A DNA stretch of 64,000 bases. It comes from Cephalotus follicularis (lineage: Eukaryota; Streptophyta; Magnoliopsida; Oxalidales; Cephalotaceae). A program made the position numbers and the translations under genes. The notes under the pieces were generated by a model that saw nothing but the letters and a program-made list of their open reading frames with translations, was not told where the DNA came from and searched no databases. This document shows positions 1-64,000 of the stretch, in pieces (the first letter of the stretch is position 1; each line of letters starts with the position of its first letter). Location of the stretch: NCBI GenBank assembly GCA_001972305.1, contig BDDD01005226.1:1-64000 (forward strand). The letters are read 5' to 3'.

Positions 1-857
1 TATTCACTTCACGAGCAAATCCATATAAAAATTAATTTCATTCCAAAAATTATTGTTATTTGCCGACCGTTTTAGTATTTCCCGACCGCTCAGGGAGGTC
101 GGCAAAAGAATATAAAAATTAATTTTATTTCAAAATATTTTTTAATCGCCGACCGCCTCGTGAGTTTCCGATCGCTTACTGTGGTCGGCAATCCTTATAA
201 AATAAATTTAATTTCAAAAATTCTTATTATTTGCCGACCGGTTTATAATTTGCCGACCGCTAAAAGCGGTTCGCGAATACTTATCAATGTAATTTAATTT
301 CAAATTTTTTGCTAATTGCCGACCGCCGTCAATATTTGCCGACCGTTTAAGGGGTCAGGTAACCCTTACAAAATTAATTTAATTTCAAATTTTGCTTTCA
401 TTTACCGACCGCTATGCATATTTGCCGACCGTTAAAGGGGTCGGGCAACCCTTATAAAATTGATTTAATTTCAAATTTTGCTTTCATTTGCCGACCGCTT
501 TTTGGTATTTGCCGACCGTAAAAGGGGTCGGGCAACACTTATAAAATTATTTAAACTTCAAAATTTTCTTCCATTTGCCGACCGCTAGTTATATTCACCG
601 ACCGTTATAGCGGTCGGTAAACCCCCCCAAAAATTTATTTCTGTCAACGATCAACCGCAACCGCTTTCCCTGCCGACCGTTTTAACGGTCGGGGAATGAA
701 AAAGGTGGTCGGCAACACGGTCGGGCTATAATCGGCGACCCAATGATAGGCGGCCGTCAATGCGGTCGGAGGGGCAGTCGGGGAAACCTTTCGCCGACCG
801 CTTTTGAGGTTTGGCCGACCGCTATGGCGGTCAGCAAATGCTCTTTTTCTAGTAGTG
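1..857. mobile_element. CACTA (En/Spm-type) transposon, one terminal region
   Basis: The window opens inside the element and leaves it at 857. The strand reads ...TTTTTCTAGTAGTG, whose reverse complement CACTACTAGAAAAAGAGC is the classic CACTA terminus. Inside it are many copies of GCCGACCG and its complement CGGTCGGC, spaced about 20-60 bp apart. Such subterminal arrays are where CACTA transposase proteins bind in the well-studied maize elements. The 3-bp target duplication would be AAG at 858-860; its partner lies outside the window. No transposase reading frame is visible in this part. Confidence 0.85.
56..840. repeat. GCCGACCG subterminal repeat array
   Basis: Paired motifs of the form TTGCCGACCGC ... 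GCGGTCGGCAA recur roughly every 60 bp, separated by AT-rich spacers resembling AAAATTAATTTAATTTCAAA. Facing copies can form local stem-loops. The array stops about 15 bp before the CACTA end. Confidence 0.85.
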
Positions 858-860
858 AAG

Positions 861-1930
861 ATCACAAGAAAGCCAGTATGCCTCGATTAACAAACCCATG
901 GATTACAGCATATGCCATTATGAGACATATACAACATGTGACGTAAATAATCATACTCGAGACGAACACCGGTCTCAAGATTTTATGCAAATGACATGTA
1001 TACATATAAATAATATAATATCTATAACCAAATGATATCATAATAAATTAAGATCACAATCATTAATCTCATATTCGACAAGTTACCATGCTTAAGATTA
1101 AAGACAATACCTTGAAATATTCACCATGTGTTGGCCAAAACATTATGCTTAAGATCTTAAGACTTCGATCGGTGTGAGCTCACTTGACAAAACCAACCTT
1201 ATGTGCACAACCATAAATGGTTAAGTCATCAAAAATAACCAAAATAGATGACTATCAACATAATAACTTTCATCAACAAAAGTGGTAACATTAAGAAAGT
1301 CACAAAATACCTTTATAACATAAAATGTATTATATGACCAACTACTATAGTTGTCAACAACAATATTATTGGATAAGTCATCACATGATAATAACTAAAG
1401 GAGTAACTTTCACTGATCAAATACATCATACAAACCTCAAAACACAATCTCATAGTTGAGTATCAAAATTACCCTTAATGGGTTAACTAATATGGTTATC
1501 ACACTGATATTTAAATTTCATTAATTTTGACCAACCGAATGTCTCAATTGTTCTTGGATCACAACAATGTCACGATCATACAAAAAGGCAACATGAAAAT
1601 AAAATATATCTTTTAAATCTATTAAACAATATATTCTAAGAATCATACATTAGAATAAACAAAATATGGAATTGCTAATGACTCTTCCATAAAATGAGGA
1701 ATTTCCAATAAGTCTTCCATAAAATCTACTCGAATCATGTACGTTAATATTCAAGTTTTTTTAATATTTCAACCAATTTCATCTAGATATAATGATTTCA
1801 ACTATTATATAATTTTATCATGTACAAAACTATTAATTTGTTCAATGAAATATTTACATTATTTAATTGACTTAAAATATCTATATAGATAGACAATTGA
1901 ATCCACTTGTTAAAACTGTTAAAATATAAA
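861..1930. other. AT-rich stretch without recognised feature
   Basis: No coding frame of note, no terminal repeats and no RNA gene were recognised between the CACTA end and the next small element. Confidence 0.6.
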
Positions 1931-2276
1931 GAGAAAATATTCAAAAATCTCTGTAGTTTACGCACTATGACACTTGTGTCCCTCTATTATGACAAATAAT
2001 ATGTTAGTCCTATCAGTAAACGGAGTTAAAAAGTCAAATAATACAGGGACTAAAGTGTCCGGTAAACACTCATATTTAGGGACTAATGTGTCTTTAGTAT
2101 AAAATGTTATGGACTAATTTATCCTTTATCCTAACAAAATTGTTAATGGTCAACAAACTTAGGGACTAATGTGTCTAGTCAACGTTTATAGTCCGAGACT
2201 AAAAATGTATTTGTCATAATAGAGGACTACAAGTGTCTTAGCGCGTAAAATACACGAGTTTTTGCGTATTTTACCC
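1931..2276. mobile_element. MITE with Mutator-like terminal repeats
   Basis: The two ends are imperfect inverted repeats about 65 bp long. The left end reads GACACTTGTGTCCCTCTATT with TATGACAAATA next. The complement of the right end gives GGGTAAAATACGCAAAAACT followed by GACACTTGTAGTCCTCTATT and the same TATGACAAATA. The flanks AAATATAAA (1922-1930) and AAACACAAA (2277-2285) could be a decayed 9-bp target duplication with 7 of 9 matches. The interior repeats the phrase 'gggactaatgtgtc'. There is no coding content. Confidence 0.65.
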
Positions 2277-2534
2277 AAACACAAATCATGCAAAGGATTT
2301 GATTTTGAGAGTGTAACGCCCAAACATCCCCCTTATCGCTTTAGCATTTATTGCATCATTTCCTCATGGTATATAGATAAATTGAATAATGTATGTGCAT
2401 ATGGATATTGATGGAATGAAGTATTTTCAATACTCATATAGATTGATTGTATGTTTATTTACTGTATTGATATTGCATGGGAGTAGAGTTAGTGAAAAAC
2501 CTATTAATATAGCCCTCAAACACATAAATCTCTC

Positions 2535-2538
<4 letters not shown>

Positions 2539-2577
<39 letters not shown>
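2539..2577. repeat. (CT)n microsatellite
   Basis: About 39 bp of uninterrupted CT dinucleotides inside the A1 5' LTR. The 3' LTR holds a shorter CT-rich tract at the equivalent place (about 7788-7815), so this copy has expanded since insertion. Confidence 0.95.
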
Positions 2578-2579
<2 letters not shown>

Positions 2580-4473
2580 CCTCTAAAAACTAACCCAAAA
2601 CCACTGATTAGCGTGAGAAATTGAAGGGGAAGGGTTGTAGATTGATTAGAGACTTAATTGACACAAGATTGGAACTCCACATGCCAAGAATTTGAGTTCT
2701 TTCTCCAATTTATGACCACAGAAACCAATTTCAAACTCCAATCTTTGGTAGAAATCTTCTCTAACTAAATATGCTATGATTTACACTTATATATACATAT
2801 ATGAACGGCTTTCATGGACAAGTATGGATTGAATGTGATTGAAATTGAATGTTAGAGAGTTAGGTTTAAATGGGAATTTTTAACCTAGAAATTGATAAGA
2901 TGGATTAAAATGATTGAAAACGGTTTCAATGACATAAAAATGATTAATAGGATTTGTATTGAACTTGGATTGAAATATTTGAAGGAAAAGTGTTGATTTA
3001 CAAAGGTTTTGGCAAGAACCATAAGTTCTGCTGAGCTAAGCATCCACAACCACGCCTTAAGTGTCATCGCTTAGCCTTTTTTTTTTTTGAAAGAAAATCG
3101 TTTTAACTGCTCGCACGTTGCCTTCTTTAGGCAGCGCTTGGCTAAGCATCGCTGTTTAGACCTTCTTCCAAATTATTTTGAAACCTTTGTCTCTAAGCGC
3201 TAACACTTGGAGTGTAATTGTCAACGCTTAAGCACAAAGCGTCGCTGCTTAAGCTTTAAGCGTTGGCCCTTAGACTTGCAGTTTTTTTGTAAATGTTTTC
3301 GAAGCATTTTTTTGAAAGGGTTTTCTTCTGGGACCTTTCCTGGGCCCGTGTAAAGTGATAGTTGGGTTTCTTCCCAGGTTTTTAAAGATAGTATAGTAAG
3401 AGAAAAAGGGTAGTGTCTAGTTGAGCTTTATGACTAATCTAGAGCTATGTGCCACATTTGGGAGGTTAAATGTCTTCATCCTGGAGCCGTGTGTCACCTT
3501 TTGGGACCTGAGACCCATGTTAGCTATTATAAATGGAGTGATAAACGACTGTTGTCTAATTCTTAAGCTGTGTGCCACCTACAAGGTAATTTAGACTTGT
3601 ATGACCCTAGAGATGTGCCGCATTTGAGAGGTTTATACTCATTTGTAGTGAAGCCACGTAACCAATCTTAGAGCTGTGTGCCACTTTCGGGAGGTTAGCG
3701 TTCTCGTCCTAGAGTTGTGTTTCAACTTTGGGAGACTTGAGACTTACGTGAGCTTCGATAGTGATTGACTGATTGATATGACTTTATTGAGTGAATTCGT
3801 AACTAGTCGAGTACGTATGGGTTACATATAGGTGATTTGTTCTAGTTGGACTTACCATCTATGGTAAGCAACTGGATATTCTAAACCTTGAGCTATTTGC
3901 CACCTATTTAAGGGGTTTACACTTATGGATATTGATTGTTGGTTAACTACTTATATGTGTTGGTATGAGACAGTGTATATATCGAGTTAACCGCCTGATT
4001 GTCTGAAAGATGAATGGATAGGAGTGTATGATTATGTTAACAATCTATATATACGCTGGTATGGGATGACTATATATATGGATCCGCAATTGTTCACACA
4101 TATTTCCATGACATACATTGATAAAAAGTGATATCTGCTCATATCATCAACATAGGGGTTGAGTTTCTGCGAGGTCTTTGGGCTAACCCATCCTTCTGGA
4201 TGGGGTATCTTTATATGTGTTCAGGCACAGATGGATCGGGAACTAGCGGCAGTGGTCATAGACAGGGAGATGATTGATAGTACCGATGCATGGAGCCTGA
4301 CTGTATAGATACCATGGATTATGGTTTTACTGTATAAGTATTGAAATATATAGATCGTGAAAGATTATATGCATTTGTATTGAATTGTAAAAGATTGTAA
4401 GGATGTTTATGAAATGGCGTGTATTAAGGATAGATTGAATTGACATACGCACATATTGTTAAAGCTTTAAGTT

Positions 4474-5802
4474 TGAAATAAAACACTCTTGCAATATACA
4501 AGAGGGGGGGTGAATTGAATATTGAAGTAAATATGGAAATTTAAAAACTTTAAATGTAAATAGACAAGGAAAGAAAAACTTCTCTGAAATTTAGAGTGGT
4601 TCGGCTAACTCTTGCCTACATCCACTTTTCTCAAGGTAGCTCCTTGAGTTTCCACTATCTCGATTTGATTAAGGCAGCAAATCGTTACACCTCACAAATT
4701 CGTGATTGACCTCAATCACAAGACTTTGACCTCAAAGCCTTAGAGGATTCTCCTCTTTTACAAGTAATATGAAAATGTTTGCAAGAACCTCTTAAATAGG
4801 TTGATGTGAATAAATATAGCTCACAAAATGAAACACTCAGATACACTCAAAGAATGAAGCTTAGAAGCCTTGTTGAACAATGTAGAGCACTTTGAGCTTT
4901 TCGCACACTAGAATGCTTGAATTGGATTTCTCTTGATGTTGTGTGATTTAAGTAGATAATTCTGAATTGTTGTAGTTCGGTATGTTTCTCCGAGGTTTCA
5001 TGCTTCCTTTTATAGCCAGAAAAGATTTGTAGCCGTTGCTTAATTTGTGGAAGCTTTTGATTTAATAATGTGAGTTGCAATTATTGAATTTTATCTCTGC
5101 TGGTATAAAGACGTCGACTTCTTTGTGAAAGGCGTTGATGTCTTTTCAGTTGGTAGCCGTTAGAAGTGGTTGAACTAGCCGTTCCAGGTTTCCCGGGTGT
5201 TGTTCACTTGAAAAGGCGTCGACTTCTTTTGAAAGGCGTCGATGTCTTTTCTGGGAAATCTCCAGGTCTTGAAAGTTTGAACATCACATCGATCTCTTCC
5301 CTTGGAGTCGATGCTTTTTCTGGGAATTGTAGGTGGCTCTGTAAATGGCGTCGATCTCTATTGAAAGGCGTCGATGTCTTTTTATTTGGCGTCGATGTCT
5401 TTGATTTAGAGGTCGATGTCTTTGATTGCAATTTCATACAGTAGATTCTGGTTTAGAAAATGACTAAAAACGTCGATATTATCTAGGAAGTAGTCGATGT
5501 CATCTTGAAAGTAGTCGACGTCTTTTAGAAGTAGTCGATGTCTTTTGGTACGGACGTCGATGCCATTACTGGAAGGACGATGTCTTCTTTGTAGTTAATC
5601 CTGCACTAAAGACGTCGATGTTATTTGGAAGGGGTCGACTTCTTTCGTACGGACGTCGATGGTTTTCCTTGATAGTCGAATTCTTCTTCTGCAGATGGTA
5701 TATTGCATTGATTTTGAACTTGTAATTCCTTGCACATCAAGTAAATTAGTTAAATGCAAATATGTTATCATCAAAACAAGGATTGAGACTAAATCGTCAA
5801 CA
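4474..5802 (-). mobile_element. Solo LTR, copia-like, nested in A1
   Basis: This 1329-bp segment begins TGAAATAAAACACTCTTGC and ends AAATCGTCAACA. It is flanked by the perfect 5-bp duplication AAGTT (4469-4473 and 5803-5807). The uninterrupted A1 3' LTR confirms the insertion point. Read on the minus strand it starts TGTTGACGATTTAGTC and continues TTTTGATGATAACA, a beginning I associate with plant Ty1/copia LTRs, so I orient it minus. No internal region remains; it is a solo LTR left by recombination. It carries an array of TCGA-centred motifs at 5100-5690. Confidence 0.85.
5100..5690. repeat. Degenerate array of CGTCGATGTCTTT-like motifs
   Basis: About 20 copies of a core such as GGCGTCGATGTCTTT, AGTCGACGTCTTTT or GACGTCGATG occur at irregular spacing of 15-45 bp. 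The TCGA centre is nearly invariant while flanking bases vary. It is not a simple tandem satellite because spacers differ in length and sequence. Compare 19911-20160 and 29617-29972. Confidence 0.85.
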
Positions 5803-5923
5803 AAGTTGTATGGCTTTTTCGCTGTATAGAGTAGGCTTTAATTAGTGCCCAACTCATGGATTAAGTGACCGATCGAACGTTAGTGATGTCTCGGGACCTC
5901 CTACGGGTTCGAGTTGTCACAGT

Positions 5924-5933
5924 TGGTATCAGA
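5924..5933 (+). promoter_or_regulatory. Primer-binding site of A1
   Basis: TGGTATCAGA begins two bases after the 5' LTR end. It matches the first ten bases of the initiator-Met tRNA type site TGGTATCAGAGC, then diverges (ATAGAA). Confidence 0.85.
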
Positions 5934-6220
5934 TAGAACAGTTGGGCACTAGCTAAGCCTGATTGATGGCTATAGATTGATTGAATGAACATGCATGACT
6001 TTTGTGTTTACATTTGTCGATGCTTTGATTGGATATGTGCATTTATTAATGATAGCTTCTATATAAGGTAGAGACAAGGAAAATAGAGGACAGAGAGGCC
6101 AAAGAGGAAAGAAAGATGCATAGAGAAATGTTTGGCCATTGAAAATGAATCAGTATATGAAAATCAAGCACCGACTTTTGATGAAAATGCTCCACCTCTT
6201 GGAGATGATCATGCTACATG

Positions 6221-7245
6221 GAGAGAAATGAGCACAGCTGTGCAAAAATGAATGAACTGTTATTGAGAATGGATGCAAAGAATGAACATCGACAGAAGAG
6301 AGATGATGTTTTAACAAGGTTTATGAAGTTGTATCCCCTAGTTTTCAAGGGAGAGATGGATCCAGTAGTAGCTGACGAGTGACTTATATACATAAAGAAG
6401 ATCTTTACCATTACAGAGGCTACAGATGAACAAAAGCTTTCCTTGGAAACTTACATGCTACAAGGAGAAGCTGAACATTGGTGGACGTTGGTTCAGGATA
6501 TATGGGAGCTTAATGACACACCAAGAGCATGGGAGACTTTTGGGACAGAGTTCAATGCTCGGTTTTACCCCGAAGACATCAAAGACAAGAGGGAAAAAGA
6601 GTTTGCCAACCTGAAACAAGGGGACATAACAATTGCACAGAATGAGAGCTAGTTCATGAAACTGTCTCGATAAGCTTCGTACCTTGTGCAAGATGAGGAA
6701 AGAAAAGCAAAGAAGTTTCTACGGGGATTACGGATTGAGCTCCGGAGTAAGTTGATTGCACAGGACTTGAAAGTTATGGCAGAAGTGACAGATAGGGCCA
6801 AACAGTTAGAGGACATATCTGATGAGTTCAAGATGCTGAGCATTCAGACAGGTACTAGACAGTATCGTACTTATGGCAGAATGATCAGAGTGGTTCTTCT
6901 AGAGGTAAGTCAGCTAAGACAAATAGTAGTGGCTCATCGAGTGGATCACTAGTGGGTTTTACAGAGGGGGTTCTTTTAGGGTGACGTCCATGCTGGTTCT
7001 GAAGGGAGTGGAGGACAGACACAGTTTATAGATGACAGGAGACAGTTGCGCAATTCCCATCGACAGAACCTATCTAGAGCACCCAGCCAGGGTACTCAGT
7101 CTAGGTTCTCCAATGCAAGGAACCAGCCTGCACAAGTGTCATGCATACATTGTCAAAGGACCAATAATACTCTAAACTATCGCCGATACTTGGGGAGTTG
7201 CATGCGATGTGGAGAGATGAGACATATGGTTAGAGATTGACTGCA
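6221..7245 (+). pseudogene. Family A gag polyprotein remnant
   Basis: The region encodes a retrotransposon capsid (gag) protein broken by stops and frame changes. The best preserved block (6443-6652) reads LETYMLQGEAEHWW and then FNARFYPEDIKDKREKEF, typical of the plant Ty3/gypsy gag domain. After a stop (TAG at 6650) the frame resumes at 6686 with a conserved segment containing KAKKFLRGL and AKQLEDISDEFK. Near 7193-7240 a zinc knuckle CMRCGEMRHMVRD is visible, but its last cysteine codon is TGA, so the CCHC finger is cut at its final ligand. Gag would package the element RNA. No pol follows. Confidence 0.85.
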
Positions 7246-7547
7246 AAGGACAAATAATAGAGGATAGTCACCATTTTGATAGAACATCTGCTACAGCCTA
7301 AATCATAGGCACGACCTTAGTATCAGCCACCATAAACACAGTATCAGACTCCACCCGCACAGACTACTAGTGCAAAGAGTTCTTCTACAGGGACAAGACT
7401 GTCGATCGAGAAACAGCCAGCGAGCGGTCAGACTAGCCTGTACAACATGATTATGGGTAATGCTACAGATACGGGAATGGTGTAGGGAGGTAAAGTTATG
7501 GGTACAGATATGGTTATGGACAGAAATTCTGAGGACAAATGTTTTTT

Positions 7548-7560
7548 AAGGAGGCGAGAA
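7548..7560 (+). promoter_or_regulatory. Polypurine tract of A1
   Basis: AAGGAGGCGAGAA lies immediately before the 3' LTR and follows 'ttctgaggacaaatg', a degenerate form of the end-of-pol/PPT junction seen in plant Ty3/gypsy elements. The A2 copy has AAGGAAGGGAGAA at the same place. Confidence 0.75.
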
Positions 7561-9870
7561 CGTAGCGTCCCAAACATCCCCCTTATCGCTTTAGTATATA
7601 TTTCATCATTTCGTCATGGCCCATAGATAAATTGAATAATGTATGATCATATGAATATTGATGGAGTGGAGTATTTTCAATACTCATTTGGAATGATTGT
7701 ATGTCTGTTTACTGTATTGATATTGCATGGGGATAGAGTTAGTGAGAAACCTATAAATAGAGCCATTAAACACATAAACCTCTCATTTCTCTCTTATCTC
7801 TTTCTCTCTCTCTCTACAGTAAACTCTCTCAAAACTCACCCAAAACCACTGATTGGCATGGAAAATTGAAAGGGAAGGGTTGTAGATTGATCAGAGACTT
7901 GATTGACACAAGATTGGAGCTCCACAATCCAAAGACTTAAGTTCTTTTTCTGATTTCTGACCCTAGAAACCAAGATCAAACTACAATCTTTGGTAGAAAC
8001 CTTCAATACCTAAATATGTTATGATTTACATTTATATGCATATGTATGAACTGTTTTCATGGACTAGAATGGATTGAATGGGATTAAAATTGAATGCTAG
8101 AGAGTTAGGTCTAAATGAGGGCTTTTGACCTAGAAATTGATAGGTTGAATTAAAATGCTTGAAAACGATTTTAATGGCATAGAAATGGTTAATAGGACTT
8201 GTATGGAACTTGGATTGAAAAGATTTGAAGGAAAAGTGTTGATTCACAAACTTTTTGGCAAGAACCCTAAGTTCTGCTGAACTAAGCGTCGATGGCTACG
8301 CTCTAAGCATCACCGCTTCACCTTTATTTCGAAAAGGAATTCATTTTAACCGTTAGCGCTTTGCCTTCTTTAGGCAGCGCTTGGCTAAACGTTCGCTTAG
8401 GCCTTCTTCCAAATTATTTTGAAACCTCTGTCTCTAAGCGCTAATGCTTGGAGTTTAACTGATGACGCTTAAGTGAAATGCGTCATTTCTTAAGTTTTAA
8501 GTGTTGCCGCTTAGACCTGTAATTTTTTTGTAAATGTTTTCAAAGAAACTTTTGGAAAGGGTTTTCTTCCGAGACCTTTCCTAGCCCCGTGCAAAGTGAT
8601 AACTGGGTTTCTTTCCAGGTTTTTAAAGATAATATAGCAAGGGAAAAAGGGTAGTGTCTATTCGAGCTTCATGACTAACCCAGAGCTGTGTGCCACCTTC
8701 GGGAGGTTAGATGTCATCGTTCTAGAGTTGTGTACCACATTTGAGGAACTTGAGACCCATGTTAGCTACTATCAATGGAATGATGGATAATTGTTGTCTA
8801 ATCCTTGAGACGTGTGCCACCTATGGGAGAATTTAAACTTGTATGGCCCTAGAGCTGTGTGTCACCTTCATGAGGGTTATACTCATGTGTAGTGCAGCCA
8901 CATAATTAACCTTAGAACCATGTGCTACCTTCAGGAGGTTAGCGTTGTGGTCTAAGAGCTGTGTGCAACCTTTGTGGGACTTGAGACTTATGTGAGCTAC
9001 TGATAGTGATTGCTTGATTGATTTGACATGATGGAGTGGATCCGTAACTAGTCTAATGCCTATGGGTTACATATAGGCGATTAGTTCTAGTTGGACTTAC
9101 CATCTACGGTAAGCTACTCGATGTTCAAAACCTTGAGCTATGTGCCACCTATTTAGGGGATTTATACTTACTGATATTGATTATTGGTTAACTATTTATA
9201 TATGCTGGTATGAGATAGTGTATATATCTAGTTAACCGTTCAATTGTCTGATACATGGATGGATAGGAGTGACTGATTAGATTAACAGTCTATATATATG
9301 CTGGCATGGGATGAATATATATATATATATATATAGATTCGTTAACCATAGTTGTTCATGTATATTGCCATGACATGCATTGATAAATGTGATATCTACT
9401 CATATCATCAACATAGGGGTTAAGTTTCCAGGAGACCTTTGAGCTAACCCGTCCTTCAGGATGGGACATCTTTATATGTTGGCAGGAACAAATGGATTGG
9501 AGGCTAACGACAGTGGTCATAGACAGGGAAATGATTGATAGTATGGATGCATGGAGCCTAGATGTATAGATGCCACAGATTAGGGTTTTATTGTATAAGT
9601 ATTGAATTGTATGAGTCGTAAAAGATAATATGCATTTGTTTTGAATTGTAAAAGATTGTAAGGATGTTTATGAAATGGCATGTATTGATATTGGATGGTT
9701 TAAGGATTAAGAATCAATTGAATGGATACAAGCACATATTGTTAAAGTTTTAAGTTGTAATATTTTTACGCTATATAGAGTAGACTTTAACTAGTACCCA
9801 ACTCATAGATTAAGTGAATGATCAGACGTTAGGGATGTCTCGAAACTCCAAACAGATTCAGGGAGTCAAA
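7561..9870 (+). repeat. 3' LTR of A1
   Basis: Uninterrupted 2310-bp LTR. Its start reads CGTAGCGTCCCAAACATCCC (the expected TG has mutated) and it ends GAGTCAAA before the duplication GAGAG. It is homologous to 2312-5921 along its length and shows the empty site for the solo LTR at 4474. Confidence 0.85.
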
Positions 9871-10160
9871 GAGAGTATAAGAAAATGAAATTTGCTTTCA
9901 TACCATTCACCCCTTTTGATATATTATAGATTATCGATGTTTTAGAAAACTTAGATTGCACAAAATTACTACTTGCGCATAATGGATATGACTAGTTATA
10001 TGTGACTATTTTACAATGCTGTTAAAATCGGATTAGACGTCGAACCATAAATATCAGAGGTAGAATGGTTTGAGATTTAACCGGAGTCGAAAAGGGGTTG
10101 CAAGTGTAATTAAATATTTATTTTATTGTCAATATAATAGAATTCATAATATTTATACAT

Positions 10161-10330
10161 GAGTAATGCTATTCGTCATGAATTTGTGTCTTGAAAGATG
10201 TGACACTTATTAATGCGTGTCATACATCATAACATTTATAGATCATCATCTATGCATTATTCATTAACAAATGCCACATTATTCGATACACAAATTCGAA
10301 TTAAAAATTTGGGACAAAAAATATTATTCA
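10161..10330. mobile_element. MITE-like inverted-repeat element
   Basis: The left end GAGTAATGCTATTCGTCATG and the complement of the right end TGAATAATATTTTTTGTCCC are related. Inward, AATTTGTGTC faces GATACACAAATT. Related elements with the same GAGTAATG end lie at 10761-10927 and 11167-11345. No coding content. Confidence 0.5.
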
Positions 10331-10736
10331 TCCGTTATTATATAAACGGTGTAGAATTCGTGAGTGATGTTAGCAGGCTGACTGAACCGGTTCGGCCTAT
10401 TGAACCGGTTGTTTTTTAATTTCTACAAGTTTTAATACATTAAAATATCTAGGCTTGAACCTCAATTCTTAAGGTTAAAGACAAAAACATTTACAAATGA
10501 AGTGATTTCATTTCCCGTAAAGTTTTTACTATTATAATATATATATTAAGTCATTAAAAAACTCTATTTATTTTATATTTCACATGTTAGTTTTGTTTTT
10601 TTATATAAGTTTTATAAAGTATCATGTTAGTTTTTTTTATTATGAAATTATAATTAAACGTGAAGAATATTATTAATTTTCTTAATAATTAAGAATAATG
10701 CTCATAGTTTTATGAAGTTTTCTTTATTATTTTTAC

Positions 10737-11142
10737 TTGTTAAATGTTATAATATATTAAGAGTAATGTTTTTTGTTTCGAATTTTTGTCCTAAATAATA
10801 TTGTAATTATTCATGAATGACACATAAATAATGATGTATACATATTATGATATATAGTATGCATTAATAACTGTCACGTTATTCAGAACATAAATTCGAG
10901 ATAAAAATTTAAGTCGAATAACATTAATAATAACGGATTAAGGAATGATCTAACTGATTCTCCATTTTTTTCAACCAATCCAGTCAGTCCAATAGAGATT
11001 TAACAACCATTCTTTCTTAATGTTTTATAAACAAACAATACCACCACACGCTACCAGCATTCCATTATAGCGTTAGGGAGATTATTATTGTGGATAATTT
11101 TGCATATCTTTTAGGTTGATACTAGAGTATTGAACATGAAAA
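10737..11142. repeat. Tandem duplication, unit 1 (406 bp, uninterrupted)
   Basis: Runs from TTGTTAAATGTTATAATATA to TTGAACATGAAAA. Unit 2 starts at 11143 with the same sequence. Unit 1 contains the empty target site CATTCTTTCTTAATG (about 11009-11023), which in unit 2 is split by a retrotransposon. Confidence 0.85.
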
Positions 11143-11435
11143 TTGTTAAATGTTACAATATATTAAGAGTAATATTTTTTGTTTCGTATTTTTATTTTGA
11201 ATTTTTGTCCTAAATAATATTGTAATTATTTATGAATGACATATAAATAATGATGTATATATATTATGATATATAGCATGCATTAATAACTGTCACGTTA
11301 TTCAGAACATAAATTCGAGATACAAATTTAAGTCGAATAACATTAATAATAACGGATTAATGAATGATCTAACTGATTCTCCTTTTTTTCAACCAATCCA
11401 GTCAGTCCAATCGAGATTTAACAGCCGTTCTTTCT

Positions 11436-12078
11436 TGATATGGGAAAAATTCGTTTTAAGCCTTAGAACACGTGTCAGGGGAGGAGGGCAGCAGCTGTCC
11501 TCCAAAGTAATGAGAGCATGGCCCCTATGTCTTATCACCAATTAGGAGAAGGGTCTCCTCAAACTGTCTGACATACCGCACAGGCCAGAAGGCCAGTCTC
11601 ATACGCCTACGCAGCCACACAACTAAGCTGACACCCCATCACATCAGTGTGAGGGAAGAGACTGACAAGCCACCACAGCCCTCCCATTCATTAATGGGCA
11701 TGCGGCTACGCACACCACAGGGGGAGGAGTCCAAGGGAAATGTCAGGGTCACTGACGTCCTCCCCCTAGGGGCAGCCACTCCGGATGGGATACTCATCAA
11801 TCACAAGGGACCCTATAAATACAAGAATGAAACACAATACAAAGGTCAGCCATTTTTTCTCTCTTGTTCTACCATACAAAGAACCCATTATTCTCTGTAC
11901 AACAACTGACTTGAGCTTCGGAGTGCCCCCGGGAGAATAACCTCCTGGACCCTTCTCCACTCTCTTGCTTGTGCAGGGACCCTCAATCCTCTTCCTCGGA
12001 CAGATCCACGCATTCCCCAAATACAAATCAAGCCCCTACACGTGGGGTACTGTTGTGGGAGAGATTTCCGCATCAACA
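11436..12078 (+). repeat. 5' LTR of the family F element
   Basis: TATA box CTATAAATACAAG at 11813. Downstream is 'ccccgggagaataacctcctgg', able to form a short stem GGGAG/CCTCC, then CTTGTGCAGG. These features recur in the 3' LTR 2076 bp further on and in the solo LTR at 15961. Confidence 0.9.
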
Positions 12079-12079
12079 G

Positions 12080-12098
12080 TTGGCGCCGTCTGTGGGAA
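12080..12098 (+). promoter_or_regulatory. Primer-binding site region of family F
   Basis: TTGGCGCCGTCTGTGGGAA begins two bases after the 5' LTR. This sequence commonly follows the 5' LTR of plant Ty3/gypsy-related elements. I cannot name the priming tRNA with certainty from sequence alone. Confidence 0.7.
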
Positions 12099-12177
12099 AC
12101 GCGGCGAAAAGTCATCTAGAATCATACCTTCGAGGAAGAACGCTAACAATTACTCCACGACAGGTGGAAGCCAACCT

Positions 12178-12393
12178 ATGGCGGGGAATGACCTAGCCCA
12201 AACCAACCAAGCCCCCATGGGTGTCGAGAAAGTCCCGGTCACGGGCGAGCAGTTCAATCGCCTGTTCCAGGTGGCAGAGCGCATCACCGACTTACTGGCC
12301 ACAACTATACCCAGCCCAACAGCAGCAGGCGCCCCGAGGAGTGTCCGACCCCAACCGACCAGAGGTGGAGGCACGGCACCCACGAGGTGCTAG
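12178..12393 (+). pseudogene. gag N-terminal remnant of family F
   Basis: A 72-codon frame opens with ATG at 12178 (MAGNDLAQTNQAPMG...) and contains FNRLFQVAERITDLLA before a proline- and arginine-rich tail, ending at TAG 12391-12393. Position just after the primer site and the first residues suit a retrotransposon gag start. The capsid and zinc-knuckle parts are absent and replaced by the hairpin array. The same strand is also open upstream from 11965, but that would run through the LTR and primer site, so the ATG at 12178 is preferred. It may be non-functional. Confidence 0.5.
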
Positions 12394-12624
12394 GTGAAAC
12401 CCGTCGAGGGGAGACGAACTTCCCCTTGGGCGGTCAGGGGACAACAATCCCCTGGGAAAAAGACCCCCCTGGGGGCAAGGGACAACCATCCGAGATCCCC
12501 CAAACGCTCAACTTACACTAAGGAGACGGGATCTCTCCCCGTCCATGTACCCAAGGGATCCACTAGGGCGCACCGGACAAAGTGTATCCAGGGGCCGAGC
12601 TGGTCCGAGGTTGGGAGGATGGGC

Positions 12625-12925
12625 AATTCAACAAAGTCTCCCCCAGGGGAGCACTCAACAAAAGACCCCCCAGGGGGCATTTCACAAAAGACCCCCCAGG
12701 GGGCATTCCAAAAAAGATCCCCATGGGGCAATTCAACAAAGCCTCCCCCAGGGGAGCACTCAGCAAAAGACCCCCTAGGGGGCATTCCAAAAAAGACCCC
12801 CAGGGGGCAATTCAACAAAGTCTCCCTCAGGGGAGCACTCAACAAAAGACCCCCGGAGGGCAATTCAACAAAGCCTCCCCCAAGGGAGCACTCAGCAAAA
12901 GACTCCCCAGGGGGCATTCTTCGGT
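12625..12925. repeat. Array of ~27-bp units with CCCCCAGGGGG palindromes
   Basis: About 11 units of the form CAACAAAGCCTCCCCCAGGG or CAAAAAAGACCCCCAGGGGG. Each has a 4-5 bp inverted repeat of C and G runs, so each unit can form its own small hairpin. Units alternate between types ending GGAGCACT, GGGGCATTC and GGGCAATT. The array lacks stop codons in several frames, which produces long spurious reading frames on both strands. The density of strong hairpins suggests an RNA or DNA structural role rather than protein coding, but this is inference. Confidence 0.85.
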
Positions 12926-13511
12926 CGGCAACCCCACAGGAACTTGTTCGACCGGACCTAAGTCGTGTCTTGAAAGGCGAATCCATGGGAACTCCCAACA
13001 ATCAAGTTCGCCGTACTGAGCACTTGAATTCAAGTGTCCCTACGTGGGCTGCAAGCTCAGACGACCTAGCTCACCACTTGTTGAGCCAGACGACAACTTG
13101 CGCGGCAAACCCATAGGAACTTGCCCGGGCAGACCAGAAGCCTAGTCCACGGACGCAGCGGAGCCTGCACAGCCCAAGTCCTTTTTGCCTAAGCACCTTC
13201 AAACGAGGTGCCCCAAGGGGACCACCAAGCCTGGGCAATCAAAGTTCAAACAATTAAGCAATTCACACTTTGCTGTCCTAAGGGGACTACAAAGCCCAGG
13301 AGGGGCCCTCGGCCCGACAACTTCCCTTCACCTGGCCGGCACAGCCAGGCTCCGCACATCCGCCCAGGAGGGGCCCTCGGTCTTACTTCTACCCTTCGCC
13401 AGGACAGCCCAGGCACGCGACCTTCCACTGGGGAGACCATCCCGGTCCCGTTTCCTCGACTATGTTCCCCCTCCTCTACCATGGCCAGAGAAGCAGGACC
13501 AGGCGGGTGTA

Positions 13512-14154
13512 TGATATGGGAAAAATTCATTTTAAGCCTTAGAACACGTGTCAGGGGAGGAGGGCAGCAGCTGTCCTCCAAAGTAATGAGAGCATGGCCC
13601 CTGTGTCTTATCACCAATTAGGAGAAGGGTCTCCTCAAACTGTCTGACATACCGCACAGACCAGAAGGCCAGTCTCATACGCCTACGCAACCACACAACT
13701 AGGCTGACACCCCATCACATCAGTGTGAGGGAAGAGACTGACAAGCCACCACAACCCTCCCATTCATTAATGGGCATGCGACTACGCACACCAAAGGGGG
13801 AGGAGTCTAAGGGAAATGTCAGGGTCACTGACGTCCTCCCCCTAGGGGCAGTCACTCCGGATGGGACACTCATCAATCACAAGGGACCCTATAAATATAA
13901 GAATGAAACACAATACAAAGGTCAGCCATTTTTTCTCTCTTCTTCTACCATACAAAGAACCCATTATTCTCTGTACAATAACTGACTTGAGCTTCGGATT
14001 ACCTCCGGGAGAATAACCTCATGGACCCTTCTCCACTCTCTTGCTTGTGTAGGGACCCTCAATCCTCTTCCTCGGACAGATTCACGCATTCCCCAAATAC
14101 AAATCAAACCCCTACACGTGGGGTACTGTTGTGGGAGAGATTTCCGCATCAACA
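13512..14154 (+). repeat. 3' LTR of the family F element
   Basis: 643 bp, same length as the 5' LTR, TGATATGGGAAAAATTCATT to GCATCAACA; TATA box at 13890. Followed by the target duplication TTTCT. Confidence 0.95.
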
Positions 14155-14509
14155 TTTCTTAATGTTTTATAAACAAACAATACCACCATACGCTACCAGC
14201 ATTCCATTATAGCGTTAGGGAGATTATTATTGTGGATAATTTTGCATATCTTTTAGGTTGATACTAGAGTATTGAACATGAAAATTTTACAATATCTGAA
14301 CTCTTTTTATTTGTCATGTCAGTTTGACCATTTCCTACCATTTATCATTTGTCATGTCAAGTCCCACATCACAAGCATCCAAAACTTGCCTAAAATCTTC
14401 CTGCTATATGCCTCCCAAAACCCCAAGACCACAAATATTATTTTTTCTATGGCTTATGATCATTGTGTACTGTTAACTTCAACTAAACCGACTCACCCTC
14501 TTGGAACCC

Positions 14510-14517
14510 TATAAATA
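14510..14517 (+). promoter_or_regulatory. TATA box of the HyPRP gene
   Basis: TATAAATA lies 103-110 bp upstream of the start codon at 14620. Transcription would start about 30 bp downstream, giving a leader of roughly 75-80 bases. The nearest upstream transposon (family F, ending at 14154) lies about 355 bp away, so the proximal promoter appears intact. Confidence 0.7.
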
Positions 14518-14619
14518 CTACATTCCTGCCTTCATATCTCTCCATCCTCATAAATACTTACTCAACTTCTACTACTAGAGACTATACTTCTATAACCAAC
14601 TAGCTATTAGGGTTTTGAA

Positions 14620-15144
14620 ATGGCTTCAAAAGCCTCAGCATCCCTTGCTCTCTTTTTCTCACTCAACATTCTCATTTTTGCTAGTGCCTCTAACCCTTCT
14701 CCTTCTCCTTCTCCTTCTTTTTTTTACCCTTATATTCCAAAACCAAGTACAAATCCAACATTGGCCCCTAGTCCATCAGGCCCACCAAAGTCGAATACAA
14801 TCCCAACCCCTAGTCCATCCGGTCCGCCAAACCCGAATTCAACCACTACCCCAAGTTCTTCCGGCACACCAAAGCCAAATCCATCTTCGAGCTCATGCCC
14901 TAAGAATTTCCTTAAATTAGAGGTATGTGTCAAACTGCTTTCAATTCCTGTTATCACCATTCCTCTCGAAAAAAGACAATGCTGCCCTCTTCTTGAAGGA
15001 CTTCTTGATCTTGAGGTTGGTGTTTGCCTTTGCACTGCTATCAAAGCCAATGTTTTGGTTACCAAACTAAACGTCCCAATCGCACTTAGCTTGATACTCC
15101 TTAATTGTGGAAAGAAAACTCCTCCTGGCTTCCAATGTCCCTAA
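14620..15144 (+). CDS. Hybrid proline-rich protein, 8-cysteine motif (HyPRP; DC2.15/EARLI1-like)
   Basis: An intact single-exon gene of 174 residues. Residues 1-24 form a secretion signal (MASKASASLALFFSLNIL, then a cleavable ASAS). Residues 25-91 are a proline/serine-rich wall-type region with a threefold PSPSGPP-like repeat. Residues 92-174 are the eight-cysteine domain of the lipid-transfer/seed-storage superfamily. Its spacing is C-X9-C-X17-CC-X13-C-X-C-X24-C-X9-C, which fits the HyPRP class closely. Members are secreted, associate with the cell wall or plasma membrane, and are linked to development, cold or defence responses; the role here is unknown. The start is the first ATG of the frame, after GAAA. 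It is the only intact host gene I recognise, and its neighbours are all transposons. Confidence 0.93.
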   Translation: MASKASASLALFFSLNILIFASASNPSPSPSPSFFYPYIPKPSTNPTLAPSPSGPPKSNTIPTPSPSGPPNPNSTTTPSSSGTPKPNPSSSSCPKNFLKLEVCVKLLSIPVITIPLEKRQCCPLLEGLLDLEVGVCLCTAIKANVLVTKLNVPIALSLILLNCGKKTPPGFQCP

Positions 15145-15294
15145 ACACATTTATGGTTTCTCATCTGCTTTTGTATGAACTTAAACTTTGAATTCTACTA
15201 TATGTAACTGCATGTTTCCTTTATTATATGTGGTGGTGTTCAAGGAAAATTTTCCTTTGATAGTGAATAAGGTCAAACAGTTTCTCCTCAATGA

Positions 15295-15295
15295 A

Positions 15296-15330
<35 letters not shown>

Positions 15331-15360
15331 TTCTCTCTCACTCTTTCTTTTTTGTTTATT
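15295..15360. repeat. CT-rich microsatellite
   Basis: (CT)n followed by an interrupted CT/TTTC tract, 150-215 bp past the HyPRP stop codon. It may sit in or just after the 3' untranslated region. Confidence 0.9.
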
Positions 15361-15694
15361 AACGACAATGAATCGCAAGATTGACAAATTGCCATGTGGT
15401 TCACATGTAAATGTATTCCCGTTAAATCTAAATTATTCGGCATAACGGTTTGGAATTTTATTTTGTTGGAATCAATGAAGGGATAATAATGATTAGAACT
15501 AATATTTGTATTGTGGCTTATTGTAGTTGTTATTTCCGGGATTCATATTGATACATATTAAACTCATATAAAAAACTAATATTAAAAATAATAACAATAA
15601 ATAAAAGTTATAAATTATAACTAATATGCTGATAAAATCATACAAACGTAGTATTAGTTATTAGAACATACTAGAAACGACATAATTTCAGTTA

Positions 15695-17337
15695 CACTAC
15701 AAGAAATCCTTGAATTTGCAACAAAAATTTTCAACGATTTTTTTTCTGCGTGTGGCAAAAAGTACCTTATGGTCACAATATTGGGTTCCGGTTGCTAGAA
15801 AAAAGGATTTAGCAATAAAAACACATTATTGTTACAAAAAAATGATTTTTTAAAAAAAAAAAAAAAAAACTTGGTTACTAATGATTATTTTTAGCCACAA
15901 AAATTGACTGACTTCAAAACGTGTTGCTAATAATTAACTTTTATTAACATCCTTTGTAGTTGATGGGGGAAAAATATGATTACAATAACAAGGACACGTG
16001 TCCATTCCACACTTGACCAGTTGTCCATCAGGGATTGCAAGCCTGACAGACAGGCTGTGCCGAGGAGCACACACATGATAAAGGATGTCCTTCTCGGACC
16101 AAGAGCCGAGGTTCATTATTTTTTGAGGGCAACACACTGAGACCACAAGTCCGAGGACCCTCCTCGGACTCAAAGGCAGAAGACCATATTCGTGGTGTAA
16201 GGGCCGAGGACTCCCTCGGCCCAGAATATCTATCAGGTGGAGAACAGGAGATACGGTCTCCTGTATACAGAAGCTGAAGATCTCTTCCTCGGACGAGCTC
16301 ACACATTGTTCCGTCCTCGGAACCACAGCAGAGGCTTACTTTCCTCTGCAGACATGTCACAGTCAATACTACCCTATAATGGAGGACCTCAACCTTATCT
16401 ACAGGATAAGGAGATTATCTTCACCAGATTCGATGGGATCTGTACCTATCCAAACAAAGAGATAGAGTTCAAGTCAACTACTACCAAAGGAAAGTAGCGA
16501 CATTATAGGCGGAGATAAGGGAATGTCCGAGATCCTCGGCATTTCCTAGGGGATAACGATCAGATCCGATTTACACGCTCCAACAGCTACCAAATTCCAT
16601 TATAAATACAAGTTCAACACACTGAACAAAGGTGAGCACTTTTTACATTCAAGAGAGTATAACATTTCATCTGCACTTGGCTAACTTGAGCGTCGGAGTG
16701 TCCCCGGGAGAACAACCTCCTGGGCCTTCACCATTGTTGTTACCTTGTGCAGGTGTCCGAGATCAGTTTCTTCCTCACAGGCATCAGTGACAAGCGTTTC
16801 TCTCTACAAATCAAAGTCCTCCACGTAGGATACTGTTGAGAGAAGGATTTCTGTATCAACAGTAGTGTTAAACTTTGTTGCTAAAAATAGTCATCATTAA
16901 CCAACATTTATTTCGTTGCTGGAAGTTTGGTTTTTTGTAATGAAATAAAAATTATTTACTATGACTATTTTTAACAATGAAATCAAAGCATGTTGCTAAA
17001 AATCAAAAGTTTTGGAATGAAATAAATGTGGTACCAACGACTATTTTTAGCAACCACTTCAAAGGATGTTAAAATCAAAATTTTTGCAACAAGAAAAATT
17101 GGTTGCTAATGACTAGTTTTAGTAACAATTATAAAATGTGTTGTTAATAATCAAATTTTAGTAACACAGTGACATATGGTTATTAACAAAAGATTTGTTG
17201 GTAGAACAAAAATATTTAGATTTTTAAGAACAAAGTGCAAATTTGGAGGAAAAAAAACCCAACCCTAAACTTGATCTAAGCACACCTGTTAACAAATATT
17301 TATGTAATCCCATAAATAATTTATTTATTTTTTAGTG
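15695..17337. mobile_element. CACTA-like non-autonomous element (3' end uncertain)
   Basis: CACTACAAGAAATCCTTG at 15695 is a typical CACTA terminus. It is followed by repeated subterminal motifs of the form GTTGCTAAAAATAGTC and TTGCTAATAATTA, continuing at 16862-17200 after a nested LTR. A possible other end is TAGTG at 17333-17337: both ends would then be flanked by the 3-bp duplication TTA (15692-15694 and 17338-17340). However, only the outer five bases match as inverted repeats, so this end is tentative. No transposase is present. Confidence 0.6.
15961..16861 (+). mobile_element. Solo LTR, relative of family F
   Basis: 901 bp from TGATGGGGGAAAAATATG to CTGTATCAACA, flanked by the perfect duplication GTAGT (15956-15960 and 16862-16866), inserted in the CACTA-like element. 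It shares with the family F LTR the TATA box (TATAAATACA at 16601), the phrase 'ccccgggagaacaacctcctgg', the downstream TTGTGCAGG and the terminal ATCAACA. It is GC-richer than the host element and repeats CCGAGGA/CCTCGG motifs. Confidence 0.93.
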
Positions 17338-17340
17338 TTA

Positions 17341-18111
17341 ATTTATTTCAATTTTGAAGGAGTTGGATAAATTTTCACTTGGACCAATTAATATGATCAA
17401 TCGATTTGAGTTTGAATGATTTTGGCCTAGGTCAATTGAGTTATTAAGTGATTTTATTTAGAAATATAAATAAAAAGACTTGCCCACGAGACCAAAGAGA
17501 TTATTTAAAAAAGAAATTGATGCTCGGTCTTCATTGCATGGAATATGTAGTGACCAAATGCCTTTCAATATTTCAAAAGAACAAAAGAACCAATGTGCTG
17601 CTTATCCAACACGTTTTTGTTGGCTCTAAATGAAGAGCGATTCTTATATGTATTCGGGGTAATGCACTTAATTAATGTTATATTGTCACGTAAATATAAT
17701 AATAAAATTTACCTATAAAATAGAAGATAAAATAACGAATGACCCACGTAGATTTTTTCCTCACTAAAGAAACGCATCTATCCACATTGACAATCTACAC
17801 CCATTAAATCCAACCAATCAATGACGCGATTGGCCCTTATAAAATTGTTCTTAATCCTCTAGCTTAGGGTTTGATTGGAGACAGGATTTTTCTCGGTGTT
17901 TTTGTATTTTGAACAGTTGCTCTCGCTCTCTCTATTCTTCTTTATATGCACACGCATTAAAAGGTCATGGGCATGAAGTCTTATAGAGAGATTCTGAAAG
18001 GACCTGATTGACCCTTTTCTAGACGTGATTTTCAGTGATTCTGGTTTGGACTCTTGGTGTTTTATCTCGATTTGATGCTAACCAGTTGTGAATCCTCCAT
18101 TGAATATCGTT
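17341..18111 (+). other. Unassigned stretch; possible orphan 5' end of a gene
   Basis: Most of this is AT-rich with no frame of note. At 17838 TTATAAAAT resembles a TATA box. A CT-rich leader follows, and at 17968 an ATG opens a 14-codon frame (MGMKSYREILKGPD) ending in TGA. A family B LTR fragment begins at about 18112. It could be the promoter and first exon of a gene cut off by the transposon, or chance. Confidence 0.25.
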
Positions 18112-19695
18112 TGATAGTATCAAAGCATCAGAACAGAAAGTCTACTGTGTAGACAGTGCCTCTCATGGGCAACAAATATATATATAATACAATATTGAGA
18201 TCCTAAAGCATCAACATATATTTAAGCATATTTAACAGATACTGAAATCAGAATTTCTTTCAAACAGACTTGAAACCAGATTCAATAAATGCATAAATCC
18301 TTTTCTTCTCAGATACGGATATTTTTGAAAATAACGTCCTATAATGACCATCATCTTGCGAGCTTTTGAAAAACATTAACATAATGTATAAAAACATTAA
18401 AACTTAAACATATTTCAGAATAAAACGTTAACATATTTCAGAATAAAACGTTTAAAGAAAAACGTTTCATTCACAGAACAGATCAACAACCCATAAGCCT
18501 GGTCGCTTACAAGGCCGACCCCGGTAACAGAGACTTTGAAAACAGACAGACAGATATGACCCCCAATGTGTACTCGCTATCATAAAAGAGTATGATAAAA
18601 ACTAATAACTTTTTGTTTAAACCTCATTTAAACATAATTTCACAAAAACACTAAGACAATCGTCCAAGTAGTTGTCCAGGTTATCCAATTTTGAAATTAA
18701 TAACAATTTAAGTTCATTATATCACAAAAACATATATATAAATACAAAATTCAGCAGGAAGCAGAATTAACAGAGCAGAGTTCAAAGTTTACTGAAAGCA
18801 GACATAACTGAGCATATAGCCAGAATCGCGGAGTCGAACCGGAATGAATTACGCCTATGCAGAAAACGGAGTCGGAAAGCTGTCAGAAACTGGCCGCCGG
18901 AGGTTGCTTGCGCGTCAGCCACACGCGTCACCGGTCAGCCACAGAGGTCGCATCTGGTGCATCAGAGGTCGGGGAGCACTGATCTGAGGCGCATTGGTCA
19001 CGGCGCCGCAACATCTGGCTGGAACGGGTGCTTTGACCATGGCTGACTTCGCCGCCGATCTGCGATGCCGGCGTCGTCACGCGTCGGGGATGGTACCATT
19101 CGAAGGGTCGTGACGACAGGAGTCCGAATCTGGGCTCGCCTTGCCGTGACGGTCACCGGAGACGCCGGAACGACGCAAAATAGAGGCTGGGAGAGAGAAG
19201 CTTCGTGTGCGCGAACGACGCGGTTGCGGCGCAGGGGAGGGGTCTAGTGCACTTGAGAGGTGATGGCGGTTCGACTGGTACTTTCACCGGCGTCAGATCG
19301 GCACTGACGCCGGCGGCAGGAGCAGAGAGAGAGTGAGAGAATGGGAGAGATGCGAGAGAAACGGGGAGAGAGAGAGAGAAAGGCAAAAAATGAATTTAAA
19401 AATTGGCATTTTCACTTATATTTAGCCAAAAACAGACTAGTTTATGCCCAGAATTTAACCGATACTGACAGAAATTGGATGTTTAAGACATACCACTTGG
19501 CTTATTTACTGAATTCAGCATTCATTTCAGCAAAATATCATATAATTTACAACAAGGAAAATTTATTTATTATACAGATAAATCATCAAAAAGAAATCGC
19601 ACTAGTAAAAATTTATTAATATTGTGATGCATATGTCATGAATTCCAGAAAAACAGACTAACAACTAGACAGACAGACAGATGACCGCATATGAC

Positions 19696-20345
19696 TAGAG
19701 TTGCAAGTGGTCCGGGTCGGGCCGAACCGCGGCCCGGACCGTTCGGGACCTGCGAAAGGCGGTTGGGTTCGTGAACCGGCCCGCTTTTCTCACGGTTCGG
19801 GCCGGTCCGGTTCATGGAGCTAAAAAGTGAGAACCGAACCGGTTCGTGAACCTTAACCGTAAGCGAGGCGGGCCGGTTCGGGCCGGTCCGGGCCGGTTCA
19901 GTTCATATTGGCGTTGACGTGTATGATAGGCGTTGACGTCTATCTCCTTATGCGTTGACACCTTTGGTTCTTTGCGTTGACATCATAAGCTTCTGTTCGA
20001 TTTTTGCTTTATTCACGTTGACGCGTATGTATGACGTTGACGCTAATGTCATTTGAGTTGACTTCATTTGCCTTGTGCGTTAACGTCCATTTGAATTTGA
20101 GAATCCTTTTGTGTGTGGCTGTATTTGGCGTTGACGTGTACCATAGGCGTTGACGTCTATCTCGGGTTCACGGTCCGGTCCGGTCCGGTTCAACGGTTCT
20201 GAACACTCTGAACCGGCCAGGACCGCTCTCAAGGGCTGGTTTAACCACGGGTCTGCCACGTGGCACACGGTCCGGGCCGGTTCAAGGACCACACGGGCCA
20301 GTTCGGGCCGGTTTCACGGTTCGAACCGGCCCACTTGCAACTCTA
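19696..20345. mobile_element. Non-autonomous hAT element
   Basis: Perfect 15-bp terminal inverted repeats TAGAGTTGCAAGTGG and a perfect 8-bp target duplication CATATGAC (19688-19695 and 20346-20353), both diagnostic of hAT transposons. The 650-bp body has GC-rich subterminal repeats of GGTTCGGGCCGG type at both ends and a central array of GCGTTGACGTCTAT-like motifs. No transposase. Confidence 0.95.
19911..20160. repeat. Degenerate array of GCGTTGACGTCTAT-like motifs
   Basis: About ten copies (GCGTTGACGTGTAT, GCGTTGACGTCTATC, ACGTTGACGCGTAT and others) spaced irregularly by about 15-50 bp in the centre of the hAT element. The core TTGACGTCT resembles the TCGATGTCT and TCGACGTCT cores in the LTR arrays at 5100-5690 and 29617-29972. 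Confidence 0.9.
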
Positions 20346-20415
20346 CATATGACACGACCCGTCCCTTTAACCTTACCTCTAACCGACGAGCCGTGCCTAA
20401 AAAAAAAACAAACTA

Positions 20416-20484
20416 CGCTACACTTAACACAGTTTCCCAGATAGTCACCCATCATAAAACTGCTCTTGCGTGAGCACGCTTAAC
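20416..20484 (-). other. 5S rRNA-like segment inside the family C LTR
   Basis: On the minus strand the segment reads GTTAAGCGTGCTCACGCAAG, then GATGGGTGACTATCTGGGAA. Plant 5S rRNA has GTTAAGCGTGCTTGGGCGAG and GGATGGGTGACCTCCTGGGA in the same order and near-identical spacing, covering the internal promoter (box A to box C). The 5' and 3' thirds of 5S are not recognisable. Cassandra elements are known to carry 5S sequence in their LTRs, but this LTR is far longer than theirs. It is unlikely to be a functional 5S gene. Confidence 0.7.
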
Positions 20485-23400
20485 AATTTAGTTTTTATAA
20501 TAACTTAAACATAATTCCTCTCCTATCATGTTAACCATATATTCAACCATTATTTTTATAACTTATTACCTGAAGATTCATTGTTTACTTACATTTCTGA
20601 CCTCCTTAAATCCATTAGCATCATTTTTATGTTGCATTTCCTTCTTAAACACATAATTAAAATGATTTATTTATTTATTTGTCCATTTTAATAGGGTGGA
20701 ATTTCTACAGAAAAACTGCAAGAGTTCCCCCCTAAAAATGGACATTTCCCAAAATTTTCACCTGTAGGAAAGTCACAGTTTATATATTCTACACTCCCGA
20801 AGGAGGAATCAACAGTTCATTCTAGTTCTTTTTCTATCACAGGATCATCAAAAAATCATACCAGTTTCATCACACTACTGTACAATCATAAATTCTCAAA
20901 ATGGAACAGTAACTAAACAATTACCAACTATCACATATAACAAAATAACCCAAAATGCCCAAATGTATGCATGTGGAACTGGCCATGTCTGCCAGTGAGT
21001 GGTGCTTAGGCCTGTGGTCTACCTTCATACTTGCTACTATCGTACTAGTGAAACAACTGGATCGTTCGCTGCTACTTTAACTGCAAAAGAAATCTGTGAG
21101 GGGGTTAGTCCAAATGACTAAGTGAGTAGGGACAAAGCATTCCCTAATACATCCCTTAAGAATAGGGATGTGCTGAAGGAAATATATCAGGATCAAAATA
21201 CATTCCAAGGATAATTTCAAATAAACATAAGGAAGAAATTTCAGTACAAGAAGTCTCCACAAACTTAAAAACTCAACAATAAAAGTAAATGACATAATCA
21301 AAAGAAATGATACAAACTCTAGATATAAACAAGTAAATCCAATGAAAATAGTCAAAACTCCAGAAATGTGCCCACATAACCCAAAATCTGGAGATGCCGG
21401 TACAACTATAATGTTATAATCATACATATACCACCATCATATAATAATAGCTGCAGCAATAATATCAGGCCAATAGGCTACATGATGTGTACATCATCCT
21501 TCATACACCGGTGCAGAGTGCCTATGGTAAGCGGCACGCACCCCACAACCACCAAGAGCATGCGTGTAAGCGGCATGTACCCCACCCTTTACGATGGGTG
21601 TACATGTAAGCAACACTATAAGGGTACCAACATCAGAATATAAAACACAATATCACATGCCACAATGATAAACATCAGGGAATGTGACATTGTCACCCAG
21701 AGCCAGAATAACCATATACACATAAAAAATATGACATATCACAACAATGGGATAATGAGTATCGAAATGAAATACGGGATCCAAATCCCGATTGGACTAT
21801 CACAAATCATGTATACAAAAGGGCACATATGATACAAGAATCTCAAAGACAATAAAATAAAGGAAGGGAATGTCCCACTCACAGATTTTTGAAGTCGATT
21901 AATGCGGACTAGGCCCCCGATTGCTCCGGATCGGATACAGGATTCTTGTCTACAATAGCATTATATAGATATCTCATTAATTACATTTCCTACGCTTAAA
22001 CATATAGAACTATTTTTCCGTAAAAACTGCAAAAACGAGACTTTTTGTCCAAAATCATATCCGTTTGACACCAAACTTTCAGGAATGTGTTTAAACATAG
22101 CTAGGATCCTGCTTCTCAAAAATAAATTCAAACGGATAAGCAGAGCTATAAGCTCCTTTGTAAAATTACCGTTTTAAAACGATTTTTCGGTCTAAATCAA
22201 GTCCGTTTGACACGAAACTTTACAGGTAATATTTAAACCTATCCTAAGGTTTACTATTAAAATTTAAAGTCAATCGAACTACTGTAGATCCAAAAAGTGA
22301 CTAAAACGCCATTTCGACGAAATGACGGCTAAAGTTGTTGATATGCACTAATAACTCAATTCAACCATTCTAGTGAAGTGATTTTTGGCACACATAAACT
22401 AGACATGTAGAAAAACATTATGTCTCGAAATAAAGTTGATATGACGGTTAGATCACAAGATAGAGCAAAGGAAACAAGACGGTACAAATCTACCGCAACA
22501 GAAATTTTATGCTTGACCCAGCCACAAAAATAAATTATTTGATAGAGATCCGCTCATCCAATCGAATTGAAATTTTAAGGACGGTAACTAGACTCATGGA
22601 GGACTAACATATAAAATTTTCAGTTCAAAAACATGATTAAAACACAAGATATGATCAAAATAAAATATCAAAAAAGTTGCTGGAAATCTGAAAAACAAAA
22701 ATTACAAATCTGAAATTTAGATAACAATTTGGCATAAAAACAGCAGTAATTTTTCACCATAATGCTTCAATTACTAGCTCAATAAACTAACATAATCCAT
22801 CTTTAAAACTTAAAAAAAATCAGCCCTTCAATTCCCCTTGAAGAACCCGAATTCATCCATTCTTAACATCCATTAAAATCATCACAAAACATCATCTCCT
22901 ATTTTTCCTTATAAACCAGAATTTTTAAGAGATCAAAATAGCAAACAATTTATGTAAGTTCAACTTACTAAAAACTATAATCATCTTCAAAACCCCAGTG
23001 AAAATCAACTTCTCTTTCAATTTTTAAGAAACCCGAAATGAAGGAGATAGAAGAAAAATCAAATCATGTTATAAAGCTTCAATTTTAATCTAGCTTTCAC
23101 CCATTACTCAAGGTTAATTCCTCACTTTAACCAATTTCTCTAACATACAATTTCAATAACTTAATAAAATCTCAATTTACAATGAAAGGTAGGTAAAGAA
23201 CTTACAAGAATATAGGTGAAACTTGGGAGAAGAATCACTCTAGTTGGTTTCCTTGAAGAATTCTTGAAGAAATGGAGAACTCGTGAGGAGAATCGGTTCG
23301 GCCAAATGGAAGAAATGAAGATGCCATTTTCTTCACTTGCTAAGTCCCTTTTTACGTGAAGAATGGAGAGTTTACTGGAAGTTTAAAGACTTATGTAGCA

Positions 23401-23830
23401 TGTGGGTGGTGTTAGATGAAGAGAAGAGACATTTTTGGGCTAAAATTTGACAATTTCGGCTACACTAGGAAGGGAGAAAAGCTTGGGCCAATTCTTGAAT
23501 GTTTTACACAATAATTGGACCTTATTCATAAAAAAATTTTGGGCTTCAACTACACATATAAATCAGCCATGACAATGAGGGAATCTTTGCGCTTTAAACT
23601 AATGGGAATAACGCATAATCCACTTATATAATTAGCCCATAATAAAATTTAACAACTTTGGTCCAAAATAATGTAGTGCATGCCTTACTTAATCATCAAA
23701 GATCCATAATTATTATACATGGCATGCACACACATAAAATGCATTCTTAAACGATTATAGTCCAAAATATAACGCGGGGTGTTACAGCATAAGCTCCACA
23801 GACACAGACCGTACAAGGACACGGATGTCA

Positions 23831-24216
23831 TATAGGGAGCACCCTCAACCCATTGGAGTAGACATGGCCATTCATTTGAAAATGTACAGTAATAATGCAA
23901 AACAGGCACACCAGAAGTTACTAACAAGGTAAACAAAACTCCACATAATAATCTAACAGAAAATATTCCTTTATGCAATTATCCAAACTAAACAGATGTC
24001 ATTCAACATTTCTTGTAATCAAAGAATACGGTAAATACTCTCATCTTTTCTTTTGAAAGAAATAAAGAACCATGAGAATTTGAATTTTAAACCTATAATA
24101 GAAACGACTTCACAAAGAAATTGATTGGAAGGGAGAAAAAAAATATAAACCCAAAAACAAGTAGAAGTGAATTATGCACAATGTAAGAAGATGAAGGAAA
24201 GTGTCGGAGCAAGCCC
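23831..24216. other. No recognised feature
   Basis: AT-rich sequence between the family B terminus and the MUS81-like fragment; nothing supported. Confidence 0.5.
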
Positions 24217-24695
24217 ATACTTTGCCGGGCAACTTGATTTTACAACTAAACCCTTGGTTACTAATGTCTTCATGCAGCTCTATCCACCGTACCAGTCTCT
24301 TGAAGAACTTCCAAATTGTGTAGGTTTCCCTCTCCCTTTTTCTGGCCTAAGCAATAACCAAATATTTTGAAACCATCAGTCTATCTCCAAAACTAGTGAA
24401 AAGAATAAAAGTGAACTCTAAAATCATATGTAACAATTTGGCATATGAAATTGGTACCTTAGAAAGCCCACTTGCTTCCGCTGCGTCAACAAGTTCCTGT
24501 TTATGCATAAATTCATTCCCATTTGCAGTCCCCCTGATGACAAGATTTTTTAGTTTTGTAATCTAAATATATCTTCACGAAAAAATAGCATAGAGAAATG
24601 TAAGTGTCCATTTGACCTGTGTAGGGTAATCAATAATGCATATGCCACAGAACTCCTTTGTGGCATATAACGTTTGGCTTCTTTGGGTTTCTTAC
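24217..24695 (-). pseudogene. MUS81: MUS81-like endonuclease fragment (three exons)
   Basis: Three minus-strand exons resemble the central part of plant MUS81, the structure-specific endonuclease subunit that cuts branched DNA in recombination repair. Exon 1 (24695-24617) encodes GKKPKEAKRYMPQRSSVAYA followed by LLITLHR. Exon 2 (24533-24458) encodes GTANGNEFMHKQELVDAAEA followed by SGLSK. Exon 3 (about 24346-24217) includes SCMKTLVTKGLVVKSSCPAK. The first intron has a good GT donor and CAG acceptor, and the split AG|G codon keeps the frame. In exon 3 the tryptophan expected before SCMK is TAG (24280-24282). Sequence after AKY no longer fits, and neither the N-terminal HhH nor the ERCC4 nuclease domain is found. 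It is a relic; the assignment rests on remembered plant MUS81 motifs. Confidence 0.75.
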
Positions 24696-26586
24696 CTAGA
24701 TGAATGGAATCAGTATTCAGTAGAATGATATTTCCACGCAAATCAATTCACATTATCTGGAAACCATATACACAGCCAACCTAGGATGCAACTGGGGTCC
24801 ATGATACCACATCCCCATGGCTGCATCCTAACCTCAAGGCTAGGCTCCATGCAATTAGAAATCAAGGGAACAAGCCGCTAGTAACAACAACAACCAACTG
24901 GGAACAAATGGGAGTCAGCAGCTATCAGCAAGCTCAGCACTCCACTCCATGATGTATCAGTAACACATGACCAGCACTCTGCCAGGGCGGCCAAAAGCTT
25001 TAGAGAACACATCACAAGAGCATCTAGGCCCACAACAATTGACCATGACCACCACTGAGACAAGAACTGTCTGGACCTTTGAAACAAGGATCGACATAAT
25101 CTCGGATTGAAACTGCTCACCACAAATAGAGCAATGACTGACTACCCCAAGGCATCAGAGAACAGCAGCAACCCGAAGAAACCCATAAGACACTCCCCAA
25201 CAGACAACCAAAGGGCTGCCAACCACACTGCACCTCAAGGAAAACTATAGCAGGGCACCAGGCAAAACGCTCCACCAGCACCAAACAGCCAGGGGGACAA
25301 CGAGCCATAAAGGCAGGGCTAGGTCCCCACCAAACGTGCACATGAATGCAACTAGTATGCCTCAGCCCAAAGCTCAACCCAGAAGAAGGAGAAGGAAAAC
25401 TCATGATGCTAGAAGAAATCTTTTGGAGATGCGACTAACCTGAGTTCAAGCATCAAGCTGCCAAACTCCTCCTTCAAAGGAGAGCTCAAGGAAAGAAGCC
25501 ACCAGAGGATGAGACCCACCAAGGAAAATCTCTCATCAGCTCACGGAAGCACTGCAAAAAAGAGACCAATGCAACTAGGACGGCAAAACAACTCCAATTT
25601 CAGTCGGTAAACGCCTAAATCTGGATCAAAATCGGTAAAGCTAATCTCCAAGGCAAAGATTAGATCCACCTATAATGATACCGGCAGTGGAAAGAGAAGT
25701 TGTGGCGACAAAACTTCAAGCTTTACTGCCAGGGAGAAGGAAGGGAAAGGAAGGAGAAGTGTTTCTCTCACTCAGTCGTTGCGTGAACGGCCAGTGCTAC
25801 ACAATCTCCCGGCAATAGCACCATGAAGGCTCCCCGCGTCTCTCTCTCACTATATGTCCGTGCCTTTATACTACCAATATCATACCCAACCTACAAAACC
25901 CATATCATACCCAACACTATAACATCAGCCTCCATGAAATCCAAAATTGTAGACATACACCTCTAGTTTCAAACTCAATCGAACACGAGGCATCTATTGA
26001 GCACAAGATCTCACCTAGTTGAAGCCGAGAGACAGAGAGAGACTCACAAGTCAGAGTGAGATGGGGTGGAAACGCTGCCAATGCTCTAGAACGCAACAAA
26101 TGAAATGTGTTCTGAGATATTAACTATTGAGACATGAGTTTTTTTCGTAACTGTGTTTTCAATTTTTTACCAAACATCGAACATTCAGCATTTTGAAAAA
26201 AGCAGTTAGCAAAACTACGTTTGATAATGTGAAACGTGTTACCAAACGCAGCTTTAGTAAGGATGAGGTGAACCAAGTATGTGAATGGGTTATTCTGTTG
26301 AAGTTTCCCAGCGGGTATGCATCTAACTTGTCTTAGTGAGTAAACCTATCCGAAGGCAAGATCTCGGGGTTTAAACTCCACGACTGTCACATATTCATGA
26401 AAAGATTACTCCCGATAGCCTTTTCTGATTTTCTTAGTAGATTGGTTGTAGAGGCTTTAACATAATTGAGTAACTTCTTTCGGGACATATGTTACACCGT
26501 AATTCGTGTGGAGAACATGGAAATGTTGCAGCAGAGCATCATTGAAACTGTTTGCAAACTGAAGAAGATATTCCTACCATCTTTTT
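24696..26586. other. Unassigned stretch with no supported gene
   Basis: Somewhat GC-richer than surroundings at 24880-25850. Minus-strand open frames at 24878-25123 and 25117-25404 are rich in Trp, Cys, Leu and Ser and show no domain I recognise. The first part could hold further decayed MUS81 introns or exons, but I could not identify any. Confidence 0.4.
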
Positions 26587-26790
26587 TCAATTCCATGGAA
26601 CATATGAAGAAGATATTCCCACCCTCTTATTTATCTCTGCTATTTCAGTCGGGGTCATATCGTCTGGATAATTCCCATTCAGTGCTCTGACCGTGCCCTC
26701 TCGCCTTAATAAAGCGTTCATCTTTATTCTCCATAATCCAAAGTTGTTTTGTCCATCAAAAGAAGTAATTTTAAAATTGAAGGATGCCAT
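26587..26790 (-). pseudogene. Ty1/copia gag N-terminal fragment
   Basis: On the minus strand the ATG at 26790 opens MASFNFKITSFDGQNNFGLW, then RIKMNALLRREGTVRALNGN, the start typical of plant Ty1/copia gag proteins. Sequence related to gag lasts about 55 codons; the frame then runs into unrelated sequence and stops at 26587. The element is truncated here: capsid, zinc knuckle and pol are missing. Confidence 0.8.
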
Positions 26791-26818
26791 CACAAAGAAT
26801 CTTAGAATCGAATCTATC

Positions 26819-26830
26819 GCTATGATACCT
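26819..26830 (-). promoter_or_regulatory. Primer-binding site of the copia fragment
   Basis: Minus strand AGGTATCATAGC lies just inside the LTR and resembles the initiator-Met type site TGGTATCAGAGC (10 of 12). It sits about 30 bp before the gag ATG, as expected. Confidence 0.65.
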
Positions 26831-26833
26831 GTT

Positions 26834-27118
26834 TGTTGTGATAAACAACGAAAATAAAGATAGCAACCAAACAAATAAAATGAAGAATGAAACAAAAAAA
26901 ACATAGATTTACGCGGTTCGATCAATGTGATTTAAGTCCAAGGGAAAGGGAGAGGAATTCCACTAATAACAAACGAAAGAGTTACAAGTTATAAAGATCG
27001 ATTGAGCCGATCACCAAAGAACAAAACTTGTTTCTCTCTCTAACAGAAACTTACAACCGCTCAAAGACTTAAGCTTAAACAATTCTCTCTAAAAACATAC
27101 TTTTCAAGTGAGAACATA

Positions 27119-27149
<31 letters not shown>

Positions 27150-27529
27150 CACATATATATATACTCTCACAAAATCCTAATCCGACTAGAAAGAGGAGTC
27201 CTATTCCGACTCGACTTAGGAGTTCTACTTCAACTTGACTAAGAAGTCCTACTTCGAATAGGTTTAATATAGGCAGAGCGTTAGTGCTCTACTACTTCCC
27301 GAGAAGTCTTCTAGGGAGCCGATAGCTCGGACTACTACCTCTCGGATTATCTGCCAAAGCGTTTAGTGCTCGGACCTATGTCTTCTATGGTCTACCAAGG
27401 TCTTCTCTGGCCTGCCAAAGAGCCAAGTACTCTGACTTCTCTTCTCTGGTAGTCTGCTTGATAGTCTGAGTGTTCAAACTTCCTTCTCTGGATCGAGTCG
27501 GATCAAAATTCAAAACATATTTTATCACA
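26834..27529 (-). mobile_element. 5' LTR of a truncated Ty1/copia element
   Basis: On the minus strand this 696-bp LTR begins TGTGATAAAATATGTTTTG and ends GTTGTTTATCACAACA, followed by the primer site and gag start. The expected duplication on the outer side would be TATGA (27530-27534). The other LTR is missing because the element is cut within gag near 26600. An (AC)n/(AT)n tract lies at 27119-27160, and blocks of 'ctcggacta/ctctgactt' phrases lie at 27180-27480. Confidence 0.8.
27119..27160. repeat. (AC)n(AT)n microsatellite
   Basis: Twenty-odd dinucleotide units with a single G interruption, inside the copia LTR. Confidence 0.95.
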
Positions 27530-28908
27530 TATGACTTCAAGTAAATACTCTTTTGTTACAGTGTAATTGAATACTTGCTAGATCTTCTAAATGGAAGATC
27601 CCGAGCTCTTGATGCTGGGGTGGAGAAATAATAGTAATAAATATTTTATGGTAAATTACACAAAAACACCTGAGTTTCATCTCCGTTGACACTTTAGCAC
27701 CTGAAAATTACAAAATGACAAAGTCACACCTCATTATTAATGTTGTTAACAAAAATTACAAAATACAATACTACCATTGTATTAAAAAATCTGCACTTAG
27801 TGTATTAAAAAATCTTAGTTCCCTTTCCATGCTCTCCCTCCCTCACCAAACCACACCAACAATGGGATCCATACCAGATTTACGGGTCTGCGATGGTCAA
27901 TGCGGTAAGGTGAGTGCGTGGCTGCTTGTGAATGGTGTACGCTTGGGTGATTGGTTGGAGGTTGTTTTTCATGGCAGTGGAATTTTTTTATGTGGGTATG
28001 CTTTGTGGGTTTTGGTTTTTTAGGGTGTTTTGAGGTTGTGGATCTTCTATGAATCTTCCATATCTGGATTTCAAGATTAGGTGAAACTCTTCAAAATCAA
28101 CAGTCTCTGTTGAGGAAATAAGGGGGAAAGAGAAGGTCATGCATGCATCTGGGTAGGTGAATTATATGGATCTGATTTCAGGAGTTTCTAATTCAAGTTT
28201 GAGATAAGGGTCCATCCACTCAAACAAAATATTGATTGGATAGGTTGGGGCATCCATCTACAGATGTCTCCTCCTTGCCTATTAGTCGAGTGCGAGTGAA
28301 GCCAGTCCGGTTCCTGCTGCAATTGATCTATGTTTAGAAAGCTATTCCTTTTCCCCTGAAGTGCTGATATGGGCCCATAATTAACGTAACATAATAGAAG
28401 AAGATAACAGAGACTGAAAGCAAGAAGGGACTCCATCATTGATAGCTTGATCCCTTCCTTCTCTTTATCGACAGGGAGGCTGGCCGTACGGTTCAATATG
28501 GTCCAGTACTCACTTGGATTCATTCATCAGAAGTAGGTGAGACAAGGATAGCACTTGGCATCGGATCGGCTAAGTACCTTGATTCGCGTAGGTCTTGCCT
28601 TGGTCTGTTCAGGTTCGAAAGAGGTGGGGAAGGAAATGAAGAAGGGCGGTTCCGAATGGAGGGCGGTGGGAAGGGATTGCTAATGAAAAGTTGTTTCGAA
28701 ATCACCGGTGTTAGCAAGAAGGGGAAGGCAGAGGTAGTACTTCGAATGGCGTGAAGGGTTACTTTTGGTATTAACAAAATGTTATTAATATAATGCTGAC
28801 GTGGCGGTGTAAAACTAATGGATCAACTAACAGCAGATTAACGGGAGGTGTCTAACTGTCTACCAAACAGCATCATAAGTGTCAAAGTTTCTATTTTGAA
28901 GCTTCAGG

Positions 28909-31344
28909 TGTAACGACCCAAATTCCCTTTCTGTACTGTTGAACACTGTTCATGCATATACTGTACTACATTGTACCATATTGAACAGTATAGTATTGTA
29001 TTGTATTGAATTGAGGTATTCCTATACCTATTGTTATTGTATTGATTATATGCATATATAGTCAGAATTTTGGGCTGAGTTTCAGAGAATCGGCAGAATT
29101 GACTATATAAGTCAATTCTTTACTCTCATTCTTTCATTCTCTCATTCTTCTCCTTCTCTCTATCCTTCTCCTCTCTCTCTCTCTTTCTCTTGGGCAGCTT
29201 CCATCTTTCTCCATCAACAAGGACATCGATTGCAAGTCTCTTCCTTGTAGATTGAACAACATAGTAACCGGTTCTTGAGTGTTCCCGGCCATCGATCAAT
29301 CGTTAGCTCATTTGTTGAAGCTTCGATTATAGGTAGTACTTCTCTACTTGTATTCCCTATTGCTTAATTGATTGATTGATTGAATTGCATGATTGATTGA
29401 ATGATTGTATCGTATTGAATTGTGAAACTAGGGTTTTTATTGATTTCCCTTGATCTAACTGATCTAGGAAGATTGAAACTGATATTGGAAGGTTGTAACA
29501 AGTTTTAATAACCTTAAAAGACCGATTTTAACCATTGGTTTTCAAAGAATGGGTTTTAAATGGATTTTGACTTGAGATTTGTTGGTTTTCTACACAAAAA
29601 TTGACACTACCCAGCAAAGACATCGATCCCCAGCCAATGGACATCGATGTCTTTCGCTTTAGAGTACAGTATCCTTGATTCCGCAGCAAAGACATCGATG
29701 TCTTTGAAAGACATCGACGTCTTTGAAAGACATCGACGTCTTTGCCTTGACATGTCTTCTCCCCAGAGAAGACAGAAGACATCGATGCCCATTCTTAGGT
29801 ATTTTTATTGAAACGCGTCGACGTCTTTGTCCAAGGACATTGACGTCTTCGGCCAGAACTTTACATACACAGAGAAAGACATCGATGTCTTTCAAAGGCA
29901 TCGATGTCCTTCTACCATTTTAAAGGCATGCCCTGATACGCATCGATGTCTTTGTCCAAGGACATCGACGCCTTTTGGGCTGAATGCAATTTTTAGCTGT
30001 TTTAAAGCTAGTTTTTAACTCTTTTTCACATTGCCGCTTGACCGGATCCTCACTTGAGGTATTTAAGCGTTTGAAACATAGTTTTACATGGTTTTCAAAG
30101 ATTGAATTGATAAATTGATAAAGTGACAACTTGAGCCATAGGCAACGACCCAATGAATTTCTTTGATCGGATAGATGTTCTTTCCTATCTCGTTATTTTA
30201 TTATCACCGTCTATTGGCTATTGATTGATTGATTGATTGCTTGAGTCATAAGTGTCGTGAGTCTAAGTTCGGAACGTTGGACGCACATTCCCATTTCTCC
30301 ATTAGACATCACCACTTATTGACATTGTACTGACAGATTGATTGTATTGTATGGATCATATAGAGCGACCTTATGATTCGTGTCGGCATGTTAGGTTGTT
30401 GACTCTATCCACCTATTCTGTCGATCATTTCATTTATTGTATTGTATTGACCTGTTGACGAGCAGTACTATATTGATTAACGATTGATGCTCCCTTGAGG
30501 GTCGTAGCTCCCTGACGGTATAGTAGCTACCTCGGTTGTAGCTCATCGAGACTGTATTGACCCAGCCATAGGCTGGAAGATCTACGAGTTCCAGACCTGA
30601 TCAGTCTGAGAACAGTAGATAGATCTCCCACCCTTTTTTAAGGAATACTTTCCATGGGATTGATCATTTCCATTGACTGACATTGTATTGACCCGAGGTC
30701 GCATGCTCTATATGATTGATTGATTAGGTGTTTTATACACCACCACTGAGTGTCTGCCATTGATTGATTATTATAGATCATATACATATGCTCTGTTATG
30801 GGCCAGTGTCATACGGATAGTCCGATCGCCAATTGTATTCATGCATTTGCCATGTCATGTATTGATATTATACACCGCACATTGATATTGCATAGACTGT
30901 CACTGATATTGCACATTGTACATGCATACAGGCTGTATGAGGTTTCTGCTTAGCCAGTGTGACTAACCCCATCATTCGTGGTGGGGCTGTGTTGTACATT
31001 TTGTGTGCGGCATAAGTAGGGCAGCAGGTATCAGCGGACCAAAGGATTGAAGATTCCATCGACCGATGGGATCGTTTTGGATTTGACAAGAGTTCATTGC
31101 AATGTTGTATTGAAGAGATTGATAAGTGCATTGTAATGAGATGACCAGTATTGTATTGCAAAAGATTAATATTGTAAAGCACTGTATTGTATTGTATCGC
31201 ATTGATCGATTTTGTATTGTATCTTCCGCTTATTATAAAGTTTTAAGTTTTTTCGTATTTTTATATTGATAGTTCCGACCATTGTATTGTATATTGGATT
31301 GAGAGTAATGCCACGTGTCCACCCTTTGGGCGCGGAGTGTTACA
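28909..31344 (+). mobile_element. Solo LTR nested in the MULE terminal repeat
   Basis: 2436 bp from TGTAACGACCCAAATTCCC to GCGGAGTGTTACA. The flanks TCAGG (28904-28908) and TGAGG (31345-31349) form a 5-bp duplication with one mismatch. Joining the flanks restores AGCACCTGAA (complement), identical to the opposite terminal repeat of the MULE, which confirms the insertion. There are many TTGTATTG/TGATTGATTGA runs and a TCGA-centred array at 29617-29972. No primer site, polypurine tract or coding region. Confidence 0.88.
29617..29972. repeat. Degenerate array of GACATCGATGTCTTTG motifs
   Basis: About 14 copies of a near-palindrome such as AAGACATCGATGTCTTT, AAGACATCGACGTCTTTG and GCGTCGACGTCTTTG, irregularly spaced. 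Individual copies can fold on themselves. The core matches the array in the unrelated solo LTR at 5100-5690. Confidence 0.9.
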
Positions 31345-32069
31345 TGAGGTGCTAAAATGTAAGATAAAATTCAGATGTTTTTATGTAATTTACTCAATAT
31401 TTTAATACATGTGATTGATTTGGAACTTTTTAGATAGCGGATTTGACGACAAAGCGGATCCTCTGCGGCACTTAAGATCTAACCATTGGATCATTCTTTT
31501 AAAAAAAATAAACCAACTCTGATCCAACTTCTAGATGATATATACAATAGTGAATGCTGCTATTTTTTAAATAAAAAGTACTGCTTATTTTGGAGTAGAG
31601 GATCTGCTATAATTTGAGGAGAGTGAAATACAGTACATGGTTACCAAAAAAAAAAAGACAGCGTGAACTCGTGTCCATGTCAAATAATGGGCTTCATGTT
31701 TTGTTGTTTAGTTAATGGTAGCCCAGAACTGGATTTTACATCCATGGATAGAATTCTTTTAAACCCCAAAAAAGTAGCAGCCCATCTCTTCTTCTTTTAT
31801 TACTTGTTTAAAAACGGCTTTTATGTTAGCTACCTACTGGTAGTTGAATTACCTTGGAGTTAGACCTCAATGATAAGTATTGGGCAAGCACCACCAAATT
31901 CTGTGGAAATGGACTATCAACTTTTGGACAGTCCCTGAAAAGATTTGGCTTCTAACAATTACAAACATTAACGTAGGGTTTAGTTTAACATTAAAAGCTC
32001 AATGGGTGTTTTTTCAAAAACAACTTAAATTAATAACGTTTTCCCTTATAAGATTAATATTTTACCTCT

Positions 32070-32145
32070 CCAATAAATTACCATGTTTAAGTTTCCATAA
32101 ATATAAACCTCGTGAGATGTAAAATTAAACATGGTAATTTATTGG
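32070..32145. repeat. Foldback: perfect 21-bp inverted repeat
   Basis: CCAATAAATTACCATGTTTA with a final A (32070-32090) faces its exact complement at 32125-32145 across a 34-base loop. Weaker pairing continues outward (AGATTAAT.TTTTACCTCTCC against AGATTAGCTTTTTTTACATG), giving arms of about 45 bp. Possibly a small MITE or a hairpin RNA source. Confidence 0.8.
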
Positions 32146-32824
32146 ACATGTAAAAAAAGCTAATCTTTGATTTATAATTGTTCTCTTAATAATATTTATT
32201 AGAGTCAGATTAGACCAATTACTACGATCGATGACTTGATGTATTGATCTGAGTTAAATATCAGACTATCTCATAAACGACTCGACCTGACCTGGCATTG
32301 ATCCATTTTAGATAGTATCAGTTCATATATTTTATTTTTATGTTTACAACTTTTTATAAAATTTTAATTAATTGATCAATTAACTAATTGATTTAGAGTT
32401 GTGATCGGGTCAATCATCAATTTGATTTCAATAACTAGACCGCTAGTACATATTGAATATTGTCAGATATCAATATCCAAAATCTTTAACGAGTTCCAAG
32501 CTAGTTGGCAATAGGGAATGATTATCCAAGTTTTTTTTACCCTTGTTAAACAACACTTGCATTGAACTATTTTTCTTTGTTTTGAAAGAATCTTTTTTCT
32601 AAAAGAAAAAACAAAGCAGCTATTCTTCCCTGAGTATAGTGTAAGAAATAATCATATGTAAGAGTAAACACTATATAATAAAAATTATATCACATAAGCC
32701 ATAATTATTCAAGCATTTTCACGCATACACGGTGCTTGATTTAGTGCTTTAAATCTGATCGCTATTACTTAGACAAAGATAGGGCCAGATCTTGATATAA
32801 AGATACTACTTTTAATATACAGAC

Positions 32825-32827
<3 letters not shown>

Positions 32828-32865
<38 letters not shown>
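32828..32865. repeat. (TA)n microsatellite
   Basis: About 19 uninterrupted TA units. Confidence 0.95.
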
Positions 32866-32869
<4 letters not shown>

Positions 32870-34477
32870 CAAAAAACTATACCATTAATTATAAATAACA
32901 CATATTCTTAAATTTATAATAGTTTACACAAAAATTGACTAAAAAATTTAAGTGAAAATAAAAAATACATTTTTTTATTCAAAGTGTCTTTTGGCCGTCT
33001 TTCAAGATGGAATCACCGATAATTTATTCAAAACTAAAAGTTTGCTATTGTTTTTACCGTGTATAATCTTTAAAGTGTATTCTTAAAACCACAAAAATCA
33101 CTAAAATCCCAAACTCATGTGAATTGCAAAACTTTTATATAAAACGATGGCATTGTGATATAAAAACTAGTGTGTATCAAGATAAACGAAGAAAAAAAAA
33201 AGTAGAGGCCATTAGTTTGATTGATGGCACCTAAAATTAGAGGAGAAATACAAAGTGTGTACCGATTATTGTGTTGCTATGTATAAGAGATTTTTGTTTT
33301 CCTCTCTTTTCTTTTTTTGTTAAATACTTATGCGGGTGAACTAAATTTATTTTCTAGATGATTAAAATTACCTACAAAACTACATAAATTCATAAGAATT
33401 AAAAACGATATTTTTATTTTGATAAAAACAGTTTTTTTAGCGGCTATATACATTATAATACCATAATTATATTATTTATAGTAAATCTATGGTATAATAC
33501 ATATTTGTTTAAAAAAAATTCGGGGGTCATATAGTCTCCAGGAAGAGCCGCCCCAGGATAAAAGAGTATTCTAAACCTATGCCTTCCAAAGCGTCCATTA
33601 GGGAAAATTGGAGGAAGTCACTGCCCTGTTTCTAGCTAGGGACCCTTTAGTTAGTACGTATAATATATACATCTTTATCAGTTTCCTTTCATCAAAGGCA
33701 ACTCAAAGATCCTGGTAGTGTTAATAATGGCAATTGTCTTTATTACCATTAACAGAGTAGAGATATTCAAATAAAGTAAGGTTACTCAATTGAATAAAGA
33801 GTTAATATGGATTGAATAAAAATAAAAATAAAAATAAAGAGTTACTAGTATTATTTAACACCGATTAATAAAAAAATTGAAAAAAGGGTTAACATCATTT
33901 AATTAATCGATTGAATAAAATTACAATGTATGTGGTGGGTCACACTAGTCTCATAGATGTTATCAATAATAATAATAATAATATAAAATATAAAATGGTA
34001 ACTCGCATAGGTCAACTACACAAATTTATGTACATAATGATTTGTTTATTTTGCTGGCTTCACGGGTTGCATGGGCATAAGGCATAAAACATTGGGATAC
34101 TTAATGCAGGCGGCAGTGTATTTCTTGCGCATCGCTATCTCAATAATTATATTTTGATTCACCTCCAACGTATAACAATCAAAGCAAAATGTCCTTATAA
34201 GGTTTAACCTATATACAAGAGTCAATAGCGTGTATCAAATTTAGATACATAATTATTTAAATTAAANTTTGGCGCTGGGTAGGTTTTTATTTTTATTTTT
34301 AACATGTCAATTTTTTTTTACGGTTAAAAGTTAATTTCCATATTTGAGTAGTTATTGACGTTTGATTAACTTGAAAATCGATATGCATGATCTACAAATT
34401 AATAACATAAAATGTAACGGTTGAATTTACAAAATATATACAATAGATTAAACAATTTTGGATTGTTTGAGTGTTCG

Positions 34478-36613
34478 TGTGATACCCCGAACCCGTAGGG
34501 GTTCGTGACGTCACCATAATATATTCACTTAATCGATATAAGTGGGGTATTAGTTAAAGCCTATTTCGTGCAGCAAAAAATCGTAAATACTTAAAAACTT
34601 TATGCATATGTGCGTGCATTCATTCAAATTTTCTTAAACATCAATACCATACATCATTAATACATACCTGAAGTCCATACAAAAACTTACAATTCCATAA
34701 TATACATAATCCATATCAACTTTTACAATCCATACATAAAACCATAAGTGGAACTAGGTCCATGCTCCAAGCATCCATACTATCATTGATGGGTCAGCCA
34801 AACGGCCTCGTAAAAACTCAACCCCTATGCACATGATATGAGCATATATAATAGGTATCAATGCATGTCATGGCAATATGTTTGAATAATTGTAGTCAAA
34901 TACATATATATTACCGTCTCATACCAGCATATATATGGACCATTAACCTAATCATTCACTCCTGTCCATACATCTATCAGACAATCATATAGTTATTAAG
35001 ATATTAGTCTAGCATACCATCATCCTTAAGTCTAACCCAGCACAAGCTTAAAGTTAAGAACATATAGTTGCATACAGGTAGACCGATGGGAGCTCAGCTA
35101 GAACTAGTTGCCTACAGGTAAACCTATAGAAGCTCAACTAGTTACAGATCCATACATCCGCCCATATCCGTATGCATAATGTTGAAGCATATCATCATAC
35201 AATCATCTGTACCGTACCGTATCATCATGAGTCTAGAACCTAGCGTGCCTACCGGTGGACTGATAGGACCTCACTAGACCCAGTTGCCTCCCGATGGACC
35301 GATAGGAGCTACCCTGATCACGAATACCCTATCCATACATAAGTATAAACCTTCCTGAATGTGGCATAAGCTCAAGGTTTATACATCTAGTCGTCTATCG
35401 GTACACTGACAGGAGCTCGACTAGAATTGGTTTCCTATTGGTGGACTAATAGGAGCTTAACCAATCATGTACCATGAAAACTCTATATACACTACCTTAC
35501 CCTTACCCTTATAATGTTATCTTTAAAACCTGGGAAGAAACCTAGTCGTAACCATATCACGGACTTAGAAAAGGACCTGGAAGAAAAGCAATTTAAAAAC
35601 ATACTTTGAAAATATTTTAGAAAATCTGTAAGTGACAAATTGAACCTGAGTGTCAACACTCAGTGCTTAAGCGTCAATTGTTAGGTCCAAGGGTCAACGG
35701 TCCGGCAAGACAGTAGGTTTTGTAATTCATTTTCAGAGCTTACGAGGCGACACTCAAAGGTTAAGCATCGTTGCTTAGCTAAGCACTGCCAGTAAGGCTA
35801 AGCGCCAGCAGTTTGTAAAACAATTCCCTTTTAAACAAGGCCTAAGCGGTAACGCTCATGGACTGGGCATCGTCGCTTAACGCGTCAGAACCTAGGGTTC
35901 TTATTTCAAAAGTTTGCAATTTTAATCCATTTATTTTAATCTTTTAATTTTCCATTTAATAAAAGTCCTATAATTCGTTTCTATGCCATTAAAATAATTT
36001 TCAATCCGTCAAATTCATTCATTCAAGTTTTAGGTTAAAAACCCCTTTTTTTTTACATAACTCTCTAACATTTCAATTCAATCAATTTCAATCCATAATA
36101 ATAGTTCATACAAGTGCATATATGTGTAAATCATAACGTATTTAGGTAGAGTGGGTTTCTACCTAAGATTTAGCCTTGTCCTGAGCTCTTAGGTTGAGAA
36201 ATATGAGAAAGAACTTAAGTTCTTAGCATATGGACCTTGAATTTTGTGTCAATCAAGGTTTTGATGCACCATATCCCATTCCCCTTTGATTTCTCATCCC
36301 AAATTTGTTGTTTGGTGAGGTTTCATATGAGTTTGGGCTACAGAGATAAAGAGAAAAAAGTGAGGGGAGAGAAAGAGAAACGAGAGAATGAGTTATGAAA
36401 TATGTTTAGGGCTCTATTTATAGTCTCTCAACTCATATCTACCCCCATACATAACAAATACTGTAAACAGACATACCATCATACCATTGGGTACTGAAAA
36501 TACCCTCATACCATCTATATCTATATGCACAATCACCATCCATAATATCTATATATTGTGTTATGTAATATAAAATATGCTAAAGCGTAAAGGGGTTGTT
36601 TCGGAGAGTTACA
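34478..36613 (-). repeat. 3' LTR of A2
   Basis: On the minus strand starts TGTAACTCTCCGAAACAACC and ends near GGGGTATCACA. 2136 bp. It has repeated phrases 'gttgcctaccggtggactgataggagctc' (34 kb side) and an AAGCGT/GCTTAAG array at about 35650-35890. Confidence 0.85.
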
Positions 36614-36626
36614 TTCTCCCTTCCTT
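36614..36626 (-). promoter_or_regulatory. Polypurine tract of A2
   Basis: Minus strand AAGGAAGGGAGAA directly precedes TGTAACTCTCC, the 3' LTR start; equivalent to 7548-7560 in A1. Confidence 0.75.
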
Positions 36627-36879
36627 AAAAAGAATCTATCCTCAGATTCACCGTCCATAGCCGTATCCATAATCATAAGTATATTCGTAACCTTACCTCT
36701 TGGTGCCATATTCGGGTCCCTAAAAATCCCTGTAGCCAACGGTTGTTTCCCTCTTGCCTATCCTGTCCCTTTAGAAGTACCCAGTGCACTAGCAGTTTGT
36801 ACAGGTGGAGCTTGATACTGTGCTAATGGTAACTGTTGTAACAAGTTTCATGTCTGAAATGATCCACTACTGTTTTCTC

Positions 36880-37891
36880 GGTGTGGGCAATCTCTATCCA
36901 TGTGTCTCATCTCTCCACAACGCATACCACTCCTCAAGTATCAGCGACAGTTGTTAGAGGTGTGATTGGTCATCTGATAATGTATGCATGGCACTGGTGC
37001 AAGTTGGTTCCTCGCATTGGAGAACCTAGACTGAGTACCCTGACTGGGTGCTCCAGACTGGTTCTGCCAACGGGAACTACGCACTGGTCTCCTGTCACGT
37101 AAAAACTGTGCCTGTAGACCACTCCCTCCAGAACCATCATGGAAGTCACCCTTGAAAAATCCATCTATAAACCCCACTGGTGATCCACTCACTGAGCCAC
37201 TGTTATCTGTCTTTGCTGATGTCCCACTAAGAGACCCACTCCGATCACTCTTCCATAAGGATGGTGTTGGTCCAGCATCTGTCTGGATCCTCAGCATCTT
37301 GAACTCCTCTGAAATATCCTCTAATTGTCTAGCCTTGGCTGCCATATCAGCTAGAGTCCTCAAGTGCTGTAAGACCAATTGACTCTTGAGCTCAATATTT
37401 AAACACCGTAGAAACTTCTTTGCTCTCTGTCTCTCTCCTTGCACAAGATACAGAGCTGACCGAGGCAGCTTCATAAACTTGCTCTCATCTTGTCCAACTG
37501 TCATGTCTCCTTGTGTCAAATTGGTGAACTCTTGTTCTCTCTTATCCTTGACATCCTTGGGATAAAACCGAGTATTGAACTCTATCACAAAAGCCTCCCA
37601 TGTCTTTAGTGTCTCATCCTATTCCCATGAAGCCTAGACCATCATCCACCAATGCTCAGCTTCCCCATGAAGCATGTAAACTGCTAAGGAAAACTTCTAC
37701 TCATCCATACTCTCCATAACCGTAACGATCTTCTCAATGTGAATAAGCCACTCCTCAGTTGCCACTGAATCTATCTCTCCCTTAAAAGCTGAAGGATGTA
37801 ACTTCATAAACCGTGACAACATGTCATCTCTTCCTTGAAGACGTTCCTCCTTAGCATTCCTTCTCATCAATAGTTCATTCATCATTGCCAT
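36880..37891 (-). pseudogene. Family A gag remnant (copy A2)
   Basis: Read on the minus strand. An N-terminal frame (37891-37697) gives MLSRFMKLHPSAFKGEID and EEWLIHIEKI. After a break, 37588-36941 stays open for 215 codons with FNTRFYPKDVKDKREQEFTN, AKKFLRCLNIELKSQ and ARQLEDISEEFKML, then a Gly/Ser-rich linker. A zinc knuckle follows past the stop as GMRCGEMRHMDRDC, in which the first cysteine of CCHC has become glycine. The A1 copy keeps that cysteine but loses the last one. Gag would form the capsid for element RNA. The protein is broken by at least one frame change and stop codons. Confidence 0.85.
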
Positions 37892-37946
37892 GGTTGCGCA
37901 TATATCTTTTCAAGTACATGATCATTTCCGGGAGGTGGAGCATTCT

Positions 37947-38574
37947 TGTGACATCCGTGTCCCAGTAGTCTGTGTCTGTGAGCCTACGTGGCTTCGGTCT
38001 GTCTGTCTAGCTGTTTGTCTATTTTTCTAGCATTCATGACATATGTATCACGAAACTAATAAGATTTTACCAGTGCGGTTTTATTCCGGCGGTTTAACTA
38101 CATAACAAATAAATGTTTCTGTGCTTTAAATTTAAATGATATTTTACTGAAATTGTTGCTAAATTTGGAAAATAAGCCAAGTGGTATGTCCTAAACATCC
38201 AATTTCTGTCCGTATCGATTAAATTCTGGGCAAAACCCAGTCCGTTTTGTTGAGTATATAGGGAGATGCCTCTTGTTTTTCATGTGGTTGTTAAGGGCTG
38301 AGCCCATTATATAAACTGTGTTTTTCTTTACAGGGGGCATAGTCCGATAAATGAATACTACATGCCTGATTTTCGTAAAAATTTAAGAGTTAGAATTATT
38401 TTCAAGTTTTTCAAGAAACTTTTATATTTTTGTTTATGTTTTGAAGAAATTCTATGTTTAAAAATGTATTTCTGGAACTCTGATCTGCTGAACCTACAAG
38501 GCGAGTCTCTGATGGGAGGCTTGGCCTCACAGCGGGCGTGACGGATTCCAGCTTGGCTGGGTCCGGGTGTGTCA
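37947..38574 (+). repeat. 5' LTR of B2
   Basis: 628 bp, TGTGACATCCGTGTCCCAG to GGGTCCGGGTGTGTCA. Equivalent 3' LTR pieces add up to 627 bp. Confidence 0.9.
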
Positions 38575-38577
38575 GTT

Positions 38578-38589
38578 TGGTATCAGAGC
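38578..38589 (+). promoter_or_regulatory. Primer-binding site of B2
   Basis: TGGTATCAGAGC, exact initiator-Met type site, four bases after the 5' LTR end. Confidence 0.9.
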
Positions 38590-40134
38590 TTTTGGTTTTC
38601 AGATTCTCTAGACTCATATGCACGTCATGCATTCTGGTGGGCATTCATTTTTGAATTCTGGTATAAGTGTGGGTAGCATGCCTTGTGATCAAGTGATATC
38701 ATCTTGTGATAGAGTTTGAGTTTGGGCTCGACCCAAATATTCTGAGGTCTGAGATTTCTGTTCAGGATTTCTCTGTCACAACAGAGCTGTTGCTAGGTTG
38801 TCACACTCTTATCCCCATGTTCTGATATGGTAGGTCTAAAATAGATGATAATGATATGAAGTTCTGATTCTATTGCTGAAGTTATTGGTTGGTTATATCA
38901 GAGGTTATAAAGATAGAGCTTTTTAATTCAGAAATTTCTAAGGTTTAAAGTTTTAGTATGTTTATATGTTTGTGGAATTAAGATTAAGTCTCTGATGAGA
39001 TTCTGATTGGTGTTTGAATTTCTGTCTGATGGAGTTCCCAGTTAAGGGGGATATGTTTGGGAGTCAATAGATTCTGATGAATGTGATGCTCCGCTGTGCA
39101 GTAAATGTCGAGTAGTTGATGTGATTGATCCATCCCTTTGGAAAGTTTAATGACTGTGTACCTTTGGGTAAAATTGTAATACGAGGAGATAGGTATAGTT
39201 TAAATTATGTTACACAGTTTTAATGTACAAGACTTTTGTGTAAACAATATGGAAGTAGTTTGGTTATCTTTAGGAAGGAAAGTTAAAATGTGAAGAGTTA
39301 CTTATGATATGTAGGCTGGATATGTATTTCGAGGAGACACCTAACCTTCTACTTGATGAGCACCATAATGTGAAGTTTGTTGATGAACATCTCTTGAACT
39401 AATAAGTATGGTTAATTGAATAAGGTTGAATTGGAGTTCAGGATTCAATATCTTTGCTTGATGACAGGAAATAAGAATCTGTAAAGTGGTAATATGTTAG
39501 TAAGGTTCTTGATATACCTATGTGATATAGAGGATTTCAGTATGAGTTCTGCTGATTTGGTGACTGTTAAAGATCCTTCTTTCCTGTTTAAAAGTTTTAT
39601 TATGATTGAAAATTTTATATGTGGAGTCCTCTAGGCAAGAATTATGAAGAATGACATGAATTTTTTTTTAAACAGACTTTGAGAGTTATAAATGTTTGAT
39701 GAAATGATTCTCTGGATTTGAACAAGTAGTTATAAGTTTTCAGCAATCTCTGTATATAAATCATGTGATGTTGAGGATTGTAGTGTAAATTCTGATCAAA
39801 TGTCTGTTACGGATCTGTATTCATGACTTAAAGTCTTGACACGATCTGATTAGTGAATGAAATTGAGGTTTCTGGTTGATAAAATCTTGCGAGTCAAGAT
39901 TCCTTGTGAATTATGCTTGGAGAAAAACTTTTCAGGTTTTGGTGTCAAAAATCTGATAATGATATATGAATGATTCTAATGTGAATAAAAGTGATAGTTG
40001 AAAGTCTTGGTGATCTGATTTCTGTATTGATGAAAAGTTGTTATGAGTTCAATCATTTCTGTTTTATCTTATGAGGCAAGTGCTCAGATCTCTCAACTTT
40101 AGAGTTCTGCAAATTTCGAGGACAAAATTCTGTT
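38590..40134 (+). other. Non-coding interior of B2
   Basis: TG-rich sequence with no frame longer than a few dozen codons and no gag or pol motif. It contains a second polypurine-like phrase, TTAAGGGGGATATG, near 39053. Sequence homologous to this interior recurs inverted at about 42700-43610. Confidence 0.6.
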
Positions 40135-40142
40135 AAGGGGGA
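40135..40142 (+). promoter_or_regulatory. Polypurine tract of B2
   Basis: AAGGGGGA follows 'atttcgaggacaaaattctgtt', the typical end-of-pol/PPT junction of plant Ty3/gypsy chromovirus-type elements, although no pol remains. The 3' LTR begins TGTGATATCCGTGT at 40149. Confidence 0.8.
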
Positions 40143-40429
40143 TATGTGTGTGATATCCGTGTTGTCACGCCCGGACCCAGCCCGGCTGGAATCCCTCGTG
40201 CCCGCTACAAGGCCAAGCCTTCCAACAGAGACTCACCTCGTAGGTTCAGCAGAACAGAGATTCAGAAAAGCATTTTAAAACAGGAAATTCTTCAAAATAG
40301 AAAGAAAACAGAAAAGTTTCTTGAAAAACTTGAAAATAATTCCAACTCTTAAAATTTTACAAAAATCGGGCATGTAGTATTCGTTTATAGGACTATGCCC
40401 CCTGTAAAGAAAAACACAGTTTTATAAAA

Positions 40430-40588
40430 ATCACACTCCCGAAGGAGGAAACAGTTGTAATATGGGCTCAGCCCTCAACAGATCACACTCCCGAAGGAGG
40501 AAACAGTTTATAAAATGGGCTCAGCCCTCAGCAGATCACACTCCCGAAGGAGGAAACAGTTTATAAAATGGGCTCAGCCCTCAGCAGA
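40430..40588. repeat. ~53-bp tandem repeat, three copies, with hairpin
   Basis: TCACACTCCCGAAGGAGGAA begins at 40431, 40483 and 40536 and is followed each time by 'acagtt..ataatgggctcagccctca'. Each unit contains CTCC-CGAA-GGAG, whose minus-strand RNA is CUCC-UUCG-GGAG. Confidence 0.9.
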
Positions 40589-41565
40589 TCACAATTTAAA
40601 AGCAGAAAACAAGAAACGGGTTGGGCTCTACCTCAACCATATTAACAAAACTTAAAACCTGAATAGGGCTCAGCCCTTTTTAAATGAAAACAGAACAATT
40701 ATATAAAACCATAAGAAATGCAGAATTTAAAATGTTTATGCAATGATGCTATGCATGTGTTGACCCTGGTAGCATGCCCTTTATGTGGTCTCACCTCAGC
40801 AGACAGACAGACTCCAGCTGACAGAGCACAGCAGACTAACCTATCAGAACTAAAAACAGAAAACAGAGGAGAGGGTTAGTCCACAGGACTAGTGAGATGG
40901 AACAAAAAGACTCCGTAGAGTTTTGCTTGCATATAAATATCTTTGTAGAAAAGATATAACAAAAGTATAAAATAAACTTAAACAGAAGTTTCAGAAACAG
41001 AAATAAAGTCTAAACTCTTACTTATAAAACAGATAAAAAACAACGTAAACATAATATAAATCTAAAATTGATTTATAAAAACCAAAGTTTCCCGAAAACA
41101 GCATAAAACCAGATCAGAAAATCATATCAGACCATTTCTTTCAAACAGATTCAAATCCTCAGATTTTTCATACATATAATAGTAACAGAGTTTTAAACAG
41201 AAATAAATATATAGAGATGCCATTGGTCTACTAGGTAAGGTTGACGCCTGGGCCCCGTCGGGCTGAACGTCCAGCAGAAATAGTGGCAATGACACCGTCG
41301 TGTCAAAGCATCAGAACATAAGGTCATACACGTGCAGACAGTGCCTCTCATGGGCATCAGAAATATATATATAATACAATATCGAGATCACCATGCATCT
41401 AAACATATTTAACAGATTTTCAGAAAACAGAAACTCAGATTTCAGAATACAGAATACAGAGACTCATCCGAGTCTTCAAAATAGATTTCAGATATCATCG
41501 TCATAAAAACATATTTAAAACAGATTTAAACAGATAGAAGAATCACTTTCTTCATCGTTTCGGCG

Positions 41566-41750
41566 TCTCCGGTGGTCGTCACGGCAAGGCGAGCCCAGAT
41601 TCGGACTCCTGGCGTCGCGGCGGTTCGAATGGTACCGGCCCCGACCCGTGATGACGTCAGCATCGCAAATGGCCGGCGAAGGCAGCCGCGGTCAACGCGG
41701 CCGTTCCTGCCAAACGCGGCGGCGCCAGACCCAATGCGCCCTGGATCTGT
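41566..41750. repeat. GC-rich inverted repeat, arm 1 (arm 2 at 44351-44545)
   Basis: GTCTCCGGTGGTCGTCACGG onward is nearly the exact complement of 44351-44545, with only a few mismatches over about 185 bp. The arms are 2.6 kb apart. The same GC-rich block occurs in B1 (18990-19170). Confidence 0.85.
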
Positions 41751-44700
41751 GATCTCCGTGCTCCGACGCTCCAGATGCGACCTCTGCGGCTGGCCCGACT
41801 CCGTTCTCCGCGATGATGTGATCCATTCCAGTTCCGCTGCGGGATTATGACTCTGTGCTCCGTTTCATCAACTTTTGGTAAATTCCGAACTCTGTTCCGT
41901 TAGTTCTGTTTTTCGCGGTTTTCTGCATTTCTGTATCTGTTTCTGTTGCATATGAACTTGAATTGCTTATATGACTCGAATTGGATAACCTGGACAACCA
42001 CTTGGACTAGCTTTAATGATTTTGGACTTACTTCAATGTTTTCGAAAGGATGTTTAAAATGAACATTTAAAGGATGTTTTTAATAATCTGATTTCTGTTT
42101 CTGTCGATCGTACAGGTCGATATGGTTTTCTGACATTTGCACGCATTTCATTGCATAATGCATTGCATGATTTTGTGCATGATTAGGTTCTGATAGTCTG
42201 TTGTCTGTTTGAGTTCTGATGGTCTGCTATCTGTCTGTCTGTCTGTTGGCAGAGAATCCTGCCTTTGTGGTCGACCATGGAGGCGACCAGTCGAGGGACT
42301 CGCTCGTCTGTACTGTGAGTGGAACACTTTCTTTAACCTTTTTATTCTGGAGTTTCTTTTAATGGTTTGAATGTTTCAAACGTTTCCTGTCAGAACTAAA
42401 AATAGAAAACAGAAGAGAGGGTTAGTCCACAGGACTAGTGAGATGGAACAAAAGACTCCGCAGAGTTTTGCTCGCATATAAAATATCTTTACAGAAAAGA
42501 TATAACAGAAGTATAAAACTGAAACAGAGTTTTCAGAAACAGAAATCCAAATACAGCATCTGATTTATAAAACATATATAAAATGACTTTAACAGAAAAT
42601 AAAAGCAAAACCGATTTTAAAACCGGTATTTCCAGGAATCAGCAGAAAAACCAAGTCAAATCAGATCGTATAAGTAACCATTAACTTACTTCAAAACAAG
42701 TCAGAAGAGTCTGCAAACAAAGCATTCTTATAGACCTCAAGGCCACGATACACATTTTATACCCTAATCATGTAGTGAACCATCCAGCAGAAAGATTGAA
42801 TCCGAACTTCAATTTAACCTTATTCAAATGACCATACTCATTATTTCGAGAGACGTTTCTCAACGAACTCCACATTATATCTTCTCGTACCACAACTCAC
42901 AAAAGATACACAATCATAAAACTTTCCAGAAGGATGGATCAATCAAATCAACTACTCGTCATATACTGTACATCAGAGCATCAAATTCCTCAGAATCTAT
43001 TAACTCCCAAATATATCCCCCTTAACAGGGAACTCCATCAGACAGAAAATCAGACACCAATCAGAATTTCATTAGAAACTTAATCACAATTCCACAAAAC
43101 AGATAACATACTAAACTCGAACCTTAAAATATTTCCGAATTAACAAGTTCTATTTCTATAACATCATATATAACCAACCAATAACTTCAGCAACAGAATC
43201 AGACCTCAAAACATCAACAGACATTTCAGATCTACCATATAAGAACAGGGGGAATAAGGGTGTGACACCCCAGCAACTACTCTGTTGCGACAGAGAAATC
43301 CAGAACGAAAATCTCAGACATCAGAACATTTGGGTCGAGCCCAAACACAAACTCTACCACAAGATGATATCACTTGACCACAAGGCATGCTACCCGCACT
43401 TATACCAGAACTCAGAACTGAATGCCTACCAGAAATGCATGAGATGCAGATGAGTCTAGAGAATCTGAAAACCAAAAGCTCTGATACCAAACTGTCATTA
43501 AATCAGCAGAACTCATATTACAATCATCGATATCACATAGGCATATCTAGAACCCTACGAACATATTACTACTTTACAGATCCTCATTTCCTATCATCAA
43601 GTCACCCATAAAACTTGCATAGTACGACGCTATTTTCGGTTATATCTGTATTTGATAAGAAAACGATTTCCGAATCTGTATAAATCTGTTTTGACGGCTC
43701 TGCCGATCTCTGTATCTGCTTAAATCTGTTTGAAGTCTGTTTTGAGAAAATCTGAGATTCTGTATTCTGTGTTTCTGAAATAGGTTTAAATATATCTTGA
43801 TGCTCTAGGATCTCGGTATTGTATTATATATATATATATCTGATGCCCATGAGAGGCACTGTCTACACGGTAGACTTTCTATTTTGATGCTTTGATACGA
43901 CGGTATCATTGCCCTTCTGTTCTGCTGGACGTTCGGCCCGACGGGGTCTAGGCGTCAACCTTACGTAGTAGACCCAGTGCAACTTTATATGTTTATTCTG
44001 TTTAAACTTTGTTAATTATATATATATATATATCTGAGATTCTGAGGAAGTAAATCTGTTTTGAGAAAATAATCTGACTTTCTGCTGATTCTGTTAACTT
44101 TTGTTTTATAATCTGTTTAGTTATCGGTTTTTTTGATGTATGAATCTGTTTAAGTGGTTTTAAATCTATTTATAACACAGATTCTGGATTTTTATTGTGT
44201 TTCAATTGTTTAATACTTTTATATTGTTTCTGTATGGACTTTTTTTTTTATGTTTGTGACATCCGTGTCCTTGTACGGTCGGTGTCTGTGAGCCTACAGG
44301 ACTTCTGTCTGTTAGTCTATTTTTCTGACAATTGTTACATATGCATCACGGATCCGGGGCGCGTTGGGTCTGGCGCCGCCGCGTTTGACCGGAATGGCCG
44401 CGTTGACCGCGGCTACCTTCGCCGGTGATTTGCGATGCCGACGTCGTCACGGGTCGGGGCCGGCACCGTTCGAACGGCCGCGACGCCAGGAGTCCGAATC
44501 TGGGCTCGCCTTGCCGTGACGACCACCGGAGACGCCGGAACGAAGGAAAACAGCCGGAGAGAGAGAGAAGAGCTCACGGCGCGCAAACGGCGCGGTTTCC
44601 GGCGCGGTGGTTGGGCTCGGTGTGCTCGGGAGGCGATGGAGGTTTGGCCGGTACCTTCGCCGGCGTCAGATCGGCTCTGACGCCGGCAGCAGGAGCAGAG

Positions 44701-45387
44701 AGAGAGAGAGAACGGGAGAGATGGGAGAGAAACGGGGGGAGAGAGAGAAAGGCATAAAAATGCCCCAAAAATTTGTATTTTCCATATATATTCAACCCAA
44801 AACGGACTGGGTTTTTGCCCAGAATTTAACCGTTACGGGCAGAAATTGGATGTTTAGGACATACCATTTGGCCTATTTTCCGAAATCAGCAGCAATTTCA
44901 GAAAAATATTATTAAATTTTTCAGCAGATAAAACTTAGTTATTACGCGGAAAACCATCATAATAAAATCGAAATGGTAAAAATTTATAAATGCATCCGGG
45001 CGTGACACGTATCCCAGTTGTCTGTGTCTGTGAGCCTACATGGCTTCGGTCTGTCTGTCTAGCAGTTTGTCTGCTTTTCTAGCATTCATGACATATGCAT
45101 CACAAAATTAATAAGATTTTACCGGTGTGGTTTTATTCCGGTGGTTTATCTGCATAACAAATAAATGTTTCTATGTTTTAAATTTAAATGATTTTTACTG
45201 AAATTGTTGCTAAATTTGGAAAATAAGCCAAGTGGTATGTCCTAAACATCCAATTTCTGTGCGTATCGGTTAAATTATGGGCAAAACCCAGTCCGTTTTG
45301 TTGAGTATATAGGGAGATGCCTCTTGTTTTTCATGTGGTTACTAAGGGCTGAGCCCATTTTATAAACTGTGTTTTTCATTACAGAGG

Positions 45388-46673
45388 GCATAGTCCGATA
45401 AACGAATACTACATGCCCGATTTTCGTAAAAATTTAAGAGTTAGAATTATTTTCAAGTTTTTCAAGAAACTTTTATGTTTTTGTTTATGTTTTGAAGAAA
45501 TTCTCTGTTGAAAAATGTATTATTGGAACTCTGATCTGCTGAACCTATGAGGTGAGTCTCTGATGGGAGGCTTGGCCTCGTAGCGGGTGCGACAGATTCT
45601 AGCTGGGCTGGGTCTGGGCATGTTAATTCTCATCAAAAGTTGGTGCTTGATTGTCATGTATCGATTCATCTTCAATAGCCAAATAATTCCTCCGTGCCCT
45701 TCCTCTTCAACCTTTTCGTCCTCTATTTTCCATGTCTCTACCTTGTATAAAAGACCATCGTTAATTAACACACATATATTCAATATCAAAAGAACTGACA
45801 TGTAAACACACAAGTCATGCATATCCATTCAGTCAATCTATAACAATCAATCAGACTTAACTAGTCGGCCAACCCTTCTCTGATACCAATTGTGACACCC
45901 CGAACTCGTAGGGGGTCCATGAAATCACCCAAATCCGTTCAGTCACTTAATCCATAAGTTGGGTACTAGTTAAAGCCTACTTCGTGCAACGACAAATTGT
46001 AAATACTTAAAAACTTTATGCATATGTGCGGCATAGTCCTATAAACGAATACTACATGCCCGATTTTCGTAAAATTTTAAGAGTTAGAATTATTTTCAAG
46101 ATTTTCAAGAAACTTTTATGTTTTGTTTCTGTTTTGAAGAACTTTCTGTTTTAAGATGCTTTTCTGAAACTCTGTTCTGCTGAACCTACTAGGTGAGTCT
46201 CTGTTGGAAGGCTTGGCCTCGTAGCGGGCACGACGGATTCCAGCGGGGCTGGATCCGGGCGTGACATGGGCTGGGTCCGGGCGTGTTAATTCTCATCAAA
46301 AGTTGGTGCTTGATTGTCATGCATCGATTCATCTTCAATAGCCAAATCATTCCTCTGTGCCCTTCCTCTTCAGCCTCTTCGTCCTCTATTTTCCATGTCT
46401 CTACCTTGTATAAGAGACCATCGTTAATTAACACACATATATTCAATATCAAAAGCAATGACAATGTAAACACACAAGTCATGCATATCCATTCAGTCAA
46501 TCTATAACAATCAATCAGACTTAACTAGTCGGCCAACCCTTCTCTGATACCAACTGTGACACCCCGAACTCGTAGGGGGTCCATGACATCACCCAAATCC
46601 GTTCAGTCACTTAATCCATAAGTTGGGTACTAGTTAAAGCCTACTTCGTGCAACGACAAATCGTAAATACTTA
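45388..46673. repeat. ~643-bp tandem duplication spanning B2 end and A2 leader
   Basis: The block starting GCATAGTCCGATAAACGAAT at 45388 recurs at 46031. Each unit runs through the family B LTR end, the A2 leader (TTAATTCTCATCAAAAGTTG), the complementary primer site, and the first about 140 bp of the A2 5' LTR (TGTGACACCCCGAACTCG at 45891 and 46555). Unit 2 additionally carries 'cgggcgtgacatgggctgggtc' at the LTR end. The duplication happened after B2 inserted, since both units contain the B2/A2 junction. Confidence 0.8.
46543..46552 (-). promoter_or_regulatory. Primer-binding site of A2
   Basis: Complement of TCTGATACCA is TGGTATCAGA, identical to the A1 site, two bases from the 5' LTR. A duplicate lies at 45879-45888. 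Confidence 0.85.
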
Positions 46674-48827
46674 AAACTTTATGCATATGTGCGTGTATCC
46701 ATTCAAACTTTCTTAAACGTCAATATCATACATCCTCAATACATACCTTAAGTCCATACAAAACCTTACAAATCCATAATATTCATAATCCATATCAATT
46801 TATAAAATCCATACATAAAACCATAATTGGAACATCCATAGGTCCATGCTCCAAGTATCCATGTTGTCAGTGATCTCTCTGTCCATGGCCACTTCACTGG
46901 CCCCTGATCAGTCTGTAACTGAAGACATAACAACGTCCCATCCCGAAGGATGGGTCAGCCAAATGGCCTCGTAGAAACTTAATCCCTATGAGTATGATAT
47001 GAGAAGATATAGCATGTATCAATGTATGTGATGGCAATATGCATAAACAGTTGTAGTCAACGAATCCATATATATAACGGTACCATATCGGCATATATAT
47101 AGATCATTAACCTAATCATACAGTACTATCCATACATCTATAAGACAATCAGGTGGTTAGCCAAATATATACACTGTCTCATAATAGCATATATAAGTGG
47201 TTAACCTAGCATACCATCATTTGTAAGTCCAACCCGACACAAGCTCAATGTTAAGAACATATAGTTGTCTACCGATAGACCGATAGGAGCTCAAAAACTA
47301 GTTGCCTATAGGTAGAACTATATAAGCTCAACTAGTTACAGATCCATACATTCGCCCGTATCTTTATTCGTAATACCGTAGCATAACGTCATACAATCAT
47401 CCGTACCGTATCGTATCATCATGAGCTTAGAACCCCTACCCCCACCGAAGGTGGCACAAGCTAGAGGCCTAGAGATCTAGTGCCTACCAGTAGACTGATA
47501 GGAGCTAAATCGGTCACGAGATCCATAACCTATCCAGACATGAGTATAAACCTTCCTGAATGTAGCACAAGCTCAAGGTTTATACATCTAGTCGCCTATC
47601 GGTAGACCAAAATGAGCTCGACTAGAATCGGTTGCCTATTGGTTGATCGATAGGAGCTCAACCAATCACGTACCATGAAAACTCTATAGACTCCATCTTA
47701 CCCTTACCCTTACCATGTCATCTTTAAAAACTGGGAAGAAACACAGCCGTAACCGTATCATGGGTCTCAAAAAGGAACCGAAAGAAAAGCAGTTTGAAAA
47801 CATACTTTGAAAACATTTTAGAAAGTCTATAGGACTTAAGAGACGACGTTTTGAACTTGGGGGTCGACGCTTACCGTTTAAGCATCAATTGTTAGGTCCA
47901 AGAGTCAGCGGTTAGGCAAGACAGTAGGTTTTGTAATTCATTTTCAGAACTTAAGTGACGACGCTTAAAGGTTAAGCGTTGTCACTTAGTTAAGTGCTGC
48001 TAGTAAGGTTAAGCACCGATAGTTTGTAAAACGATTCCGTTTCAATCAAAGCCTAAGCGACGATGCTCATGGACTCGGCATCGTCGTTTAGCACATCAAA
48101 ACCTAGGGTTCTTACTTCAAAACTTTGCAATTTTGATTCATTTCTTTAAATCTTTCAATTTCCCGTTCAATACTAGTCCTATAATCCATTTCTCTGCCAT
48201 TAAATCATTTTCAATCCTTCAAATCCATTCATTCAAGTTTTAGGTTAAAACCCCCCCTTTTTTACATAACTCTCTAACATTTCAATTCAAGCAATTCAAT
48301 CAATTTCAATCCATAATAACAGTTCATATATGTGCACATATGTGTAAATCATAGCGTATTTAGGTAGAGAAGGTTTCTATATAAGATAGAAGCTTGTTCT
48401 TGGCTCCTAGGTTGAGAAATGTGAGAAAGAGTCAAGTTCTTGGTCTATGGAGCCTTAATCTTGTGTCAATCAAGGTTTTGATCCATCATATACCATTCCC
48501 CTTTTGATTTCCCATCTCATATTTGTGTTTGGTGAGGTTTTGTGTGAGTTTGGGCTAGAGAGAGAAAAACGGGGAGAGAGAAATAGAGAAGAGATAATTA
48601 ATGAGTTGTGAAATGTGTTTAATGCTGTATTTATAGTCTCTCAACTCATGTCTACCCCTATACATAAAAAACACCATAAATAGACGTACCATCATACAAT
48701 ATGAGTATTGGAAACACTCTCATACAATACATATCCATATATATAATCACCGTCCATAATATCTATATATCGTGTTATGAAATGCAAAATATGTTAAAGT
48801 GTAAAGGGGTTGTTTTGGGGCATTACA
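46555..48827 (-). repeat. 5' LTR of A2
   Basis: 2273 bp; on the minus strand TGTAATGCCCCAAAACAACC to GGTGTCACA. Followed on the right by the target duplication GTTCG. AAGCGT/GCTTAAG array at about 47840-48110. Confidence 0.88.
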
Positions 48828-49130
48828 GTTCGGCACACTACCACGTGTTGCTACATACCTTACTAGACGGATCTACCTAGTAAGGCGTGTAGCAACACGC
48901 GATGATATGCCAAACACCCAAAAAATCCAAAATTTTATAACGGTTTGATTTACAAAATATACAAAATAGATTAAACAATTTTAGATTTTTTTGGGTGTTT
49001 GACACACCGCCACATGTTGCTATATGCCTTACTAGGTGTAGTAACACACAACGGTGAGCCGTACACCCAAAAAATCCAAAATTATTTAATCTATTATGTA
49101 TATTTTGTAAATTCAACAATTTGGATCCAC
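48828..49130. mobile_element. Foldback/MITE cluster (left arm at 34390-34472)
   Basis: Rejoining the A2 flanks gives a palindrome. 'attttggattgtttgagtg' (left of A2) plus 'cacgtgttgctacatacc' (48843) pairs with 'gcgtgtagcaacacgcg' and 'ccaaacacccaaaaaatcc' (48885-48925) across the short loop ACGGATCTA. A second inverted pair (AAACACCCAAAAAATCC / GGATTTTTTTGGGTGTTT type) lies at 48908-48999, and a third half-unit at 49005-49110. No coding capacity. Confidence 0.75.
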
Positions 49131-50339
49131 ATAGTAAAAGAACAGTGGACTCAATGAAAAATTTATAGGTTAAATTCATTATTGCCTCCTGAACTTTACA
49201 TCTTGTGTCACGTTGGCCCCTGAATTTTTTTTGAGTCAAAGTTGCCGATAAACTCATCCCCGTCCATCGCCGTTATCTCCCGTCAAATTTTCCATTCAAA
49301 ATCACTGTTAAGTGTGAGCTGACACTTTTAATACCCATATCACTTAACCCAACGTTTTTCTCAACCCATAATACTCAACTCCAACCCATCTAACCATCCA
49401 AATAAACCCGACTAAATCAGCATCGCGATTTGGGGGCAAAAGAACCCTAAAAAAACGATCACACTCATCACAAATCCTAAATCAACCACACAATAATATA
49501 TTGTCTGATGTGCTGGATGGAATATCTGGTCCAAAATCAACCAGGAATTTTGGATTCTTTGGTACGTTGAAGGTACGTTCGTATTCTGCTCTGTTTTTTG
49601 CAAAAAAAAAAATGATCAGTAATGTTGTGTAGTTTGTTAGTTTTAATTGATTTGAATGTCTAACACTATTGAATTCAATGGGTCAAAAGTGCGGTTCTAT
49701 TTTGTTTTGCTTGATTTGAAGTGAAGTTTCAATTGAAGAAAGGTAAGAAGAATTCAAACTTGACAGACACCCCTGTTGTGTCTGTCGTGCCCTGCTGTTT
49801 GAATGGAGCAGAAGAAAAAACGTTGGAGGTATTTGTAGTGTTTGTTAGGCATTAACTACACATATACTATACATTATGAAGATAATAACTTGTTTTTCTA
49901 CCATAGTCCTTGTAGTGTTTGTTAGGCATATCTGATTTTGCATCCTACTCATGTCCAATAGTAAATTAAGTCAGTCCAGCATGACTGAATGTTCTAATAT
50001 TTAGAGCACGATAGTAGGATCATTTACAATGTACATTATTTAATTCCTCTTTTCGAGGCTTGTGCAATGAATGCCTATGGTCATTATTAATAATGTTCTA
50101 AAAAATTTTCTTGAAGGATGGGAGGTTCACAGGAAGATCCTAGTGGAAGTAAATTGATTCTCTATTATGGGGGATATTTGTCCTACAATCCACCCATAAG
50201 GTACATAGGTGGAAAGATGAAAACCACAGTCTGTGACTTGTACATGTTGTCACTGTCCGAACTAAAGGCCCACATGAGTGAGGGCTTAAATGTCCATAAC
50301 TGTAGTAGGTTCTAATATTTAGAACAAAATAAGAACTTT

Positions 50340-53300
50340 TGTGATGGTTTAAAGCCTCTAGATAGTGATGGTGCTTTTTTGGAGTAGTTTAAGCTTCCCA
50401 TAGACACCATTCAGATATTTGTAGAGCATTCATTTCAAAATGCAGTGGAGAATTATCACATTCCAGAGACTCACCTACAAGTTACTGGTCCAAGTAATGA
50501 TGCTCCTCGTACAAGTGGTGATGGTGGTGGTGTTGACTTGGATGGCGATGATGAAGGTGGTCACTTTGGTTTCAATGTTGGTGGTGTTGACTTAGCAGTA
50601 GATAGGGAGGATAGTGATAGTTTGAGTGATGCTAGTTCTGAAATAGAGCATAGTTCTGATGAAGAGAGTGAGTATGCACCAGAAGGTGATGTTGTTGGAG
50701 CTGCTACAAGTGGTGCTAATGGAGTAGCTGATGATAATGAAGATGATGAGTTGTTTCAAAATAATGTGGACATTACTATTGAAGAACCAACTTTAGAATG
50801 TGATCAGTACAAGGGTGCTAATATGGATGATAGAGCTGCTAATGTTGATGGCAGTGACACTGACTTAGTTAATATCTCGACACAGGTTAGGTCTGATGAA
50901 GAGAGTGAACCTAAAATGCATGACTAAAGGCCTGGAACACTTATGCAACCGTGGTGTTTAGCTCAGTCAAAAAATTTAAGGCTGACACGCCAGGACCAAG
51001 CCCGCTGAGATCCATCGCGCTACTACGAGACCAAACCTCCTATTAGAGACTCATCTCGTAGGTTCAGCAAAACAGAATTTCAGAAATACATTTTTAAAGA
51101 TAATGAATATAAAAAGTTTAGCTAAAAACCATTTAATAAACAAAATAATTTCTTTGAAAAGTTAAAAATAAACTAAGTATAAAATTTTACGAAATTCTGA
51201 CATACAGTATCCGTTTAACGGACCTATAACCGGATTTGAAAAACCCGATAAACATTTCTATCTTAAAACCCAAAAATACTACCATCCGTCGGCAGATTTT
51301 AATAACAGAATAAACAAGATAGATTTGGGTCCCGCCCATCTCATCAGAAACAGAAAACTAATTGTCGGACCTATTCCGTCAACGGAATAAATTTTTAAAT
51401 ATAAACAATACATAAATAGAGCAAAACTCATTAAACATTAAGGCAGTAACAGAAAATTTAAAATCATATAATTAAACTTTTCAACAAAAAACTTGAAAAT
51501 AATTCTAACTCTTAAATTTTACAAAAATCGGACATATAATATCTGTTTATCAGACTATGCCTTTTGTAAAGAAAACACAATTTTATAAATTGGGCTCATC
51601 CCTTAGCAGACCAATCGAAAAATAGAAAATATGCATGGGTTGAGCTCCGCCTCAACCATATCATCAAAGCACGAAATATAAATAGGGTTCAGCCCTTCAA
51701 AACAAAACTATAAAAACATTTATCTAAAAACATAAAAAAAATGCATAGTTTAAATGCTAATGTCGTGGATGATATGCATGTGTTGCAAACTCTGGTAGGC
51801 ATGCCCTTGTGGTCTCACCTCAGCAGGCTGACTGACTTCGACTGACAGAACTCAGCAGACTAACATGTTATAACTAAAAAAAGAGGGGGGTTAGTCCACA
51901 AGACTAGTGAGATGGAACAAAAGACTCAGACAGAGTTTTGCTCGCATAAAAATGTTATTTTTCACCAAATAGTTACAAACAACTTAAATAGAATATCATA
52001 AACAGAATAAAATTTGAAATCCGATTTATAAAACAGATTATAAAATAAAAATTAACAGAGTCAACAAAAAGTCTGATTACTTTTTTGAACAGATTAAATC
52101 ATCCAAAATTCAGATATATGTAGTAGTTAACAAAGTTTAAACAGAATAACTATATAAAGATGCAATGGGTCTACAAGGTAAGGTTGACGTCTGGGCCCCA
52201 TCAGGCCAAACATCTAGTAGATAATAGTGACAATGATACCATCGTATCATAACATTAACAGATGGTCATATACGTGTAGACAGTGCCTTATGGGCAACAA
52301 TTGGATAACGAAATACAATACCGAGATCACCAGTGCATCAAAACATATTTAAATAGATTCAAACAGATACAGAAATCATTTTCTAATCAAGTACATATAT
52401 AACTGAAAACAACATCATACTATGACTAACATCATGCGAGCGTTTAAAAAACATTAAAGAATGTATCAGACATTAAAACTTAAACATATTTCAAAAATGA
52501 AGTAGATCCAAGTTCATTCTGATACGAAAATAAATAAGCGATCCCGTTTAAACATTTAAGTCATTTAAAAGAATTTCAAAATAAAACAAAGGTTAAAAAA
52601 AGGCATTCCACTCACAGAATAGACGAACAAGTCCTACGACTGGTTGCCTCCATGGCTGACCTCCAAAGCAGGATCCTCTGCCGACAGACAGACAGATAGA
52701 GACAGACAATAGACTAACATAATTCAAACATAACATAAAACATAAACCTAAACATGACTCCAACGTATACTCATTGTCATGAATGCGTTATGGCAAAAAC
52801 CAATAAAATTTCATTTAAACCTCAATTAAACACAATTTCAAAATCACTAAATCAAGTCCAAGTGGTTGTCTAGGTTATCCAATTTTGAATTATATAAAAA
52901 AGTCAAGTTCTTAAAACCACAGAAACAGGTATGGAAATACAGAATTCAACTGAAAGCAAAACTAACGGAGAAGAGTTCAAAGTTTATAAGAAACAGACAG
53001 AATAGAGTACGAAGCCGAAATCACGAAGCGAAACTAGAACGGAACACACATACATAGAAAACGGAGTCAGTGTGCTAGACACACATCAGAAACTCGCTGC
53101 AGGAGGCTGGCGGCGCACGGGCTCACTTGCCACCACTGACCTGAGCATGTTAGCCACGCGCGGTGGTCAAAAAATAGGGGAGAGGGTCGGATCTGGTGCG
53201 TCGGAGGTCGGGGATCACAGATCGGAGGTGCGTTGCTCATGACGCCGCCTCATATGGCTGGAACAAACGCATTTCACTGGGCTGTCTTCGCCGTTGACTT

Positions 53301-54606
53301 GCACTGCTGGCGTCGCCATGGGTTGGGGCTGGTCGTGTTCGACTCGCCTTGACGCGAGGATGCCGGATCTGGGCTCACCTTGCCGTGATCAAAGCCTAAG
53401 ACAGAGATCTGGCACACGACAATGCGGGGAGAGAAGCACGTGCACGGGGGCGGTTCACCGGGGCAGGGGTGGGGTCCGTTGCTCTAGAGAGGCCACAGTG
53501 GACTTGCCGGTACCTCACTGGCGTTACTTCGACAGTGACGTTGTCGGCAGAGGGAAAGAACAGGAGAGAGGAAGAGAACGGGAGAGAGGGAGAGAAAAAC
53601 AAGAGAGAAACAAATTTTTTGCATTTCATTTATACATAACCAAAACGGATTGTGTTTTGTCCAGAATTTAACTAATATTAACAGCAATTGATGTTTAGGG
53701 CATACCACTTGGCTTATTTTCTAAATTTGTCAACAATTTCCGTAAAACATCAATTAATTTAAAGCAAGAAATTTTTTTTTTGTTATACAAATAAACCATC
53801 GGAATAAAATCACACTAATAAAATTTATTAATGTCGTAATGCATATGTCATGAATGCCAGAATAATAGACTAACAGATAGACAGACTGAACGAAAGCCAC
53901 ATAGGCTCACAAACACAGACTACTAGGACATAGATGTCACAAAGGCAACAATCAGAAATTATAGAATAGATAAAGGTTATTGCATTAACTTCAGACATAA
54001 GGAGAAATGGAAGGTTTATGCACATGCTACAGGGATGAGCACATTACATGTCCCTTTTATATGTATGTTTCAGGTAGTGAAAAGAGGAAAGATGACCCAA
54101 TAGTGGTGGTGAAGAGTTTGAACAACGTGCATAAATGTCCAAGGCCAACTAAGAATAGGAATGTCAAATCACTTTGGTCGGCCAAACACTATGAGGACAG
54201 AATTAGGATTCAACCCACTTGGAAGCTGAGTGCATTTATAAGCACCATACTTAGTGACTTCAACACTGAAGTGTCTCAGAGCACATGCTAAAGGGCAAGA
54301 AAAAGAGCAAATGATGAGATTGAAGGGTCATATGAAGAGAATTTCTTGAGATTGAGAGATTATGGTAAGAGAATATCAGAAGCAACCCATGCAATACATT
54401 CATATTAAAGACAGAGGGAGCATCAGATGAGGAGTTGCCTAGATTCAATAGGGTTTATGTCTGCTTCCATGGGTACAAGGTTGGCTTCTTGACTGGTTGC
54501 AGGCCATTCATCCATTTGGATCCATGTCACTTGAAGGGGCTATGTAGGAACATGCAGCTTCTTGAACCAGTGGCAATTGATTCCAATGATGATTTATTTC
54601 TGTTGG
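50340..54606 (+). repeat. Large tandem duplication, copy 1
   Basis: Copy 2 is 54906-59172 (offset 4566). From 50340 to 54125 I found no difference between the copies reading line by line. From 54126 to 54606 there are about 20 differences, including an indel. Both copies carry the same solo LTR with the same AAGGC duplication, so the LTR inserted before the duplication. Confidence 0.93.
50983..53941 (-). mobile_element. Solo LTR of family B in the transposase gene
   Basis: 2959 bp, TGACACGCCAGGACCAAGC to ACATAGATGTCACA, flanked by the perfect duplication AAGGC (50978-50982 and 53942-53946). Joining the flanks restores the transposase frame VFSSVKKFKATIRNYR. Minus orientation by its TGTGACATC start. 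GC-rich block at 53090-53530 followed by GAGA-rich sequence. Confidence 0.93.
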
Positions 54607-54611
54607 CCTTT

Positions 54612-54905
54612 TCCACCCCGATTAAATGATTACAACATGTTATTTTGATGATTAACAACTGTAAATTACTTGTATGCATAATTCTTTAAGTTATAAATGC
54701 ATTTACCCACTTAATCTTGGGTCCAAAAGTTGTGTCAAGAGTGGTTTTGCAGGTACAGGCAATTCCAGCCGACTGGAGGGCAAATTCAGTCGACTGCATC
54801 TTCAACCTCAACCCAGAAATCTGCAGAAGCCCAGTCCAGTCGACTGCCAGCATATTCCAGTCGACTGTCAGGGTATTCCAGTCGACTGTATCAGGGTATC
54901 AGCCA
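54612..54905 (+). mobile_element. Copia-like LTR fragment at the duplication junction
   Basis: CATGTTATTTTGATGATTAA near the left side resembles the start of the copia-like LTR at 4474-5802 (read on its sense strand). It continues into an array of AGTCGACTG motifs (about 54768-54890, some 6 copies). It is cut abruptly at 54905 where copy 2 of the duplication begins. Confidence 0.6.
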
Positions 54906-57900
54906 TGTGATGGTTTAAAGCCTCTAGATAGTGATGGTGCTTTTTTGGAGTAGTTTAAGCTTCCCATAGACACCATTCAGATATTTGTAGAGCATTCATT
55001 TCAAAATGCAGTGGAGAATTATCACATTCCAGAGACTCACCTACAAGTTACTGGTCCAAGTAATGATGCTCCTCGTACAAGTGGTGATGGTGGTGGTGTT
55101 GACTTGGATGGCGATGATGAAGGTGGTCACTTTGGTTTCAATGTTGGTGGTGTTGACTTAGCAGTAGATAGGGAGGATAGTGATAGTTTGAGTGATGCTA
55201 GTTCTGAAATAGAGCATAGTTCTGATGAAGAGAGTGAGTATGCACCAGAAGGTGATGTTGTTGGAGCTGCTACAAGTGGTGCTAATGGAGTAGCTGATGA
55301 TAATGAAGATGATGAGTTGTTTCAAAATAATGTGGACATTACTATTGAAGAACCAACTTTAGAATGTGATCAGTACAAGGGTGCTAATATGGATGATAGA
55401 GCTGCTAATGTTGATGGCAGTGACACTGACTTAGTTAATATCTCGACACAGGTTAGGTCTGATGAAGAGAGTGAACCTAAAATGCATGACTAAAGGCCTG
55501 GAACACTTATGCAACCGTGGTGTTTAGCTCAGTCAAAAAATTTAAGGCTGACACGCCAGGACCAAGCCCGCTGAGATCCATCGCGCTACTACGAGACCAA
55601 ACCTCCTATTAGAGACTCATCTCGTAGGTTCAGCAAAACAGAATTTCAGAAATACATTTTTAAAGATAATGAATATAAAAAGTTTAGCTAAAAACCATTT
55701 AATAAACAAAATAATTTCTTTGAAAAGTTAAAAATAAACTAAGTATAAAATTTTACGAAATTCTGACATACAGTATCCGTTTAACGGACCTATAACCGGA
55801 TTTGAAAAACCCGATAAACATTTCTATCTTAAAACCCAAAAATACTACCATCCGTCGGCAGATTTTAATAACAGAATAAACAAGATAGATTTGGGTCCCG
55901 CCCATCTCATCAGAAACAGAAAACTAATTGTCGGACCTATTCCGTCAACGGAATAAATTTTTAAATATAAACAATACATAAATAGAGCAAAACTCATTAA
56001 ACATTAAGGCAGTAACAGAAAATTTAAAATCATATAATTAAACTTTTCAACAAAAAACTTGAAAATAATTCTAACTCTTAAATTTTACAAAAATCGGACA
56101 TATAATATCTGTTTATCAGACTATGCCTTTTGTAAAGAAAACACAATTTTATAAATTGGGCTCATCCCTTAGCAGACCAATCGAAAAATAGAAAATATGC
56201 ATGGGTTGAGCTCCGCCTCAACCATATCATCAAAGCACGAAATATAAATAGGGTTCAGCCCTTCAAAACAAAACTATAAAAACATTTATCTAAAAACATA
56301 AAAAAAATGCATAGTTTAAATGCTAATGTCGTGGATGATATGCATGTGTTGCAAACTCTGGTAGGCATGCCCTTGTGGTCTCACCTCAGCAGGCTGACTG
56401 ACTTCGACTGACAGAACTCAGCAGACTAACATGTTATAACTAAAAAAAGAGGGGGGTTAGTCCACAAGACTAGTGAGATGGAACAAAAGACTCAGACAGA
56501 GTTTTGCTCGCATAAAAATGTTATTTTTCACCAAATAGTTACAAACAACTTAAATAGAATATCATAAACAGAATAAAATTTGAAATCCGATTTATAAAAC
56601 AGATTATAAAATAAAAATTAACAGAGTCAACAAAAAGTCTGATTACTTTTTTGAACAGATTAAATCATCCAAAATTCAGATATATGTAGTAGTTAACAAA
56701 GTTTAAACAGAATAACTATATAAAGATGCAATGGGTCTACAAGGTAAGGTTGACGTCTGGGCCCCATCAGGCCAAACATCTAGTAGATAATAGTGACAAT
56801 GATACCATCGTATCATAACATTAACAGATGGTCATATACGTGTAGACAGTGCCTTATGGGCAACAATTGGATAACGAAATACAATACCGAGATCACCAGT
56901 GCATCAAAACATATTTAAATAGATTCAAACAGATACAGAAATCATTTTCTAATCAAGTACATATATAACTGAAAACAACATCATACTATGACTAACATCA
57001 TGCGAGCGTTTAAAAAACATTAAAGAATGTATCAGACATTAAAACTTAAACATATTTCAAAAATGAAGTAGATCCAAGTTCATTCTGATACGAAAATAAA
57101 TAAGCGATCCCGTTTAAACATTTAAGTCATTTAAAAGAATTTCAAAATAAAACAAAGGTTAAAAAAAGGCATTCCACTCACAGAATAGACGAACAAGTCC
57201 TACGACTGGTTGCCTCCATGGCTGACCTCCAAAGCAGGATCCTCTGCCGACAGACAGACAGATAGAGACAGACAATAGACTAACATAATTCAAACATAAC
57301 ATAAAACATAAACCTAAACATGACTCCAACGTATACTCATTGTCATGAATGCGTTATGGCAAAAACCAATAAAATTTCATTTAAACCTCAATTAAACACA
57401 ATTTCAAAATCACTAAATCAAGTCCAAGTGGTTGTCTAGGTTATCCAATTTTGAATTATATAAAAAAGTCAAGTTCTTAAAACCACAGAAACAGGTATGG
57501 AAATACAGAATTCAACTGAAAGCAAAACTAACGGAGAAGAGTTCAAAGTTTATAAGAAACAGACAGAATAGAGTACGAAGCCGAAATCACGAAGCGAAAC
57601 TAGAACGGAACACACATACATAGAAAACGGAGTCAGTGTGCTAGACACACATCAGAAACTCGCTGCAGGAGGCTGGCGGCGCACGGGCTCACTTGCCACC
57701 ACTGACCTGAGCATGTTAGCCACGCGCGGTGGTCAAAAAATAGGGGAGAGGGTCGGATCTGGTGCGTCGGAGGTCGGGGATCACAGATCGGAGGTGCGTT
57801 GCTCATGACGCCGCCTCATATGGCTGGAACAAACGCATTTCACTGGGCTGTCTTCGCCGTTGACTTGCACTGCTGGCGTCGCCATGGGTTGGGGCTGGTC

Positions 57901-59172
57901 GTGTTCGACTCGCCTTGACGCGAGGATGCCGGATCTGGGCTCACCTTGCCGTGATCAAAGCCTAAGACAGAGATCTGGCACACGACAATGCGGGGAGAGA
58001 AGCACGTGCACGGGGGCGGTTCACCGGGGCAGGGGTGGGGTCCGTTGCTCTAGAGAGGCCACAGTGGACTTGCCGGTACCTCACTGGCGTTACTTCGACA
58101 GTGACGTTGTCGGCAGAGGGAAAGAACAGGAGAGAGGAAGAGAACGGGAGAGAGGGAGAGAAAAACAAGAGAGAAACAAATTTTTTGCATTTCATTTATA
58201 CATAACCAAAACGGATTGTGTTTTGTCCAGAATTTAACTAATATTAACAGCAATTGATGTTTAGGGCATACCACTTGGCTTATTTTCTAAATTTGTCAAC
58301 AATTTCCGTAAAACATCAATTAATTTAAAGCAAGAAATTTTTTTTTTGTTATACAAATAAACCATCGGAATAAAATCACACTAATAAAATTTATTAATGT
58401 CGTAATGCATATGTCATGAATGCCAGAATAATAGACTAACAGATAGACAGACTGAACGAAAGCCACATAGGCTCACAAACACAGACTACTAGGACATAGA
58501 TGTCACAAAGGCAACAATCAGAAATTATAGAATAGATAAAGGTTATTGCATTAACTTCAGACATAAGGAGAAATGGAAGGTTTATGCACATGCTACAGGG
58601 ATGAGCACATTACATGTCCCTTTTATATGTATGTTTCAGGTAGTGAAAAGAGGAAAGATGACCCAATAGTGGTGGTGAAGAGTTTGAACAATGTGCATAA
58701 ATGTGCAAGGCCAACTAAGAATAGGAATGTCAAATCACTTTGGTTGGCCAAACACTATGAGGACAGAATTAGGATTCAACCCACTTGGAAGCTGAGTGCA
58801 TTTATAAGCATCATACTTAGTGACTTCAACACTGAAGTGTCTCGGAGCACATGCTAAAGGGCAAGAAAAAGAGCAAATGATGAGATTGAAGGATCATATG
58901 AAGAGAAGTTCTTGAGATTGAGAGATTATGGTAAAGAGATTATCAGAAGCTACCCATGCAACACATTCATATTAAAGATAGAGAGAGCATCAGATGAGGA
59001 GTTGCCTAGATTCAATAGGGTTTATGTCTGCTTCCATGGGTACAAGGTTGGCTTCTTGACTGGTTTCAGGCCATTCATCCATTTGGATGCATGTCACTTG
59101 AAGGGGCTATGTAGGAACATGCAGCTTCTTGCAGCAGTGGCAATTGATGCCAATGATGATTTATTTCCATTG
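54906..59172 (+). repeat. Large tandem duplication, copy 2
   Basis: See 50340-54606. Copy 2 lacks the transposase N-terminal exon (50118-50339) but continues beyond 59172 into the catalytic domain, so the original gene probably ran from the left side of copy 1 to the right side of copy 2. Confidence 0.93.
55549..58507 (-). mobile_element. Solo LTR of family B, duplicated copy
   Basis: Exact duplicate of 50983-53941 with the same AAGGC flanks (55544-55548 and 58508-58512); it arose by segmental duplication, not independent insertion. Confidence 0.93.
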
Positions 59173-60889
59173 GCATATGGTATAGCAGAGGGAGAGACTA
59201 AGGAAACATGGTGTTGGTTCATGGATTTGCTATTGAATAACATTGGTCCAGTGGAGGAAAATGGGTGAACATTTATGTTAGATCAACAAAAGGTTAGTTT
59301 GTGTTTGACATTGAATTTTCTTGTACTTTGTTTATACTTTCATTATATACACATTGCTAACAGTTTTTTTTGTCATTTGTGAGTTTCTTGTAGGGACTTG
59401 TACCTGTTGGAGAGAGTTTGTTTGATGAGTCAATAACAAACCATGGTAAGCATAGATATTGCCTCAAGCATATCTATAGGAAATTCAAGAGTTCATTCAA
59501 GGAAAAAATATTGAAGGACATCTCATGTTTGCTGTTGGGACCAGTCATAAGCAAGTGTTCATAGATAACATAGAGGCATTTAAGAGGTATAATCTTGAAG
59601 TGCATGCTTATCTACACAAGATACACCCAAAGCATTGGTCTAGGCATGCATTTGCAACAAGAGTCAAAACTGACTGTGTGGTGAATAATGTGGTTGAGAG
59701 CTTCAATGCAATGATTTTGGAGGCAAGGGGACTGCCAATAATCTCTATGATGGAAGAATCCAGAAAAAGCACATGGTGAGAATCCAATAAAGGTACGCTG
59801 CAATGGACAGGTATGATGGCATTATCTGTCCAAAAATTAGGGGAAGATTAGAGCAATTGAAGCAAGAAGAAAAATTGTGGCAGTGTCTATGGGCTGGTGG
59901 AGATAAATATGATGTTGGGCAAGGGAAGGGACAGTATATGGTTGTCTTGGGCTTGAAGACATGCTCTTGCTATATATATAACATAAGTGGGATTCCTTGT
60001 GTGCATGTCATGAGAGCTATCATGTATGATGGAAGGAGGGTTGAAGATTATGTGCATGAGTATTACTCAAAAACATAGCACTTGCTGGCTTATAAAATTA
60101 GTATTAATCATGTTAGAAGGAAAGATGATTGGGAATGTAATGGACATGATCCCATTCAACCCCCAATGACTCATAAAAAAGCTGGAAGGCCAAGAAAGAC
60201 AAGGAAGAGAGGTGCTGGTGAGCCACTAAGGCCTTGAACTTTTAGAAGATAGTACAAGACCATCTCTTGCTCAAGGTGCAAGCAGGAAGGCCATAATAGG
60301 AGTACATGCAAGGAGCCAATTGGAGGTCCCTCAACAGTAAGTTGTTGTTTGTGTTTTTTCATCATATTTTATCATGCAATTTTCAAACTGATCATTCATT
60401 TTCTGCAGCAGGCTACATGTAATACCCCATATCTTTTCAAGGTGGATCCTCTTTGCTTGAGTGAGGACTCTGTATCTTTCGACGGAAACCACCACAGTTG
60501 TGGAGATATAACTCCAGGTTTGTTTGTGTGAACTATACGGGTATGGTCTTGGTTATTCCCTTTGGGTTGTTTGAGGATCCCTCGATTCTTGCCGTTCTGT
60601 GTACTTTTGAAAGTTTCGTTGCTAGTGCATCTCTGTGGTGGTTGGGTCAATCTTGGTGCTAAAGTCAGGGGACTAAGCGGTGCATGGACCTTCAGATATA
60701 ACCTTAGCTGGTGATGAGGTTGGGCATGCTATTTGGGCTGGCCTTGGTTGGGCCTGCTTGGTTGAGCTGCTCGGCTTCATAGCAGACTTGCGTTTTGTTG
60801 CGAAGCTCGTGAGGTGCCCTCGCTGTGGGATCATATTTGAGTTGGGCAGACTAAATGCATTAACTCCAAGTTGTGATGCTCTACGTTAA

Positions 60890-61100
60890 TTGTAGTAGAG
60901 CAGACCTGCGGTAATTGTCAAGAGCAGACCAGACCAAACCAGACCAGAGCGAAGCAGACCTTGTCTAGGATGCACATACTTGGTTGAGCAAGCCTGCGAG
61001 TAGACATGGTCTAGGATGATAAGACCTAGTTGAGCAAACCTAGTCTTTGTTAAGCAGACCTAGTCTAGGATGAGCAGACCTGGTTAAGCAAACCTAGGAA
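60890..61100. repeat. GAGCAGACCTxG-type degenerate array
   Basis: About a dozen copies of AGCAGACC or AGCAAACCTAG at spacing 5-30 bp near the 5' part of the family D LTR. Confidence 0.75.
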
Positions 61101-61500
61101 CATATGGGACCCGACCAGAAAGTGCCTAATTTGAGCAAACCTGGGATGGAGCCTGTTTTATTAAAGCCCAAAACTTTGGCCCTTTATATTTCAAATTCTC
61201 CAAAACTCTAGAAAGCTCTTCACACTCATATATATATATATATATATATACGGTACGAAAATTTTAGGGCGGAGGGGGCCTCTCTTCATTCTTTGTGTTG
61301 GCTGAACTTCACCTTCTCTAAGCTCTACACTTCTTCTTTAAGAAATTGAGTTTATAAGTGATTCTCATCCATTCTTCTAGTACATTAAGACTGGAATCTG
61401 GTAGCTGATCTGGAGTTTTGAGAGGATAGTCCATGGTAGTGGATTACAATAAATCTGTGAGTGAGACATTCCCTTCTTATCTTTCTTAGCATTGAGATTC

Positions 61501-61535
<35 letters not shown>

Positions 61536-61920
61536 CCCTTTTGTGATCATGATGTGTTATGATTCGATCTGGATTTTAATCCCGTAAGTCTTATGTCGAG
61601 TATGCTCTTTGGTTGTGATGTGATTCACGAGCAGATGAGTGCTCCAGCTCTGGGTGACAAGGTCACTTTCCCATGATATGTATTTGTATTATGATGCTAA
61701 GTGCCATATGATATCGGTCGATGGTGAGGTGTACGTTCGACACCCAACTCCCTTTAGCAGGCCCATTGGTCTATGATGGGGTGTTATGAGGGACTACCAC
61801 AGGCTTCCATAGCTTGCTTATGCATCATACCATTTTCTATGATGCTATGTTGAGTGTGAATGCAGCTGTGCTCCGTTACTCACCCATCGGACCGTATATG
61901 CTTATCTGATGAGATTGAGA

Positions 61921-62160
61921 TGATATACCACCTATGTGGCAGCCTTTGTGGCTACTCTGATGATATACTGCATATGTGGTAGCCTTTGTGGCTACTCTGG
62001 TGATATACCACCTATGTGGCAGCCTTTGTGGCTACTCTGATGATATATCTCCTATGTGGCAGCCTTTGTGGCTACTATGATGATACACCGCCTATGTGGC
62101 AGCCTCTGTGGCTACTCTGATGATACACCGCCTATGTGGCTACTAGTTGTTATGATTTAG
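61921..62160. repeat. 40-bp tandem repeat, about six copies
   Basis: TGATATACCACCTATGTGGC + AGCCTTTGTGGCTACTCTGA repeats with a 40-bp period from 61921. Degraded 'gcctatgtggctac' units follow to about 62490. Each unit can pair GTGGCAGCC/GGCTAC locally. Confidence 0.93.
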
Positions 62161-63439
62161 CCTCTCGGTGAGGGAGAGCTACAGGCCCCTTGTGCAAGGT
62201 ACGGTTGTTATGATTTAGCCTCTCGGTGAGCGATGGGTCAGTGAGTTGATACGCCGGCCCCTCGTGCTAGGTATGGTTACTATGGCTGAATTTATCAGAC
62301 GAGGGTGGAGTCTGTGTGGTGATACGCCGGCCCCCCGGACGAGGCTGAGGTATAGGCACCCTGTAGCATTGTATGATACACTGCCTATGTGGCTACAGCC
62401 TATGTGGCTAGTCTGATGATACATTGCCTGTGTGGCTACAGCCTATGTGGCTACAGCCTATGTGGTTAGTCTGAAGCCTCTATGGCTACTGGTCATTATG
62501 GATTGGCCTCTCGGCGAGGGTGGGGTGCGTACAGTGACACGTAGACCCCTCGTGCAAGGTATGGTTGTTATGGGTGGATTTCTCGGACGAGACTGAGATA
62601 TTTGATTTCTGGGGATGAGGCTGAGATATTTCTTACAGGTACTCTGCACCGGTGTATAAGGATGATTGATATGATGACGGTAACATGAGGTATGGCGTTC
62701 ACATGTTTTGTGACAATGATATGATATATGATGACAGTATACTTGTACAAGCATCCCCGGATATTGTGATTTATTGGGCACATTCCTTGATGCTTGGTTG
62801 ATTACCTCCACAGACTTTGATGTTATTATGTACTCTGATTTTATCGTGGATATTATTGATGTTTGTGAAGCTCTTATTTGTGTATTGAGTTTATTCAGTG
62901 GATTCTTGTGTTTCATCAAGGGCTTGTAACCTTGATGCTGTCATAAGAAGCTTAAAAGCATATTGATCACAGCTCCATTGGCTATGATATATTTTCTCAT
63001 TCAGCGCATCCAATTTCTTGTATGGATGCAATAGGGAATGAATTGTCCTAACTCACTTAGTCATTCGGGCTGGACCTCTCTTATCTATATTTTCCAGTTG
63101 AGACAACAGTTGGCAAGCCCCTGATTCAACAATCCTATAGCAGTTGGGTTGCTAGAGGTAGACCACGACACATATATTATTCACTGGCGGTTCAGGCTAG
63201 CTTCACATGCATGCATTGGAACATATGGGAATTGATAGTTAGAATGATCTTGAGTTGATAAAATATTATGAGTAAATATGATGTATATGACTAAAATGAT
63301 GAGATGGAACTTAATTAAATAATCATGATATACATACATAAATTTGGATTTAATGAACTATCGATTCCTCCTTCAGGAGTGTGAAAATATAAATTATGGT
63401 TTGAACTGTAGATTTTAGCAACCGTTTTCAATGTTCTGT

Positions 63440-63720
63440 TAAGGCAGAGCTTGGACAGCCAAAGGAAGAGCTCATAATGCTAAGGCAAAACTCGGACAAT
63501 TGAAGGCAGATCTTCGAATGCCAAAGCAGACCTCGGGGAAGCAGCCAGAGGTAGAGATCATAGCTCAAATCTCGAAGTCAAACCTCAGTGCTTGAAGACA
63601 GACCTCAAAGGTAGAGGTTAGACCTTAGAGTAAGGAAGCTAAGGTAGAGCTTGGAAAGGTAAGGCAGAGCTCAGAAAGCTAAGGTAGAGCTCGAGAAGCA
63701 AAGGTAGACCTCGACGCTTA
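63440..63720. repeat. AAGGTAGAGCTCG-type degenerate array
   Basis: Around 14 copies of AAGGCAGAGCTCGGA or AGGTAGACCTCG with a loose period of about 20 bp, immediately before the 3' part of the family D LTR. Confidence 0.85.
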
Positions 63721-64000
63721 GCGCCTGTTCTCTGCAAAACACGCTGTTGGTGTACGTAGTTAGTATTTGTTGTAAAGCACGACCATGTGGAATGGGTCAT
63801 GTCACTACAAGATTTGGTGCTAGAAGATCCACAAAATCTCAGTCAGCTTCTCATGCTCCTAGCAGCAGTCATGCAGCATCTTCACCACCAAGCACAAGTC
63901 GGGCAACTTCTCAGCCTGGGAGGACCACCAAGTCAACTTCTCAGCCAAGGAGGACCACCCAAACAGCTTCTCAGCCAGCCAGAGCCAACCAGACAGCTTC

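Follow-up and report, generated by a model that had tools for sequence, protein, structure and literature searches.

In the 64,000-nt window of the Cephalotus follicularis genome analyzed here, a sequence-only reading had noticed four repeat arrays inside different transposons and assigned all of them to one near-palindromic motif with a TYGAYGTCT core. This raises the question why transposable elements (TEs) of different superfamilies would carry the same array. Judging from sequence features, we consider it probable (roughly 60%) that the arrays are binding sites of a dimeric protein activating or de-silencing the elements, with several unrelated TE families using the same specificity. The scope of this evaluation is the genome of this single species; the features of the window are compiled in the table.

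Table. Array-bearing elements, arrays and promoter feature of the window
Feature	Position	Strand	Remarks
F1, Sirevirus-like Copia LTR inside another element	4474..5829	-	homologous to LTRs L002/L008; LTR-start and poly-C features
TATA box of F1	5008..5014	-	95 bp downstream of F1 array, LTR orientation
F1 array, type A dyads	5109..5660	-	19 sites with ≤2 mismatches from RTYGAYGTCT
F3, non-autonomous hAT element, 650 bp	19696..20345		TIR TAGAGTTGCAAGTGG, 8-bp TSD CATATGAC
hAT array, type D sites, GCGTTGACGTCTAT-like	19911..20163	+	10 sites at ≤4 mismatches to GCGTTGACGTCT
F2, Ty3/Gypsy LTR TGTAACGACCC...GTTACA	28909..31344	+	flanks TCAGG / TGAGG (4/5 alike)
F2 array, type A dyads	29618..29973	+	12 sites
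Type C array, dyad CAGTCGACTG	54765..54889		outside the type A set

The TYGAYGTCT word is indeed shared, yet the true motif is longer. A common 18-bp dyad, AAAGRCRTCGAYGTCTTT, underlies three of the four arrays, with the variant GCGTTGACGTCTAT in the hAT array. Its consensus can be written as AAAGRC-RTCGAY-GTCTTT with the core RTCGAY, and it is dyad-symmetric outside the hAT element, where the centre reads TTGA and the site is not palindromic. Counting of cores with at most one mismatch from GTCGATGTCT, GTCGACGTCT or GTTGACGTCT yielded 16 in the Copia array (5100-5700; Markov mean 0.25, maximum 3), 15 in the Gypsy array (29610-29975; 0.06, maximum 1) and four in the hAT array (19905-20165; 0.08, maximum 2; 100 simulations each). 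The presumed tight motif in 10 to 20 copies per array is looser than claimed in the hAT element, which reaches ten sites only at up to four mismatches. While a common motif was retained for these three arrays, the fourth one (AGTCGACTG) had been grouped with them wrongly: 54760-54900 is devoid of such cores and holds four copies of AGTCGACT, sharing only the TCGA centre with the 18-bp dyad.

Across the 1.58-Gb assembly, AAAGRCRTCGAYGTCTTT matched 66,647 and 66,681 times per strand, perfect palindromes being scored on both strands, compared with 308 and 268 matches of the reversed pattern. Exact searches of both strands of the whole assembly gave 116,703 versus 709 reversed matches for GTCGATGTCTTT, 63,151 versus 232 for TCCAGTCGACTG and 7,304 versus 29 for GCGTTGACGTCT; AAGCGTCGACGCTT was detected at 18,108 sites versus 15 for its reversed control. 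Within 200 kb sampled without regard to the motif (L009-L028; N bases in three of the 20 stretches, namely 4,161 in L017, 1,514 in L020 and 25 in L026), all 61 strong dyads sit in clusters, which are found in eight stretches, whereas shuffled palindromes matched the same 200 kb 0.5 times on average and twice at most. A further set, L029-L048, was picked for holding the motif. Dyads within arrays occur in mixed orientation, and the families F1, F2, F4, F5 and F8 all carry the same extended dyad.

Assignment of the hosts to different superfamilies was confirmed by protein domains, which revealed two Copia lineages (one Sirevirus-like), two related Gypsy families and one hAT; F6 (L011), F7 (L012) and F8 (L023, L044) stand outside this tally, and L003-L007, being overlapping copies of L002, were omitted from the family analyses. 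The F1 LTR of the window is without a coding part and its Copia typing is based on L009, a Sirevirus-like relative with the domains Retrotran_gag_2, zf-CCHC, rve and RVT_2; the RT of the second Copia family is only 32% identical to that of L009. A poly-C integrase signal near the LTR end is represented by CACCCCCCC in the window and by a longer C run in L009, and a candidate polypurine tract, AAAGGGGGAGATTGTTGAG, adjoins the L002 LTR, with none seen for L009. The element, initially placed at 5100-5690, proved to be Copia-type as proposed, its array lying within a larger minus-strand LTR. The flanks of this LTR (ends 4472 and 5830) match near-contiguous DNA at 46669-47206 and 46289-46645, and no clean target-site duplication was seen at its ends. 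Similarly, the solo LTR assumed at 29617-29972 is only the array of a 2.4-kb LTR. It was typed as Gypsy from L060 and L042, with RVT_1, RT_RNaseH, Integrase_H2C2 and SH3_Tf2-1 of L060 located directly upstream of, and on the same strand as, the polypurine tract and the L042 LTR. For the hAT element, 40 of 1,006 genomic candidate copies were scored, and six of 12 copies examined showed the TIRs with perfect 8-bp TSDs, the pattern leaving the remaining six unsettled. L016, sharing stretches of 75-86% identity with the hAT element of the window, encodes a transposase with a Dimer_Tnp_hAT domain (5.9e-24). Transposases of the hAT superfamily bind subterminal repeats, and L016 likewise has arrays on both sides of its transposase gene; the related dyad, however, is also present in LTR retrotransposons, which use no hAT transposase.

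Spacers turned out to be free in sequence, as had been claimed, but constrained in length: 71 of 127 core spacings (values >110 bp excluded) fall at 18-23 bp, mainly at 19-22 bp. Phasing past this first spacing class has moderate support. A search for same-strand pairs with allowed centre distances of 25-55 bp reported 40,016; of the first 100, tallied by hand from coordinates, 54 lie at 40-44 bp, 43 at 46-52 bp, three at 31 bp and none at the other 18 distances. These pairs are not independent, since the same LTRs, in multiple copies, account for many of them. The half-site spacing of auxin-response elements was also weighed and set aside. Cores are better conserved than array spacers in 28 of 30 LTR pairs and less conserved in two (chosen representatives, with pairs sharing sequences), and between LTR subfamilies this difference exceeds neutral simulation. 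Pooled comparison of cores with the LTR outside the arrays gave a smaller excess (F2, 0.84 versus 0.78; F5, 0.86 versus 0.83), the values being 0.86 versus 0.77 for F4 and 0.78 versus 0.73 for F4b. A TATA box is located 93-102 bp downstream of the array in all six F1/F1B LTRs (102 bp in L025) and 101 bp past the array in the L016 transposase copy, with a background of 4.9% for 85-105 bp. This does not constitute a general rule, failing in F2 (one of ten at that distance, a TATTTAA) and F5 (none of six); F4 has a TATA box in four of eight cases, at 187-240 bp.

Several explanations compete for these patterns. Compositional chance is strongly opposed by the controls, the reversed patterns being 117 to about 1,200 times and the shuffled palindromes about 100 times less frequent, so that the motif does not occur at the frequency of shuffled sequence. 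Together with it, a slippage satellite receives hardly any credence: a few short tandem runs of 19-21-bp units would fit, but mixed orientation and diverged spacers speak against it, in agreement with the sequence-only reading, and one dyad recurs in unrelated hosts. Spreading of arrays from one family to another at the DNA level (recombination, template switching or insertion of an array segment), followed by neutral homogenisation, could account for short unmasked inter-family matches (window 29686-29774 versus L002, 94 bp, 78%; L015 versus L020, 89 bp, 79%). With masked cores, however, matches across the arrays linked no family pair at E<1e-6, ruling out the descent of all arrays from one captured segment. 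Furthermore, the arrays differ in both spacers and order, and homogenisation would be expected to keep spacers too and not cores alone. We thus judge this spreading improbable; a homogenising copying process within arrays may be a contributor. Equally remote as slippage or chance is a role of the arrays as small-RNA targets or sources. Non-coding TE repeats are often siRNA targets (PMC10398659), but the shared word of only 18 bp, flanked by differing spacers, is shorter than 21-24-nt small RNAs, and RNA pairing requires neither dyad symmetry nor a spacing preference.

A more serious competitor, although we regard it as rather unlikely, is a system resembling the VANC targets of VANDAL elements, for which the binder is known and the hosts are Mutator-like (Hosaka 2017, PMC5735166; Sasaki 2023, PMC10398659). 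In such a scenario, a sequence-specific anti-silencing protein encoded by one family would strip methylation via the arrays, and other families would have evolved or borrowed the sites. Likeness exists in the short motifs, which in the VANC case also form arrays in non-coding TE DNA and differ between related TEs, with the VANC6 motif recurring in the unrelated AT9TSD1 (PMC5735166); correspondingly, homologous LTRs here carry either type A or type B arrays. Of the changed central CGs, 49 of 65 are TG or CA, as decay of methylated CpG would give, a number possibly inflated by the TTGA centres of type D. On the other hand, the VANC motifs (YAGTATTAY, AGTTGTCC/AGTTGTAC) differ from the dyad, the families typed include no Mutator-like host, and the TATA-proximal position in F1 and the hAT element fits activation equally well. 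A DUF1985 search gave no matches here but none in 14 control genomes either, and thus carries no weight.

Palindromic LTR arrays as such have a precedent in the Sirevirus RM. Bousios et al. (2010; PMC2829016) describe it, without an assigned function, as lying in the upper LTR half upstream of the TATA box, each element having at least eight and at most 32 copies; in some Sireviruses it also precedes the env-like gene. They report a CGG-CCG core for most of these motifs, and the RM as Sirevirus-specific and absent from the other Copia elements examined. F1/F1B resemble it by a palindromic LTR array upstream of the TATA box, and L009 by a second array directly after pol; the TCGA centre is common to our dyad and the Sirevirus motifs of Tnd-1 (ACAATCGATTGT) and Vitis (CGGTCGACCG) (PMC2829016). 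As the core of F1/F1B, RTCGAY, is without CGG-CCG, which also applies to the known Sirevirus Tnd-1, we designate them only as Sirevirus-like. Unlike the RM, the same dyad is found here in Gypsy LTRs and the distant Copia family, and in a related form in hAT. The plastic CpG islands of Del (Gypsy) are likewise a CpG-rich, length-variable LTR region, with neither a common dyad nor a connection across superfamilies described in the part of the source considered (PMC4029996). Within the literature searched, to which subscription papers and preprints do not belong, no report of a single dyad common to Copia, Gypsy and hAT came up, and the matches listed for the exact dyad strings include no plant-transposon title.

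Dyad symmetry, spacing of about two helical turns, mixed orientation, core conservation and TATA position favor protein-binding sites, one of the options put forward by the sequence-only reading. A dimeric DNA-binding protein would recognize AAAGRC-RTCGAY-GTCTTT, and its binding to numerous sites spaced by roughly two helical turns would turn on the promoter of the element or lift its silencing, i.e., the LTR promoter in Sirevirus-like Copia and the transposase promoter in hAT. Unrelated TE families would thereby depend on, or exploit, one recognition specificity. Our guess for the binder is a BED-finger/hAT-dimerisation protein, either TE-encoded or a domesticated host gene, because of a BED-like finger in the array-flanked hAT transposase and the sites of DREF/ZBED1. 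The finger stays below the cut-off (a 60-residue piece of the L016 ORF versus zf-BED: E=0.039, 14.4 bits with a cut-off of 20.6, 38 of 44 profile positions), and a scan of the whole ORF gave no zf-BED at E up to 5. DREF and ZBED1 are animal proteins combining a BED finger with a C-terminal self-association domain; their CG-centred dyad binding sites are TATCGATA and TGTCGYGAYA, and self-association is required (PMC6179265).

While arrays in Sirevirus LTRs are known, one dyad across Copia, Gypsy and, in a related form, hAT of a single genome is apparently new with respect to the literature searched, and such sharing points to a single recognizer. More tentatively, and with less than even odds, one dimeric specificity might serve as a common regulatory currency of Copia, Gypsy and hAT in this genome, shifting over time (types A, B, C and D, TCGA or TTGA centre) with arrays of homologous LTRs being rewritten wholesale to follow, i.e., a multi-family TE network in co-evolution with a single BED-type protein encoded by the host or a TE. 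The defined 18-bp dyad provides a bait for finding the putative recognizer. If a shared recognizer proves true, convergence of unrelated transposons on a single input for activation or anti-silencing would be demonstrated, by which transposon bursts would be linked and the host would gain a single control point.

We called cores in the window at no more than one mismatch to GTCGATGTCT, GTCGACGTCT or GTTGACGTCT, with the expectation taken from a Markov simulation. The sequence-only reading had assigned four arrays to one core. Three of them indeed share it, with 16 cores in the 5.1-kb array (Markov mean 0.25), 15 in the 29.6-kb array (0.06) and 4 in the 19.9-kb array (0.08). The 54.8-kb array has to be removed from this set, yielding no core under the same rule and being made of a separate dyad, CAGTCGACTG, with the TCGA centre as the sole common part. 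The duplication surrounding it (see table) may have arisen recently, may reflect one element with long repeats or may be an artefact of assembly.

Throughout the assembly (1.577 Gb in 9,746 contigs), exact matches on both strands were counted with the reversed pattern as control. GTCGATGTCTTT occurred 116,703 times (709 reversed), TCCAGTCGACTG 63,151 times (232), AAGCGTCGACGCTT at 18,108 sites (15) and GCGTTGACGTCT 7,304 times (29). The full dyad AAAGRCRTCGAYGTCTTT gave 66,647 and 66,681 matches per strand versus 308 and 268 for the control, each perfect palindrome entering on both strands. A sample of 20 stretches of 10 kb, picked without regard to the motif, contained 61 dyads (at least 15 of 18 matches), confined to five stretches and all having a neighbour within 150 bp. 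Compared with 60 shuffled palindromes of equal make-up (mean 0.5 hits, maximum 2), this sets the dyad count clearly above chance. A motif-free scan of sample and window for 8-mers with at least five copies within some 500-bp stretch returned 62, of which 13 recurred in at least two places, 12 of these belonging to the TCGA/TTGA dyad class. Among 12 four-base centres tested, only TCGA and ACGT, the latter an offset reading of the TCGA motif, showed many copies of non-simple half-sites. These data cover one assembly of one species, judged a plant from the elements it carries, with ~0.29 Mb outside the window (overlaps included) and families sampled, not censused.

The extended dyad (type A), one flank being AAAG-like and the opposite flank TTT, is common to the host families F1, F2, F4, F5 and F8. 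Its core RTCGAY is matched at 0.90-0.99 per position, sites being defined by the remaining positions. Non-CG central dinucleotides were found at 65 sites, comprising 26 TG and 23 CA, the pattern expected of methylated CpG decay, although TTGA centres of type D may inflate this excess.

Array hosts, dyad types and further features (L numbers, fetched stretches of the same assembly; TSD, target-site duplication)
Feature	Location	Observation
F1, Sirevirus-like Copia LTRs	window 4474-5829; L002, L008, L035	
F1B, relatives of F1	L009, L025	
Second type B array of L009	L009 9370-9457	adjoins copia pol frame, upstream of 173-codon open frame
F2, Ty3/Gypsy	window 28909-31344	LTR TGTRACGACCC...GTTACA
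F3, hAT element	window 19696-20345	650 bp; perfect 8-bp TSD in 6 of 12 copies examined
Exact direct repeat	L026 6302-7955 and 8347-10000	1,654 bp; same array present twice
F5 LTR		TGTTAGATAT...CA; TSD CCTTG in L031; primer-binding site tggtatcagagc after L043
Type B dyad, AAGCGTCGACGCTT	L009, L025, L011, L015, L019, L027	7 arrays in sample and window; own genome-wide arrays
Type C dyad, CAGTCGACTG	L022, L027, window 54765-54889	4 arrays in sample and window; own genome-wide arrays
Type D dyad, GCGTTGACGTC	mainly hAT	9 calls, 3 of these on type A arrays
Direct duplication	window 50340-54607 and 54906-59174	4.27 kb, 99.5% identical, around 298-bp stretch with type C array
Array of other word, GCCGACCG	window 28-624	dense, up to 16 copies per 600 bp; unrelated to TCGA dyads
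Repeat array	window 12621-12919	unit 26-27 bp, around AAAAGACCCCCCAGG
Tandem repeat	window 61919-62140	40-bp unit, 5.6 copies, 90% matches
ORF, host-type gene	window 14611-15141	match to hydrophobic seed protein/lipid-transfer families

L009 encodes copia gag, integrase and RT and has type B arrays at two places, within the LTR and immediately 3' of pol, the latter a placement as described for env-bearing Sireviruses. F2 was assigned to Ty3/Gypsy because RVT_1, RNase H and a Tf2-1-like integrase (L060) end just upstream of a polypurine tract and the L042 LTR on the same strand. A truncated upstream F2 LTR (L041) shares 94% identity with L042 across 1,747 columns, and a solo copy with TSD CTTTT lies within a copia pol gene (L020). 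The 2.7-kb F4 segment is situated downstream of a Gypsy integrase (L026) and upstream of a Gypsy RT (L027), thus representing an LTR. In F5, Copia gag, integrase and RVT_2 (L059) adjoin the L034 LTR on its strand, the RT being only 32% identical to that of L009 over 267 residues, and a second array resides in the internal 5' part (L043, L059). A transposase-encoding F3 relative (L016) has arrays flanking the gene on both sides. Domains and TSDs therefore uphold the proposed spread over different superfamilies, namely Copia (F1, F5), Gypsy (F2/F4) and hAT (F3).

Descent of all arrays from one captured segment was weighed by comparing 48 arrays plus 500 bp of flank with cores masked. Three groups emerged, of 25, 10 and 7 arrays, along with six singles; in the largest group F1, F4 and F8 were joined solely via short hits outside the arrays. 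Two inter-family matches of ~90 bp each, seen without masking, were lost once cores were masked. Consequently, the common part is the dyad and not the spacers, which argues against a single captured segment. Considering the 67% identity between the RTs of F2 and F4 and the kinship of F1 and F1B, at least four host lineages carry type A or D arrays, with F2/F4 counted as a single Gypsy lineage next to F1, F5 and hAT.

Dyads exceeded spacers in conservation in 28 of 30 LTR-subfamily pairs (pairs share sequences), e.g., in the window F1 LTR with 0.875 and 0.847 toward L002 and L008 (spacers 0.705 and 0.716). A neutral simulation using the same site-calling rule, free of CpG effect and indels, reached 0.71-0.74 at a spacer identity of 0.71 and 0.65-0.69 at 0.64. 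Pooled identities of dyads, spacers and LTR outside arrays were 0.84, 0.75 and 0.78 (F2), 0.86, 0.69 and 0.77 (F4), 0.78, 0.63 and 0.73 (F4b), and 0.86, 0.77 and 0.83 (F5); the dyad excess shrinks against outside sequence, spacers being the least conserved class. The hAT family lends no support to core conservation, since its sites (only two per copy pass the caller) were 0.69-0.72 identical in three L013 pairs, with 0.62 in spacers and 0.85-0.87 outside. Homogenisation within arrays could alternatively keep the cores.

Centre-to-centre distances up to 110 bp in 16 representative arrays (n=127) fell within 18-23 bp in 71 cases. Among the longer spacings, phasing at 10.4 bp gave R=0.38 when those of 24-60 bp were taken (n=38; best R reached by 7 of 2000 jittered sets) and R=0.28 when all of at least 24 bp were included (n=56; 30 of 2000). 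Array sites point both ways. A TATA box follows 93-102 bp 3' of the array in six of six F1/F1B LTRs and, in the hAT element L016, 101 bp beyond position 6900 and upstream of the transposase frame; for random positions, these TATA patterns occur at 85-105 bp in 4.9% of cases. F8 showed a TATA at 88 bp in L023, on scanning two orientations of which one gave the box, and none in the L044 scan, F4 at 187-240 bp in four of eight, F2 one TATTTAA among ten, and F5 none in six scans downstream of the array.

According to excerpts of PMC2829016, Sirevirus LTRs contain palindromic motifs, 8 to 32 in number, that precede a TATA box. These motifs are mostly of the CGG-CCG kind and are described as specific to Sireviruses. 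F1/F1B are of this kind, whereas F2 and F4 as Gypsy elements and F3 as a DNA transposon lie outside the excerpted description, which thus fails to cover these hosts. Our literature search found no motif array common to Copia, Gypsy and hAT. Within the literature searched, palindromic arrays in Sirevirus LTRs are known already, while one array motif across Copia, Gypsy and hAT is new.

Dyad sites, two-turn spacing, mixed orientation and a TATA-proximal position in two host types add up to the anatomy of a protein-binding region, fitting the suggestion of protein-binding targets. Judged from sequence, we consider it probable (roughly 0.6) that the arrays are sites of a shared dimeric binder activating or de-silencing these elements; the present evidence fits activation and anti-silencing of the VANC kind (VANC, anti-silencing proteins of VANDAL elements) alike. 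As a guess, a BED-finger/hAT-type protein is a candidate binder because the L016 transposase has a finger and, besides its hAT dimerisation domain, a Hermes-like core (E=2e-4), and because of the sites of DREF and ZBED1, animal proteins of the same architecture as claimed for L016. These bind TATCGATA and TGTCGYGAYA and require self-association (PMC6179265, in excerpt). The CxxC...H...H finger of L016 was read by eye; a 60-residue piece matched zf-BED over 38 of 44 positions (E=0.039, below cut-off), and zf-BED was not listed when the entire frame was scanned.

Between the window F1 LTR and L009, array flanks are 79% (136 bp) and 87% (83 bp) identical with type A versus type B dyads inside, indicating that the dyad switched while the LTR persisted. 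This resembles the co-evolution of VANC proteins and their targets reported in excerpts of PMC5735166. With a shared binder, one dimeric protein would occupy clustered dyads of several TE families and would activate or de-silence the host elements.
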